DNA from: Arion vulgaris
Taxonomy: Eukaryota > Mollusca > Gastropoda > Stylommatophora > Arionidae
Assembly (NCBI GenBank): GCA_020796225.1
Contig: CM036759.1
Coordinates: 2,851,782-2,915,781, forward strand
DNA: 64,000 bases
Direction: 5' to 3'
Shown here: piece after piece, positions 1-64,000 of the stretch
How the letters are laid out: every line of letters starts with the position of its first letter
Position numbering within the stretch: the stretch's first letter is position 1
Translations under genes and position numbers: made by a program
Notes under the pieces: generated by a model
Database searches by the model: none
Seen by the model: only the letters and a program-made list of their open reading frames with translations
What the model was told of the DNA's origin: nothing

Positions 1-3000
1 CTGTAAATGTGTGTTCATGTATAGGTGGGGAGGGTTGTATGCTGTAAATGTGTGTTCATGTAGAGAGGGGGAGAGGTTGTTGCTGTAAATGTGTGTTCAT
101 GTAAGAGATGGGGAAGGTTGTATGCTGTAAATGTGTGTTCATGTATAGAGATGGGGGAGGTGTGTGCTGTAAATGTGTGTTCATGTAAGAGATGGGGAGG
201 TTGTGTGCTGTAAATGTGTGTTCATGTATAGAGATGGGGGAGGTTGTGTGCTGTAAATGTGTGTTCATGTAAAGAGATAGGGGAAGGTTGTATGCTGTAA
301 ATGTGTGTTCATGTAAAGAGATGGGGAGGTTGTGTGCTGTAAATGTGTGTTCATGTAAAGGAGATGGGGGAAGGTTGTATGCTGTAAATGTGTGTTCATG
401 TAAGAGATGGGGAGGGTTGTATGCTGTAAATGTGTGTTCATGTAAAGAGATGGGGAGGGTTGTTGCTGTAAATGTGTGTTCATGTATAGAGATGGGGAGG
501 GTTGTATGCTGTAAATGTGTTCATGTATGAGATGGGGAGGTTGTGTGCTGTAAATGTGTGTTCATGTATAGAGATGGGGAGGGTTGTATGCTGTAAATGT
601 GTGTTCATGTAAAGGAGATGGGGAGGGTTGTGTGCTGTAAATGTGTGTTCATGTAAGAGATGGGGAGGTTGTATGCTGTAAATGTGTGTTCATGTAAAGA
701 GATGGGGAGGTTGTATGCTGTAAATGTGTGTTCATGTAAAGAGATGGGGAGGGTTGTATGCTGTAAATGTGTGTTCATGTAAAGAGATGGGGGAAGGTTG
801 TATGCTGTAAATGTGTGTTCATGTATAGAGATGGGGAGGGTTGTATGCTGTAAATGTGTGTTCATGTAAAGAGATGGGGAGGGTTGTATGCTGTAAATGT
901 GTGTTCATGTATAGAGATGGGGAGGGTTGTATGCTGTAAATGTGTGTTCATGTATGGAGATGGGGAGGGTTGTTGCTGTAAATGTGTGTTCATGTAAGAG
1001 ATGGGGAGGGTTGTATGCTGTAAATGTGTGTTCATGTATGAGATGGGGAGGTTGTATGCTGTAAATGTGTGTTCATGTAAAGAGATGGGGGAGGGTTGTA
1101 TGCTGTAAATGTGTGTTCATGTATAGAGATGGGGAGGGTTGTATGCTGTAAATGTGTGTTCATGTATAGAGATGGGGAGGGTTGTATGCTGTAAATGTGT
1201 GTTCATGTATAGAGATGGGGAGGGTTGTATGCTGTAAATGTGTGTTCATGTATAGAGATGGGGGAGGGTTGTATGCTGTAAATGTGTGTTCATGTAAAGA
1301 GATGGGGAGGGTTGTGTCTGTAAATGTGTGTTCATGTATGAGATGGGGAGGGTTGTTGCTGTAAATGTGTGTTCATGTAAGAGATGGGGAGGGTTGTATG
1401 CTGTAAATGTGTGTTCATGTATGGAGATGGGGAGGGTTGTGTGCTGTAAATGTGTGTTCATGTAAAGAGATGGGGAGGGTTGTTGCTGTAAATGTGTGTT
1501 CATGTATAGAGATGGGGAGGGTTGTATGCTGTAAATGTGTGTTCATGTAAAGAGATGGGGAGGGTTGTTGCTGTAAATGTGTGTTCATGTATAGAGATGG
1601 GGGAGGTTGTGTGCTGTAAATGTGTGTTCATGTATAGAGATGGGGAGGGTTGTATGCTGTAAATGTGTGTTCATGTATAGAGATGGGGAAGGTTGTGTGC
1701 TGTAAATGTGTGTTCATGTATAGAGATGGGGAGGGTTGTATGCTGTAAATGTGTGTTCATGTATAGAGATGGGGGGTTGTGTGCTGTAAATGTGTGTTCA
1801 TGTATAGAGATGGGGGAGGGTTGTATGCTGTAAATGTGTGTTCATGTATAGAGTGGGGAGGTTGTGTGCTGTAAATGTGTGTTCATGTATAGAGATGGGG
1901 AGGTTGTTGCTGTAAATGTGTGTTCATGTATAGAGGTGGGGAAGGTTGTTGCTGTAAATGTGTGTTCATGTATAGAGATGGGGAGGTTGTATGCTGTAAA
2001 TGTGTGTTCATGTATAGAGATGGGGAGGGTTGTATGCTGTAAATGTGTGTTCATGTATAGAGATGGGGAGGGTTGTATGCTGTAAATGTGTGTTCATGTA
2101 TAGAGATGGGGAGGGTTGTATGCTGTAAATGTGTGTTCATGTATAGAGATGGGGAGGGTTGTATGCTGTAAATGTGTGTTCATGTATAGAGATGGGGAGG
2201 GTTGTATGCTGTAAATGTGTGTTCATGTAAAGAGATGGGGAGGGTTGTATGCTGTAAATGTGGTTCATGTATAGAGATGGGGAGGGTTGTATGCTGTAAA
2301 TGTGTGTTCATGTAAAGGAGATGGGGAGGGTTGTATGCTGTAAATGTGTGTTCATGTAAAAGATGGGGAGGTTGTGTGCTGTAAATGTGTGTTCATGTAA
2401 AGGAGATGGGGGAGGGTTGTTTGCTGTAAATGTGTGTTCATGTATAGAGATGGGGAGGGTTGTATGCTGTAAATGTGTGTTCATGTAAAGAGATGGGGAG
2501 GGTTGTTGCTGTAAATGTGTGTTCATGTAAGAGATGGGGAGGTTGTGTGCTTAAATGTGTGTTCATGTAAAGAGATGGGGAGGGTTGTGTGCTGTAAATG
2601 TGTGTTCATGTATAGAGATGGGGAGGGTTGTGTGCTGTAAATGTGTGTTCATGTATAGAGATGGGGAGGGTTGTGTGCTGTAAATGTGTGTTCATGTATA
2701 GAGATGGGGAGGGTTGTATGCTGTAAATGTGTGTTCATGTATAGAGATGGGGGAGGTTGTGTGCTGTAAATGTGTGTTCATGTATAGAGATGGGGGAGGG
2801 TTGTATGCTGTAAATGTGTGTTCATGTATGGAGATGGGGGAGGGTTGTATGCTGTAAATGTGTGTTCATGTATAGAGATGGGGAGGGTTGTATGCTGTAA
2901 ATGTGTGTTCATGTATGGAGATGGGGAGGGTTGTATGCTGTAAATGTGTGTTCATGTATAGAGATGGGGGAGGGTTGTATGCTGTAAATGTGTGTTCATG

Positions 3001-6000
3001 TATGGAGATGGGGGAGGGTTGTATGCTGTAAATGTGTGTTCATGTATAGAGATGGGGAGGGTTGTATGCTGTAAATGTGTGTTCATGTATGGAGATGGGG
3101 AGGGTTGTATGCATGCTAAATGTGTGTTCATGTATAGAGATGGGGAGGGTTGTATGCTGTAAATGTGTGTTCATGTATAGAGATGGGAGGTAGGTTGTGT
3201 CATGTAAAGATGGGAGGGTTGTATGCTGTAAATGTGTGTTCATGTATGGAGATGGGGAAGGTTGTGTGCTGTAAATGTGTGTTCATGTATAGAGATGGGG
3301 AGGGTTGTATGCTGTAAATGTGTGTTCATGTATAGAGATGGGGAGGGTTGTATGCTGTAAATGTGTGTTCATGTAAGGAGATGGGGAAGTTGTATGCTGT
3401 AAATGTGTGTTCATGTAATAGAGATGGGGGAAGGTTGTATGCTGTAAATGTGTGTTCATGTATAGAGATGGGGGAGGGTTGTATGCTGTAAATGTGTGTT
3501 CATGTATAGAGATGGGGGAGGGTTGTTGCTGTAAATGTGTGTTCATGTATAGAGATGGGGAAGGTTGTTGCTGTAAATGTGTGTTCATGTATAGAGATGG
3601 GGAGGGTTGTATGCTGTAAATGTGTGTTCATGTATAAGGATGGGGAGGGTTGTGCTGTAAATGTTGTTCATGTATAGAGATGGTGAGGGTTGTGTGCTGT
3701 AAATGTGTGTTCATGTATAAGATGGGGAAGGTTGTATGCTGTAAATGTGTGTTCATGTAAAGAGATGGGGAGGGTTGTATGCTGTAAATGTGTGTTCATG
3801 TATAGAGATGGGGAGGGTTGTATGCTGTAAATGTGTGTTCATGTATAGAGATGGGGAAGGTTGTATGCTGTAAATGTGTGTTCATGTAAAGGAGGTGGGG
3901 AGGGTTGTATGCTGTAAATGTGTGTTCATGTATAGAGATGGGGAGGGTTGTGTGCTGTAAATGTGTGTTCATGTATAGAGATGGGGAGGGTTGTATGCTG
4001 TAAATGTGTGTTCATGATAGAGGTGGGGAGGTTGTATGCTGTAAATGTGTGTTCATGTAATAGAGATGGGGAGAGGTTGTTGCTGTAAATGTGTGTTCAT
4101 GTATAGAGATGGGGAGGGTTGTATGCTGTAAATGTGTGTTCATGTAAGAGAGTGGGGAGGTTGTGTGCTGTAAATGTGTGTTCATGTAAAGAGATGGGGG
4201 AAGGTTGTATGCTGTAAATGTGTGTTCATGTAAGAGATGGGGAGGTTGTATGCTGTAAATGTGTGTTCATGTAAGAGATGGGGAGGGTTGTGCTGTAAAT
4301 GTGTGTTCATGTATAGAGATGGGGAGGGTTGTATGCTGTAAATGTGTGTTCATGTATAGAGAGGGGGGAAGGTTGTATGCTGTAAATGTGTGTTCATGTA
4401 TAGAGATGGGGAGGGTTGTGTGCTGTAAATGTGTGTTCATGTAAAGAGATGGGGAGGGTTGTATGCTGTAAATGTGTGTTCATGTATGGAGATGGGGGAG
4501 GGTTGTTTGCTGTAAATGTGTGTTCATGTATAGAGATGGGGGAGGGTTGTATGCTGTAAATGTGTGTTCATGTATAGAGATGGGGAGGGTTGTATGCTGT
4601 AAATGTGTGTTCATGTAAAGAGATGGGGAGGGTTGTGTGCTGTAAATGTGTGTCTCATAAGAGATGGGGGAGGGTTGTATGCTGTAAATGTGTGTTCATG
4701 TAATAGAGATGGGGAGGTTGTATGCTATAAATGTGTTTCATGTAAAGAGATGGGGAGGGTTGTGTGCTGTAAATGTGTGTTCATGTAAAGAGATGGGGAG
4801 GGTTGTATGCTGTAAATGTGTGTTCATGTATAGAGATGGGGAGGGTTGTATGCTGTAAATGTGTGTTCATGTAAAGAGATGGGGAGGGTTGATGCTGTAA
4901 ATGTGTGTTCATGTAAGAGATGGGGAGGGTTGTATGCTGTAAATGTGTGTTCATGTATAGAGATGGGGGAGGTTGTGTGCTGTAAATGTGTGTTCATGTA
5001 TAGAGATGGGGGAGGGTTGTGTGCTGTAAATGTGTGTTCATGTATAGAGATGGGGAGGGTTGTATGCTGTAAATGTGTGTTCATGTAAAGAGATGGGGGA
5101 GGGTTGTATGCTGTAAATGTGTGTTCATGTATAGAGATGGGGAGGGTTGTATGCTGTAAATGTGTGTTCATGTATAGAGATGGGGGAGGGTTGTATGCTG
5201 TAAATGTGTGTTCATGTAAAGGATGGGGAGGGTTGTATGCTGTAAATGTGTGTTCATGTATAGAGATGGGGAGGGTTGTATGCTGTAAATGTGTGTTCAT
5301 GTATAGAGATGGGGAGGGTTGTATGCTGTAAATGTGTGTTCATGTATGGAGATGGGGGAGGGTTGTATGCTGTAAATGTGTGTTCATGTATAGAGATGGG
5401 GGAGGGTTGTATGCTGTAAATGTGTGTTCATGTATAGAGATGGGGGAGGGTTGTATGCTGTAAATGTGTGTTCATGTAGAAGATGGGGAGGTTGTATGCT
5501 GTAAATGTGTGTTCATGTATGAGATGGGGAGGGTTGTATGCTGTAAATGTGTGTTCATGTATAGAGATGGGGAGGGTTGTATGCTGTAAATGTGTGTTCA
5601 TGTATGGAGATGGGGGAGGTTGTATGCTGTAAATGTGTGTTCATGTGAAGATGGGGAGGGTTGTATGCTGTAAATGTGTGTTCATGTATAGAGATGGGGA
5701 GGGTTGTATGCTGTAAATGTGTGTTCATGTATAGAGATGGGGAGGGTTGTATGCTGTAAATGTGTGTTCATGTAAAGAGGTGGGGGAGGGTTGTATGCTG
5801 TAAATGTGTGTTCATGTATAGAGATGGGGAGGGTTGTATGCTGTAAATGTGTGTTCATGTATAGAGATGGGGAGGGTTGTATGCTGTAAATGTGTGTTCA
5901 TGTAAAGGAGGTGGGGAGGTTGTATGCTGTAAATGTGTGTTCATGTATAGAGATGGGGAGGGTTGTGTGCTGTAAATGTGTGTTCATGTATAGAGATGGG

Positions 6001-8723
6001 GGAGGGTTGTATGCTGTAAATGTGTGTTCATGTATAGGATGGGGAGGGTTGTATGCTGTAAATGTGTGTTCATGTATAGAGATGGGGAGGGTTGTGTGCT
6101 GTAAATGTGTGTTCATGTATAGAGATGGGGAGGGTTGTGTGCTGTAAATGTGTGTTCATGTATGGAGATGGGGAGGTTGTGCTGTAAATGTGTGTTCAGT
6201 GGAGATGGGGGGTGTCTGTAAATGTGTGTTCATGTATGAGATGGGGGAGGGTTGTGTGCTGTAAATGTGTGTTCATGTAAGGAGATGGGGGAGGGTTGTG
6301 TGCTGTAAATGTGTGTTCATGTATAGAGATGGGGAGGGTTGTATGCTGTAAATGTGTGTTCATGTATAGAGATGGGGAGGGTTGTGTGCTGTAAATGTGT
6401 GTTCATGTATAGAGATGGGGAGGGTTGTGTGCTGTAAATGTGTGTTCATGTAGGAGATGGGGAGGGTTGTGCTGTAAATGTGTGTTCATGTATAGAGATG
6501 GGGAGGGTTGTATGCTGTAAATGTGTGTTCATGTATGGAGATGGGGGAGGGTTGTGTGCTGTAAATGTGTGTTCATGTATAGAGATGGGGAGGTTGTTGT
6601 GCTGTAAATGTGTGTTCATGAAGGAGATGGGGAGGGTTGTATGCTGTAAATGTGTGTTCATGTATAGAGATGGGGAGGGTTGTGTGCTGTAAATGTGTGT
6701 TCATGTATAGAGATGGGTGGAGGATGTTGTGTGCTGTAAATGTGTGTTCATGTATAGAGATGGGGAGGGTTGTATGCTGTAAATGTGTGTTCATGTATAG
6801 AGATGGGGGAGGGTTGTATGCTGTAAATGTGTGTTCATGTATAGAGATGGGGGAGGGTTGTATGCTGTAAATGTGTGTTCATGTATAGAGATGGGGAGGG
6901 TTGTATGCTGTAAATGTGTGTTCATGTAAAGAGATGGGGAGGGTTGTGTGCTGTAAATGTGTGTTCATGTATAGAGATGGGGAGGGTTGTATGCTGTAAA
7001 TGTGTGTTCATGTATAGAGATGGGGAGGGTTGTGTGCTGTAAATGTGTGTTCATGTATAGAGATGGGGAGGGTTGTATGCTGTAAATGTGTGTTCATGTA
7101 AAGGAGATGGGGAGGGTTGTGTGCTGTAAATGTGTGTTCATGTAAAGAGATGGGGAGGGTTGTATGCTGTAAATGTGTGTTCATGTATAGAGATGGGGAG
7201 GGTTGTATGCTGTAAATGTGTGTTCATGTATAGAGATGGGGAGGGTTGTGTGCTGTAAATGTGTGTTCATGTATAGAGATGGGGAGGGTTGTATGCTGTA
7301 AATGTGTGTTCATGTATAGAGATGGGGAGGGTTGTATGCTGTAAATGTGTGTTCATGTATAGAGATGGGGAGGGTTGTATGCTGTAAATGTGTGTTCATG
7401 TATAGAGATGGGGAGGGTTGTGTGCTGTAAATGTGTGTTCATGTATAGAGATGGGGAGGGTTGTATGCTGTAAATGTGTGTTCATGTATAGAGATGGGGG
7501 AGGGTTGTATGCTGTAAATGTGTGTTCATGTATAGAGATGGGGAGGGTTGTATGCTGTAAATGTGTGTTCATGAAAGGAGATGGGGAGGGTTGTATGCTG
7601 TAAATGTGTGTTCATGTATAGAGATGGGGGAGGGTTGTATGCTGTAAATGTGTGTTCATGTATAGAGATGGGGAGGGTTGTATGCTGTAAATGTGTGTTC
7701 ATGTATAGAGATGGGGAGGGTTGTATGCTGTAAATGTGTGTTCATGTATAGAGATGGGGAGGGTTGTATGCTGTAAATGTGTGTTCATGTATAGAGATGG
7801 GGAGGGTTGTATGCTGTAAATGTGTGTTCATGTATAGAGATGGGGAGGGTTGTATGCTGTAAATGTGTGTTCATGTATAGAGTGGGGAGGTTGTTGCTGT
7901 AAATGTGTGTTCATTATAGAGATGGGGGAGGGTTGTATGCTGTAAATGTGTGTTCATGTATAGAGATGGGGAGGGTTGTATGCTGTAAATGTGTGTTCAT
8001 GTATAGAGATGGGGAGGGTTGTATGCTGTAAATGTGTGTTCATGTATAGAGATGGGGAGGGTTGTATGCTGTAAATGTGTGTTCATGTATAGAGATGGGG
8101 AGGGTTGTATGCTGTAAATGTGTGTTCATGTATAGAGATGGGGAGGGTTGTATGCTGTAAATGTGTGTTCATGTATAGAGATGGGGAGGGTTGTGTGCTG
8201 TAAATGTGTGTTCATGTATAGAGATGGGGAGGGTTGTATGCTGTAAATGTGTGTTCATGTATAGAGATGGGGAGGGTTGTATGCTGTAAATGTGTGTTCA
8301 TGTATAGAGATGGGGGAGGGTTGTGTGCTGTAAATGTGTGTTCATGTATAGAGATGGGGAGGGTTGTATGCTGTAAATGTGTGTTCATGTATAGAGATGG
8401 GGAGGGTTGTGTGCTGTAAATGTGTGTTCATGTATAGAGATGGGGAGGGTTGTATGCTGTAAATGTGTGTTCATGTATAGAGATGGGGAGGGTTGTATGC
8501 TGTAAATGTGTGTTCATGTATAGAGATGGGGAGGGTTGTATGCTGTAAATGTGTGTTCATGTATAGAGATGGGGGAGGTTGTATGCTGTAAATGTGTGTT
8601 CATGTATAGAGATGGGAGGGTTGTTGCTGTAAATTGTGTTCAGTATAGAGATGGGGGAGGGTTGTATGCTGTAAATGTGTGTTCATGTATAGAGATGGGG
8701 AGGGTTGTATGCTGTAAATGTGT
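1..8723. repeat. Minisatellite, ~43-bp unit, about 200 copies
   Basis: The unit contains TGTAAATGTGTGTTCATGTA, then a variable TATAGAG/AAAGAG step, then ATGGGGAGGGTTGTATGC. It starts before the window and ends at the first unique sequence near 8724. The + strand is rich in G and T and poor in C. Units on the left carry many small indels and substitutions, while those from about 6900 to 8600 are nearly identical. Short open frames on both strands are by-products of the repeat and show no protein family. Given its place upstream of SCCPDH exons, it probably lies in a SCCPDH intron. Confidence 0.97.
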
Positions 8724-8931
8724 CGAAATTCTGTTTCACAATGTTTGGGTCTAGCAAATCTGGTTCTACATTTATTCAGGTTGAGTCTTATATATGCAAT
8801 TTGTGCTACAAAAAAACAAGAAATGAATGAAAATGTTGTCATTAGCTGATAATGCTGTTGTATCATAGATGGACCTCAGAAATAACAGAGGCCATGAAAA
8901 GCACTTTTTATGAAACAAACACAAAAGTCTG
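8724..8931. other. Unique spacer between two arrays
   Basis: This AT-rich stretch separates the 43-bp and 45-bp arrays. I see no exon of SCCPDH, no mobile element and no other recognisable feature in it. Confidence 0.6.
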
Positions 8932-10166
8932 TTCTATAAATCTATTCTTATCTTAAACTGTCAGACAAAACTAGATTAGATAAATCTATTCTTATCTGGC
9001 ACAATGTCAGATCAAAACTAGATAGGAAATCTATTCTTATCTTGGATGTCAGACAAACAGATTAGAGAAACTATTCTATCTTGGAGCTGTCAGCAAAACT
9101 AATTAGAAAATCTTTCTTATTTCACGCGACAAACTGTTTTAAAAAATATATTCTTATCTTCCGCTGTCAGGAAAAGACTTAGAATTAGAAAATCTATTCT
9201 ACTTGCTTCAGACAAAACTAGTTAGAAAATATATTCTTATCTTGGCGTGTCAGGCAAAACTAGATTAGATAAATCTATTCTTATCTTGGCACTGTCAGAC
9301 AAAACTAGATTAGATAAATCTATTCTTATCTTGGCACTGTCAGACAAAACTAGATTAGAGAAATCTATTCTTATCTTGACTGTCAACAAAACTAGATTAG
9401 AAATCTATTCTTATCTTGGCACTGTCAGACAAAACTAGATTAGAGAAATATATTCTTATCTTGGCACTGTCAGGCAAAACTAGATTAGAGAAATCTATTC
9501 TTATCTTGGCACTGTCAGACAAAACTAGATTAGAGAAATATATTCTTATCTTGGCACTGTCAGGCAAAACTAGATTAGAGAAATCTATTCTTATCTTGGC
9601 ACTGTCAGGCAAAACTAGATTAGAGAAATCTATTCTTATCTTAGCTGTCAGACAAAACTAGATTAGAGAAATCTATTCTTATCTTGGCGCTGTCAGACAA
9701 AACTAGATTAGAGAAATCTATTCTTATCTTGGCGCTGTCAGGCAAAACTAGATTAGAGAAATCTATTCTTATCTTGGCACTGTCAGGCAAAACTAGATTA
9801 GAGAAATCTATTCTTATCTTGGCACTGTCAGGCAAAACTAGATTAGAGAAATCTATTCTTATCTTGACGCTGTCAGGCAAAACTAGATTAGAGAAATCTA
9901 TTCTTATCTTGGCGCTGTCAGGCAAAACTAGATTAGAGAAATCTATTCTTATCTTGGCGCTGTCAGGCAAAACTAGATTAGAGAAATCTATTCTTATCTT
10001 GGCGCTGTCAGGCAAAACTAGATTAGAGAAATCTATTCTTATCTTGGCACTGTCAGACAAAACTAGATTAGAGAAATCTATTCTTATCTTGGCACTGTCA
10101 GACAAAACTAGATTAGAGAAATCTATTCTTATCTTGGCGCTGTCAGGCAAAACTAGATTAGAGAAA
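8932..10166. repeat. Minisatellite, 45-bp unit, about 27 copies
   Basis: The unit contains CTGTCAGGCAAAACTAGATT followed by AGAGAAATCTATTCTTATCT. The first six or so units (to about 9240) are badly degraded, and the rest are nearly identical, differing mainly at GGCAC/GGCGC and CAGAC/CAGGC. Because 45 is a multiple of three, both strands stay open (15-residue repeats), which explains the long open frames here; no protein family is recognisable. It lies about 520 bp upstream of a SCCPDH exon. Each unit has a pyrimidine-rich run ending in CTGTCAG on the + strand. Confidence 0.96.
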
Positions 10167-10268
10167 AGTAGAAAGACAATTGATTCTCTCATCTTACATA
10201 TACCACCCATATGTTGCCAGGACTCGCAAGGGGAGCAAAGAATAGTAACACTGCAACCTACAAGGCAT

Positions 10269-10364
10269 GATGACTGAGGTGATGACTGAGGTGATGACTG
10301 AGGTGATGACTGAGGTGATGACTGAGGTGATGACTGAGGTGATGACTGAGGTGATGACTGAGGT
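10269..10364. repeat. 12-bp tandem repeat (GATGACTGAGGT)x8 inside S4b
   Basis: Eight perfect copies of GATGACTGAGGT stand where other S4b copies carry a single GGCGACTGATGTAGG-like core, so this is an expansion inside the element. Confidence 0.95.
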
Positions 10365-10501
10365 AGGGGCCTAGAGAAACTACTCTAGTAAATACAAAGC
10401 GTTGCAGAAATCATATGCAGAAAAAGTATGCAGGCCTATTGTAGGCACATAACTGGCATAACATACAATTGCTCTTAAACTCAAATCACAAAAAGTGGTT
10501 T

Positions 10502-10622
10502 AACAAGTGGTTGATATGAAGTGAGGCAAGAACAAGTGGTTGATATGAAGTGAGGCAAGAATAAGTGGTTGATATGAAGTGACGGAAGAATAAGTAGTTG
10601 ATATGAAGTGACGGAAGAATAA
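10502..10622. repeat. Four ~32-bp tandem copies of the S4b 3' tail
   Basis: AAGTGGTTGATATGAAGTGA recurs four times with GGCAAGAA or CGGAAGAA between copies. Other S4b elements have this tail (AAGTGGTCGATATGAAGCG) once. Confidence 0.9.
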
Positions 10623-10684
10623 AACCTGACATATTCAATTTGTTTGAAAATATGTCTATTTTTCTTCTCATATTCTTCTGTCAG

Positions 10685-10799
10685 ATTGAGACCTGCAGTT
10701 TTAGTATGACTTTTATTGGTCACGGATATAACAAAGCTGCTGGTGAGAGATTAAACAAGACACCAAACAAAATTGTTGTGACTAAAATTTTGGGACCAG
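10685..10799 (+). CDS. SCCPDH: SCCPDH exon (third from last), saccharopine dehydrogenase-like oxidoreductase
   Basis: The frame gives I-E-T-C-S-F-S-M-T-F-I-G-H-G-Y, matching the SF(T/S)MTFFGQGY block near the C-terminus of animal SCCPDH proteins as I remember them, and runs to K-I-L-G-P. A pyrimidine-rich acceptor ending TTCTTCTGTCAG precedes it, and the donor G|GTAGGT follows. The exon starts in phase 0 and ends in phase 1, which fits the next exon exactly (G|AA gives Glu). SCCPDH belongs to the saccharopine dehydrogenase-like NAD(P)-binding oxidoreductases; its substrate is not well established, and lipid-droplet or membrane location has been reported for relatives. Earlier exons are not visible and should lie upstream of base 1. 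Confidence 0.9.
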
Positions 10800-11272
10800 G
10801 TAGGTTCTCTTCTTTCACAGTTTATTTCTTTATAGAAGTGTTGGGGAGGGGTGCGTGCTTGTTCAGCTGGTATTCATTTGACCAGGTAAGTAACTACTAT
10901 AAGTCTCTCTATTTTTGTTGTATAGATGCCTTTCACTTGTACTGAAACCATCTGCTTTTTATCTTTCGAATCATGGATCGAGAGCCGGACAGCATAACTG
11001 GTTTAGTAAATGGAACATGAACAGAGAAGATACCATAATTGTCTTAATAAATGAAGCATCCAACACTGATAAAAATATGGAATATATCATCCCCCATATT
11101 GTTGTTACATTGAAATATGTCAGACTGAATCCAATATTTCAAATTGTTTTTGCTGTTTGTTTAGAATTAGATTTAGTTTTACATTTTGTGAAGTAATATC
11201 TCTCTTCACTTGCCTGATATATGTGTCTGCTAGTTTGAATTTATCTGATGAGAAAAATGGTCATCTCTCTAG
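10800..11272 (+). other. SCCPDH: SCCPDH intron, no further feature seen
   Basis: This intron is AT-rich, with GT and AG at its ends in matching phase. I recognise no repeat or additional exon inside it; the short open frames present have no family resemblance. Confidence 0.7.
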
Positions 11273-11354
11273 AACCAGCCTATGTTACAACACCAATTTG
11301 TATGACCCAAGCTGGGGTAACTCTCCTGAAAGAACAAGATAAGATAACTCACAA
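11273..11354 (+). CDS. SCCPDH: SCCPDH penultimate exon
   Basis: With the preceding G this exon reads E-P-A-Y-V-T-T-P-I-C-M-T-Q-A-G-V-T-L-L, the conserved block E-x-G/A-Y-V-x-T-P-I-x-x-x-Q-A. The acceptor is TCATCTCTCTAG and the donor AA|GTAAGT. Its incoming phase 1 and outgoing phase 2 match both neighbours. The next intron is about 3.4 kb and holds an S4a SINE, two large arrays, and S3 and S2 copies. Confidence 0.92.
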
Positions 11355-11835
11355 GTAAGTTATTTATCCATCCTGTTAGACATCAATATAAATATGTGGG
11401 TACCTCATTCTTGCAGGAAAATGTGTCATGAAGAATTTGTTATCTCCAACTTCTTTTTTTTTTCTTTCTTTTGTCATGATGCTACCGGGTTGTAGCCAAA
11501 TGTCATAGACTTTTTTGTTTGTTTTCACTTCTCAGATGTCTTGAGTCATTGCTAACTAACTCGGTGCCTGTGGGCACCATTGCAACCCATGTCATAAATT
11601 CATTATTCCCTATTTTACAGCGCTGGCTTTAAGGTTAGATTTCAAGATTACAAACTGTGCCAGTTTTGTCATCCCTTCTTTTGTGTAGCACTCCCATGAA
11701 CATGATAGTTCCACTTTTGCAAATCATGTTTTATTTTTGTAACTATTCTACTGCCTCCTAATCCCTACCCTGTCCTTGTTCACTAGACAAAGTGTCAGCA
11801 TCTTAACTATGTTAATATTACTATTATTATTATTG
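11355..11835 (+). other. SCCPDH: 5' part of the last SCCPDH intron, mostly unique
   Basis: AT-rich unique sequence with a T-rich run near 11455 and a (TTA)n run near 11820. I see no gene or repeat family here. Confidence 0.6.
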
Positions 11836-11846
11836 TTATTAGTAAT

Positions 11847-12104
11847 TGCCCAGTGGTTACGGGCCCAAATTTGGGATGTAAAGAATAGAACCACTGTTAC
11901 CTGCCACGCATGTCGTAAGAGTCGACTAAGGAGGTTTGGCTGCAATCAGATGCATGTGTCCTAAACATGTAGAAGTCTATGCGTTTAGGGGCCTACCAAA
12001 CCAGTGTGCAACGTATACACGTTCTTGGCAAAGATCAAATATATCACAAAGAGTGATTAAAATTGGTCGGAAAGAATGAATGCAAAGAAGAAAGAAGGAG
12101 GAGA
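11847..12104 (+). mobile_element. SINE-like element S4a with target-site duplication
   Basis: The head GCCCAGTGGTTACGGGCCC is followed by GTAAAGAATAGAACCACTGT, the core GTCGTAAGAGTCGACTAAGG, the body TTTAGGGGCCTACCAAACCA, and a tail rich in GAAGAA. An 11-bp direct repeat, TTATTAGTAAT, flanks it at 11836-11846 and 12105-12115. That repeat, the length of about 255 bp and the simple tail are those of a retroposed SINE. The pol III boxes are not obvious, so I call it SINE-like. Confidence 0.88.
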
Positions 12105-12368
12105 TTATTAGTAATAATCGTATTGCAATCATCATATGGTGCCATATAGTACAAAAATGCATGGCTCAGACTGAATGGTGCAGATAGCACAACCTTGATA
12201 TCAACTGCAACATGCTGTAATTAACAACTCTTTTCCTGTACAAGGAAAAAGTGAGGACACAAGTGATATCAGAAAGTCAATAACTAATAGAACAAGTAAA
12301 CAAATGAAGTCAATGCAAAGTCAAAGATAGTATCAAAAAAAGACATGGAAAGGAAATCTGTACACACA

Positions 12369-12857
12369 AGAAATTTCAAATATTTCAATCTGACAATATT
12401 TACTATCAAATTAGAAATTTCAAATATTTCAATCTGACAATATTTACTATCAAATTAGAAATTTCAAATATTTCAATCTGACAATATTTACTATCAAATT
12501 AGAAATTTCAAATATTTCAATCTGACAATATTTACTATCAAATTAGAAATTTCAAATATTTCAATCTGACAATATTTACTATCAAATTAGAAATTTCAAA
12601 TATTTCAATCTGACAATATTTACTATCAAATTAGAAATTTCAAATATTTCAATCTGACAATATTTACTATCAAATTAGAAATTTCAAATATTTCAATCTG
12701 ACAATATTTACTATCAAATTAGAAATTTCAAATATTTCAATCTGACAATATTTACTATCAAATTAGAAATTTCAAATATTTCAATCTGACAATATTTACT
12801 ATCAAATTAGAAATTTCAAATATTTCAATCTGACAATATTTACTATCAAATTAGAAA
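12369..12857. repeat. Minisatellite, 44-bp unit, about 11 copies
   Basis: The unit contains AGAAATTTCAAATATTTCAA and CTGACAATATTTACTATCAA. The copies are essentially identical, which implies recent amplification or homogenisation. It lies inside the last SCCPDH intron. Confidence 0.97.
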
Positions 12858-12880
12858 ACATACTGTGCAAATTCGTTTGT

Positions 12881-13737
12881 GTTCACTTCACAAGTCTATG
12901 TACAGATTAGTTCTTCACTTCACAAGTCTATGTACAGATTAGTTCTTCACTTCACAAGTCTATGTACAGATTAGTTCTTCACTTCACAAGTCTATGTACA
13001 GATTAGTTCTTCACTTCACAAGTCTATGTACAGATTAGTTCTTCACTTCACAAGTCTATGTGCAGATTAGTTCTTCACTTCACAAGTCTATGTACAGATT
13101 AGTTCTTCACTTCACAAGTCTATGTACAGATTAGTTCTTCACTTCATAAGTCTATGTACAGATTAGTTCTTCACTTCACAAGTCTATGTACAGATTAGTT
13201 CTTCACTTCACAAGTCTATGTACAGATTAGTTCTTCACTTCACAAGTCTATGTACAGATTAGTTCTTCACTTCACAAGTCTATGTACAGATTAGTTCTTC
13301 ACTTCACAAGTCTATGTACAGATTAGTTCTTCACTTCACAAGCCTATGTACAGATTAGTTCTTCACTTCACAAGTCTATGTACAGATTAGTTCTTCACTT
13401 CACAAGTCTATGTACAGATTAGTTCTTCACTTCACAAGTCTATGTACAGATTAGTTCTTCACTTCACAAGTCTATGTACAGATTAGTTCTTCACTTCACA
13501 AGTCTATGTACAGATTAGTTCTTCACTTCACAAGTCTATGTACAGAATAGTTCTTCACTTCACTAGTCTATGTACAGAATAGTTCTTCACTTCACTAGTC
13601 TATGTATAAATCAATAGTTCTTCACTTCACTAGTTTATGTACAGAATAGTTCTTCACTTCACTAGTTTATGTACAGAATAGTTCTTCACTTCACTAGTCT
13701 ATGTACAGAATAGTTCTTCACTTCACAAGTTTATGTA
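12881..13737. repeat. Minisatellite, 32-bp unit, about 27 copies
   Basis: The unit contains TTCACTTCACAAGTCTATGT and ACAGATTAGTTC. Copies are nearly identical up to about 13540, after which a variant with CACTAG and CAGAATAG takes over to the right end. It begins about 25 bp after the 44-bp array. Confidence 0.97.
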
Positions 13738-14059
13738 CAAATATGTCATCTGAACATATATTCAAGAGCCAGTGTATCAACACAGAAGAGCTAAAGAGTT
13801 AAGCTGTAGTTTTTTTCTTTTCTCAACATATCTCAACATATTGTGATAAATTGCACAACGGGCGTTTGAGTAGGCTCATCAATCAACATTAAACTGGTAC
13901 GGTTAATCGCTGGAGATATTGCGAAGGAGATCAAACCTTGTGCACCTGTCCAGAGTGCAAACTATGATAAATAATATGTAGATTTGTCACATGAAATCAA
14001 TGTACTGTTATTACAATCTGAAGAAATTTGGTTTCTCATGTTCTGTTGACAGCTGATAT
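13738..14059 (+). other. SCCPDH: Unique intron sequence
   Basis: About 320 bp of AT-rich sequence in the last SCCPDH intron. I see no gene, repeat or motif that I can name. Confidence 0.55.
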
Positions 14060-14395
14060 AGTAGAGATGTTAGAGCACTTCATTTCTAGACAGATGGTCT
14101 TGGTTCATTCACAGTTGAGGTGGAATTTTCCAACTACAGTTTTCCCAGGCTCAATTAGAGACAAGAAAAATTATGAAAAGTTCAGATGGCAGAGATGATG
14201 TTGACTATTTTACCCATTATGTGTCACTGGTCAAAATAAAATACAGATCTAACACCACATTGCTTCAATATCAAAATAAAATACAGATCTAACACCACAT
14301 TGCTTCAATATCAAAATAAAATACAGATCTAACACAACATTGCTTCAATATTAAAATAAAATACAGATCTAACACCACGTTGCTTCAATATTAAA
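14060..14395 (+). mobile_element. Diverged S3 SINE with tail repeated about three times
   Basis: The 5' part matches other S3 copies in order: the TAGTAGAGATGTTAGAG head, GGTTCATTCACAG in the B-box position, and GATGATGTTGACTATTTTACC in the body. The 3' end, AAAATACAGATCTAACACCA, is repeated with a 54-bp period at 14228-14395. Other S3 elements carry this tail once or twice. Confidence 0.7.
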
Positions 14396-14399
14396 ATTA

Positions 14400-14640
14400 A
14401 TCGAAAATCGTGGCATATCCTTTACAAGACATCGCCATCAACTACAGTAAATGAGTCATCAATTTTCTAGGCACCACTTAAACGTTCAGTTGTCTGCTAT
14501 TGCTTTCTGAACGGAGAGGTCTATTTTACCGTTGTTAAAACCAAGGGAACAAATTTGTTTCCAAACAGCCCACTGTGAAGTTTGAACCAGGTACTCTTAG
14601 GCTGTGATCGAGCTCTCTACAGCTAAGCCACACACGCACG
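14400..14640 (-). mobile_element. S2 tRNA-derived SINE
   Basis: On the - strand the element starts with TGGCTTAGCTGTAGAG, an A-box-like stretch, followed by GGTTCAAACTTC, a good B box, and ends near CGTGGCATATCC GAAAATCG read in the + direction. Two better copies lie at 30136 and 49583. I did not find a clean target-site duplication for this copy. Confidence 0.8.
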
Positions 14641-14759
14641 CACCATATTGTATAAAAACATGCTTTCTTTTACTTAGATAATATTCTGTGGTTTTGAAAA
14701 TATATGTATGTTCATTTTGTTTGCAACATTTTAAACAATATATGTTATATACATTACAG

Positions 14760-14865
14760 GGGAGGTGTACTAACTCCAGGTGCTGTCTTCTGGAACACTG
14801 GTCTCGTTGATCGTCTGCAGAAACACAATGTTAAGTTTACCACTTTAAGTGAGACTAGCAACTAG
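14760..14865 (+). CDS. SCCPDH: SCCPDH terminal coding exon
   Basis: After the acceptor TATACATTACAG the frame completes Lys and reads G-G-V-L-T-P-G-A-V-F-W-N-T-G-L-V-D-R-L, then Q-K-H-N-V-K-F, ending in TAG at 14863-14865. This matches the C-terminal GGV(F/L)TPGAAF...L(I/V)DRL block of SCCPDH from memory. The phase 2 junction with the previous exon is exact. With the two upstream exons this gives the last ~100 residues. The gene ends facing SLC30A6, so the two are convergent. Confidence 0.93.
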
Positions 14866-15059
14866 TCATAAATTAATATTGTGTCATGTTTTGTTTCATG
14901 ACAAATTTGAAGTTGAATTTTCAAAAACTTAAATTCACTAATACTGATTTAAGTGTGGCATGATCATTTTGAAAATCTTCGTTGATATGATTTATTGCTT
15001 ATTTTGCATGATTGTTTCAATCTTTGACTGTGATGTTTTGGAAAGACATGAACTTGATG

Positions 15060-15065
15060 AATAAA
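15060..15065 (+). promoter_or_regulatory. SCCPDH: SCCPDH polyadenylation signal AATAAA
   Basis: AATAAA lies 195 bp after the stop codon in unique AT-rich sequence, a normal place for the 3' end of the mRNA. The 3' UTR would then be about 14866-15085. Confidence 0.65.
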
Positions 15066-15124
15066 TATCAGATTGTTTTATTAATGCACATCAAATCTCT
15101 AGACGTCTGTCTTGTTTTTATTAT

Positions 15125-15400
15125 TATTATGTTTATTGTATTCCTCTCGTACTGTTATATATTAAATAGAATCTGAAAGCTATTTCTCCATACCGCTCTA
15201 ATTTGGGCAAGCTCTTCTGTGGAATTGGGTTCAATATTTCTGCCTCCTCAGTAAAATTTCTTTTATGATTTCCTGGGGCATTCTTTCTTTCTTGAACCCT
15301 TTGTCTCCCACTTAAACACATGCTTTGTGATTCTTTGATAATTTCTTCTCTGAGTAGGCCCAACATATCTCCATCTCTTTCTTACAGCAGTTGTTACTAG
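15125..15400 (-). mobile_element. 3' fragment of a non-LTR retrotransposon
   Basis: In frames broken by stops, the - strand reads R-I-T-K-H-V-F-K-W-E-T-K-G-S-R-K then, further on, R-A-V-W-R-N. This is the end of a LINE ORF2 (the family pattern is roughly RGRPRKTWR...RAxWRxLV). The + strand copies at 33755 and 35478 belong to the same family. The fragment is decayed. Confidence 0.7.
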
Positions 15401-15704
15401 CGGTAGACTGAAAGACACGCTTACGAGATTGAAGCAATTATGAACATGGCCAGGTGTGCAATAAAGATGATTCTCAAAATAACAATAAACAATGAATGAA
15501 CATTCAAGTAGATATTTATTTGTTTGAGCAATTTCTTGTGAGAATTGAAAATATGTTTCTGACCAGAACTTATGTGTCAAATGCAGTTTGTAATGCAATG
15601 TTAAGTAGATACATGATCAATAGATTTAAATGTTGATAAATTGTGATAAATATTGATTTTATGATTCAGTATAATAAGAGAAGTTACGTACAACAGTCAC
15701 ACAT
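15401..15704. other. Unique AT-rich stretch
   Basis: Intergenic sequence between the two convergent genes. I see no gene or repeat in it. Confidence 0.5.
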
Positions 15705-16170
15705 AAAATATGAAAGATTCAATACAATATTTTACATAATAAGGATTACATACAACAGTCACACACATCAATAATGAAGAGATTACAATACAACAGTCAC
15801 ACATCATATAATGAAGAGATTATACAACAGTCACACACATCATATAATAAAGAGATTACATTACAAGTCACGACACATCATATAATAAAGAGATTAAAAT
15901 ACAACAGTCACACACATCATATAATAAAGAGATTACAATACAAGTCACACACATCATATAATGAAGAGATTACAAGTCACACACATCAAATAATGAAGAG
16001 ATTACATTACAAGTCACACACATCATATAATGAAGAGATTACAATACAACAGTCACACACACATCAAATAATGAAGAGATTACAATACAACAGTCACACA
16101 CATAATGAAGAGATTACATACAGTCACACACATCATATAATAAGAGATTACTTACAAGTCACACACACAC
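15705..16170. repeat. Minisatellite, ~37-bp unit, about 12 copies, irregular
   Basis: Units combine AAGAGATTACAATACAACAG with TCACACACATCATATAATG, with many small deletions between copies. The + frame open through it encodes only the repeat. Confidence 0.9.
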
Positions 16171-16449
16171 ATTGTAGAGGCATGTTTACAAATGTGTGGA
16201 CAATGACAAAACAACTGGAAGACATAATCTATCTATATCCTCTTTGTGTCCCATTTGACAATTCTTCACAACAAAATCTTCTCATAACTCTCTATCCTCA
16301 GTTATTTTCTGTTTCCTTTGAAGTCAGGCCTTTTCTCATCCTCTGTTCATCAGAAGCTGGCCCACAACATCCAATTTATCTCCATCTTTGTCTTTTAATG
16401 ATTGTCCCCAATTAGCCAGTTTGTTCATTTATCAAAGTTTGATCTCAAT
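16171..16449. other. Unique sequence between two arrays
   Basis: No recognisable gene. The + strand frame is open from the array into this stretch, but its translation resembles no family I know. Confidence 0.5.
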
Positions 16450-16790
16450 TTATCATTTATTAGATCTTTGACAATTGCTATCATATTTGACCAGAACATT
16501 TATTAGAAGACAGAATCAAAGTTTGACAATTGCTATCATATTTGACCAGAACATTTATTAGAAGACAGAATCAAAGTTGACAATTCTATCAATTTGACCA
16601 GAACATTTATTAAAGACAGAATCAAAGTGACAATTGCTATCTATTTGACAGAACATTTATTAGAAGACAGAATCAAAGCTTACAATTGCTATCGTATTTG
16701 ACCAGAACATTTATTAAAGACAGAATCAAAGCTGACAATTGACTATCATTTGACTAGAACATTTATTAGAAGACAGAATCAAAGCTAACA
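16450..16790. repeat. Minisatellite, ~56-bp unit, about 6 copies
   Basis: Units contain GACAATTGCTATCATATTTG and ACCAGAACATTTATTAGAAG. Middle copies are degraded by small deletions. Confidence 0.9.
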
Positions 16791-16859
16791 AAATGTCAAT
16801 GTATGTTTGTTGAATATCATGGAGTAAAGCTGAAAAGAACTGTATACTACAAACAGAGG

Positions 16860-18785
16860 TAAGATGAAGAGACTACAACAACTAGAGGTAAGATAAGAGA
16901 ACTACAACAACTAGAGGTAAGATGAAGAGAACTACAACAACTAGAGGTAAGATGAAGAGAACTACAACAACTAGAGGTAAGATGAAGAGAACTACAACAA
17001 CTAGAGGTAAGATGAAGAGAACTACAATAACTAGAGGAATGAGAAGAGAACTACAACAACTAGAGGTAAGATGAAGAGAACTACAACAACTAGAGGTAAG
17101 ATGAAGAGAACTACAACAACTAGAGGTAAGATGAAGAGAACTACAACAACTAGAGGTAAGATGAAGAGAACTACAACAACTAGAGGTAAGATGAAGAGAA
17201 CTACAACAACTAGAGGTAAGATGAAGAGAACTACAACAACTAGAGGTAAGATGAAGAGAACTCAACAACTAGAGGTAAGATAAGAACTACAACTGGGTAA
17301 GAAAACTACAACAACTAGAGGTAAGATGAAGAGAACTACAACAACTAGAGGTAAGATGAAGAGAACTACAACAACTAGAGGTAAGATGAAGAGAACTACA
17401 ACAACTAGAGGTAAGATGAAGAGAACTACAACAACTAGAGGTAAGATGAAGAGAACTACAACAACTAGAGGTAAGATGAAGAGAACTACAATAACTAGAG
17501 GTAAGATGAAGAGAACTACAACAACTAGAGGTAAGATGAAGAGAACTACAACAACTAGAGGTAAGATGAAGAGAACTACAACAACTAGAGGTAAGATGAA
17601 GAGAACTACAAAAACTAGAGGTAAGATGAAGAGAACTACAACAACTAGAGGTAAGATGAAGAGAACTACAATAACTAGAGGTAAGATGAAGAGAACTACA
17701 ACAACTAGAGGTAAGATGAAGAGAACTACAACAACTAGAGGTAGATGAGAACTGATACACTGAGGTAGATGAGAGAACTACACTAGAGGTAAGATGAAGA
17801 AACTACAACAACTAGAGGTAAGATGAAGAGAACTACAATAACTAGAGGTAAGATGAAGAGAACTACAACAACTAGAGGTAAGATGAAGAGAACTACAACA
17901 ACTAGAGGTAAGATGAAGAGAACTGATACAACTAGAGGTAAGATGAAGAGAACTACAACAACTAGAGGTAAGATGAAGAGAACTAAAACAACTAGAGGTA
18001 AGATGAAGAGAACTACAACAACTAGAGGTAAGATGAAGAGAACTACAACAACTAGAGGTAAGATGAAGAGAACTCAACAACTAGGGTAAGATGAAGAGAA
18101 CTACAACTAGAGGTAAGAGAACGACATACAACTAGAGGTAAGATGAAGAGAACTACAACTGGGAGGTAATGAAGAGAACTACAACAACTAGAGGTAAGAT
18201 GAAGAGAACTACAACAACTAGAGGTAAGATGAAGAGAACTACAACAACTAGAGGTAAGATGAAGAGAACTACAACAACTAGAGGTAAGATGAAGAGAACT
18301 AAAACAACTAGAGGTAAGATGAAGAGAACTACAACAACTAGAGGTAAGATGAAGAGAACTACAACAACTAGAGGTAAGATGAAGAGAACTACAACAACTA
18401 GAGGTAAGATGAAGAGAATTACAACAACTAGGAGTAAGATGAAGAGAACTACAACAACTAGGAGTAAGATGAAGAGAACTACAACAACTAGAGGTAAGAT
18501 GAAGAGAACTACAACAACTAGAGGTAAGATGAAGAGAACTACAACAACTAGAGGTAAGATGAAGAGAACTACAACAACTAGAGGTAAGATGAAGAGAACT
18601 ACAACAACTAGAGGTAAGATGAAGAGAACTACAACAACTAGGAGTAATATGAAGAGAACTACAACAACTAGAGGTAAGATGAAGAGAACTACAACAACTA
18701 GAGGTAAGATGAAGAGAACTACAACAACTAGAGGTAAGATGAAGAGAACTACAACAACTAGAGGTAAGATGAAGAGAACTACTCA
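16860..18785. repeat. Minisatellite, 30-bp unit, about 64 copies
   Basis: The unit contains AGAGGTAAGATGAAGAG and AACTACAACAACT. A 30-bp period keeps frames open on both strands: a basic decapeptide rich in Lys, Arg and Thr on + and a Ser/Cys/Leu decapeptide on -. The frames break at several degraded points (near 17040, 17280, 17750 and 18100). No signal, domain or start context supports a protein. Each unit carries AGAG|GTAAGA, which resembles a 5' splice site. The array lies between the SCCPDH and SLC30A6 3' ends. Confidence 0.97.
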
Positions 18786-19635
18786 AAGAAATAACAATTA
18801 AACAAATATGGTATTTTGGTCACATTAAATGACATGATACTTTGTGGAAAACCATAATAAATGGGGCAGTTTAGAGCAAGGCAGAGATATAATTGTAAGG
18901 GAACATCAAAGGTAGACATCCAACAGCCTGTCAGAGTGTGTCATGATGCAAGAGTTCTTTGGAAATCCATATCAATCAACAGTTCATTTTTCTATAAGTA
19001 TGTAAGCTATAATACCAGCTACTTGCTACAGACAAGCTACACATCTCTAACATATATATATATATATATATATACCCGAAACTGGCCCACCAATGTAATC
19101 TTATTTATACAAAGCAGATATTTATCTGTAGAAACAAGTCTTCAAAATCATATATAAGAAATTTGATCAATAAATATTTCATTGCATGGGGATTCTCAAT
19201 ATGGTTCTGTCACTCTCTGCAGAAATGACATGCCACCTGCTGAGGGATTGTATAAAGCATGATCTCAGCAACTCATATGGTTCTGTCACTCTTTGCAGAA
19301 ATGACATGCCACTAATCCTAAAGCACCTCCTGACAAAACTGTGTTTGCAAATCAAACAATGTGGTCCAGATTTGAACACACAATCTTCAGAATGCAATGC
19401 AAACTGCTTAACCCCTTTTCCACGGAGACCCTTCCATATAATCTGAAGTCAAGTGTCTATGACTAACTACAGCAAAATATGGAAACACAAAGGAGAGTCA
19501 AGTAGCTAATCGAAACGTCGCTGTAGTGTTTTTTTTTTTTTTTTGCAAAACAACCATACTCTGTGTTTCTATATTTCAACTTGGATACATAATCTTATTT
19601 CAGTTCTTGTCCTTGTATTAATAATAATAATATAA
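18786..19635. other. Intergenic or 3' UTR region of SLC30A6
   Basis: Contains a (TA)n run at about 19050-19073, two partial copies (75 bp apart, at about 19199 and 19274) of a stretch containing TATGGTTCTGTCACTC, and a T-run at 19531-19544. The side next to 19636 should be the SLC30A6 3' UTR, but I found no clear AATAAA on the - strand. Confidence 0.55.
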
Positions 19636-19926
19636 CTAAGGCACAAGATTCATCCTGTAGTTAGACATGGGCGGAAACGACAGCGGAGACATGTGATTGA
19701 CATCATGGATAGGAGAGGCAACACGGGGAGGAGTTTGAAAGCCAACAGCTCCTGGGAAAGATGGACTGCTAAGAGTTGCAGTTGTGTAAGTTGATGAACG
19801 GTTCCAGTCATCTTTGAAGATTTGTATTGTGAGACATGAGACCAAGTTGTTGAGACGGTTGTAGACATGAGCCAGTACCAGTTGCTCGTCTGCATCACGG
19901 CGGACTCGAACTTGGACACATCCAGC
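19636..19926 (-). CDS. SLC30A6: SLC30A6 exon 12 (terminal), cytoplasmic C-terminal domain
   Basis: After the acceptor CTATTTGTACATACAG the frame reads A-G-C-V-Q-V-R-V-R-R-D-A-D-E-Q then V-L-A-H-V-Y-N-R-L and T-I-Q-I-F-K-D-D-W, the conserved end of the ZnT6 cytoplasmic domain. A less conserved Ser/Pro-rich tail follows, ending N-L-V-P-stop. The exon is 97 codons including the stop and starts in phase 0, matching exon 11. The tail after the KDDW block is about 55 residues, shorter than I recall for vertebrates. A second frame is open across most of the exon but has no family resemblance. Confidence 0.93.
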   Translation of the reverse strand, partial: AGCVQVRVRRDADEQLVLAHVYNRLNNLVSCLTIQIFKDDWNRSSTYTTATLSSPSFPGAVGFQTPPRVASPIHDVNHMSPLSFPPMSNYRMNLVP

Positions 19927-20019
19927 CTGTATGTACAAATAGTAAACAAATTATGTCACATTATTATGTTGTTATTGACTTTGTGAATAACATAGCAATA
20001 TTCACATATACTAAGGAGG

Positions 20020-20660
20020 ACACAAAGGAGAAAACTGAGCAAGTCAATTGGTCAAATCAGTAGGTCTAAAAACTAAAACAAATAAAAAACAAGGTCATGA
20101 GAAGCAAATGCAAAAACAGAGAGGAGATTATGGTAGAGGAGGAAGATAGAAAAGGTGAAAGAGTTCAATATTTTGGTAGTTATGTAACAATAGATGGGAA
20201 TGTAAGAAAATTAATTAAAGCAAGAATTGAAATGGCAGCTGCAACATTCTGATCATTGGAGAACATATGGAGATCATCAGCTTACAGGACACAGACTAAA
20301 CTCAAATACATACAAATCAAATGTGTGCTCAATCTTACTGTATGGATCAGAGACATGAGAAGAACATATGGAGATCATAGCTTACAGGACACAGACTAAA
20401 CTCAATATATACAAATCAAATGTGCACTCAATCCTATTGTCGGATCAAAGACATGGAAAACATGTACCAAGACAAAACAGTTGCATAAGAAGTTTTGAAG
20501 GAAGATGTTTCAGGAAAATGTTTTGAATTCGTTTTCATCAAGGGAAAAGGGACATATCCATGTGCTTCCAGATTCACCAGCGTATGTTTGGCAGGTCTGT
20601 TTAAGTGCTCGGCTTCCATGGAGTTGGTACTACAGATGATATGACCACAGATTAAACGAA
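20020..20660 (+). mobile_element. Decayed non-LTR retrotransposon fragment with internal duplication
   Basis: In broken + frames I read Q-Y-F-G-S-Y-V-T-I-D-G-N, matching the F-x-Y-L-G-S-x-I-T-x-D-G motif after the reverse transcriptase domain, then I-K-A-R-I-E-M-A. A stretch of about 97 bp, including AGAACATATGGAGATCAT, occurs twice in tandem at 20261-20457. It lies antisense in the last SLC30A6 intron. Confidence 0.75.
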
Positions 20661-20689
20661 GGGAGACATGATAGTCAGCATGTACATTT

Positions 20690-20925
20690 AGCAGGACCTT
20701 AAGGCATTTAGCAGGACCTTAAGGCATTTAGCAGGACCTTAAGGCATTTAGCAAGACCTTAAGACATTTAGCAGGACCTTAAGGCATTTAGCAGGACCTT
20801 AAGGCATTTAGCAGGACCGTAAGGCATTTAGCAGGACCTTAAGGCATTTAGCAGGACCTTAAGGCATTTAGTAGGACCTTAAGGCATTTAGCAGGACCTT
20901 AAGGCATTTAGCAGGACCTTAACAT
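20690..20925. repeat. Minisatellite, 19-bp unit, about 12 copies
   Basis: Repeats of CATTTAGCAGGACCTTAAGG with few changes, starting directly after the retroelement fragment. Confidence 0.97.
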
Positions 20926-21069
20926 CCAGCCAGCAGGACCTTTCAGCCTGGCACATACATTTCATCACATCATTTTTGAGAGCAAGTGTGCTGTCCTTCT
21001 CAGATTCCTACTCGCTCAGTAAGGTTGCAGTGATGCAACCTGCTACCAGGGTCAGCACTTGCAAGTGGA

Positions 21070-21235
21070 GTAGGATCTTCTTCTCTCGTTCGTTCTTCAC
21101 AGCCAATTTTATCATTCTTAGTGTGATATATAATTGATCTTTGACAAGAACGGCTTTTTACGTTGTGCTATTATGCATAAATGGTGACTAGGCCCGCCCA
21201 CCCGATTTCAGCCAGCTGTTTATTTACTAGGGTAA
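21070..21235 (-). mobile_element. Chimeric S4a/S4b fragment
   Basis: From left to right this matches first the S4a 3' end (CGTTCGTTCTTCACAGCCAA, then GATCTTTGACAAGAACG), then S4b-like TTGTGCTATTATGC, S4a-like CCCGATTTCAGCC, and S4b-like TTTATTTACTAGGGTAACTT. The mixture suggests recombination or template switching between the two families. Confidence 0.6.
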
Positions 21236-22455
21236 CTTGCCCTAGAATGATCCGTTGTGCTGTATATATTGGCTTGGATCTACGCCTTTACAATAATCTT
21301 TTTGCCGTATATTTGGGCTTTGCGATCTATGCCAAACAGTGAATCTACACTGAGCGCCCTTTCTGACTGTGAGGTCATTCTGGATTAGGAACATTTCTCT
21401 GTCTTTTGGAGCACATTAGCTTGTCCTGGGACGGATTCTTACTTGTATAACACACTGTGTAAAGTGTCGGCCTTCGCCAATGTTTGGATTTGGACAGCCT
21501 GTTAAATATTTACATTTTCAGTCTTACTTTCCTGACCACTTAAGAGTTTATTCCGGAGTAGGAACATTCTCAGCCTTTTCGAGGCACGTGTCGGCACTTG
21601 GCAATTTGCAGTTATTACTCTGCATTTCCCTGGCCCCGGGAAACACTGGACTGGAGCTACGCACAAATAATGTAGAGGGTCATTTCATTAACCGCTAGCA
21701 ACGCAACTGAAATTTTGCGCGCACCAACATCACCCACCTCAGTTTTTCCAGGGATGTTAGTTGTAAATGCAACAGTATCTTGCCCAGTTGTCCCAGGGAG
21801 GGCAGTCTCGTTAGGCATCACCCACCCCAGGTCCTCCGAGGATGTTAGTTGTTAATGCAACAGTACCTTGCCTGTTGTCCCAGGGAGGACAGTTTCGTTA
21901 GGCACTAAAACACAACTTTAGGATTTGCGCTTGGCCAACCTTACCCAGTAAATGTATCCGCACTAAGCCTTTGATACAGAGTTTACCACAATCTTCTAGT
22001 GCATCGACACGATACGTTACAGCGTTTTCAGAGACACTTGCCAAGACCGTTGATTCGCTACGCATCATTCTTATTTATTCTTGCCCCACAGCTGGCAATT
22101 TGTTTGCAGGCCTTTTACTTCCCGAGGGACTGTTTTAGATTCGTTCCCAGCATGCTGGACTGCTGTTTTCTTATGTTTTGAGCAACTATTTGGGAAATTT
22201 TGTTCGGACATCAGCCAGGAGATGCGTGCATTTTGTTCGTAAATTTTGGACCTGCTTTGCTTTTCCGTGCTTGCACTACTACCACTACCCGTAGCTCTCC
22301 TCGATCCCTACCCGTTTAGCCAGACGGAACCAATGTCTGTTACCAGGGTCACCACGAGGAGGTGGGGTAGGATCTTGATTAGTGCCAGCTCACTAATCCT
22401 AGCGCAGCGTTGTCCCCATGCACCTTTAACCCTGAGTAGGATCTGATTCACTGAC
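21236..22455. other. Intronic region richer in G and C, unassigned
   Basis: Holds an 88-bp tandem duplication at about 21728-21904 (each copy with GATGTTAGTTGTNAATGCAA) and fragmentary internal similarity, such as GAGTAGGAACATTCTC against GATTAGGAACATTTCTC. It looks like an old mobile element or duplicated unique DNA. Short open frames have no recognisable product. Confidence 0.5.
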
Positions 22456-22464
22456 GACTGTCAT

Positions 22465-23885
22465 ATCATTAAATGTGTCTCAGGCTGCTGTCAACACTTG
22501 TAACAATTATAAGACCAGGGATTAAATGTGTCTCAGGCTGCTGTCAACACTTGTAACAATTATAAGACCAGGGATTAAATGTGTCTCAGGCTGCTGTCAA
22601 CACTTGTAACAATTATAAGACCAGGGATTAAATGTGTCTCATGCTGCTGTCAACACTTGTAACAATTATAAGACCAGGGATTAAATGTGTCTCATGCTGC
22701 TGTCAACACTTGTAACAATGTGTCTCATGCTGCTGTCAACACTTGTAACAATTATAAGACCAGGGATTAAATGTGTCTCAGGCTGCTGTCAACACTTGTA
22801 ACAATTATAAGACCAGGGAGTAAATATGTCTCATGCTGCTGTCAACACTTGTAACAATTATAAGACCAGGGATTAAATGTGTCTCATGCTGCTGTCAACA
22901 CTTGTAACAATTATAAGACCAGGGATTAAATGTGTCTCATGCTGCTGTCAACACTTGTAACAATTATAAGACCAGGGAGTAAATGTGTCTCATGCTGCTG
23001 TCAACACTTGTAACAATTATAAGACCAGGGAGTAAATGTGTCTCATGCTGCTGTCAACACTTGTAACAATTATAAGACCAGGGAGTAAATATGTCTCATG
23101 CTGCTGTCAACACTTGTAACAATTATAAGACCAGGGATTAAATGTGTCTCATGCTGCTGTCAACACTTGTAACAATTATAAGACCAGGGATTAAATGTGT
23201 CTCATGCTGCTGTCAACATTTGTAACAATTATAAAACCAGGGATTAAATGTGTCTCAGGCTGCTGTCAACACTTGTAACAATTATAAGACCAGGGATTAA
23301 ATGTGTCTCATGCTGCTGTCAACACTTGTAACAATTATAAGACCAGGGATTAAATGTGTCTCATGCTGCTGTCAACACTTGTAACAATTATAAGACCAGG
23401 GATTAAATGTGTCTCAGGCTGCTGTCAACACTGACAATATAAGCCAGGGATGTAATTTGTTCTACATGATGCTGCTCCGGCTTGATAACACGTAGTTACT
23501 ACGAGCCAGGGATAAATGTGTCTCATGATGTCTGTCACACTGTAAGTTAGATCTTATAGTGCCAGTCACTATACAGTGTCTCATGCCTAACCTGTAATCA
23601 TCACTACACTTGTAACAATGTGTCTCATGCTGCTGTCAACACTTGTAACAATTATAAGACCAGGGATTAAATGTGTCTCATGGGTGCTGTCAACACTTGA
23701 CATTAACGAATGTGTCTCATGTGCTGTCAACACTTGTAACAATTATAAGACCAGGGATTAAATGTGTCTCATGCTGCTGTCAACACTTGTAACAATGTGT
23801 CTCATACTACTGTCAACACTTGCTAACTGACATGATGTCTCATACTACTGTCAACACTTGTAACAATTATAAAACCAGGGATTAA
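22465..23885. repeat. Minisatellite, ~53-bp unit, about 26 copies
   Basis: The unit contains ATTAAATGTGTCTCATGCTG, CTGTCAACACTTGTAACAAT and TATAAGACCAGGG. Some copies lack the last part. A heavily corrupted zone at about 23420-23730 sits between clean copies. Confidence 0.97.
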
Positions 23886-24645
23886 AATTTATGCAGAAAC
23901 ATATTTATCTTCTTCTTTGAACCACAAATAAATTATGAGTTTTCACTCGTTTTCATATTAAGAGTAGGGGAGAGATCCTGAGCTTTCTTGCAGACTCAGA
24001 AGACTTCAACAACTTCAAATGTGTAGTGCTATGCCTAGAGTTGCAGAAACTCCTACTCAGGTAGTGTCTATCGGTGGTCACTTCAGTATCTCCTCAGTTC
24101 TAATGCAGTAGGTCTCTAGAAAGATCACTAGTTGATCACACTTGGCAATCTGCATGTGATTATAGTCCAAAGAGTTACTTCTGTGATCTCTCTAGAACAA
24201 CCACTTGTTGACCACTCTCTGTGACCTTTGTGTGATTGACACCAGAGGGTGTACTGGACAACCACCTGTTTGGACAGACGGAGGATTTGCGTTTGCTCGG
24301 CGATCATTTTCGGCTTTCATTGTGGCCTTTACTTGATCTGAGCCAGGAAGCGATTCACATACTGTAGATGTTCTCCTGCACATCAAGAGTAGTAGCATTG
24401 TCAACCACTCTAGGACGTGAGTAGTTTTGTCACCACCAGGCAATTTGAAGTTTCTACTTTGTAATTTTCCTTCCGATGAAGTGGAAACATCGGGCTACGG
24501 TTGAACTCAAGTAAACAGAGAGGGGAGTTTCATTAGACACTAGAACAAGCATGTTCACCTGTTCCAAGTAGAACAACACTGGAAGAAGAAGACTAATGAC
24601 TTGTTCCAGTGACAACACTAGAAGAAGGAAAACTAGATGACTTAC
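23886..24645. other. Intron sequence with a degenerate S4b-like fragment
   Basis: At 24180-24360 pieces such as ACCACTTGTTGACCACTCTC and CTTGATCTGAGCCAGGAAGC match the S4b tail but are split by about 100 bp. At 24540-24640 two copies of a short GTTCCAGT/AACACTAGAAGAAG motif lie just inside the exon 11 donor. No gene is seen. Confidence 0.5.
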
Positions 24646-24762
24646 CAGACATCCAAATGAGAGAGTCCAGAAATGCTCATGCCTGAACTCCAGCACTCCA
24701 TCCAATGTGGATGCTTCTCTGAGCACTTTATCTAGTTGACTGAGAATATGTGATGGTGTGGT
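24646..24762 (-). CDS. SLC30A6: SLC30A6 exon 11
   Basis: After the acceptor ATCTTGTCACTTAG the frame reads T-T-P-S-H-I-L-S-Q-L-D-K, then R-E-A-S-T-L-D-G-V-L-E, then E-H-F-W-T-L-S-F-G, the characteristic ZnT6 segment after the last membrane helix (T-T-P-P-H-V-I-x-Q-L-D-K and S-T-L-D-G-V-L-E). The donor is G|GTAAGT. It has exactly 39 codons, phase 0 at both ends, matching exons 10 and 12. Confidence 0.95.
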
Positions 24763-24964
24763 CTAAGTGACAAGATAAATCAGAAATATTCTGTAACTGA
24801 CAAGTAATAGAGACATGGACTATCAATTTATAATACAAGTATGGCACTAAACAAATATATGTCAGATGGAATCAAATGGGTTAGTGTAATTCACTTCAGA
24901 TGAAGCTAGCAATTCACATGAAGGCATTTTTGTTCAAGGTAAGGGAGATAATCAATAATTATGC

Positions 24965-25285
24965 TCTTCAAATGTTCTCCATCGACCACTTGTTAAACCA
25001 TTCTTTGTGACTTGTATGTGCCTAAAAGCAATTTTATGTTGTGCCAGTTATGTGCCTACAAGTAGGTCAGCACATCCAATTTCTAATATGATTTGTATTT
25101 ACTAGGTAATTTTATTTTCCAGTTATGTCCTACAAGTAGGTCAGCACATCAATTTCTAATATGATTTTTATTTACTAGGGTAGCTTTCCTATGCCTCTAC
25201 CTCAGTCACCTCTTACGACACACCTTCTGGTTGCAGTGTTACTATTCTTTGCTCCCCTTGCAAGCCCTGGCATCACACAGGCGAC
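24965..25285 (-). mobile_element. S4b SINE-like element with internal duplication
   Basis: Read leftwards it has the head TGCAAGGGGAGCAAAGAATA, the core GTCGTAAGAGGTGACTGAGG, and the tail with AAGTGGTCGATGGAGAAC. A block of about 70 bp containing GTGCTGACCTACTTGTAGG and the TTTACTAG-like segment occurs twice (25043-25180). Only S4b elements in this window have this layout. Confidence 0.75.
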
Positions 25286-25315
25286 AATTGTGTTCAATCA
25301 TTTATTTCACAGAGT

Positions 25316-27284
25316 CACGGTAGCATAGTGGTTTGTGTAGTTGCTTCCTAGATGAGTGATCTTGGTTAGCATAGTGGTATGTGTAGTTGCTTCCTAGATG
25401 GGTGATCTTGGTTAGCATAGTGGTTTGTGTAGTTGCTTCCTAGATGAGTGATCTTGGTTAGCATAGTGGTTTGTGTAGTTGCTTCCTAGATGAGTGATCT
25501 TGGTTAGCATAGTGGTTTGTGTAGTTGCTTCCTAGATGAGTGATCTTGGTTAGCATAGTGGTATGTGTAGTTGCTTCCTAGATGAGTGATCTTAGTTAGC
25601 ATAGTGGTATGTGCAGTTGCTTCCTAGATGGGTGATCTTAGTTAGCATAGTGGTATGTGCAGTTGCTTCCTAGATGAGTGATCTTGGTTAGCATAGTGGT
25701 ATGTGTAGTTGCTTCCTAGATGAGTGATCTTAGTTAGCATAGTGGTATGTGTAGTTGCTTCCTAGATGAGTGATCTTGGTTAGCATAGTGGTTTGTGTAG
25801 TTGCTTCCTAGATGAGTGATCTTAGTTAGCATAGTGGTATGTGTAGTTGCTTCCTAGATGAGTGATCTTGGTTAGCATAGTGGTTTGGTAGTTAGCTTCC
25901 TAGATGAGTGATCTTAGTTAGCATAGTGGTATGTGAGTTGCTTCAGATGAGTGATCTTGGTTAGCATAGTGGTTGTGTCAAGACTTCCTAGATGGGTGAT
26001 CTTGAATTAGCTAAGTGGTTTGATGGTTGCTTCTAGATAGTGATCTTGTTCAGTGTATTGTAGTTGCTTCCTAGATGGGTGATCTTGAGTTAGCATATAG
26101 TTTTTAGTTAGCTTCTAGATGAGTGATCTTGGTTAGCATAGTGGTTTTTAGTTGCTTCTAGATGAGTGATCTTGGTTAGTCATAGTGGTATATGGCAGTT
26201 GCTTCTAGATAGTGATCTTGTTGATAGTGGTTTGTGTAGTTGCTTCCTGATGAGTGATCTGTGCATAGTGGTATGTGAGTTCTTCTAGATGAGTGATCTT
26301 GAGTTAGATAGTGGTTAGTGTAGTGCTTCCTAGATAGTGATCTTGGTTAGCATAGTGGTTTGTGAGTTGCTTCCAGATGAGTGATCTGAGCAATGGTCTA
26401 TGTGCTTCAGATGAGTGATCTTGGTGCATAGTGAGTAGTGTATTGCTTCCTAGATGAGTGATCTTGAGTTAGCATAGTGAGAATGCAGTTGCTTCACAGA
26501 TGGTGATCTTAATTAGCATAGTGGTATGTGCAGTTGCTTCTAGATGAGTGATCTTGTTAGCATAGTGGTATGTGTAGTTGCTTCCTAGATGAGTGATCTT
26601 AGTTAGCATAGTGGTATGTGTAGTGCTTCCAATGAGTGATCTTGTTAGCATAGTGGTTTATTAGTTGCTTCAGATGAGTGATCTTGGTTAGCATAGTGGT
26701 TGAATGTAGTTGCTTCCTAGATGAGTGATCTTGGTTAGCATAGTGGATATGTAGTTGCTTCCTAGATGAGTGATCTTAGTTAGCATATGGTATGTGTAGT
26801 ATGCTTCTAGATGAGTGATCTTGGTTAGCATAGTGGTTTGTGTAGTTGCTTCCTAGATGGGTGATCTTGGTTAGCATAGTGGTTTGTGTAGTTGCTTCCT
26901 AGATGAGTGATCTTGGTTAGCATAGTGGTATGTGTAGTTGCTTCCTAGATGGGTGATCTTGGTTAGCATAGTGGTTTGTGTAGTTGCTTCCTAGATGAGT
27001 GATCTTGGTTAGCATAGTGGTTTGTTCAGTTGCTTCCTAGATGAGTGATCTTGGTTAGCATAGTGGTTTGTGCAGTTGCTTCCTAGATGAGTGATCTTGG
27101 TTAGCATAGTGGTTTGTGTAGTTGCTTCCTAGATGAGTGATCTTGGTTAGCATAGTGGTATGTGTAGTTGCTTCCTAGATGAGTGATCTTGGTTAGCATA
27201 GTGGTTTGTGTAGTTGCTTCCTAGATGGGTGATCTTGGTTAGCATAGTGGTTTGTGCAGTTGCTTCCTAGATGAGTGATCTTAG
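25316..27284. repeat. 46-bp array, about 43 copies, amplified from a SINE head
   Basis: The unit contains TTAGCATAGTGGTTTGTGTA and GTTGCTTCCTAGATGAGTGA, then TCTTGG. This matches the A-box to B-box interval of S3 SINEs (compare TAGCATAG..GCTTCTTAGG..GGTTCAATTC in the copies at 42855 and 37686). The array starts at the SINE 5' end (GTCACGGTAGCATAGTGG), and its last unit runs into TTTCATCCCTAGTTAGGATA, the normal S3 continuation. The zone 25870-26820 is full of small deletions. Confidence 0.9.
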
Positions 27285-27480
27285 TTTCATCCCTAGTTAG
27301 GATAAAAAATGTTATAACCACAAACAAATATCAGGTGGACCTAGTCTCAGCAGAGAAACACTGGAAAGTAAAGGTGGCTGACATGATGTTGACCACATCA
27401 CCCGTTGCAAACCGCTGGTCAAAAACACATATGTGCCAGATGTTGTATTTCTCAAATATACTACATGGTGTTGAAATGGT
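27285..27480 (+). mobile_element. Body of the S3 SINE whose head was amplified
   Basis: Contains ATCAGGTGGACCTAGTCTCA, GAAACACTGGAAAGTAAAGG and ATGATGTTGACCACATCACC, which are S3 body motifs in the right order and directly downstream of the array. Confidence 0.85.
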
Positions 27481-27754
27481 TCTTGACTTTCATTTTTCTG
27501 ATTTATTATTCACAATAAAAGAGCAATCAATAATTCAGCGCAATCATTTATTTATCGACAGTTTTGGGGTGGGTTTTTTTTTGTTCTCTCGATATGAATT
27601 AGGTGTAGTCATGGCGCCTAATATGGCACTTCTTACTGACTTTTGTTTGAAGGCTTGCTTGCCTAATTACCAATGTCCCACGCAATTCATACCAGCCTTA
27701 CTCAGACTTCAGAGGTACTTGTAATTTAGATACCCAAGTCAAGGATCAGGGTCT
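27481..27754. other. Unique intron sequence
   Basis: A + strand frame stays open here but has no family resemblance. Nothing else is recognised. Confidence 0.5.
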
Positions 27755-28050
27755 CATGTAGTTCAATCTTGTAGCACTGTGTGTGCATACTGAGTATGTT
27801 CACAACTAGAGAGCAGCATGTCATCAATCTTGCACTGTGTGCATACTGAGTATGTACACAACTAGAGCAACATGTCGTCAATCTTGCACTGTGTGCATAC
27901 TGAGAATGTTTTCTACAAACTGACCTCAAACTTTGGAATGTACACAACTAGAGCAGCATGTCGTCAATCTTGCACTGTGTGCATACTGAGAATTTTTTCT
28001 ACAAACTGACCTCAAACTTTGGAATGTCCACAACTAGAGAGCAGCATGTC
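27755..28050. repeat. Irregular tandem repeat, about 5 copies
   Basis: CAGCATGTCGTCAATCTTGC followed by ACTGTGTGCATACTGAGAAT recurs with 55- or 100-bp spacing, the longer form including TTTTCTACAAACTGACCTCA. Confidence 0.85.
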
Positions 28051-28321
28051 GTCAATTTTGCTATCGACAACCTTACTATCAACGGCGGAAGAACAATCAT
28101 TCTAAAATCCACAATAACACATTATCAACCAAGACAATCATTTCCTAACAGGAAAGTAAGGAAGTCTTCTTCTTCTCGTTTGCTAATGTTCAATGTCTAC
28201 ACAATGAGTCCGGTTCTCTGGATGTATGTTGTTGTATTTGTTAGTTCATCAAATCTCCCAAACAGCTTTGTTTTGATGTCTGTCTCTGTTGGTCAGTGTT
28301 CTTTCCACAGATGATTCATCA

Positions 28322-28442
28322 GGTAACAATAGTAATAAAGTAAGAAAGGAGATCTCATCTTAAAAAACAATAGTAATAAAGTAAGAAAGGAGATCTCATC
28401 TTACAATAGTAATAAAGTAAGAAAGGAGATCTCATCTTAAAA
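28322..28442. repeat. Three tandem copies of a ~44-bp unit
   Basis: AATAGTAATAAAGTAAGAAA followed by GGAGATCTCATCTTA occurs three times, ending in an A-run. Confidence 0.9.
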
Positions 28443-28599
28443 AAAAAGGAGAAATGTTTGCAGTCAAGCAAACTATATCTTCTTCAATGAACCATTTATT
28501 TCAACCAGCACTTGCTGTTTCTTAAAACACAGCTCTGATGTATGACAAGAATCTTGTACCAAGATACCAGATCTCTGATGTGTCTACTACAGTTCAACT

Positions 28600-30105
28600 T
28601 TAAGCTATCTCTCTCTCTCTCTCGCACGATCAACTTTAAGCTATATCTCGGGGGGACTGCCTAGAGTAGTTGATAGTAGCTCGGCCTGCTAGCTGTGAGA
28701 CGCCTCATAGCTCGGGTTCGAACCTACTGTCGGCATTTGTTCGAGTCCCTGGTCTTACTCAGGACGATAACGTGAGTACCTCTGAAGTCGGAGAAAATCT
28801 GCCTGTATGGCGAGGGAATACTAATTACGAGTACATTGAGCACACGGCTGCCAGTGTAAAGTAATTTACAATGTGCACGCTGCTGCCATTGTAAGAAATT
28901 GGAAAAACAGATTTTCACGCAAAAATCAGTTTCAGAGATGGAACTTCGTCTGAGTTGAAGCGGACGGAAAAAAAAAAAAAAAAAAAAGCTATATCTCTCT
29001 CTCTCTGCACATCGTCAACTTTAAGCTATATCTCTCTCTCTCTCTCTCACACGATCGTCAACTTTAAGCTATATATCTCTCTCTCTCTCTCTCTCACACG
29101 ATCGTCAACTTTAAGCTATATATCTCTCTCTCTCTCACACGATCGTCAACTTTAAGCTATATCTCTCTCTCTCGCACGATCGTCAACTTTAAGCTATATC
29201 TCTCTCTCTCGTGATAAGTCAACTTTAAGCTATATCTCTCTCTCTCACGATCATCAACTTTAAGCTATATCTCTCTCTCTCTCTCGTGATGTCAACTTTA
29301 AGCTATATTCTCTCTCTCACGATCGTCAACTTTAAGCTATATTCTCTCTCTCTCTCTCTCTCTCACGATCGTCAACTTTAAGCTATATCTCTCTCTCTCT
29401 CACACGATCGTCAACTTTAAGCTATATCTCTCTCTCTCGTGATCGTCAACTTTAAGCTATATCTCTCTCTCTCTCTCACGATCGTCAACTTTAAGCTATC
29501 TCTCTCTCTCTCTCACGATCGTCAACTTTAAGCTATATCTCTCTCTCTCTCTCTAGTGATCGTCAACTTTAAGCTATATCTCTCTCTCTCTCTCTCTCTC
29601 TCTCACGATCGTCAACTTTAAGCTATATATCTCTCTCTCTCTCACACGATCGTCAACTTTAAGCTATATCTCTCTCTCTCTCTCGTGATCGTCAACTTTA
29701 AGCTATATCTCTCTCTCTCTCACGATCATCCAACTTTAAGCTATATATCTCTCTCTCGTGATCGTCAACTTTAAGCTATATCTCTCTCTCTCACGATCGT
29801 CAACTTTAAGCTATATCTCTCTCTCTCTCTCTCTCTCTCTCTCACGATCGTCAACTTTAAGCTATATCTCTCTCTCTCTCACACGATCGTCAACTTTAAG
29901 CTATATCTCTCTCTCTCTCTCGTGATCGTCAACTTTAAGCTATATCTCTCTCTCTCTCTCTCTCACGATTGTCAACTTTAGCTATATCTCTCTCTCTCTC
30001 TCTCTCACGATCGTCAACTTTAAGCTATATCTCTCTCTCTCGTGATCGTCAACTTTAAGCTATATATCTGTCTCTCGCACGATCGTCAACTGTAAGCTAT
30101 ATGTA
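28600..30105. repeat. Compound array: (CT)n plus a ~26-bp conserved segment
   Basis: Each unit has a CT run of variable length, CACGATCGTC or GTGATCGTC, and AACTTTAAGCTATAT. Units differ in CT length and in the CACACG/CACG/GTG junction, which recur in a loosely ordered pattern. An S1 SINE interrupts the left end. Confidence 0.97.
28650..28985 (+). mobile_element. S1 tRNA-derived SINE with poly-A tail
   Basis: The head has GATAGTAGCTCGGCCTGC (A-box-like) and GGTTCGAACC (perfect B box, 28715-28724). The body contains GGTCTTACTCAGGACGATAA and AGATTTTCACGCAAAAATCA, and it ends in an A-run from about 28969. A 12-bp repeat, AAGCTATATCTC, flanks it (28638-28649 and 28986-28997); the target is part of the (CT)n array unit. 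A second full copy lies at 53566. Confidence 0.95.
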
Positions 30106-30135
30106 AGATAACACTACAGAAATCTCTGAATGAGT

Positions 30136-30381
30136 GAATGAAAATTGTGGTATATCCTTTAACAGGACTTGGTCATCAGCAACAGCGACAGTCGTCAATT
30201 TTAGGCACCACTTACACATTCAGTAGTTTGCTTTGCTTTCTGAGCGGTAAGGTCTATTTTTATCGTGCGTAAAAATCCAAGGGTACTAATTTGCTTCCAG
30301 ACTTGCTCACCGCAGAGTTTGAACCAGGTACGCTTGGGTTGTGATCGAGCTCACTATCGCTTAAGCTACAGAGGCTCACCA
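30136..30381 (-). mobile_element. S2 tRNA-derived SINE with target-site duplication
   Basis: On the - strand: TGTAGCTTAAGCGATAGTGA (A-box region), GGTTCAAACTCT (B box), then a body common to the other two S2 copies. An 11-bp direct repeat, TCTGAATGAGT, lies at 30125-30135 and 30382-30392. Confidence 0.93.
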
Positions 30382-30584
30382 TCTGAATGAGTAAGTACTT
30401 CAATAGATGTGGCCGATACTGGACCCATATGCATGTGGACATAACCGGACCTCCATCAATACTTGCAGGGAAGCACCATACAGCTCAACAAACAAATAGA
30501 AGACTACTCCAAACCTCAGATATCTTGCAGACAATATTATAATGTGAAGGAACATGTACAGAAAGATTCCATAACTTCTACCAC

Positions 30585-31765
30585 TGAAGATGGACCATGT
30601 CAGTCCTAACAGGCTAGGATACCCATCACTGCTGAAGATGGACCATGTCAGTCCTAACAGGCTAGGATACCCATCACTGCTGAAGATGGACCATGTCAGT
30701 CCTAACAGGTTAGGATACCCATCACTGCTGAAGATGGACCATGTCAGTCCTAACAGGCTAGGATACCCATCACTGCTGAAGATGGACCATGTCAGTCCTA
30801 ACAGGCTAGGATACCCATCACTGCTGAAGATGGACCATGTCAGTCCTAACAGGTTAGGATACCCATCACTGCTGAAGATGGACCATGTCAGTCCTAACAG
30901 GTTAGGATACCCATCACTGCTGAAGATGGACCATGTCAGTCCTAACAGGTTAGGATACCCATCACTGCTGAAGATGGACCATGTCAGTCCTAACAGGCTA
31001 GGATACCCATCACTGTAAATGAGACATATAGACCATGTCAGTCCTAACAGGCTAGGATACCCATCACTGCTGAAGATGGACCATGTCAGTCCTAACAGGT
31101 TAGGATACCCATCACTGCTGAAGATGGACCATGTCAGTCCTAACAGGTTAGGATACCCATCACTGCTGAAGATGGACCATGTCAGTCCTAACAGGCTAGG
31201 ATACCCATCACTGCTGAAGATGGACCATGTCAGTCCTAACAGGCTAGGATACCCATCACTGCTGAAGATGGACCATGTCAGTCCTAACAGGTTAGGATAC
31301 CCATCACTGCTGAAGATGGACCATGTCAGTCCTAACAGGTTAGGATACCCATCACTGCTGAAGATGGACCATGTCAGTCCTAACAGGCTAGGATACCCAT
31401 CACTGCTGAAGATGGACCATGTCAGTCCTAACAGGTTAGGATACCCATCACTGCTGAAGATGGACCATGTCAGTCCTAACAGGCTAGGATACCCATCACT
31501 GCTGAAGATGGACCATGTCAGTCCTAACAGGTTAGGATACCCATCACTGCTGAAGATGGACATGTCAGTCTAACAGGTTAGGATACCCATCACTGCTGAA
31601 GATGGACCATGTCAGTCCTAACAGGTTAGGATACCCATCACTGCTGAAGATGGACCATGTCAGTCCTAACAGGCTAGGATACCCATCACTGTAAATGAGA
31701 CATATAGACCATGTCAGTCCTAACAGGCTAGGATACCCATCACTGTAAATGAGACATATAGTTAA
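30585..31765. repeat. Minisatellite, 48-bp unit, about 24 copies
   Basis: The unit contains GATGGACCATGTCAGTCCTA and ACAGGCTAGGATACCCATCA. The main variants are GGCTAGG/GGTTAGG. Three units have CTGTAAATGAGACATATA in place of CTGCTGAAGATG. The 48-bp period keeps a 16-residue repeat open on both strands (387 codons on -). No domain, signal or splice context supports coding. Confidence 0.97.
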
Positions 31766-31944
31766 TGAGTACACTTGCATATCTTGCAATGTATCTGCCA
31801 TTATATGATCATCGTTGATTCATGAACTACTCATCTGTCTGTCTGTCTGTCAGCGTAGAAATATTTGATAATAGAACTCCTATCGACAATAACAACACAA
31901 TTTATATACAGAATAATAGTTACCATTATCTGCTATTGAGTAAA

Positions 31945-32450
31945 ATATTGTCCCCCTTACCTGTAGTAATATCTTGTCCCCCTTACCTGTAGTAAAATCT
32001 TGTCCCCTTTACATGCAGTAATATCTTGTCTACCTTACCTACAGTAATATCTTGTCCCCCTTACCTGCAGTAATATCTTGTCTACCTTACCTGCAGTAAT
32101 ATCTTTCACCTTACCTGCAGTAATATTTTGTCTACCTTATCTGCAGTAATATCTTGTCCCCCTTACCTGCAGTAATATCTTGTCTACCTTACCTGCAGTA
32201 ATATCTTGTTCCCCTTACCTGCAGCAAAATCTTGCCCCCCTTACCTGCAGTAATATCTTGTTCCCCCTTAACTGCAGTAATATCTTGCCCACCTTACCTA
32301 CAGTAAAATCATGTCTAATTACCTGCAGTAATATCTTGTCCACCTTACCTGCAGTAATATCATGCCCACCTTACCGACAGTAAAATCGGGTCCACTTACC
32401 TGCAGTAATATCATGCCCACCTTACCTACAGTAAAATTGTGTCCACTTAC
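31945..32450 (-). repeat. ~25/26-bp array made of the exon 10 5' splice site, about 20 copies
   Basis: On the - strand each unit is built on GATATTACTGCAG|GTAAGG. The 18 nt GGCAAGATATTACTGCAG at the end of exon 10 is found unchanged in unit copies inside the array. It begins at the exon 10 donor itself. Near the exon, 25- and 26-nt units alternate, giving a 51-nt period that keeps the reading frame. About a dozen copies keep CTGCAG|GTAAG intact; others have CTGTAG or CTACAG. Confidence 0.93.
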
Positions 32451-32553
32451 CTGCAGTAATATCTTGCCTGCATATGTACTCATGGGAAACATAGTGCCAA
32501 AAATCATGAAAGCAATAATGACGGCAGCCCATGGATCAGCTAAATAATATTGA
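32451..32553 (-). CDS. SLC30A6: SLC30A6 exon 10, last transmembrane segment
   Basis: After the acceptor GTTTTGTCTGCAG the frame reads Q-Y-Y-L-A-D-P-W-A-A-V-I-I-A-F-M-I-F-G-T, then M-F-P-M-S-T-Y-A-G-K-I-L-L-Q. This matches the ZnT6 segment with ...F-G-T-M-Y-P-M-S-V-Y-S-G-K-V-L-L-Q as I remember it, including membrane helix six. The donor is CAG|GTAAGT. One nucleotide completes the codon begun in exon 9, followed by 34 full codons. The donor is the first of a tandem series of copies, so several 5' splice sites compete here in principle. Confidence 0.95.
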
Positions 32554-32689
32554 CTGCAGACAAAACAAATACAAGAATAATTCCAATCTCATAAACTGAC
32601 TCAAGCATCAACTTTTTCATGATTATGACAATAATAAACAATATTATAAAGTCTTTGTTGAAGCATGTCATTCATTCATCTGTTGTGAG

Positions 32690-33170
32690 GTGTCTGTAGA
32701 TTAACTTGGTCTTCTCTACTGAGCTGCTAGTGTACAATGTCATCTGTTGTGAGGTGTCTGTAGATTATAACTTGGTCTTCTCTACTGAACTGCTAGTGTA
32801 CAATGTCATCTGTTGTGAGGTGTCTGTAGATTATAACTTGGTCTTATCTACTGAGCTGCTAGTGTACAATGTCATCTGTTGTGAGGTGTCTGTAGATTAT
32901 AACTTGGTCTTCTCTACTGAGCAGCTAGTGTACAATGTCATCTGTTGTGAGGTGCCTGTAGATTATAACTTGGTCTTATCTACTGGAGCTGCTAGGTGTA
33001 CAATGTCATCTGTTGTGAGGTGTGTGTAGATTATAACTTGGTCTTCTCTACTGAGCTGCTAGTGTACAATGTCATCTGTTGTGAGGTGTCTGTAGATTAT
33101 AACTTGGTCTTCTCTACTGAGCTGCTAGTGTACAATGTCATCTGTTGTGAGGTGTCTGTAGATTATAACA
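32690..33170. repeat. Minisatellite, ~66-bp unit, about 7 copies
   Basis: The unit contains AACTTGGTCTTCTCTACTGA, GCTGCTAGTGTACAATGTCA and TCTGTTGTGAGGTGTCTGTA. It lies about 140 bp upstream (in gene direction) of the exon 10 acceptor. I do not see exon sequence in it. Confidence 0.96.
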
Positions 33171-33754
33171 GACAATGTTCAGATGACATGTGATACTAAA
33201 CTCTTTAGAATACTGCATAGATTCAACATCATTTTCCTGTGTCCGCATCCAGCATGAGATTACTTGGCAACTAAAGGATGACTCTCTAATGCATCCTTCA
33301 ACAACCTGACGATCGGTGCTTTGGATGCGTCTGTCTGATCTCACATTACAATAAACATAGTATGTCCACATAATCCCTTGGAAATTGGAGCCATGCTGGA
33401 CTACACTCACTCATACCATAATCTGTCAATTTGGATCTTTAGAAGCATCAACTGAGAGTCAAACACAACAATTGTCCTAGTAAACAGGCTCTGAGAAAGC
33501 CACTAGAAAGCAGCAGTCCTGTATTCCACTGCGATGCACAGACCCATCTGTATATATAACATCATCATCTCCTGCATTATCTGCTATCAGATGTTTAATT
33601 TCTAGCTACAATTTCCCACTGACCTAATTCTTATTTTTGAAAATAGATGTCTGCAATAAATAATAAACATAAAATGGGATGAACTCAGGAGAAGTGATGA
33701 AATCAGAGAAATGTCTGGTCAACTACTAGTAACATCTGCTATAAGGCAAATATA
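33171..33754. other. Unique intron sequence
   Basis: AT-rich intronic DNA in which I see no gene or element. Confidence 0.5.
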
Positions 33755-33998
33755 GAGATATGTTGGGCATACCTTGAGAAGAAATGATCAAAGAATCACA
33801 AAGCAGGCATTGAAGTGGGAGGCAAAGAGTTCAAGAAAGAGAGGATATGCTAGGAAAACCCTGAAATGAACTTTGCTGAGAGAGGTAAAAGATATCAGAC
33901 TTAATTTCATGGAAGAGATCAAGCGAGTAGCCAGAGCGGTATGGAGAAATTACTTGCAGGTCCTATGTAATGTATAACAGTATGAGAGAAACATATAT
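33755..33998 (+). mobile_element. 3' end of a non-LTR retrotransposon
   Basis: The + strand reads K-Q-A-L-K-W-E-A-K-S-S-R-K-R-G and, after a stop, R-V-A-R-A-V-W-R-N. This is the typical last part of LINE ORF2, followed by a short TA-rich tail. It is antisense to SLC30A6. Confidence 0.8.
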
Positions 33999-34090
33999 AT
34001 ATATATATATAATCCCTATATAATCCTCTCATATAATCCCTATATAATCCCTATATAATCCCTATATAATCCCTATATAATCTCTATACT
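33999..34090. repeat. TATAATCCC-type short tandem repeat
   Basis: (TA)n followed by about six copies of CTATATAATCC, directly after the LINE tail. Confidence 0.9.
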
Positions 34091-34269
34091 ACCTTCCAAG
34101 AATAAATATGACATTGTAGAAGTCTGTCAGGTGTCTGTCTATCGGAATCTATTCTTCCCATTTGTATAGACAAGTTAATAATGTTAGAGAAAGAGAAAAA
34201 CAGATTTATAGACAAGCTATAAAGTGTAAGTTCAAGCGCCAGGTAACATGAAATATAATGCATAAATTG

Positions 34270-35146
34270 TAACTTACTGAGTATCAATAAAGTGTAAGTT
34301 TAAGCGCCATGTAACAGATAAAATTGTAACTTACTGAGTATCAATAAAGTGTAAGTTTAAGCGCCAGGTAACAGATAAAATTGTAACTTACTGAGTATCA
34401 ATAAAGTGTAAGTTCAAGCGCCAGGTAACAGATGAAATATAATGCATAAATTGTAACTTACTGAGTATCAATAAAGTGTAAGTTTAAGCGCCATGTAACA
34501 GATAAAATTGTAACTTACTGAGTATCAATAAAGTGTAAGTTTAAGCGCCAGGTAACAGATAAAATTGTAACTTACTGAGTATCAATAAAGTGTAAGTTTA
34601 AGCGCCAGGTAACAGATAAAATTGATAAAATTCTTACTGAGTATCAATAAAGTGTAAGTTCAAGCCAGGTAACAGATAAAATTGTAACTTACTGAGTATC
34701 AATAAAGTGTAAGTTCAAGCCAGGTAACAGATAGATATATGAATAAATTGTAACTTACTGAGTATCAATAAAGTGTAAGTTCAAGCCAGGTAACAGATAA
34801 AATTGTAACTTACTGAGTATCAATAAAGTGTAAGTTCAAGCCAGGTAACAGATAAAATATAATGCATAAATTGTAACTTACTGAGTATCAATAAAGTGTA
34901 AGTTTAAGCGCCAGGTAAGAGATAAAATATAATGAATAAATTGTAACTTACTGAGTATCAATAAAGTGTAAGTTCAAGCGCCAGGTAACAGATAAAATCT
35001 AATGAATAAATTGTAACTTACTGAATATCAATAAAGTGTAAGTTCAAGCCAGGTAACAGATGAAATTGTAACTTACTGAGTATCAATAAAGTGTAAGTTC
35101 AAGCGCCAGGTAAGAGATAAAATATAATGCATAAATTGTAACTTAC
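34270..35146 (-). repeat. ~55-75-bp array containing the exon 9 5' splice site, about 15 copies
   Basis: On the - strand every unit has TTATTGATACTCA|GTAAGTTAC. TATTGATACTCA is the last 12 nt of exon 9 and GTAAGTTACAATTT its donor and first intron bases. Between copies lie TTACCTGGCGCTTGAAC and AACTTACACTTTA, with optional ATGCATTATATT. The array abuts exon 9. Confidence 0.93.
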
Positions 35147-35266
35147 TGAGTATCAATAATAATATAGTTGACCAACAGAACAAAGCTGCAGGTGAATCCA
35201 ATCAGAGCAAACGGATTAATCCTCGGCAGAAGCAGTTTACTCAAGCCAGGAACAAATGAACATAAA
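35147..35266 (-). CDS. SLC30A6: SLC30A6 exon 9
   Basis: With AG from exon 8 the frame reads S-L-C-S-F-V-P-G-L-S-K-L-L-L-P-R-I-N-P-F, then A-L-I-G-F and a hydrophobic run to Y-I-I-I-D-T. This matches S-L-C-G-I-I-P-G-L-S...L-P-R-M-N-P-F in ZnT6. The acceptor is GTTTTTTCCAG and the donor CA|GTAAGTTAC. It has 39 full codons with phases 2 in and 2 out, agreeing with both neighbours. Confidence 0.95.
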
Positions 35267-35477
35267 CTGGAAAAAACAAATATATATAAATATCTCTTGA
35301 GTACAAACATTGATTCTCTTGGGAGGAAAAACTTGTTGATTATCCTTCAGTTCTAACTGAACTCAAGAGTGACTACATGACTTTCTACATTTTCACCATT
35401 TGCAATTTTATGTTGATAGTCCAGTTATGTTTATTGTAATAATTTGTAGATTAAATGTGACTATTGTCAATTCTTGC

Positions 35478-35692
35478 AATGAAATGATCAAAGAATATCA
35501 AAGCAGGCACTGAAGTGGGATGCAAAGGGTTCAAGAAGAGAGGACGACCTTAGGAGACGCTGAATGAACTTTGCTGAGAGAGGCAAGAAATATCGATCGG
35601 TCTCATAGGAGATTGAGCGAGTTGCCCAGGATAGAGCAGTATGGAGAAATTGCTTGTAGGCCCTATGTCATGTATAACGGTATGAGAGGAAC
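35478..35692 (+). mobile_element. 3' end of a non-LTR retrotransposon
   Basis: Same family as 33755-33998: K-Q-A-L-K-W-D-A-K-G-S-R-R and R-A-V-W-R-N-C in broken + frames, ending with GTATAACGGTATGAGAGGAA. Confidence 0.8.
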
Positions 35693-36325
35693 TATTATTG
35701 TTAATTCTTAGGAATTATAGTAGCAACAAGATGGCATTTTAATAGTATTACTAAATGACATATATTCAGTGACATATTCACATTCAAAATGGCAATCTCT
35801 ATTATCTATGACATGTAGCGATGTTAGAATTAGAATTTTGTATGACATATTGTTATTTTCCCTTCTTCCCAAAAAAATGAATTTTGGCTTTATTGCTTTC
35901 ATTTACTTGAAATATTATCTATATATCCAATGTTGTCTCTTGTATAAACTTGACTGTCTTTTGTAGCTCACACAGAGGTCCATGCAGTTTTCTGTGGAGA
36001 TTGCCTCAGTATTTTGTATTCAGAGCAGTGCTGAAGTATATGCTCTAAAGTCTACGATGTCTGTTCACATGTCCACATAGCAGCTGAATTGGCAATCTTT
36101 CATTTTGTATACATGTGACTGTGGAGTCAACAGTGTCCTGTCCTGTAGCACAGAATGACAACTTGTTCTAATCCTGGTCATATTTTGTTGAGTAATTAAG
36201 CAACCAATTCCAAACGAGTGCTTTAAACTCTAGCAACTAATTAAACAACTAAACTTGATTTCTAATGGCTGCTAGAACTAAATAAAACACAGAGAAGTAA
36301 AGTGTTAGTTACTATCATGTAGAGA
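35693..36325. other. Unique intron sequence
   Basis: AT-rich, with several stretches of open frame but no recognisable product or repeat. Confidence 0.5.
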
Positions 36326-36512
36326 CCCATGGTGATGTAGTGGTTAGGGCACATTTCTCTTAGATGTGAGGTCCCAGGATCAAATACCCTAGTTGGAGCA
36401 AAATTTATTCCCATCATAACAACTGTCAGGTCAACCCAATATCAATTGGGCACCAAAGAAACACTGGGAAGTTAAAGTGGTTGGTATGTTGTTGACCCCC
36501 ATCATCTATTAC
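36326..36512 (+). mobile_element. S3 SINE (5' head and body)
   Basis: The head has GATGTAGTGGTTAGGGCACA (A-box-like) and GGATCAAATACC (B-box position), then CAGGTCAACCCAATATCAAT and GAAACACTGGGAAGTTAAAG. Confidence 0.85.
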
Positions 36513-36632
36513 GTAAAAGTAAAGGAACCCTTTTTCATACCTTGAGGTATATTTGGTAATACGGCCTGTATTTTTCATTGACCGTCGGCACACGATGGCT
36601 GATGTGGTCAACATCATGTTTGTCGGAAGCTA
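36513..36632 (-). mobile_element. S3 SINE tail, inverted against its neighbour
   Basis: Reverse complement of the S3 3' part: GATGTTGACCACATCAGCC, ATGAAAAATACAGGCCGTAT and ATATACCTCAAGGTATGAAA. It forms a tail-to-tail pair with 36326-36512. Confidence 0.8.
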
Positions 36633-36649
36633 CAAAAGTGAAGTTCATA

Positions 36650-37690
36650 CAAGAGACAACATTGAATATATAGACAACATTGAATATATAGACAACATTG
36701 AATACATAGACAACATTGAATATATAGACAATATTTCAAGCGAACGAAAGGAAGGAAGGATACAAGAGACAACATTGAATATATAGACAAATTTCAAGCG
36801 AACGAAAGGAAGGAAGGATACAAGAGACAACATTGAATATATAGACAAATTTCAAGCGAACGAAAGGAAGGAAGGATACAAGAGACAACATTGAATATAT
36901 AGACAACATTGAATATATAGACAAATTTTTCAAGCGAACGAAAGGAAGGAAGGATACAAGAGACAACATTGAATATATAGTCAAATTTCAAGCGAACAAA
37001 AGGAAGGAAGGATACAAGAGACAACATTGAATATATAGACAAATTTCAAGCGAACAAAAGGAAGGAAGGATACAAGAGACAACATTGAATATATAGACAA
37101 CATTGAATATATAGACAAATTTTGAACGAAGGAAGGAAGGATAAGAGACAACATTGAATATATAGTCAAATTTCAAGCGAACGAAAGGAAGGAAGGATAC
37201 AAGAGACAACATTGAATATATAGACAAATTTCAAGCGGACAAAAGGAAGGAAGGATACAAGAGACAACATTGAATATATAGACAACATTGAATACATAGA
37301 CAACATTGAATATATAGACAATATTTCAAGCGAACGAAAGGAAGGAAGGATACAAGAGACAACATTGAATATATAGACAAATTTCAAGCGAACAAAAGGA
37401 AGGAAGGATACAAGAGACAACATTGAATATATAGACAAATTTCAAGCGAACAAAAGGAAGGAAGGATACAAGAGACAACATTGAATATATAGACACATTA
37501 TTCAAGACAAATGGATACAGAGACAACATTGAATATATAGTCAAATTTCAAGCGAACAAAAGAAAGGAAGGATACAAGAGACAACATTGAATATATAGGC
37601 AAATTTCAAGCGAACGAAAGGAATGAAGGATACAAGAGACAACATTGAATATATAGACAAAATGTCAAGCGAACGAAAGGAAGGAATGTC
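36650..37690. repeat. Minisatellite, ~58-bp unit, about 17 copies
   Basis: The unit contains GACAACATTGAATATATAGA, CAAATTTCAAGCGAACGAAA and GGAAGGAAGGATACAAGA. Some units repeat only the first part two to four times. It is bounded on the left by an inverted S3 tail and on the right by an inverted S3 head. Confidence 0.96.
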
Positions 37691-37852
37691 GGCCGGCTTT
37701 ACTTCCCAGTGCTTTTCCTGGTACACAATTGTGGCTGGGTCAACCTGAGAGTCGTTACAGTCAGAAAAATACTCTACGCTCACAGTAGAATTGAACCTGG
37801 AACATTAGCCTAAGAAGCAAGTTCACTAACAGCTATGCTAATACAGATGTCA
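37686..37852 (-). mobile_element. S3 SINE, 5' half
   Basis: On the - strand: TATTAGCATAGCTGTTAGTG, CTTGCTTCTTAGGC, GGTTCAATTCTACTG (B box), CAGGTTGACCCAGCCACAAT and GCACTGGGAAGTAAAGCCGG. Confidence 0.88.
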
Positions 37853-37976
37853 TCCATTGTGTGCTGTTTGTAGAAAAAAAAACATGGACCTAACGCTGTA
37901 TTCCCCAGTATATCTCAAGATATGAAATTGTGTTCTTGACTTGTCTTTTCCCAATGTGAATGAATGAAATGAATAC

Positions 37977-38118
37977 CTTTCACTCATATCTGTGACATGT
38001 TCTTGTAGCCAACTTGAACTTGATGCATCAATCACATGGTTGACGCTCGATTTTTACAGCATATATAATGGACAAATGCACACAGAAGCCAAATGATGTT
38101 CCTACCAGCAGTCGACCA
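37977..38118 (-). CDS. SLC30A6: SLC30A6 exon 8, with apparent 8-nt frame-breaking gap
   Basis: After the acceptor TTTCTTCTACAG the frame completes Thr and reads G-R-L-L-V-G-T-S-F-G-F-C, then I-E-R-Q-P, matching G-R-L-L-V-G-T...N-K-P of ZnT6. It then hits a stop. Shifting frame near 38028-38038 gives V-I-D-A-S-S-S-S-W-L-Q-E-H-V-T-D-M-S, matching V-S-E-A-A-S-T-S-W-L-Q-E-H-V-A-D-L-S. Both halves have the right outer phases, so only the middle is wrong. The exon is 142 nt where 150 would fit. The fault is an assembly error, a null allele or a decaying gene; the sequence cannot say which. The EHVTD spacing departs from the usual HxxxD metal site, as in ZnT6 generally. Confidence 0.88.
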
Positions 38119-38263
38119 CTGTAGAAGAAAGATACAAAATTCATTTATGCAAATTTGTAAGACAATATGATATCTTAAATTTCTAAGTAATACTTTTGTC
38201 TACTTCATAACTTTTCTTCTCCTTCTTCGATCAACTTCTGCTATTAGAATACTCTGGTATGTG

Positions 38264-38500
38264 TCATAAAAAGGGCGGTGCGCTTGAGGTCTTCACCGGT
38301 CCCCCATAGTTTGTCTTGTAGGTTGTTTCTGTTGGCCAGATCTCCATTCTCACGCTACTCAGACTGGGACAGTCTTGCAGGATGTGCTCTGGGGACTGCT
38401 TGGGTGCTCCACAGGTGCAGGCTACCGAGTCCCTGAGAACCATTCTGTGGAGGTGTGCTCTGAGACTGCAGTGTCCCGTTCTGAGTCTCAAGACTGTGGT
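38264..38500 (-). mobile_element. C-terminal cysteine-rich fragment of a non-LTR retrotransposon
   Basis: The - strand reads R-L-R-T-G-H-C-S-L-R-A-H-L-H-R then C-T-C-G-A-P-K-Q-S-P-E-H-I-L and L-Q-D-C-P. This is the C-x-C...H-x(4)-C zinc-binding region that follows RNase H in many LINEs (R-x-R-T-G-H and E-H-I-L-x-x-C-P). Confidence 0.85.
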
Positions 38501-38599
38501 CTATGCTTTTCTGTTTAGTGTATTTATACTGTCGTGCTCTGGGTTGTATCCTCCATTTCTTTTTCTCCACAACATTTTCCTGGATTGTTTTCATAACTA

Positions 38600-40232
38600 G
38601 TAATATGTGAGTCATAAAGTCATATGTGAGTCATAAAGTCATATGTGAGTCATAAAGTCATATGTGAGTCATATAGTCATATGTGAGTCATATAGTCATA
38701 TGTGAGTCATAGAGTCAAATGTGAGCCATGAAATATGTGAGTCATATAGTCATATGTGAGTCATAAGTCATATGTGAGTCACAGATAATATTGAGTCAAG
38801 AATAAATGTGAGTCCAGAAAATATTTGAGTCACAGAGTAATATTTGAGTCACAGAATAATATTTGAGTCACAGAATAATATTTGAGTCACAGAATAATAT
38901 TTGAGTCACAGAATAATATTTGAGTCACAGAATAATATTTGAGTCTAAGATAATATTTGAGTCACAGATAATATTTGAGTCACAGAGTAATATTTGAGTC
39001 ACAGAATAATATTTGAGTCACAGAATAATATTTGAGTCACAGAATAATATTTGAGTCACAGAATAATATTTGAGTCACAGAGTAATATTTGAGTCACAGA
39101 ATAATATTTGAGTCATAGAATAATATTTGAGTCACAGAATAATATTTGAGTCACAGAATAATATTTGAGTCATAGAATAATATTTGAGTCATAGAATAAT
39201 ATTTGAGTCATAGAATAATATTTGAGTCACAGAATAATATTTGAGTCACAGAATAATATTTAGTCACAGAATAATATTTGAGTCATAGAATAATATTTGA
39301 GTCACAGAATAATATTTGAGTCACAGAATAATATTTGAGTCATAGAATAATATTTGAGTCACAGAATAATATTTGAGTCACAGAATAATATTTGAGTCAT
39401 AGAATAATATTTGAGTCATAGAATAATATTTGAGTCACAGAATAATATTTGAGTCATAGAATAATATTTGAGTCATAGAATAATATTTGAGTCACAGAAT
39501 AATATTTGAGTCATAGAATAATATTTGAGTCATAGAATAATATTTGAGTCATAGAATAATATTTGAGTCCCGAATAATATTTGAGTCATAGAATAATATT
39601 TGAGTCATAGAATAATATTTGAGTCATAGAATAATATTTGAGTCATAGAATAATATTTGAGTCACAGAATAATATTTGAGTACAGAATAAATTGAGTCAA
39701 GAAATATTTAATAGAATATTTGATACAAATAATATTTAGTCACAGAATAATATTAAGTCATAGAAAATATTTGAGTCTAGGATAATATTGATCACAGAAT
39801 AATGTTTGAGTCACAGAATAATTTGAGTCTACGAATAATATTTGAGTCATAGAATAATATTTGTCAGTCATGAATAATATTTGAGTCATAGAATAATATT
39901 TGAGTCACAGAGTCATATTTGAGTCATAGAATAATATTTGAGTCATAGAATAATATTTGAGTCATAGAATAATATTTGAGTCATAGAATAATATTTGAGT
40001 CACAGATATATTTGAGTCATAGAATAATATTTGAGTCATAGAATAATATTTGAGTCATAGAATAATATTTGAGTCACAGAATAATATTTGAGTCATAGAA
40101 TAATATTTGAGTCATAGAATAATATTTGAGTCATAGAATAATATTTGAGTCAAGATATATTTGAGTCATAGAATAATATTTGAGTCACAGAATAATATTT
40201 GAGTCACAGAGTCATATTTGAGTCATAGAGTA
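38600..40232. repeat. Minisatellite, 19-bp unit, about 85 copies
   Basis: Repeats of GAGTCATAGAATAATATTT with a CATAG/CACAG alternation. The left end has a related GTGAGTCATAAAGTCATAT form. A corrupted zone lies at about 39660-39850. Confidence 0.97.
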
Positions 40233-40309
40233 AAAGCTAAGAACTTTTTAAGTGAACTTCTTTAATACAAAATACTTTAACAGAAGAAAAAAAGTCACAT
40301 ATGAAAATC

Positions 40310-41950
40310 ATCATCATCAGGTGCCGTGCCGCTGGCGTAGGCGATCATGGATCTCCACAAATCTCTGTCATTGGTGTTTGCTATCAACTCAGATGTTGAC
40401 GCTCTACCGTGCCATGAAGTCAGGCTATCCAAAATTTTCTCTCTCTGTCTTCCTCTGTCTCGTCTACCTCGATTTTACCAGTTGTCACAATGTGTTCTAA
40501 ACCTCCTCCTCATCACATGCCCGAAAAATGATGACTGCCTCTTTCTTATATTGATGATAAGCTTCTCTGTGTCTTGATCTCATTCAGCACCTCAACATTA
40601 GTCATTTTAGCAGTCCATGGGATTCTCATCATTCTTCTATAAAATCACATTTCTGTGGCCCTCAGAGATTTTTTGATCTGTGTGTTCATTGTCCATGACT
40701 CGCATCCGTATGTCAGTATTGGTTCTATGTAGCACTGAATAACTTGCATTCTGATCGGGATTGACAAGGACTTGTTGCAGATAATGCTTCTCATTTTCAG
40801 GAATGATGTTTTCGCTTGTCCTATTCTGCTCTTTATTTCTGATCGGCATCTGCCATCTGATGTTACCAGAACTCCGAGGTATTTAAACTGCTGCACTTGT
40901 CTTAGATCAGTCCCATTTACTGTGATGGTACATTTTGGGAAAATCTGCTTTTTTGATATGATCATAACTTCTGTCTTCTTAATATTCAAACTGAGTCCTT
41001 TGTTGTTACTTTCTGTCACAACCTTATCAACTAATTTCTGTAGCTCCATTTCATTTCTTGCTATCAATAACAGTATCATCAGCGTATCTCAGGTTATTTA
41101 TGATATGTCCTCCCACAGCTATTCCAGGAAAATCTTTTATAGATCTAAAAATGCTTTCACAATACAGTGACAACAGGTCTGGTGATAATACGCATCCTTG
41201 TCTAACACCTTTTTGATCTTCTGGAAAGTTCCAATCTTTTTGTCTATTCTTATAGTTGCTGTTTTGCTGCCAATATATATTCTGAATGATTCTTAGATCT
41301 TTGCTGTCGATGTTTAAGCTCTCTAACATTTTGGAAAGTTCTTGATGGCGTACGTTGTCGAACGCCTTGGTGTAGTCAATAAAGCACAAGTATAGATCTG
41401 CTTTTATTTCTATTGATTTTTCTAATAGTGTTCTTAGGATATATATAGCGTTGCTAGTGCCCTTGCCTTCAACAAATCCACACTGCTCATCACTGATTTC
41501 TGGTCTTATTCTGCTTCTTATCCTTCTCATCATTATCCTCAGTAGCATCTTTGTCATAAGACTGATAGTGCGGTGATCTTCACATTCCACTGCTCTTGAT
41601 TTCTTCGGCAAAGCAATAAATATGGACTTTAATAGATCTTTTGGAATACAACCGCTGTCATATATGTCGTTTAAAAGCTTCATTATCACTTCCGTTCTAG
41701 ATTTCCTAGAGCTTGAATTTCTTCTGCTGTTTGGTTATCTGGACCTGGAGACTTTCCCTCTTAATGTGTTTTATGGCATCTTCAACTTCAGCTGCAAGTA
41801 TTGGTGGTCCCTTGCATATGTCTGGTATATTTAGTTCTCCTCTGTCATCATGTAAGAGTTCTCCAATATATTCCATCCATAGTCCCGTTATGTTTTCTTC
41901 CCCATTAATATCGTACCTTCTTTGGATTTTAGACATCCAGTTCGTGTGTG
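40310..41950 (-). mobile_element. Non-LTR retrotransposon, RT and C-terminal part, frameshifted
   Basis: The - strand codes for most of a LINE ORF2 in about four frames. The order is I-P-K-D-L-L-K-S-I-F-I-A-L-P-K-K, L-C-F-I-D-Y-T-K-A-F-D (RT domain, first catalytic Asp), G-V-R-Q-G-C-V-L-S-P, and R-Y-A-D-D-T (catalytic YADD) near 41070. Then comes F-K-Y-L-G-V-L-V-T-S-D-G, and the C-terminal L-T-Y-G-C-E-S-W and R-I-P-W-T-A-K motifs. The 3' end has GATGATGATGATTTTC near 40310. One frameshift lies just after YADD, with others in the C-terminal part and a break upstream of the RT core. There is no endonuclease domain here, so it is 5'-truncated and dead. It is in the same orientation as SLC30A6. 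Confidence 0.93.
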
Positions 41951-41989
41951 TGACTTTCTCCCTGTGAAGTCATTTATTTGTTTGTGTAA

Positions 41990-42060
41990 AGATTTTGTGT
42001 CATATATACATATATATATACATATACATATAAAAATACAGTTTAAAAAAAAATATCAGA
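41990..42060. repeat. TA-rich microsatellite
   Basis: CATATATACATATATATATA-type repeat with an A-run, just inside the exon 7 donor. Confidence 0.85.
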
Positions 42061-42074
42061 CTTAATAAACTTAC

Positions 42075-42110
42075 GTATGAACCTCCTGTGGCATCAATAA
42101 GCGCTCTACG
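42075..42110 (-). CDS. SLC30A6: SLC30A6 exon 7 (36 nt)
   Basis: With AG from exon 6 this reads S-V-E-R-L-L-M-P-Q-E-V-H, and the last two bases begin the Thr finished in exon 8. It matches S-A-E-R-F-L-E-Q-P-E-I-H-T of ZnT6. The acceptor is TTTATTCCAACAG and the donor AC|GTAAGT. It is a very small exon, but its phases fit both sides exactly. Confidence 0.9.
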
Positions 42111-42489
42111 CTGTTGGAATAAAAAACATGAGGAGACATTAGTGCTGATGTTGTTGAGAATATGTGCTCCTGAGCAGGCTGCTTTTTCACAGCCAATGCA
42201 ATAGTTCTGAAAATTGAATGTGTTTTGTGGTGCTATATAGTGGGTTTGTGTTCTACTTCTGTGATCTTTGGTCATGCACTTATTCCACTGCGGACCACAA
42301 ACTAGGCAGTCAGTTTCAGGTCTGTCGGGTTTTCTCAAAGTTTAGTTTTCAGGTCGACTTGGTGTGACCCCATGTGACGTCTAAGTTCCACCAAGAGAAA
42401 TCAGTCTTGCAAGACATGCTCCGGTGTCTGTTCCGCCTGCTGACACTGGCAGAGAGCTGTTTCAGTTATTTCTAGTCTATGTATGTGTT
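42111..42489. other. Unique intron sequence
   Basis: No gene recognised. A - strand frame is open across exon 7 and beyond, but only the exon has a family match, and in another frame. Confidence 0.5.
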
Positions 42490-42840
42490 GAGTCTGTAGT
42501 TGGTAGATTTGGTACAGTCTTCCTTAGCAAGACGTCAGAGCTTTCATTGTTGGTAGATTTGACAGTCTTCCTTAGCAAGATGTCAGAGCTTTCATTGTTG
42601 GTAGATTTGGTACAGTCTTCTAGCAAGCGTCAGAGCTTTCATTGCTGTAGATTTAACAGTCTTCCTAGCAAGATGTCAGAGCTTTCATTGTTGGTAGATT
42701 TGACAGTCTTCCTTAGCAAGACGTCAGAGCTTTCATTGTTGGTAGATTTGACAGTCTTCCTTAGCAAGATATCAGAGCTTTCATTGTTGGTAGATTTGGT
42801 ACAGTCTTCCTTAGCAAGACATCAGAACTTTCATTGCCTT
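42490..42840. repeat. Minisatellite, ~48-bp unit, about 7 copies
   Basis: The unit contains TTGGTAGATTTGACAGTCTT, CCTTAGCAAGATGTCAGAGC and TTTCAT. It runs directly into an S3 SINE at its right end. Confidence 0.95.
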
Positions 42841-42854
42841 CAATGCCACTAGTG

Positions 42855-43152
42855 AGAACCATAGTAGCATAGGGTGTTAGTGAATTCACTTCTTAGGTTA
42901 GTGGTCTGGGTTCAATTCCACAGTGGACATGGAATATTGTTCCGACCGTAACAGCTCTCAGGTCAACCCAGCCTCAATTGTGCACCAGAAGAAGCATGGA
43001 GAAGTCAAGACGGCCGGTGTGATGTTGACCACATCACACATCGTGTGTCAACGGTTAATAAAAAATACAGGTCTAACACTGTATTACCCAATATACCATC
43101 AGGTATAAAAATACAGGTCTAACACTGTATTACCCAATATACCATCAGGTAT
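42855..43152 (+). mobile_element. S3 tRNA-derived SINE with duplicated tail
   Basis: The head has CATAGTAGCATAGGGTGTTA (A-box region) and GGTTCAATTCC (perfect B box, about 42909). The body contains TCAGGTCAACCCAGCCTCAA and GTGATGTTGACCACATCACA. The tail AAAAATACAGGTCTAACACT occurs twice (about 43061-43152). The last tail is interrupted by an S4a insertion and resumes at 43402-43436. Confidence 0.92.
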
Positions 43153-43401
43153 CTTCTTCTTCTTCTTTGTGTTCGTTCTTACGACCAATTTTAATCACTC
43201 TTTGTGATGTTTGATCTTTGCCAAGCACGTGTATATGTTGCACATTGGTTTGGTAGGCCCCTAAATGCAGACTTCTACACGTTTAGGACACGGGCATCCG
43301 ATTTCAGCCAAACCTCCTTGTCGCCTCTTACGACATGTATGGCAGGTAACAGTGGTTCTATTCTTTACACCCAAAATTTGGGCCCGGTAACCACTCGTGT
43401 G
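43153..43401 (-). mobile_element. S4a SINE-like element nested in an S3 tail
   Basis: Left end CTTCTTCTTCTTTGTGTTCG, core GTCGTAAGAGGCGAC on the - strand, right end at ACCACTCGTGTG. It is flanked by ACCATCAGGTAT (43141-43152) and ACCATAAGGTAT (43402-43413), a 12-bp duplication with one mismatch. S3 tail sequence lies on both sides. Confidence 0.92.
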
Positions 43402-43436
43402 ACCATAAGGTATAAAAAAGGGTTCCCTTTACTTTT

Positions 43437-43750
43437 TTAAAAACATTTTGTTGCGTGTGCGGTGCGTGTGGTTTGAGGGTGATAGCGTTCTGTTGTGAGT
43501 CCAGGTTTGTGTTCGGATACATGATTTATAATTGTTGTGTGATTCTGAATATTGTATTTGCGATTGTTTGGGAAGATTGATGACTCCTTTCTATGGAGAG
43601 TTCTAGCATGTCAACAGTACAGTCCCATACAGACAATACTGACATATGGAGGCCAGTCATGGGCAATAAACAAACATAGACAAAATCTTGAGGTGACAGA
43701 GATTTGACATGAGACTGCTAAGAATTCCATGAACTGTAAAACTGACTAAT
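43437..43750. other. Unique intron sequence
   Basis: At 43620-43700, CATACAGACAATACTGACAT and similar pieces resemble the L-T-Y-G-x-x-S-W part of a LINE, too short and decayed to call firmly. Nothing else is seen. Confidence 0.4.
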
Positions 43751-43761
43751 GTTGATGTGTT

Positions 43762-44015
43762 CTTCTTCTTCTTCTTTGCGTTCGTTCTTTACAATCAATT
43801 TTAATCACTCTTTGTGATATTTTTATCTTTGCCAAGAACGTGTATACATTGCACATTGGTTTGGTAGGCCCCTAAACCATAGACTTTTACCGTTTAGGAC
43901 ATGTGCATCCAATTCCAGCCAAACCTCCTTAGTCGCCTCTTATGACATGCATGGCAGGTTACAGTGGTTCTATTCTTTACACGCCAAAATTTGGGCCCAA
44001 GTAACCACTTGGGCG
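43762..44015 (-). mobile_element. S4a SINE-like element with target-site duplication
   Basis: Full-length S4a in reverse: CTTCTTCTTCTTTGCGTTCG, TTGCCAAGAACGTGTATACA, TTGGTAGGCCCCTAAACC and a right end of CCAAGTAACCACTTGGGCG. The direct repeat GTTGATGTGTT lies at 43751-43761 and 44016-44026. Confidence 0.95.
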
Positions 44016-44163
44016 GTTGATGTGTTGAAAGAGGTCAAGGCACAGAAGAACAAATTATTAATATAAGAAAGAATCAATCATTAATTTTTCAGGCATGGGA
44101 TGAGAAGACATGGGATGAGAAAGGAAGGTTTATAAAACATTGTTGACAACCGTTAGAATCAAA

Positions 44164-44564
44164 CGCCGTGTGTTCCCGGGGCCCGCAAGAAGCAAAGAAT
44201 TGCAACACTGCACCCTACAAGGCATGTCGTAAGAGGCGACTGAGGTAGGGATCCGCCCGAGTGCTGCCAGGGCCCACAGGGGGAGGAAAGAATATGCAGC
44301 AATGTCTACCTGCCAGGCATGTCGTAAGAGGCGACTTAGGAGGGTTGGACGTGGGGCTGGCTACCTCACCCTGTAGAAAAAATAAGCCAAAAAACTTCAA
44401 CAAACATGGATAGTACAACAATATGGAATAACTCAACTCAACCATCCGAACCAGGATAGGCAAAACATGGAAAGAATTGGAAGGGATGGGAAGAGAGAGG
44501 AAGAGATGGAAGAAGTTTGTTGAAGACCTGTGCTCCGATGGGAGTTGAAAGGTGATGATGATGA
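44164..44564 (+). mobile_element. Composite element: two S4 heads plus a LINE 3' end
   Basis: Order: a first head (CGGGGCCCGCAAGAAGCAAA ... GTCGTAAGAGGCGACTGAGG), a second head (CCGCCCGAGTGCTGCCAGGG ... GTCGTAAGAGGCGACTTAGG), a linker with GGGGCTGGCTACCTCACCC, then LINE ORF2 end T-W-K-E-L-E...R-W-K-K-F-V-E-D-L-C-S-D-G-stop, and a (GAT)n tail. TAGAATCAAA flanks the whole at 44154-44163 and 44565-44574, so it moved as one unit. The target is the first unit of the 44.1-45.9 kb array. Confidence 0.85.
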
Positions 44565-44574
44565 TAGAATCAAA

Positions 44575-45915
44575 GGGAGATGAGAAGACATGGGATGAGA
44601 TGAGAAGGCATGGGATGAGATGACATGGGATGAGAAAGGGAGGTTTATAAAACAATGTTGAGAACCGATAGAATCAAAGGGAGATGAGAAGATATGGGAT
44701 GAGATAACATGGGATGAGAAAGGGAGGTTTATAAAACATTGTTGAGAACCGATCGAATCAAAGGGAGATGAGAAGATATGGGATGAGAAAGGGAGGTTTA
44801 TAAAACATTGTTGACAACCAATAGAATCAAAGGGAGATGAGAAGATATGGGATGAGAAAGGGAGGTTTATAAAACATTGTTGACAACCGATAGAATCAAA
44901 GGGAGATGAGAAGATATGGGATGAGAAAGGGAGGTTTATAAAACATTGTTGACAACCAATAGAATCAAAGGGAGATGAGAAGATATGGGATGAGAAAGGG
45001 AGGTTTATAAAACATTGTTGACAACCGATAGAATCAAAGGGAGATGAGAAGATATGGGATGAGATGACATGGGATGAGAAAGGGAGGTTTATAAAACATT
45101 GTTGAGAACCGATAGAATCAAAGGGAGATGAGAAGATATGGGATGAGATGACATGGGATGAGAAAGGGAGGTTTATAAAACATTGTTGAGAACCGATAGA
45201 ATCAAAGGGAGATGAGAAGATATGGGATGAGATAACATGGGATGAGAAAGGGAGGTTTATAAAACATTGTTGAGAACCGATCGAATCAAAGGGAGATGAG
45301 AAGATATGGGATGAGAAAGGGAGGTTTATAAAACATTGTTGACAACCAATAGAATCAAAGGGAGATGAGAAGATATGGGATGAGAAAGGGAGGTTTATAA
45401 AACATTGTTGACAACCGATAGAATCAAAGGGAGATGAGAAGATATGGGATGAGATGACATGGGATGAGAAAGGGAGGTTTATAAAACATTGTTGAGAACC
45501 GATAGAATCAAAGGGAGATGAGAAGATATGGGATGAGATAACATGGGATGAGAAAGGGAGGTTTATAAAACATTGTTGAGAACCGATCGAATCAAAGGGA
45601 GATGAGAAGACATGGGATGAGATGAGAAGGCATGGGATGAGATAACATGGGATGAGAAAGGGAGGTTTATAAAACATTGTTGACAACCGATAGAATCAAA
45701 GGGAGATGAAGATATGGATAGAATGGGATGAGAAAGGGAGGTTTATAAAACATTGTTGACAACCAATAGAATCAAAGGGAGATGAGAAGATATGGGATGA
45801 GAAAGGGAGGTTTATAAAACATTGTTGACAACCAATAGAATCAAAGGGAGATGAGAAGATATGGGATGAAAAGGAGTTTATAAAACATTGTTGACAACCG
45901 ATAGAATCAAAGGAG
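44575..45915. repeat. Minisatellite, ~69-bp unit with longer variants, about 20 copies
   Basis: The unit contains ATCAAAGGGAGATGAGAAGA, TATGGGATGAGAAAGGGAGG and TTTATAAAACATTGTTGACA. Some units add GATGACATGGGATGAGAA. Blocks of several units recur in the same order (for example near 44660, 45196 and 45505), a higher-order pattern. The long - strand frame encodes only the repeat. One outlying unit lies at 44097-44163, left of the composite element. Confidence 0.96.
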
Positions 45916-46034
45916 ATGAGAAGACAAATGAAGAAAAGGAAAACTATGAGTTTGCTCATAAAATTACTGCTATTACAAACTCATTGTTCTTACTGTCTAT
46001 ATAAGATTTAGAAATAGGAATATTTTTATTGATC

Positions 46035-46375
46035 TCATCCTTCATTTGATGCAACAAATGTATCTCTTTGATCTCGCTCCCTTCATTTGATGCAACAAAG
46101 GTATCTCTTTGATCTCACTCCCTTCATTTGATGCAACAAAGGTATCTCTTTGATCTTACTCACTTCATTTGATGCAACAAAGGTATCTCTTTGATCTCAC
46201 TCCCTTCATTTGATGCAACAAAGGTATCTCTTTGATCTTGCTCCCTTCATTTGATGCAACAAAGGTATCTCTTTGATCTCTCCTGATCCTCACTCTTCAT
46301 TTGATGCAACAAAGGTATCTCTTTGATCTTACTCCCTTCATTTGATGCAACAAAGGTATCTCTTTGATCTTACTC
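46035..46375. repeat. Minisatellite, ~41-bp unit, about 8 copies
   Basis: The unit contains TCCCTTCATTTGATGCAACA and AAGGTATCTCTTTGATCTCA. Confidence 0.95.
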
Positions 46376-46529
46376 TCATGCATACAGTATCTCCATTTTG
46401 ATGCAATGAAGTTATCAGCTCATTAGTTTACTCAGTGATTACTGACTTCAATGAAGGTGAGATTAAATTTCTCAAGCCTACTGTTAACAAATGGTTAAAA
46501 GTAGCTTTAGTGTTTAACTTGAGCACCTA

Positions 46530-46760
46530 AAAGAACCCTTGACAGCTGAAAATTGATAAAAGTAAGTTGGAAAGCTACTGCCCGAGCAAAATTCCTTAAA
46601 ACTTAAAAATAAAATCCCCCAAAAATGTTCACCGTCATCAATATTAAATCGAGGAATCTCATCAGTTCTATGCAGCTCGTACATTGTCGCTGAGATCTTT
46701 CTGTGTAAAAAAGATATCGGAGCACACATGGATATTAAAGGAAACACAATGATGATGTTC
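46530..46760 (+). mobile_element. 3' tail of a LINE family, copy 1
   Basis: Shares in order GTTGGAAAGCTACTGCCCG, TTCTATGCAGCTCGTACATT, CGCTGAGATCTTTCTGTGTA, GAGCACACATGGATA and ATGATGATGTTCCTATC with the copies at 51190 and 62095. The family ends in (ATCA)n. Confidence 0.75.
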
Positions 46761-46965
46761 CTATCTATCAATCTATCTGTCTATCTATCTGTCTATCTAT
46801 CTGTCTGTCTGTATATCTATCTGTCTATCTATCAATCTATCTGTCTATCTATCTGTCTGTCTATCTGTCTGTCTGTATATCTATCTGTCTATCTATCAAT
46901 CTATCTATCTGTCTGTCTGTATATCTATCTGTCTGTCTATCAATCTATCTATCTATCAATGTTCT
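46761..46965. repeat. Tetranucleotide array (TATC/TGTC)n grown from the LINE tail
   Basis: TATC and TGTC repeats with interspersed CAATCTATCTGTC blocks, continuous with the LINE 3' end. Confidence 0.92.
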
Positions 46966-47053
46966 TGAATAAATATTGTAGAAATGTTATCATTTCCATG
47001 TACAACAGAACAAGACAAATAATTATTGAATAGACTAATTTATGTATACATAC

Positions 47054-47134
47054 CTTTCTTTGACAATAAAGAATGCGCCTAGTTGTGACAGCATTGTGCA
47101 AGAGAAGACGGCTAGTACTTCGAAACGCTCAAAC
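47054..47134 (-). CDS. SLC30A6: SLC30A6 exon 6
   Basis: With GG from exon 5 the frame reads G-F-E-R-F-E-V-L-A-V-F-S-C-T-M-L, then S-Q-L-G-A-F-F-I-V-K-E. This matches F-E-R-L-E-V-L-A-V-F-A-S-T-V-L-A-Q-L-G-A-L-F-I-L-K-E-S of ZnT6, covering membrane helix three. The acceptor is CTATATATGGCCAG and the donor AG|GTATGT. Incoming phase 2 and outgoing phase 2 agree with exons 5 and 7. Confidence 0.95.
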
Positions 47135-47370
47135 CTGGCCATATATAGGAAACTTGTCATTCAACATACAAGAAACTAATCATGCAATGATATCATCAAA
47201 TATGTCAGTTATCATAAATATGAAAATAGAACACTGGTCACTCAATGGCAAACTGTTTAGTTAGTTGGTTAATTAGTTGCTTAGGTAGTTAATTGTTGGT
47301 TGGTTGGTTGGTTAGTTGGTCAACTAGTTAGTTGGTTAGTCTGTGGATGCTTGATAAATGCATGCTAAAA

Positions 47371-47612
47371 CCGCCCGAGTGGTTACCGGGGACCAAATTT
47401 GGAGTGTAAAGAATAGAACCACTGTTACCTGCCACGCATGTCGTAAGAGGCGACTAAGGAGGTTTGGCTGAAATCAGATGCACATGTCCTAAATGTGTAG
47501 AAATCTTTGCGTTTAGGGGCCTACCAAACCAATATACACGTTCTTGGCAAAGATAAAATATATCACAAAGAGTGATTAAAATTGGTCATAAAGAACAACG
47601 CAAAGAAGAAGA
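47371..47612 (+). mobile_element. S4a SINE-like element
   Basis: Head CCGCCCGAGTGGTTACCGGG, GTGTAAAGAATAGAACCACT, core GTCGTAAGAGGCGACTAAGG, TTTAGGGGCCTACCAAACCA, tail AACGCAAAGAAGAAGAGG. GCATGC followed by A/T-rich bases flanks both ends, a possible imperfect duplication. Confidence 0.92.
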
Positions 47613-47716
47613 GGAGCATGCAAACAATTGATGTATGGTGATCTTAATGGGGGGAAAATGATCAGTTGGCAGACAGAACAAAAAATATGCTTCATCGACA
47701 CTCTTATAAAGTGTCT

Positions 47717-48150
47717 CTAAAATGTTTTGATAGACACCATGTGCTGGAAAGCCCTTGCACAAGATCTCCCTTCGATTTTATCAGTTGTCACAATGTGTTC
47801 TAAACCTCCCTCTCTCATCACATATCTGAAAAATGATGACTGATTCTTTCTTATATTAATGATAAGCTTTCTCTGTGTCTTTGCCTCATTCAACACCTTC
47901 ACATTCATCATTTTAGCAGTCCATGGGATTGTCAGCATTTTTTGGTAAAACCACATCTCTGTGGCCTCCAAAGATTTTTCTGCCTGTTTGTTTACCATCC
48001 AGTGTTTGGAGTGCTATGATGATAGTCCTCATATAACTGATAACTGTTACCGACCGTGACTCGCATCCGTATGTCAGTATTGGCACTATGTAGCACTGAA
48101 TAACTCTCATTCTGACCTCAATTGACAGTGACCTGTTGCATTTGAGTATA
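47717..48150 (-). mobile_element. Truncated LINE 3' fragment, same family as 40310-41950
   Basis: The - strand reads S-L-S-I-E-V-R-M-R-V-I-Q-C-Y, P-I-L-T-Y-G-C-E-S, then S-L-E-A-T-E-M-W-F-Y and I-P-W-T-A-K-M-M-N-V-K-V-L, matching the C-terminal part of the 40-42 kb element. It is disrupted and lacks the RT core. Confidence 0.9.
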
Positions 48151-48559
48151 ATAGGTTCTACAAATATAATGAAGACATCAATAACAAGGAAATTCAAAAT
48201 GGTAAAAAAACCCAGAACAGCTCATCAATTTGGGTTGTAATTTTGATTATACAGGAAATACTACCAAACAAATTATGCTAAGAATTGTCAAATCAACATC
48301 AGCTTTTAAAAGTCTAAATAAAATATGAAACTGCAAGTTATATAGTTTCAAAACTAAATTACAAATTTTCAATTGCAATGTTGTATCAGTCTGAACATAT
48401 GCCAGCCAGAGTTGGAAAATGACTACAGGTATAGGAAGCATGTTGAATGATTTTGAAAATAGATGTCTGTGAAAAATAAATGAACATAAAATAGAACAAA
48501 TTGAAGAGAAGAGATGAAAACATGAAATGTCTGGTCAATCACTAGTAACAACTATGGAA
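48151..48559. other. Unique intron sequence
   Basis: AT-rich, with no gene or element recognised. Confidence 0.5.
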
Positions 48560-49582
48560 AAATTGTTTTCTAGCCATATGTAAGTATAATGGTAGAAGCA
48601 TGTAAGTATAATGGTAGGAGCCATATGTAAGTATAATGGTAGAGAGCCATATGTAAGTATAATGGTACGAGAGCCATATGTAAGTATAATGGTGTAGCAT
48701 ATGGTATAATGAGTGAGCCATATGTAAGTATAATGGTAGAGAGCCATATGTAAGTATAATGGTATGAGAGCCATATGTAAGTATAATGGTATGTGAGCCA
48801 TATGTAAGTATAATGGTATGAGAGCCATATGTAAGTATAATGGTACGAGAGCCATATGTAAGTATAATGGTAAGAGAGCCATATGTAAGTATAATGGTAG
48901 TAGAGCCATATGTAAGTATAATGGTAAGTGAGCCATATGTAAGTATATGGTAAGGAGCCATATGTAAGTATAATGGTAAGAGAGCCATATGTAAGTATAA
49001 TGGTACGAGAGCCATATGTAAGTATAATGTAGGGCCATATGTAAGTATAATGTACGAGAGCCATATGTAAGTATAATAAGGTACGAGAGCCATATGTAAG
49101 TATAATGGTACGAGAGCCATATGTAAGTATAATGGTACGAGAGCCATATGTAAGTATAATGGTACGAGAGCCATATGTAAGTATAATGGTACGAGAGCCA
49201 TATGTAAGTATAATGGTACGAGAGCCATATGTAAGTATAATGGTAGAAGAGCCATATGTAAGTATAATGTACAGAGCCATATGTAAGTATAATGGTCGAG
49301 AGCCATATGTAAGTATAATGGTAGAGAGCCATATGTAAGTATAATGGTAAGAGGCCATATGTAAGTATAATGGTACGAGGCCATATGTAAGTATAATGGT
49401 ACGAGAGCCATATGTAAGTATATGGTACGAGAGCCATATGTAAGTATAATGGTACGAGAGCCATATGTAAGTATAATGGTACGAGAGCCATATGTAAGTA
49501 TAGGGTACGAGGCCATATGTAAGTATAATGGAGAGCCATATGTAAGTATAATGGTACGAGAGCCATATGTAAGTATAATGGT
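48560..49582. repeat. Minisatellite, ~27-bp unit, about 38 copies
   Basis: The unit contains GAGCCATATGTAAGTATAAT followed by GGTACGA. Because each unit carries GTAAGTATA on the + strand, every copy resembles a strong U1 target, but antisense to SLC30A6. Frames on the - strand are partly open. Unit length varies by 1-4 bp. Confidence 0.96.
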
Positions 49583-49831
49583 GAAATGAAAATCGTGGCA
49601 TATCCTAAGGGATGTAGCCATCAACCACAGTAAACTAGTCGTTGATTTTTTAGGCACCACTTATACGTTCAGTAGTTGCCATTGCTTTCTGAACGGTGAG
49701 GTCTATTTTTACCTTTTGTTAAAATCCCACGGAAACGAATTTGCTTCCAAACTTGCCCACCGTGGGGTTTGAACCATGACGTTTGGGTTCATGATCGAGC
49801 TCACTACCGCTTGAGCTACAGACGCTCACTA
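49583..49831 (-). mobile_element. S2 tRNA-derived SINE inserted at the array edge
   Basis: On the - strand: TGTAGCTCAAGCGGTAGTGA (A-box region) and GGTTCAAACCCC (B box). A 13-bp repeat, TAAGTATAATGGT, lies at 49570-49582 and 49832-49844, and it is part of the 27-bp array unit. Confidence 0.95.
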
Positions 49832-50054
49832 TAAGTATAATGGTACGAGAGGAATATAATAATAATAATGGGGCTCTAGTTGTCTGAAAACCGACAGAGA
49901 TTTATGATATCTGACACTGAATGAATCCAAGATTAAACAATGTTTTCCAGTCTAGAGAAAGAAGTTTTTAGTTAAGGAGATGTTACAAGACATTTATGAT
50001 AACTAAAAGTTATGTCTGATCTTTAAATGAGAAATATATTTTATGAAAACTCAC

Positions 50055-50120
50055 CCAAAAGAAAAAGCACTGACTGGATGTTGTGTTTGAACCCAGACAC
50101 TTAGCAAGCAGGTCATCAGA
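50055..50120 (-). CDS. SLC30A6: SLC30A6 exon 5
   Basis: With AG from exon 4 this reads S-L-M-T-C-L-L-S-V-W-V-Q-T-Q-H-P-V-S-A-F, then S-F-G. It matches S-L-M-T-C-L-I-S-Y-W-V...P-V-Y-S-F-G of ZnT6 (end of membrane helix two and the loop before F-E-R-L-E). The acceptor is TTTCCTCCCAATACAG and the donor GG|GTGAGT. Its 66 nt fit both phases. Confidence 0.94.
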
Positions 50121-50179
50121 CTGTATTGGGAGGAAACATTGATTGTAATATTACAATTTTTTATTCAAATAAAGGATCT

Positions 50180-50434
50180 TCTTCTTCTTCAAACGCTCAA
50201 TATCGACCACTTGTCAACCACTCTGTGTGATTTCTATGTGATCTGAGCCTAAGAGCGATTGTATGTTGTGCCAGTTATGTGCCTACAAGTAGGCCAGCAC
50301 ATCCAATTACTGCGCTGCTTTTTATTTACTAGGGTAGCATCCCTAGGGCCTATATCAGTCGCCTCTTACAACATGCATTGTAGGTCGCAGTGGCACTATT
50401 CTTTGCTTCCTATGGGCCCGGCACCACACGTGCG
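50180..50434 (-). mobile_element. S4b SINE-like element with target-site duplication
   Basis: Left end TCTTCTTCTTCAAACGCTCA, GTGCCTACAAGTAGGCCAGC, TTTATTTACTAGGGTAGC, right end GGGCCCGGCACCACACGTGC. A 13-bp repeat, AAATAAAGGATCT, lies at 50167-50179 and 50435-50447. Confidence 0.95.
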
Positions 50435-50589
50435 AAATAAAGGATCTACAGATGAAGAATTAATTTTATTGTATCGGGTTTTCCCCATATGACTCGGCCT
50501 CACTTCACACAAAACACAAACTCAGCAACTAGAACAGTAATTCAATGGATTGTCGAAAATATACACCATGTGAATATTTTGGTCAGCTG

Positions 50590-51000
50590 TGCAGTGTGTA
50601 AGAAAGATCATTCTTGTCTGCAAGTGCATACAGTGAGTCTGTAAGAAAGATCATTCTTGTCTGCAAGTGCATACAGTGAGTCTGTAAGAAAGATCATTCT
50701 TGTCTGCAGGTACAAACCTATGAGCAACGTATACACGTTCTTGGCAAAGATCAAACATATCACAAAGAATGATTAAAATTGGTCGTAAAGAACGAAAGCA
50801 GAGAAGAAGAAGAGAAGAAGAAGTCTGCAGGTACCTGCAGTGAGTCTGGAAGACAGACTATTTTGTCTGCAGGTGCATACAGTGAGTCTGTAAGAAAGAC
50901 TTTCTTGTCTCCAGGTGCCTACAGTGAGTCTGTAAGAAAGACTATCTTGTCTGCAGGTGCCTACAGTGAGTGGGTAAGAAAGACTATCTTGTATGCAAGT
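50590..51000. repeat. Minisatellite, ~44-bp unit, interrupted by an S4a fragment
   Basis: The unit contains GTGAGTCTGTAAGAAAGA and TTCTTGTCTGCAAGTGCATA. About eight copies lie on the two sides of 50721-50825. Confidence 0.9.
50721..50825 (+). mobile_element. 3' part of an S4a element inside the 44-bp array
   Basis: GAGCAACGTATACACGTTCT, AAAATTGGTCGTAAAGAACG and a GAAGAAGAAG tail, as in the full S4a copies. The 5' truncation is typical of target-primed insertion. Confidence 0.88.
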
Positions 51001-51190
51001 GCCCGCAGCTTATTCATGTGATGCGCTACTATCAGGAGAGTTGTGAGTTCTGCTTTGTGGTTGCAACATACTCTTCTGGTGGTAGGAGCCAGCAGATATA
51101 TAGTGGTGTCTTGGTACTTAATGTAAACTCCTGCTCCACCATTCAAGGTGCTCTGAAAACTAAGGTTGTTATATTTGTTACTGTACGTAA
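50961..51190 (-). mobile_element. RNase H fragment of a non-LTR retrotransposon
   Basis: The - strand reads L-N-G-G-A-G-V-Y-I-K-Y, A-P-T-T-R-R-V-C-C-N-H-K-A-E-L-T-T-L-L, matching the G-G-A/S-G-V-Y-I-x-Y ... C-S-N-Y-R-A-E-L pattern of LINE RNase H domains. The leading catalytic Asp segment is not visible, so this is a remnant. Confidence 0.8.
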
Positions 51191-51490
51191 AAGACCCCTT
51201 GAGAAGGGGTTCAAAATTGAGAAGAGCAAGCTGGAAAGCTGCTGCTCTGGCAAAATTCATTAAAAAGATTACAAATAAAATTCCTACAAAATATTTTCAC
51301 CATCTTCCAAATTACATCATGGACCCTCGCCGGTGCTACAGAGTTCGTGCTCTGCAGCTGAACCCTCGCCGGTGCTATGCAGTTCATGCACTGCAGCTGA
51401 GATCTTCCTGTGCAAGAAAAATATCTGAGCACACATGGTTATTCACCAAAGTTCAATGATGATGGTCCTATCAATCAATCAATCTCTATA
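51191..51490 (+). mobile_element. 3' tail of a LINE family, copy 2
   Basis: Same tail as 46530 and 62095, ending ATGATGATGGTCCTATC and (AATC)n. A 41-bp piece with ACCCTCGCCGGTGCTA and CTGCAGCTGA is duplicated in tandem at 51322-51403. Confidence 0.8.
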
Positions 51491-51567
51491 AGCTGTAACA
51501 CAGCATAACAAACACTGTTTTCAAAGTAAAGACAGAAGAAGAAGAACAAGAAGCATCTGTGACTGAC

Positions 51568-51610
51568 CTCAGAATATCAAATATCAAAAGAAAACCAAAT
51601 GCAGTCAGAG
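51568..51610 (-). CDS. SLC30A6: SLC30A6 exon 4 (43 nt), membrane helix two
   Basis: With G from exon 3 this reads A-L-T-A-F-G-F-L-L-I-F-D-I-L, and AG begins the next Ser. It matches A-L-T-A-Y-T-Y-L-T-I-F-D-L-F of ZnT6, including the lone Asp where other ZnTs have HxxxD; the His is absent, as in ZnT6. The acceptor is TTTTCTTTCCACAG and the donor AG|GTCAGT is weaker than the others. Phases agree with both neighbours. Confidence 0.92.
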
Positions 51611-51847
51611 CTGTGGAAAGAAAACAAAAATGACTGTAAAAATGTTCAGTTTATCAATGGCATAAATAAATATATTTTATCAATAATATAAATCTGTATT
51701 TTTTTTAATGAATATAACTTTAGCCATAACAAACGTTACAACTCTTATAACACTTTCTAGATTTAATTGGATACAGAGCCAGGCTCAGAACACACCTTCT
51801 AGATTAGTTAAAGTTACTGACACAAGACAAATGTAGATGATCCTTAC

Positions 51848-51926
51848 CCATGCTGCTCGTTGAGTGAGACCAGTAGAGAAGAACAACTGTGCACAAAATG
51901 GTGAGTGTAAGTAAGTACATAATTTT
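51848..51926 (-). CDS. SLC30A6: SLC30A6 exon 3, membrane helix one
   Basis: The frame reads K-I-M-Y-L-L-T-L-T-I-L-C-T-V-V-L-L, then Y-W-S-H-S-T-S-S-M. This fits K-I-L-L-F-G-V-I-N-L-I-C...W-C-S-S-T-N-S-I of ZnT6 and is a good membrane helix. The donor is GG|GTAAGG. The acceptor, GTAGGCCAAG, is less typical than the rest. It has 26 codons plus one base; the phases fit. Confidence 0.9.
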
Positions 51927-52653
51927 CTTGGCCTACAACATAAAGAAATCAACAACATTTGAACAAATCTGGAATACTATGTTATGATTCTCTAAACTGA
52001 AATACAGAATAGAAATAATCTGCAGAATGAATTCAATATTCAGGAAATATAAAAAGCAACAAATATGAAATGACTGTCAGGAAAACAGGAAAAGTTCTCT
52101 CATTTCAAAACAAAGATAAAATAATTTTGTAGTTAACAGGGTCTGAATTTCTACACTTCTGTTGTATCATCTACTTGATAAAAACCTTTTTGTTGAAACG
52201 TTGCGGTATATTATTTTTGTAATTTGTAAAACTAAAGTACTTTGTTTTTACGTGTTTCACCATTACTACATAATTTTACTGCAGTTTTCCCTCAAATTGA
52301 TAATAGTTAACAAGTCAGGACAAAATATCAATAACATAAATATCAAATGTAAATGTATTCATGTAGCATTCCTTTATAAAAACAGTTTTCATCACAGCCT
52401 ATCTGAAAGTCTTGCAATCTCTATCCAACTTTTCGTACCTCCTCTATCACTGTGTTCAAGGTTTAGTTGATGTCCTGTTGCCACCATCATCTTGGTCGTC
52501 CCCTACCTTCTCTCCAAGAATCAGGCTCTCTGTTACTGATCTCTTGACACCACTATGTTGTTTAAATTCAGTTTCCACAACATTATTATTTTAAAAAGCA
52601 ATGTTTAAATCTTAAAATTTAAAACTAGTCAACATACACTGCAAGTAATTTAC
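51927..52653. other. SLC30A6 intron 2, mostly unique
   Basis: AT-rich. At about 52170-52205 lies CTTGATAAAAACCTTTTTGT followed by TGAAACGTTGCGG, a motif also found inverted at about 59957-59995. No other element is recognised. Confidence 0.5.
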
Positions 52654-52743
52654 CTCTTGCAATTGTACAAGTTTAGCACATTCTCTGACCAGGGCTCCAA
52701 GTGCTGTGTGATTGTGAGGAGATGTAAATGGATATATTGTTCC
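52654..52743 (-). CDS. SLC30A6: SLC30A6 exon 2, N-terminus
   Basis: After the acceptor TCTAATCTTGCAG the frame reads G-T-I-Y-P-F-T-S-P-H-N-H-T-A-L, then G-A-L-V-R-E-C-A-K-L-V. ZnT6 starts M-G-T-I-H-L-F-R-K-P and continues G-K-L-L-R-E-F, so this is the first bulk coding exon, with the initiator ATG supplied by the exon before. It has 30 codons, phase 0 at both ends; the donor is GAG|GTAAAT. The acceptor is the nearest of about ten tandem copies. Confidence 0.9.
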
Positions 52744-53140
52744 CTGCAAGATTAGATTAAAATGAGAGAATGTAAATGGATATATTGTTCCCTGCAAGAT
52801 TAGATAATGTAAATGGATATATTGTTCCCTGCAAGATTAGATTATGTAAATGGATATATTGTTCCCTGCAAGATTATATTAAAATGAGAGAATGTAAATG
52901 GATATATTGTTCCCTGCAAGATTAAATTATGATATGTAAATGGATATATTGTTCCCTGCAAGATTAGATTAAAATGAGAGAATGTAAATGGATATATTGT
53001 TCCCTGCAAGATTAGATTATGATATGTAAATGGATATATTGTTCCCTGCAAGATTAGATTAAAATGAGAGAATGTAAATGGATATATTGTTCCCTGCAAG
53101 ATTAGATAATGAGATAATGTAAATGGATACATTGTTCCCT
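52744..53140 (-). repeat. 36-50-bp array made of the exon 2 3' splice site, about 9 extra copies
   Basis: On the - strand each unit reads TTTTAATCTAATCTTGCAG, then GGAACAATATATCCATTTAC, that is, the exon 2 polypyrimidine/AG and the first ~22 nt of exon 2. Units are long (with CTCTCA) or short. The frame through the array stays open and repeats G-T-I-Y-P-F-T. The outermost copy, at about 53127, is the most diverged. Confidence 0.94.
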
Positions 53141-53224
53141 GAAAGATTAGTCAATAGTTAACATATACTAATATGCAGACTCTCGAAAGGCAAAATTAAT
53201 TATTGTACCAATCTCATATTTGTT

Positions 53225-53420
53225 TTAACCGGTTAGAACCTTAGGTGCTCAGTCTCCTTCAACAGATGTCAAAATTTGTGTATGCTCATGGTTCTTGTGA
53301 CTTGCTGGTTAAACACACTCATTTGGCCTCACTGGTCTTACTTGAGAATCGTCATTCAAAATTCCTCAATCCTAGTAGAGATTCCATCCACCCATACAAC
53401 AAGCAGTCGCTAATCAACTG
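53225..53420 (+). mobile_element. Decayed retroelement fragment related to 58510-58760
   Basis: GGTGCTCAGTCTCCTTCAAC and GGTTCTTGTGACTTGCTGGT match the 58.5 kb copy. The shared translation V-Y-A-H-G-S-C-D-L-L-V-K-H-T suggests the T-D-G-S start of an RNase H domain. It is short and uncertain. Confidence 0.45.
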
Positions 53421-53565
53421 CACTATGTTGTCCTTATCAATCTTTAACAACAAAAACTATAAATATTGATCCAACCGTGCCTGTTCTCTCACTACTGCCT
53501 ACAACTGTACATCCAGGAAGTAGATTTAAGTAAGTCCCTAAAGGTTGACGTCTGTATATACTACT

Positions 53566-53918
53566 TTTTTTTTTTTTTTTTTTTTTTTCTTTTTTTTTTC
53601 TTTCGTCCGCTTTCAACTCAGACGAAGTTTCATCTCTGAAACTGATTTTTGCGTGAAAATCTGTTTTTCCAATTTCTTACAATGGCAGCAGCGTGCACAT
53701 TGTAAATTACTTACACTGGCAGCCGTGTGCTCAATGTACTCGTAATTAGTATTCCTCGCCATACAGGCAGATTTTCTCCGACTTCAGAGGTACTCACGTT
53801 ATCGTCCTGAGTAAGACCAGGGGACTCGAACAAATGCCGGACAGTAGGTTCGAACCCGAGCTATGAGGCTTCTCACAGCTAGCAGGCCGAGCTACTATCA
53901 ACTACTCTAGGCAGTCCC
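53566..53918 (-). mobile_element. S1 tRNA-derived SINE, full length
   Basis: The T-run at the left is the poly-A tail on the - strand. The head at the right has GGTTCGAACC (B box) and GTAGCTCGGCCTGC (A-box region). A 14-bp duplication, CTGTATATACTACT, lies at 53552-53565 and 53919-53932. It is close in sequence to 28650-28985. Confidence 0.96.
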
Positions 53919-54056
53919 CTGTATATACTACTAAAACCTGTCATTCTGAGACCCTTCGAAGCATGTAGGACACAATAATTGTTCAATATTCTGAATCTCC
54001 GAGAGAACTGAAGAATGACAATAATAACCCCAAACTCCATTTTCATGACACAAATA

Positions 54057-54907
54057 CATTGTCGGTGTGTTGTGTGTAGCTCTATGATGACCCTAGTGGA
54101 TGCAATAACTAGAAAACTTCAGTCACATTTGTCACCACCCTACATAGAACCATTGTTGGTGTGTTGTGTGTAGCTCTGTGATGACCCTAGTGGATGCAAT
54201 AACTATAAAACTTCAGTCACATTTGTCACCACCCTACATAGAACCATTGTTGGTGTGTTGTGTGTAGCTCTGTGATGACCCTAGTGGATGCAATAACTAG
54301 AAAACTTCAGTCACATTTGTCACCACCCTGCATAGAACCATTGTTGGTGTGTTGTGTGTAGCTCTGTGATGACCCTAGTGGATGCAATAACTAGAAAACT
54401 TCAGTCACATTTGTCACCACCCTGCATAGAACCATTGTTGGTGTGTTGTGTGTAGCTCTGTGATGACCCTAGTGGATGCAATAACTAGAAAACTTCAGTC
54501 ACATTTGTCACCACCCTACATAGAACCACTGTTGGTATGTTGTGTGTAGCTCTGTGATGACCCTAGTGGATGCAATAACTAGAAAACTTCAGTCACATTT
54601 GTCACCACCCTGCATAGAACCATTGTTGGTGTGTTGTGTGTAGCTCTGTGATGACCCTAGTGGATGCAATAACTAGAAAACTTCAGTCACATTTGTCACC
54701 ACCCTGCATAGAACCATTGTTGGTGTGTTGTGTGTAGCTCTGTGATGACCCTAGTGGATGCAATAACTAGAAAACTTCAGTCACATTTGTCACCACCCTG
54801 CATAGAACCATTGTTGGTGTGTTGTGTGTAGCTCTGTGATGACCCTGTGGATGCAATAACTAGAAAACTTCAGTCACATTTGTCACCACCCTGCATAGAA
54901 CCATTGT
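54057..54907. repeat. Minisatellite, 94-bp unit, about 9 copies
   Basis: The unit contains CATTGTTGGTGTGTTGTGTG, TAGCTCTGTGATGACCCTAG and TGGATGCAATAACTAGAAAA. Copies are nearly identical. Confidence 0.97.
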
Positions 54908-54928
54908 TGACTGACTGATTGAATGACT

Positions 54929-55181
54929 CGCCCGTGAGGTTCTGGGGTCCATAAGGGAAGTAAAGAATAGTACCACTGCAACCTACAAGGCATGTTGTAT
55001 GAGGCGACTGATGTAGGACCTAGGAAGCTACCCTAGTAAATAAAAAGTGTTGCAGAAATCGGATGTGCTGGCCTACTTGTAGGCGCATAACTGCACAACG
55101 CAAATCACTCTTAGACTCAGATTATATACAAATCACACAGAGTGGTTAACAAGTGGTCGATATGAAGCGTTCGAAGAAGAA
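54929..55181 (+). mobile_element. S4b SINE-like element with target-site duplication
   Basis: Head CGCCCGTGAGGTTCTGGGGT, AGTAAAGAATAGTACCACTG, CTACCCTAGTAAATAAAAAG, GGCCTACTTGTAGGCGCATA, tail TTCGAAGAAGAA. A 12-bp repeat, GATTGAATGACT, lies at 54917-54928 and 55182-55193. Confidence 0.95.
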
Positions 55182-55193
55182 GATTGAATGACT

Positions 55194-55749
55194 GATTGGA
55201 ACATTATCATTGCCCTTTGAGGAATAACTATGTTCTCCAATCTCTTTATTATGCAGGAAGACCTAAGTGCGCCAGACAAACTCCCGAGCACCGAAGAGGG
55301 CTCCAATGTGATTTTTAAAAAGGTGAAAATATGCTGGAATTTTATTTTTAATCAATTTTAACCGGGCTGTGACTTTCCAGCCCACTAGATAAAAGAGAGC
55401 GTAGAGGACTGAGAGAACATCCTATGTATCAGCTAAAGTTTTCAGTTTCATCTGCAGCAACTGTGGCAAGGATTGCCACTCCAGAATAGGACATTACAGC
55501 CATGAGAATTGTGATTCAGCACAGAACAAACTATGTGACGCAGAGCCTATTGTCTCCTGAGACAAAGAGACCAATGATTACGAAGAATTTATATAAAATT
55601 CTTATACTGCCTTATTCTCAGTTATCAACAGTAAAGATATCACTCTTCTTATATCAGTACAGATTAGTGAAATTATTTATGTTAAACATGATGGCTATGA
55701 TTGACAGTAGAACAAAAACTGAAAGAAATGAATGACAGCTGGAACACAA
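55194..55749. other. Intron sequence, unassigned
   Basis: At 55260-55440 there is weak resemblance to a LINE 3' region, such as GGAATTTTATTTTTAATC then GTGACTTTCCAGCCCA. I do not recognise a gene. Confidence 0.4.
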
Positions 55750-56745
55750 TACAGAGGACAACCAGAGAATAGAGAAGAATGGTGTGTATTTATTGCTGCT
55801 GTAAGCGTCAGAGAATAGAGAAGAATGGTGTGTATTTATTGCTGCTGTAAGCACCAGAGAATAGAGAAGAATGGTGTGTATTTATTGCTGCTGTAAGCGT
55901 CAGAGAATAGAGAAGAATGGTGTGTATTTATTGCTGCTGTAAGCGTCAGAGAATAGAGAAGAATGGTGTGTATTTATTGCTGCTGTAAGCGTCAGAGAAT
56001 AGAGAAGAATGGTGTGTATTTATTGCTGCTGTAAGCACCAGAGAATAGAGAAGAATGGTGTGTATTTATTGCTGCTGTAAGCACCAGAGAATAGAGAAGA
56101 ATGGTGTGTATTTATTGCTGCTGTAAGCACCAGAGAATAGAGAAGAATGGTGTGTATTTATTGCTGCTGTAAGCACCAGAGAATAGAGAAGAATGGTGTG
56201 TATTTATTGCTGCTGTAAGCACCAGAGAATAGAGAAGAATGGTGTGTATTTATTGCTGCTGTAAGCACCAGAGAATAGAGAAGAATGGTGTGTATTTATT
56301 GCTGCTGTAAGCACCAGAGAATAGAGAAGAATGGTGTGTATTTATTGCTGCTGTAAGCACCAGAGAATAGAGAAGAATGGTGTGTATTTATTGCTACTGT
56401 AAGCGTCAGAGAATAGAGAAGAATGGTGTGTATTTATTGCTGCTGTAAGCACCAGAGAATAGAGAAGAATGGTGTGTATTTATTGCTGCTGTAAGCACCA
56501 GAGAATAGAGAAGAATGGTGTGTATTTATTGCTGCTGTAAGCGCCAGAGAATAGAGAAGAATGGTGTGTATTTATTGCTGCTGTAAGCACCAGAGAATAG
56601 AGAAGAATGGTGTGTATTTATTGCTGCTGTAAGCACCAGAGAATAGAGAAGAATGGTGTGTATTTATTGCTGCTGTAAGCGTCAGAGAATAGAGAAGAAT
56701 GGTGTGTATTTATTGCTGCTGTAAGCGCCAGAGAATAGAGAAAGA
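55750..56745. repeat. Minisatellite, 46-bp unit, about 21 copies
   Basis: The unit contains CAGAGAATAGAGAAGAATGG, TGTGTATTTATTGCTGCTGT and AAGCAC or AAGCGT. On the - strand each copy has a pyrimidine-rich run ending GCTTACAG. It lies in the candidate first intron of SLC30A6. Confidence 0.97.
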
Positions 56746-57226
56746 GTTAGAGATTCTGACATACACAAAATAAATCAAGAATATCATTATATGTTGGCAA
56801 CAATTCACAAATGAGCAATGATGTCTATTTTGGACAAGGAATGTTTTTGTATATAAGAATAATAAGTAAATGTGATCTCACCGATGTATTGTGCAATGTT
56901 TTTGAAGGTCCTCTGTCTTCATCTGTAAACAAATGTGAAATAACTGATAAGAATAGCTTTCAAATAGAGATCAAATAAGCATTTAACACTTCCAATTAAG
57001 AAACATTTTTGCAATCTTAAATTGTTATAAATATAACTGTTGCACTTAAATTAGATTTCTGTTCAGGGCAATAAGGAAATGGCTCAAGTAGAGAAAAAAA
57101 CATAGATTACCTCCATTTGTTTTGCATATTAGTAAAGTAAAGATCCCATTTTCATAGCATGTGGTGTAGTGAGGAGTATAGTGTTCGGTGACTGTCCCAA
57201 CGGTTTAAAGATCTTCCTTTATAATT
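56746..57226. other. Intron sequence
   Basis: AT-rich. A - strand exon-like segment at 56882-56922 has good splice sites but does not fit the gene model (see rejected items). Confidence 0.5.
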
Positions 57227-57238
57227 ATGTGTTCAATT

Positions 57239-57493
57239 CTTCTTCTTCGAACGCTCCATATCGACCACCTGCTAACCACTCTGTGTGATTTGTATTTGAT
57301 CTGAGCCTAAGAACGATTGTACATTGTGCCAGTTATGCACCTACAAGTAGGCCAGCACATCCGATTTCTACAATGCTTTTATTTACTAGATTAGCTTCCC
57401 TAGTTCCTACATCAGTCGTCTGTTACGACATACCTTGTCGGTCACAGTGGTACTATTCTTTGCTTCCCTTGCGGGCCCGGCACCACAAAGGCG
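57239..57493 (-). mobile_element. S4b SINE-like element with target-site duplication
   Basis: Left end CTTCTTCTTCGAACGCTCCA, ACCTACAAGTAGGCCAGCAC, right end GGGCCCGGCACCACAAAGGC. A 12-bp repeat, ATGTGTTCAATT, lies at 57227-57238 and 57494-57505. Confidence 0.95.
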
Positions 57494-57505
57494 ATGTGTT
57501 CAATT

Positions 57506-58008
57506 AATTTTGGCTACCTTATTATTATTTTTTTACCTAGCATTTCACAACAGACAAAAATACTACATTTTCTTTTATATATTTCTCAGACATCATGGAG
57601 TCGGCTCTGTAGTTGCTAGAGAACTTTCCTGTCGCTATTGTTAGCTTCCTATGTTGTCTGTTACTGAGTATTTTTCTTTCAATGTTGTTTTCTTGGTGTC
57701 TATCTCTCTATGCTATGCATAACATACTTCTGAGGAACTATATTTCTGCTACTAGAAGTGATTTGTTGTGTGTTTTTAAGCAATACATCTACAGAGATTT
57801 AATGGCTGAATATAACACTAGAATACTCTTACTTTCCCTCTCTGGAACTTGTTTGCTTATCTTCTTGCTGTACACTTTAATTTTTAACTTGTGAAATCCT
57901 GTTCTTTATTTATGCTATACGGATTCTGTTAGATAATAATGCTAATCAAAAATTAGATGGAGAGAATGTTTTAGAGACTTTGACTTTTGCTATCTGTTCC
58001 TCATTCTC
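57506..58008. other. Unique sequence
   Basis: A + strand frame (57613-57894) gives a hydrophobic 93-residue translation with no family match. The T-rich composition alone explains the hydrophobicity, so I do not call a gene. Confidence 0.45.
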
Positions 58009-58455
58009 TATCTGTTCCTCATTCTCTATCTGTTCCTCATTCTCTATCTGTTCCTCATTCTCTATCTGTTCCTCATTCTCTATCTGTTCCTCATTCTCTA
58101 TCTGTTCCTCATTCTCTATCTGTTCCTCATTCTCTATCTGTTCCTCATTCTCTATCTGTTCCTCATTCTCTATCTGTTCCTCATTCTCTATCTGTTCCTC
58201 ATTCTCTATCTGTTCCTCATTCTCTATCTGTTCCTCATTCTCTATCTGTTCCTCATTCTCTATCTGTTCCTCATTCTCTATCTGTTCCTCATTCTCTATC
58301 TGTTCCTCATTCTCTATCTGTTCCTCATTCTCTATCTGTTCCTCATTCTCTATCTGTTCCTCATTCTCTATCTGTTCCTCATTCTCTATCTGTTCCTCAT
58401 TCTCTATCTGTTCCTCATTCTCTATCTGTTCCTCATTCTCTATCTGTTCCTCATG
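58009..58455. repeat. 18-bp tandem repeat, about 25 perfect copies
   Basis: TCTATCTGTTCCTCATTC repeated without visible change. The 18-bp unit keeps several frames open (I-C-S-S-F-S or S-V-P-H-S-L on +, N-E-E-Q-I-E on -), so open frames here mean nothing by themselves. Confidence 0.98.
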
Positions 58456-58509
58456 CTCAAAAATTGGTTATTGGTTACTGAACCAACATCATTGCACTTT
58501 GGGCAGACC

Positions 58510-58760
58510 CATAGGTGCTCAGCCCCCCCCCTCCCCCGAGCCTCCAACAGACGTCAAAGGGTATGCATACTGATGGCTCCTGTGACTCGCTGGTTAAACA
58601 CACTCCTTACTCTACCCCTCAACCATCCAGTTCTACTTGTACAATGGATAACTCCAAACTTTTTAGATCGATTCAACATCAATTTCAGTTTCTTCATCCA
58701 ATAGGCAGTTGTAAAGAAATTAACAACATCCCCCTTATCCACCCTCATCTCCTTAACAAT
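58510..58760 (+). mobile_element. Decayed retroelement fragment
   Basis: The frame with H-T-D-G-S-C-D-S-L-V-K-H-T suggests the first motif of a LINE RNase H. It is related to 53225-53420. A C-run and indels break it. Confidence 0.45.
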
Positions 58761-58949
58761 TAATGCTGTTGATGCAAGCCTGTCCACTCTCTCATTGATG
58801 CAAAATCTGCTTGCTAGAGTTGTGTTAGTAGAAGTAGGGAGAACCGGATCCAATAATTGGAAAATTTGAAACGATACTGTTGACTTTGTTGCCGGTATAT
58901 CTCATATTTAGATGAAATCTATAACAACCATTACTCCCTTTTTGAGACA

Positions 58950-59035
58950 AGGAAGTAAAAAAATGTAAAGGAACCGATTTTCATACCATGATGTATATCT
59001 GGGAATACGGTGCTAGGTTCATATGATTCTTTACG
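58950..59035 (-). mobile_element. S3 SINE tail fragment
   Basis: AAAGGAACCGATTTTCATAC followed by ATGATGTATATCTGGGAATA matches the inverted S3 tail at 36513. Confidence 0.65.
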
Positions 59036-59346
59036 CTTCCGTGTTTTGAGACTAAGCAAGAGTACAACAAAGACTGTCAGATAGAGTAGGACGGTTTATA
59101 AAGATTATAAGTAATTTCAGAGCAGAAACAGATGTTCTAAAATCTGAAAGAGGACTCATGACAGAAAAATAGGAACCACATAGTGCTTCTTATGGATGTC
59201 ATGTATGTCTGGTCAGAATGTCAGTAGTTGCATAACTTGGACTCGCTTGTCAGACCAAGATGACCACCAAAACAATTACCTCATGTGCGAAACTGATTAA
59301 GAGCAATGTATGATAATCTCGTTGGAGATAACAACTTGCGCCTTAC

Positions 59347-59349
59347 CAT
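59347..59349 (-). CDS. SLC30A6: Candidate SLC30A6 exon 1: initiator ATG directly before a donor
   Basis: The - strand reads TGA ATG|GTAAGGCGC. Joining ATG to exon 2 gives M-G-T-I, exactly the start of ZnT6, with an in-frame stop just upstream. The 5' UTR would lie at higher coordinates. Chance occurrence of ATG|GTAAG in several kilobases is not negligible, so this is a candidate only. Confidence 0.4.
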
Positions 59350-60374
59350 TCATTTTTAAACATGTCTCGAATTCACTAATTCAGGTTTAAGTGAGTGAAA
59401 ACTGAAAGAGGAAGTTACAATCACGTATTCGTTACGTAACAATGGCATATCACTCATTGAGTTGCTTGACTCAAATGGTAACACCGATGTATATTATCAA
59501 AAACAAAAACAATGAAGGCTGTTTTGAATAGTGGCTACATTCTACATATACCACAATTGTTAGTTGTTAAATGTGAGGAGAATGTTTCATTCGTTCTGTA
59601 GTCTAAGCCCCTGCGTATTTCTTAAATTAAGTTAAATTACCTTTCAAACTTTGCAAGTTTCTACACAAGCCTCTGACAAGCAACTATAATGATAATCTGA
59701 CCCACAACTCTCACTCTGCGTGCATCAAATACAAACCTTCGATTGTAACACTGCTGCTTATTAAATCCGGCATTCTGTTATACGTAGTCATTCTGACAGA
59801 TCAACGTCTCCCTAGTTTCTTATCATAAATCAATTTGGTAATAATTGCTTGCAACATCTGTACATTGCAACGAATATATTTTAGAGTAGCTTCCCCTTGT
59901 AGAAGGCGAAACAATCAAAAAATTAAGTAATATTTTACATGAAACAAAATACAGCGACGTTTCTACCAAAAGGCTTTTATCAAGCAAACGAAACAACAGG
60001 AGTGACGAATTGTACAGCATACTACAAAAAGACTTTGACAATTTGTTTTTACGTGTTTCGCAATATCAATCAGGAGGTTAAACACTATGAAGAACTTAAG
60101 GCAAAGCACCAGCAAAATATTAAAATTAAAAATACTGAGTGGCATGCATTTTTTCCAGTTGCTACTAGTAGTAGAGATAATATGCGTGCCTAGCTCAGCC
60201 TCGTTCTGCTCACTTCGCTCGCTTACCCAAACACCCATATTATCTATACTACTACTACACTAGCATAGTTTCAGAAAATAGTTTTATACAAAAAACCTCT
60301 AAAAATCACAAAATCTAAAATGTATCAATCCTCAAATTTTATTTTGTTTTTGTGTAACATTCCATTCTATCAAA
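59350..60374. other. Possible SLC30A6 5' region, unassigned
   Basis: Mostly unique. It holds an inverted copy (about 59957-59995) of a motif with GAAACGTCGCTGT also seen at 52170. I see no TATA box or CpG-rich promoter that I would call. The hydrophobic and basic open frames have no family match. Confidence 0.45.
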
Positions 60375-62085
60375 CACCTTGCATACCAGACACCATGCAT
60401 ACAAGAAATTCTATCAAACACCTTGCATACAAGAAATTCTATCAAACACCTTGCATACAAGAAATTCTGTGAAACAACATGCGTACCAGACACCATGCAT
60501 ACAAGAAATTCGATAAAACACCATGCATACAAGAAATTCTACCAAACACCTTGCATACCAGACACCTTGTACACACGAAATTCTATCAAACACCTTGCAT
60601 ACCAGACACCTTGCACACACGAAATTCTATCAAACATCTTGCATACCAGACACCTTGTACACACGAAATTCTATCAAACACCTTGCATACCAGACACCTT
60701 GCACACACGAAATTCTATCAAACACCTTGCATACCAGACACCTTGTACACACGAAATTCTATCAAACACCTTGCATACCAGACACCTTGCATACCAGACA
60801 CCTTGCACACACGAAATTCTATCAAACACCTTGCATACCAGACACCTTGCATACAAGAAATTATATCAAACATCTTGCATACCAGACACCTTGCATACCA
60901 GACACCTTGCATACCAGACACCGAATACAAGAAATTCTATCAAACACCTTGCATACCAGACATCTTGCATACCAAACACCTTGCATACCAGACACCTTGC
61001 ATACCAGACACCTTGTATACCAGACACCTTACATACCAGACACCTTACATACCAGACACCTTGCATACCAGACACCATGCATACCAGACACATTGCATAC
61101 CAGACACCCTGCATACCAGAAATCTTGCATACCAGACACATTGTATACCAGACACCTTGCATACCAGACACCGCACACAAGAAATTTTACCAAACACCTT
61201 GCATACCAGACACCTTGCATACCAGACACCTTGCATACCAGACACCTTGCATACCAGACACATTGCATACCAGACACCTTGAATACTAGACACCTTGCAT
61301 ACCAGACACCTTCATACCAGACATTTTGCATACCAGACACCTTCATACCAGACACCTTGAATACTAGACACCTTGCATACCAGACACTTTACATACCAGA
61401 CACCTTGTACATAGAAATTCTATCAAACACCTTGCATACCAGACACCTTGCATACCAGACACCTTGCACACACGAAATTCTATCAAACACCTTGCATACC
61501 AGACACCTTGCATACAAGAAATTATATCAAACATCTTGCATACCAGACACCTTGCATACCAGACACCTTGCATACCAGACACCGAATACAAGAAATTCTA
61601 TCAAACACCTTGCATACCAGACATCTTGCATACCAAACACCTTGCATACCAGACACCTTGCATACCAGACACCTTGTATACCAGACACCTTACATACCAG
61701 ACACCTTACATACCAGACACCTTGCATACCAGACACCATGCATACCAGACACATTGCATACCAGACACCTTGCATACCAGACACCGCACACAAGAAATTT
61801 TACCAAACACCTTGCATACCAGACACCTTGCATACCAGACACCTTGCATACCAGACACCTTGCATACCAGACACATTGCATACCAGACACCTTGAATACT
61901 AGACACCTTGCATACCAGACACCTTCATACCAGACATTTTGCATACCAGACACCTTCATACCAGACACCTTGAATACTAGACACCTTGCATACCAGACAC
62001 TTTACATACCAGACATTTTGCATACCAGACACCTTCATACCAGACACCTTACATACCAGACACTTTGCATTCAAGAAATTCTATC
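60375..62085. repeat. Compound array of 16- and 28-bp units with a ~660-bp duplication
   Basis: Two unit types mix: ATACCAGACACCTTGC (16 bp) and ATACAAGAAATTCTATC plus AAACACCTTGC (28 bp). A block from about 60773 recurs from about 61434: the landmark ATACAAGAAATTATAT is at 60851 and 61512 (661 bp apart), and GAATACTAGACACC at 61281 and 61894 (613 bp apart). The second block thus lacks 48 bp, three 16-bp units. Long open frames on both strands are repeat products. Confidence 0.96.
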
Positions 62086-62094
62086 AGACTTCAG

Positions 62095-62275
62095 GAGAAA
62101 AGATTTAAAATAAAATCCCTACAATAATATCTTCAAAATGACATGGGGACCCTCGCTGGTGCTACGGAGTTCGTGCACTGCAGCTGAGATATTCCTGTGT
62201 AAGAAAGAGATCGGAGCACACATGGTTACTCACCAATGCGCAATGATGATGGTCCTATCAATCAATCAATCAATT
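62095..62275 (+). mobile_element. 3' tail of a LINE family, copy 3
   Basis: ACCCTCGCTGGTGCTACGGA, CACTGCAGCTGAGATATTCC, GAGCACACATGGTTACTCAC and a (ATCA)n end, as in copies 1 and 2. It starts right after the 60-62 kb array. Confidence 0.8.
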
Positions 62276-62410
62276 CGATCAGAAAATGTTTTTTAAAATA
62301 TAAAAAAATTAAACAAAAATAATAATAATAAAGATATAAATAAAAAATAATGAAATTTTTAAAACATTTAATTTAAAAAAACTGCACTTCTGAACCATAA
62401 AAACAATCCA
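62276..62410. other. A-rich spacer
   Basis: Poly-purine, A-rich low-complexity DNA between two retroelement pieces. Confidence 0.6.
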
Positions 62411-64000
62411 AGTGCCAAGTCATTTCTTGCTCTTAGATCTGCAAGAAGTGTCGCACAAAACAGCCAGGCGATGCGCAAACGACTACTGGCAGGAGTTATG
62501 TAGAAATATCCAGCTCTCCTTTGATACTGGAAACATAAGGGATGTTCATGAGGGCATTAGGAAGGCCTTTGGCCCAACTATCAAAAAGACTGCACCTCTT
62601 AAAACAAAAACAGGGAAGTTCTAATCGATCGCAAAAAAACAGATGGAACGCTGAGTGGAACATTATCTAGAGTTATATTCGACCCAAAATATTGTAACTA
62701 ACATCGCGTTCGATATTGTGCCTATGCTGGGAGGAGGGAGAAGTGCCTCAAGACATGAGAGATGCAAACATCATCACCTTGTATAAAAATAAAGGTGATC
62801 GTGGTGACTGTAACAACTACCGTGGTATCTCGTTGCTCAGCATCGTGGGGAAGGTCTTCGCACGCGTAGTACTAAATAGGTTACAAAAGCTAGCAAACCA
62901 AGTATACCCTGAGTCACAATGTGGATTTAGATCCAACAGATCCACTATTGACATGTTATTCTTCTTGAGACAACTGCAGGAGAAATGTCGCGAACAACGC
63001 ATGCCACTGTACGTTGCCTTCATAGATCTAACAAAAGCATTTGACCTAGTGAGTAGAGTTGGCCTCTTCAAGCTTTTGAAAAAAATCGGCTGCCCTCCTA
63101 CATTGCTTAAAATCATAACATCATTCCATAACAACATTAAGGGTACAGTGATGTTTGATGGGGCCTCCTCCAGCGCTTTTCCTATCAACAGCGGCGTTAA
63201 GCAGGGGTTGCACCCACACTCTTTGGGATATTTTTCTCCCTACTTCTCTCTCATGCTTTTGAATCCGCCGAAGAAGGAATACCAGACACCTTGCATACAA
63301 GAAATTATACCAATTACAAGATCAGATGGAAAATTATTCAACATGGCACGACTCAAAGCAAAGACCAAAGAGTCACCAACATGGAACTTCTGTTTGCCGA
63401 TGATGCAGCATTAACATCACACACAGAAGAAGGGCTACAACATCTCATGGACAGATTTGCTGCAGCATCAAATGAATTCGGCCCAACTATCAGTCTGAAG
63501 ATAACAAATATAATGTTCCAGGATATTAGCAGAGCCCCATCTATCAACATTGGTAGTCATACGCTTGAAGTATTCAACACCTTTACATACCTTGGCTCTG
63601 TCATCAGCAGCAACCTCTCCCTTGATGATGAAATTAGAAGTCGCATTGGGAAGGCCTCCACTGCTTGATTAAATTAGCAAAGCGTGTATGGGAAAACTGG
63701 GCACTCACAAGAAACACCAAGATACAAGTATATAAAGCGTGTGTTCTCAGCACTCTGCTGTATGGTAGTGAGACATGAACCACATATGCTAGACAAGAAC
63801 ATTGCCTCAACACCTTCTACATGCGCTGTCTCAGGCGAATATACAACATCCGATGGCAAGACCACATCTCCAATATAGAAGTCCTGGACAGTGCTGGCAT
63901 TCCAAGCATGTACACCTTATTGAGTCAGCGACGTCTCAGATGGCTGGGACAATTGTGCCGTATGAGCGATGATAGAATCCCAAAGAACATTCTATATGGT
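62411..64000 (+). mobile_element. Non-LTR retrotransposon ORF2, decayed, cut by the window end
   Basis: Frames in order: T-A-R-R-C-A-N-D-Y-W-Q-E-L-C and A-F-G-P-T-I-K-K-T-A-P-L (62436-62624), a gap, then the RT core N-N-Y-R-G-I-S-L-L-S, F-I-D-L-T-K-A-F-D (first catalytic Asp, about 63020), and S-G-V-K-Q-G with the C-V-L-A-P part shortened. Later come L-F-A-D-D-A (catalytic pair, about 63388-63405), F-T-Y-L-G-S, and the C-terminal Y-K-A-C-V-L-S and R-R-L-R-W-L-G. At least four frame changes make it inactive. At 63279-63309, between the G-I and T-R-S-D-G motifs, it contains 31 nt identical to the 60-62 kb array. Confidence 0.93.

Follow-up and report, generated by a model that had tools for sequence, protein, structure and literature searches.

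The minus strand of the window (the whole 64,000-nucleotide stretch of Arion vulgaris DNA analyzed here) encodes an ortholog of zinc transporter 6 (SLC30A6/ZnT6), which runs from 59791 to 19636. Its 13 coding exons are separated by 12 introns, for a total of 24 splice junctions (Table 1). Most exons were located using a tblastn bait, after which splice sites and phases were set from the sequence. All donors (12/12) start with GT, and all acceptors (12/12) finish with AG. The joined protein matched the cation efflux domain PF01545 (E 4.8e-23), and a database search with it returned 966 homologs. Among the best 120 of these 966, which were listed, the best matches bearing a name were zinc transporter 6, placing the protein within SLC30A6. 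The highest identity among the matches listed was to an unnamed product of Candidula unifasciata (83%); the zinc transporter 6-A-like protein of Physella acuta, also among them, was 77% identical. These matches are most consistent with a pulmonate source, perhaps a terrestrial one.

The preliminary description of this DNA placed the start of the gene at an ATG at 59349. Orthologous proteins instead open with MTTYNRMPDLISSSVNIE, a near-identical form of which is encoded at 59791-59737, and this exon, together with a small exon at 56922-56882, shows the start at 59349 to be wrong. Exon 7 was missed by a motif-restricted search and recovered by a broader one. Exon 8 carries a 1-nt frame offset inside a run of A, which is either a sequence error or a genuine indel. 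The intron between exons 7 and 8 also holds a LINE-type reverse transcriptase-like open frame (40648-41734, minus strand), and a second frame of this type lies at 62698-63665 on the plus strand; both were judged by eye from translations.

Table 1. Coding exons of the ZnT6 gene and the tandem arrays at its splice junctions (window coordinates; a slash marks the exon-intron boundary).
Feature	Position	Strand	Remarks
Coding exon 1a, start codon	59737..59791	-	Matches ortholog N-terminus MTTYNRMPDLISSSVNIE; absent from the preliminary description
Exon 1b	56882..56922	-	AG/GT borders, fitting phase, ortholog linker preceding GTIYPF
Exon 2	52654..52743	-	Acceptor seeds array C
Exon 3	51848..51932	-	
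Exon 4	51568..51610	-	
Exon 5	50055..50120	-	
Exon 6	47054..47134	-	
Exon 7, 36 nt	42075..42110	-	Best AG..GT candidate (score 26 vs 14 for the next); agrees with orthologs
Exon 8	37977..38118	-	1-nt offset in A run
Exon 9	35147..35266	-	Donor seeds array A
Exon 10	32451..32553	-	Donor seeds array B
Exon 11	24646..24762	-	
Exon 12, with stop codon	19636..19926	-	
Array A	34219..35159	-	Exon 9 donor TTATTGATACTCA/gtaagttac; 15 copies, last truncated
Array B	31939..32466	-	Exon 10 donor CAAGATATTACTGCAG/gtaag; 20 copies
Array C	52722..53150	-	Exon 2 acceptor ttgcag/GGAACAATATATCCATTTACAT; 10 copies including the real one

Tandem repeats at three splice junctions

At three of the 24 junctions (the exon 2 acceptor, the exon 9 donor, and the exon 10 donor), tandem repeats made of junction sequence extend into the adjoining intron, bearing out the earlier report of three such arrays in one gene. 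The arrays had also been described as beginning exactly at the junction. Their units in fact straddle it, reaching 13 nt (array A), 16 nt (array B), and 22 nt (array C) into the exon, with unit lengths of mostly 55-70, 24-27, and 37-48 nt, respectively. Copies within an array vary by substitutions and in unit length. GT or AG is retained in 40 of the 42 spare units across the three arrays, the exceptions being units 8 and 13 of array B, in which GT is lost. The interior donors lie at 34277-35076 (array A) and 31960-32425 (array B), and the interior acceptors at 52791-53138 (array C).

Using windows of 20 and 24 nt, we searched up to 3 kb from every one of the 24 junctions for copies of its own sequence. 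At the thresholds used, 9, 13, and 6-7 copies were found at the exon 2 acceptor, the exon 9 donor, and the exon 10 donor, respectively, and zero copies within 3 kb at the other 21 junctions. For comparison, 4-5% of 600 random gene positions outside arrays have a copy nearby. An assembly artefact seems a highly improbable source of the arrays: the 1-nt offset in exon 8 suggests some errors in the sequence, but copies differing by substitutions and unit length are unlike the product of simple collapse or stutter, even if copy number may still be wrong.

Relation to mirages

The preliminary description knew of no named class of such arrays, but one exists. According to the available portions of two papers on amphioxus (PMC3087553, PMC3902484), tandem repeats spanning exon-intron boundaries are known there as mirages, with examples in Adh3 and in the globin genes BflGb6 and BflGb9 (PMC3087553); tandem repeats also lie over splice sites of lancelet PGBD5 (PMC3902484). 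The Adh3 mirages are reported to have units of 10-72 bp and to leave normal splicing undisturbed (Canestro et al. 2002, via the accessible text of PMC3087553). Like them, the ZnT6 arrays consist of tandem units that straddle the splice junction; unlike them, they occur in a mollusc, three in a single gene, with 10-20 copies each. As in the mirages of BflGb6 and BflGb9 (PMC3087553, as excerpted), acceptor and donor boundaries are both involved, and many units retain the splice signal. The BflGb6 units, however, measure ~150-160 bp and number 6 and 3 in two haplotypes, compared with 24-70 nt and 10-20 copies in ZnT6. The repeats of PGBD5 have longer units and fewer copies than those of ZnT6, for example a 3 x 108 bp triplication mentioned in PMC3902484.

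Three characteristics of mirages recur in the slug gene. Units span an exon-intron boundary in all three arrays, 5' and 3' boundaries are both represented (two donors and one acceptor), and AG or GT is kept in many but not all units (40/42 spare units). Mirages also leave regular splicing undisturbed, a trait for which the homolog alignment and frame analysis below give indirect support at most, and show allelic or somatic length instability; the ZnT6 arrays come from a single assembled sequence. Judged by their sequence, the ZnT6 arrays would thus be mirages, a known kind newly encountered in a mollusc. No mollusc report of splice-junction arrays was found among the matches listed in the open-access literature, which is not proof of absence. 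The intron repeats of earthworm metallothionein genes are intronic minisatellites, and the available part of that source does not state whether they span a junction (PMC12783039). For Conus gene introns, the accessible part of PMC3862624 mentions only microsatellites.

Consequences of the spare splice sites

Each of the 14 spare donors of array A, if used, would read CAG TAA and bring an immediate stop. In array B, GT is kept in 17 of 19 spare units (not counting a site at 32109, where the inside of a unit happens to match the motif), and an open frame results only from the sites at +51 and +102 nt. Array C has nine spare acceptors, of which the site at +48 nt alone leaves the frame open. Altogether, a frame shift or a stop would result from 37 of the 40 spare sites and an open frame from three, so correct splicing must disregard nearly all of them. 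The protein was aligned with 14 homologs chosen from the 120 listed; these belong to other species and are uninformative about the transcripts of this animal. The joins of exons 9/10 and 10/11 are gap-free and without insert in 14/14 of these, and the start of exon 2 is covered by 13/14, with a repeated segment present in none. A correct mRNA would follow most simply from splicing at the copy closest to the exon body, the choice that exon definition and splice-site proximity predict.

Selection could also retain the extra sites, whether as redundancy against splice-site mutation, the benefit proposed in the preliminary description, or for regulated splicing through in-frame inserts (17, 34, and 16 residues) or unproductive transcripts. 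The GT or AG kept in nearly all spare units, the open in-frame inserts from three spare sites, and the lower variability of the exon part plus splice core are consistent with such retention. Against it, 37 of the 40 sites break the product, which leaves the redundancy proposal unsupported, and inserts are absent at the two donor joins in all 14 aligned homologs.

Variation among units points in the same direction in all three arrays. Mean substitution diversity in the exon-derived part versus the rest of the intron part was 0.006 vs 0.030, 0.081 vs 0.274, and 0.005 vs 0.136. This count dropped 2/15 rows of array A, 1/20 of B, and 1/10 of C (the real exon copy and, in A, the truncated last one) and excluded columns with at least half gaps. 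Rotation tests did not reach significance for the exon part (P 0.35, 0.27, and 0.09), and when the splice core was added to it the lower variability gave P 0.25, 0.08, and 0.13. With rotation tests this weak, we rejected selection on the spare copies as a reading of the common direction. The low variation of the exon part has a neutral account, in which new units are copied from the constrained exon copy; selection is possible but not needed, and we regard retention of the arrays by selection as quite improbable.

Unit A also carries AACTTAC and CTTACCTG, complementary to donor sites (34219-35159). Hairpins masking the spare donors were considered and discarded as a general feature: six of seven folded stretches gave z values of -0.42 to +0.78, and one stretch of array B gave -2.13; in array A, folding was unremarkable.

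Array density and chance placement

The ZnT6 gene contains 27 arrays over 17,882 of its 40,156 nt (45%), so seeds are plentiful, and across the whole window 53% of the sequence lies in 38 merged tandem arrays. A 43-nt minisatellite of ~203 copies occupies 1-8723 and reaches the window edge. Two chance models were applied, both post hoc. In the seed model, each array was reduced to a single unit, and these seeds were dropped randomly on the array-collapsed gene. This model leads to an expectation of 0.84-1.21 junction-straddling seeds, depending on the overlap required, and P 0.049-0.118 for at least three; with an exon overlap of 10 nt or more, the threshold of the preliminary description, the mean is 0.95 and P 0.069. 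Random placement of whole arrays in introns gives P 0.0003 for array edges within 5 nt and 0.013 within 25 nt. This is the result most favourable to the preliminary description, but we regard this null as overly strict, since any seed that straddles a junction necessarily sets the array edge there. The chance tests are weak evidence for a preference for junctions. Random placement had been called a poor explanation of the arrays, and that judgement has marginal support at most: the whole-array model speaks for it and the seed-model P is borderline, both after the fact.

A scan of other arrays for donor motifs covered 27 of the 38 merged arrays in the window, with 11 left out and acceptor motifs outside its scope. 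Two arrays alone stood out against shuffles by their best-donor score (P <= 0.05): array B (0.02) and the one at 16855-18782 (0.05). Array A scored P 0.24, and the scan, which flags one of the two donor arrays, is insensitive. In 19 variable arrays including the junction arrays, conservation at the donor positions did not exceed that elsewhere in the unit (mean rotation P 0.47). The idea that the junction arrays belong to a general donor-seeded class is unsupported by this insensitive scan of 27/38 arrays. In the array at 16855-18782 (plus strand), a 30-nt unit that includes a strong donor-like GAGGTAAGA is repeated ~66 times; no recognized exon adjoins the array, which may represent the mirage of an exon that is unannotated.

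Alternatively, splice junctions of this lineage might act as mutational hot spots where arrays are born, for example through R-loops, breaks, or splice-consensus microhomology, with regrowth from the exon-anchored copy. The whole-array P values (0.0003-0.013), the lower variability of the exon-derived part in 3/3 arrays, and the recurrence of comparable arrays in amphioxus genes (PMC3087553 and PMC3902484, in the parts available) argue for such hot spots, whereas the seed-model values (0.049-0.118) and the lack of donor-motif excess in the other arrays scanned (27/38, with an insensitive scan) argue against them. The junction tally cuts both ways, with three of 24 affected and 21 of 24 free of copies. 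On balance, hot spots appear unlikely. Similarly doubtful is a fuller version in which junctions are preferred birthplaces of minisatellites, with repeated regrowth, an exon part conserved, an intron part drifting, and dozens of intact decoy sites ignored by strict exon-proximal choice. If this version is true, mirages would be a recurrent animal phenomenon rather than an amphioxus oddity.

Origin and implications

The three arrays probably reflect ordinary minisatellite formation in an array-dense stretch, striking junctions by chance and tolerated there. A short duplication would have chanced to straddle an exon-intron border, and slippage or unequal exchange would then have expanded it. Since the exon has to keep one copy attached, growth would be confined to the intron side. 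The array would persist because splicing takes the site nearest the exon body, so that the spare copies depart with the intron. We infer both this growth process and the exon-proximal choice of splice site. The involvement of two donors as well as one acceptor favours chance seeding, and the earlier suggestion of slippage-type growth tolerated at junctions is consistent with the sequence.

Splice-junction minisatellites would hereby be extended from amphioxus to a mollusc. Amphioxus globin mirages have been proposed as a source of new introns or shifted exon borders (PMC3087553, available portion), and the junction arrays of ZnT6 may likewise be raw material for either. The gene is also a natural test construct: at two donors and one acceptor, splicing has to distinguish the correct site from nearly identical neighbours numbering 10 to 20.
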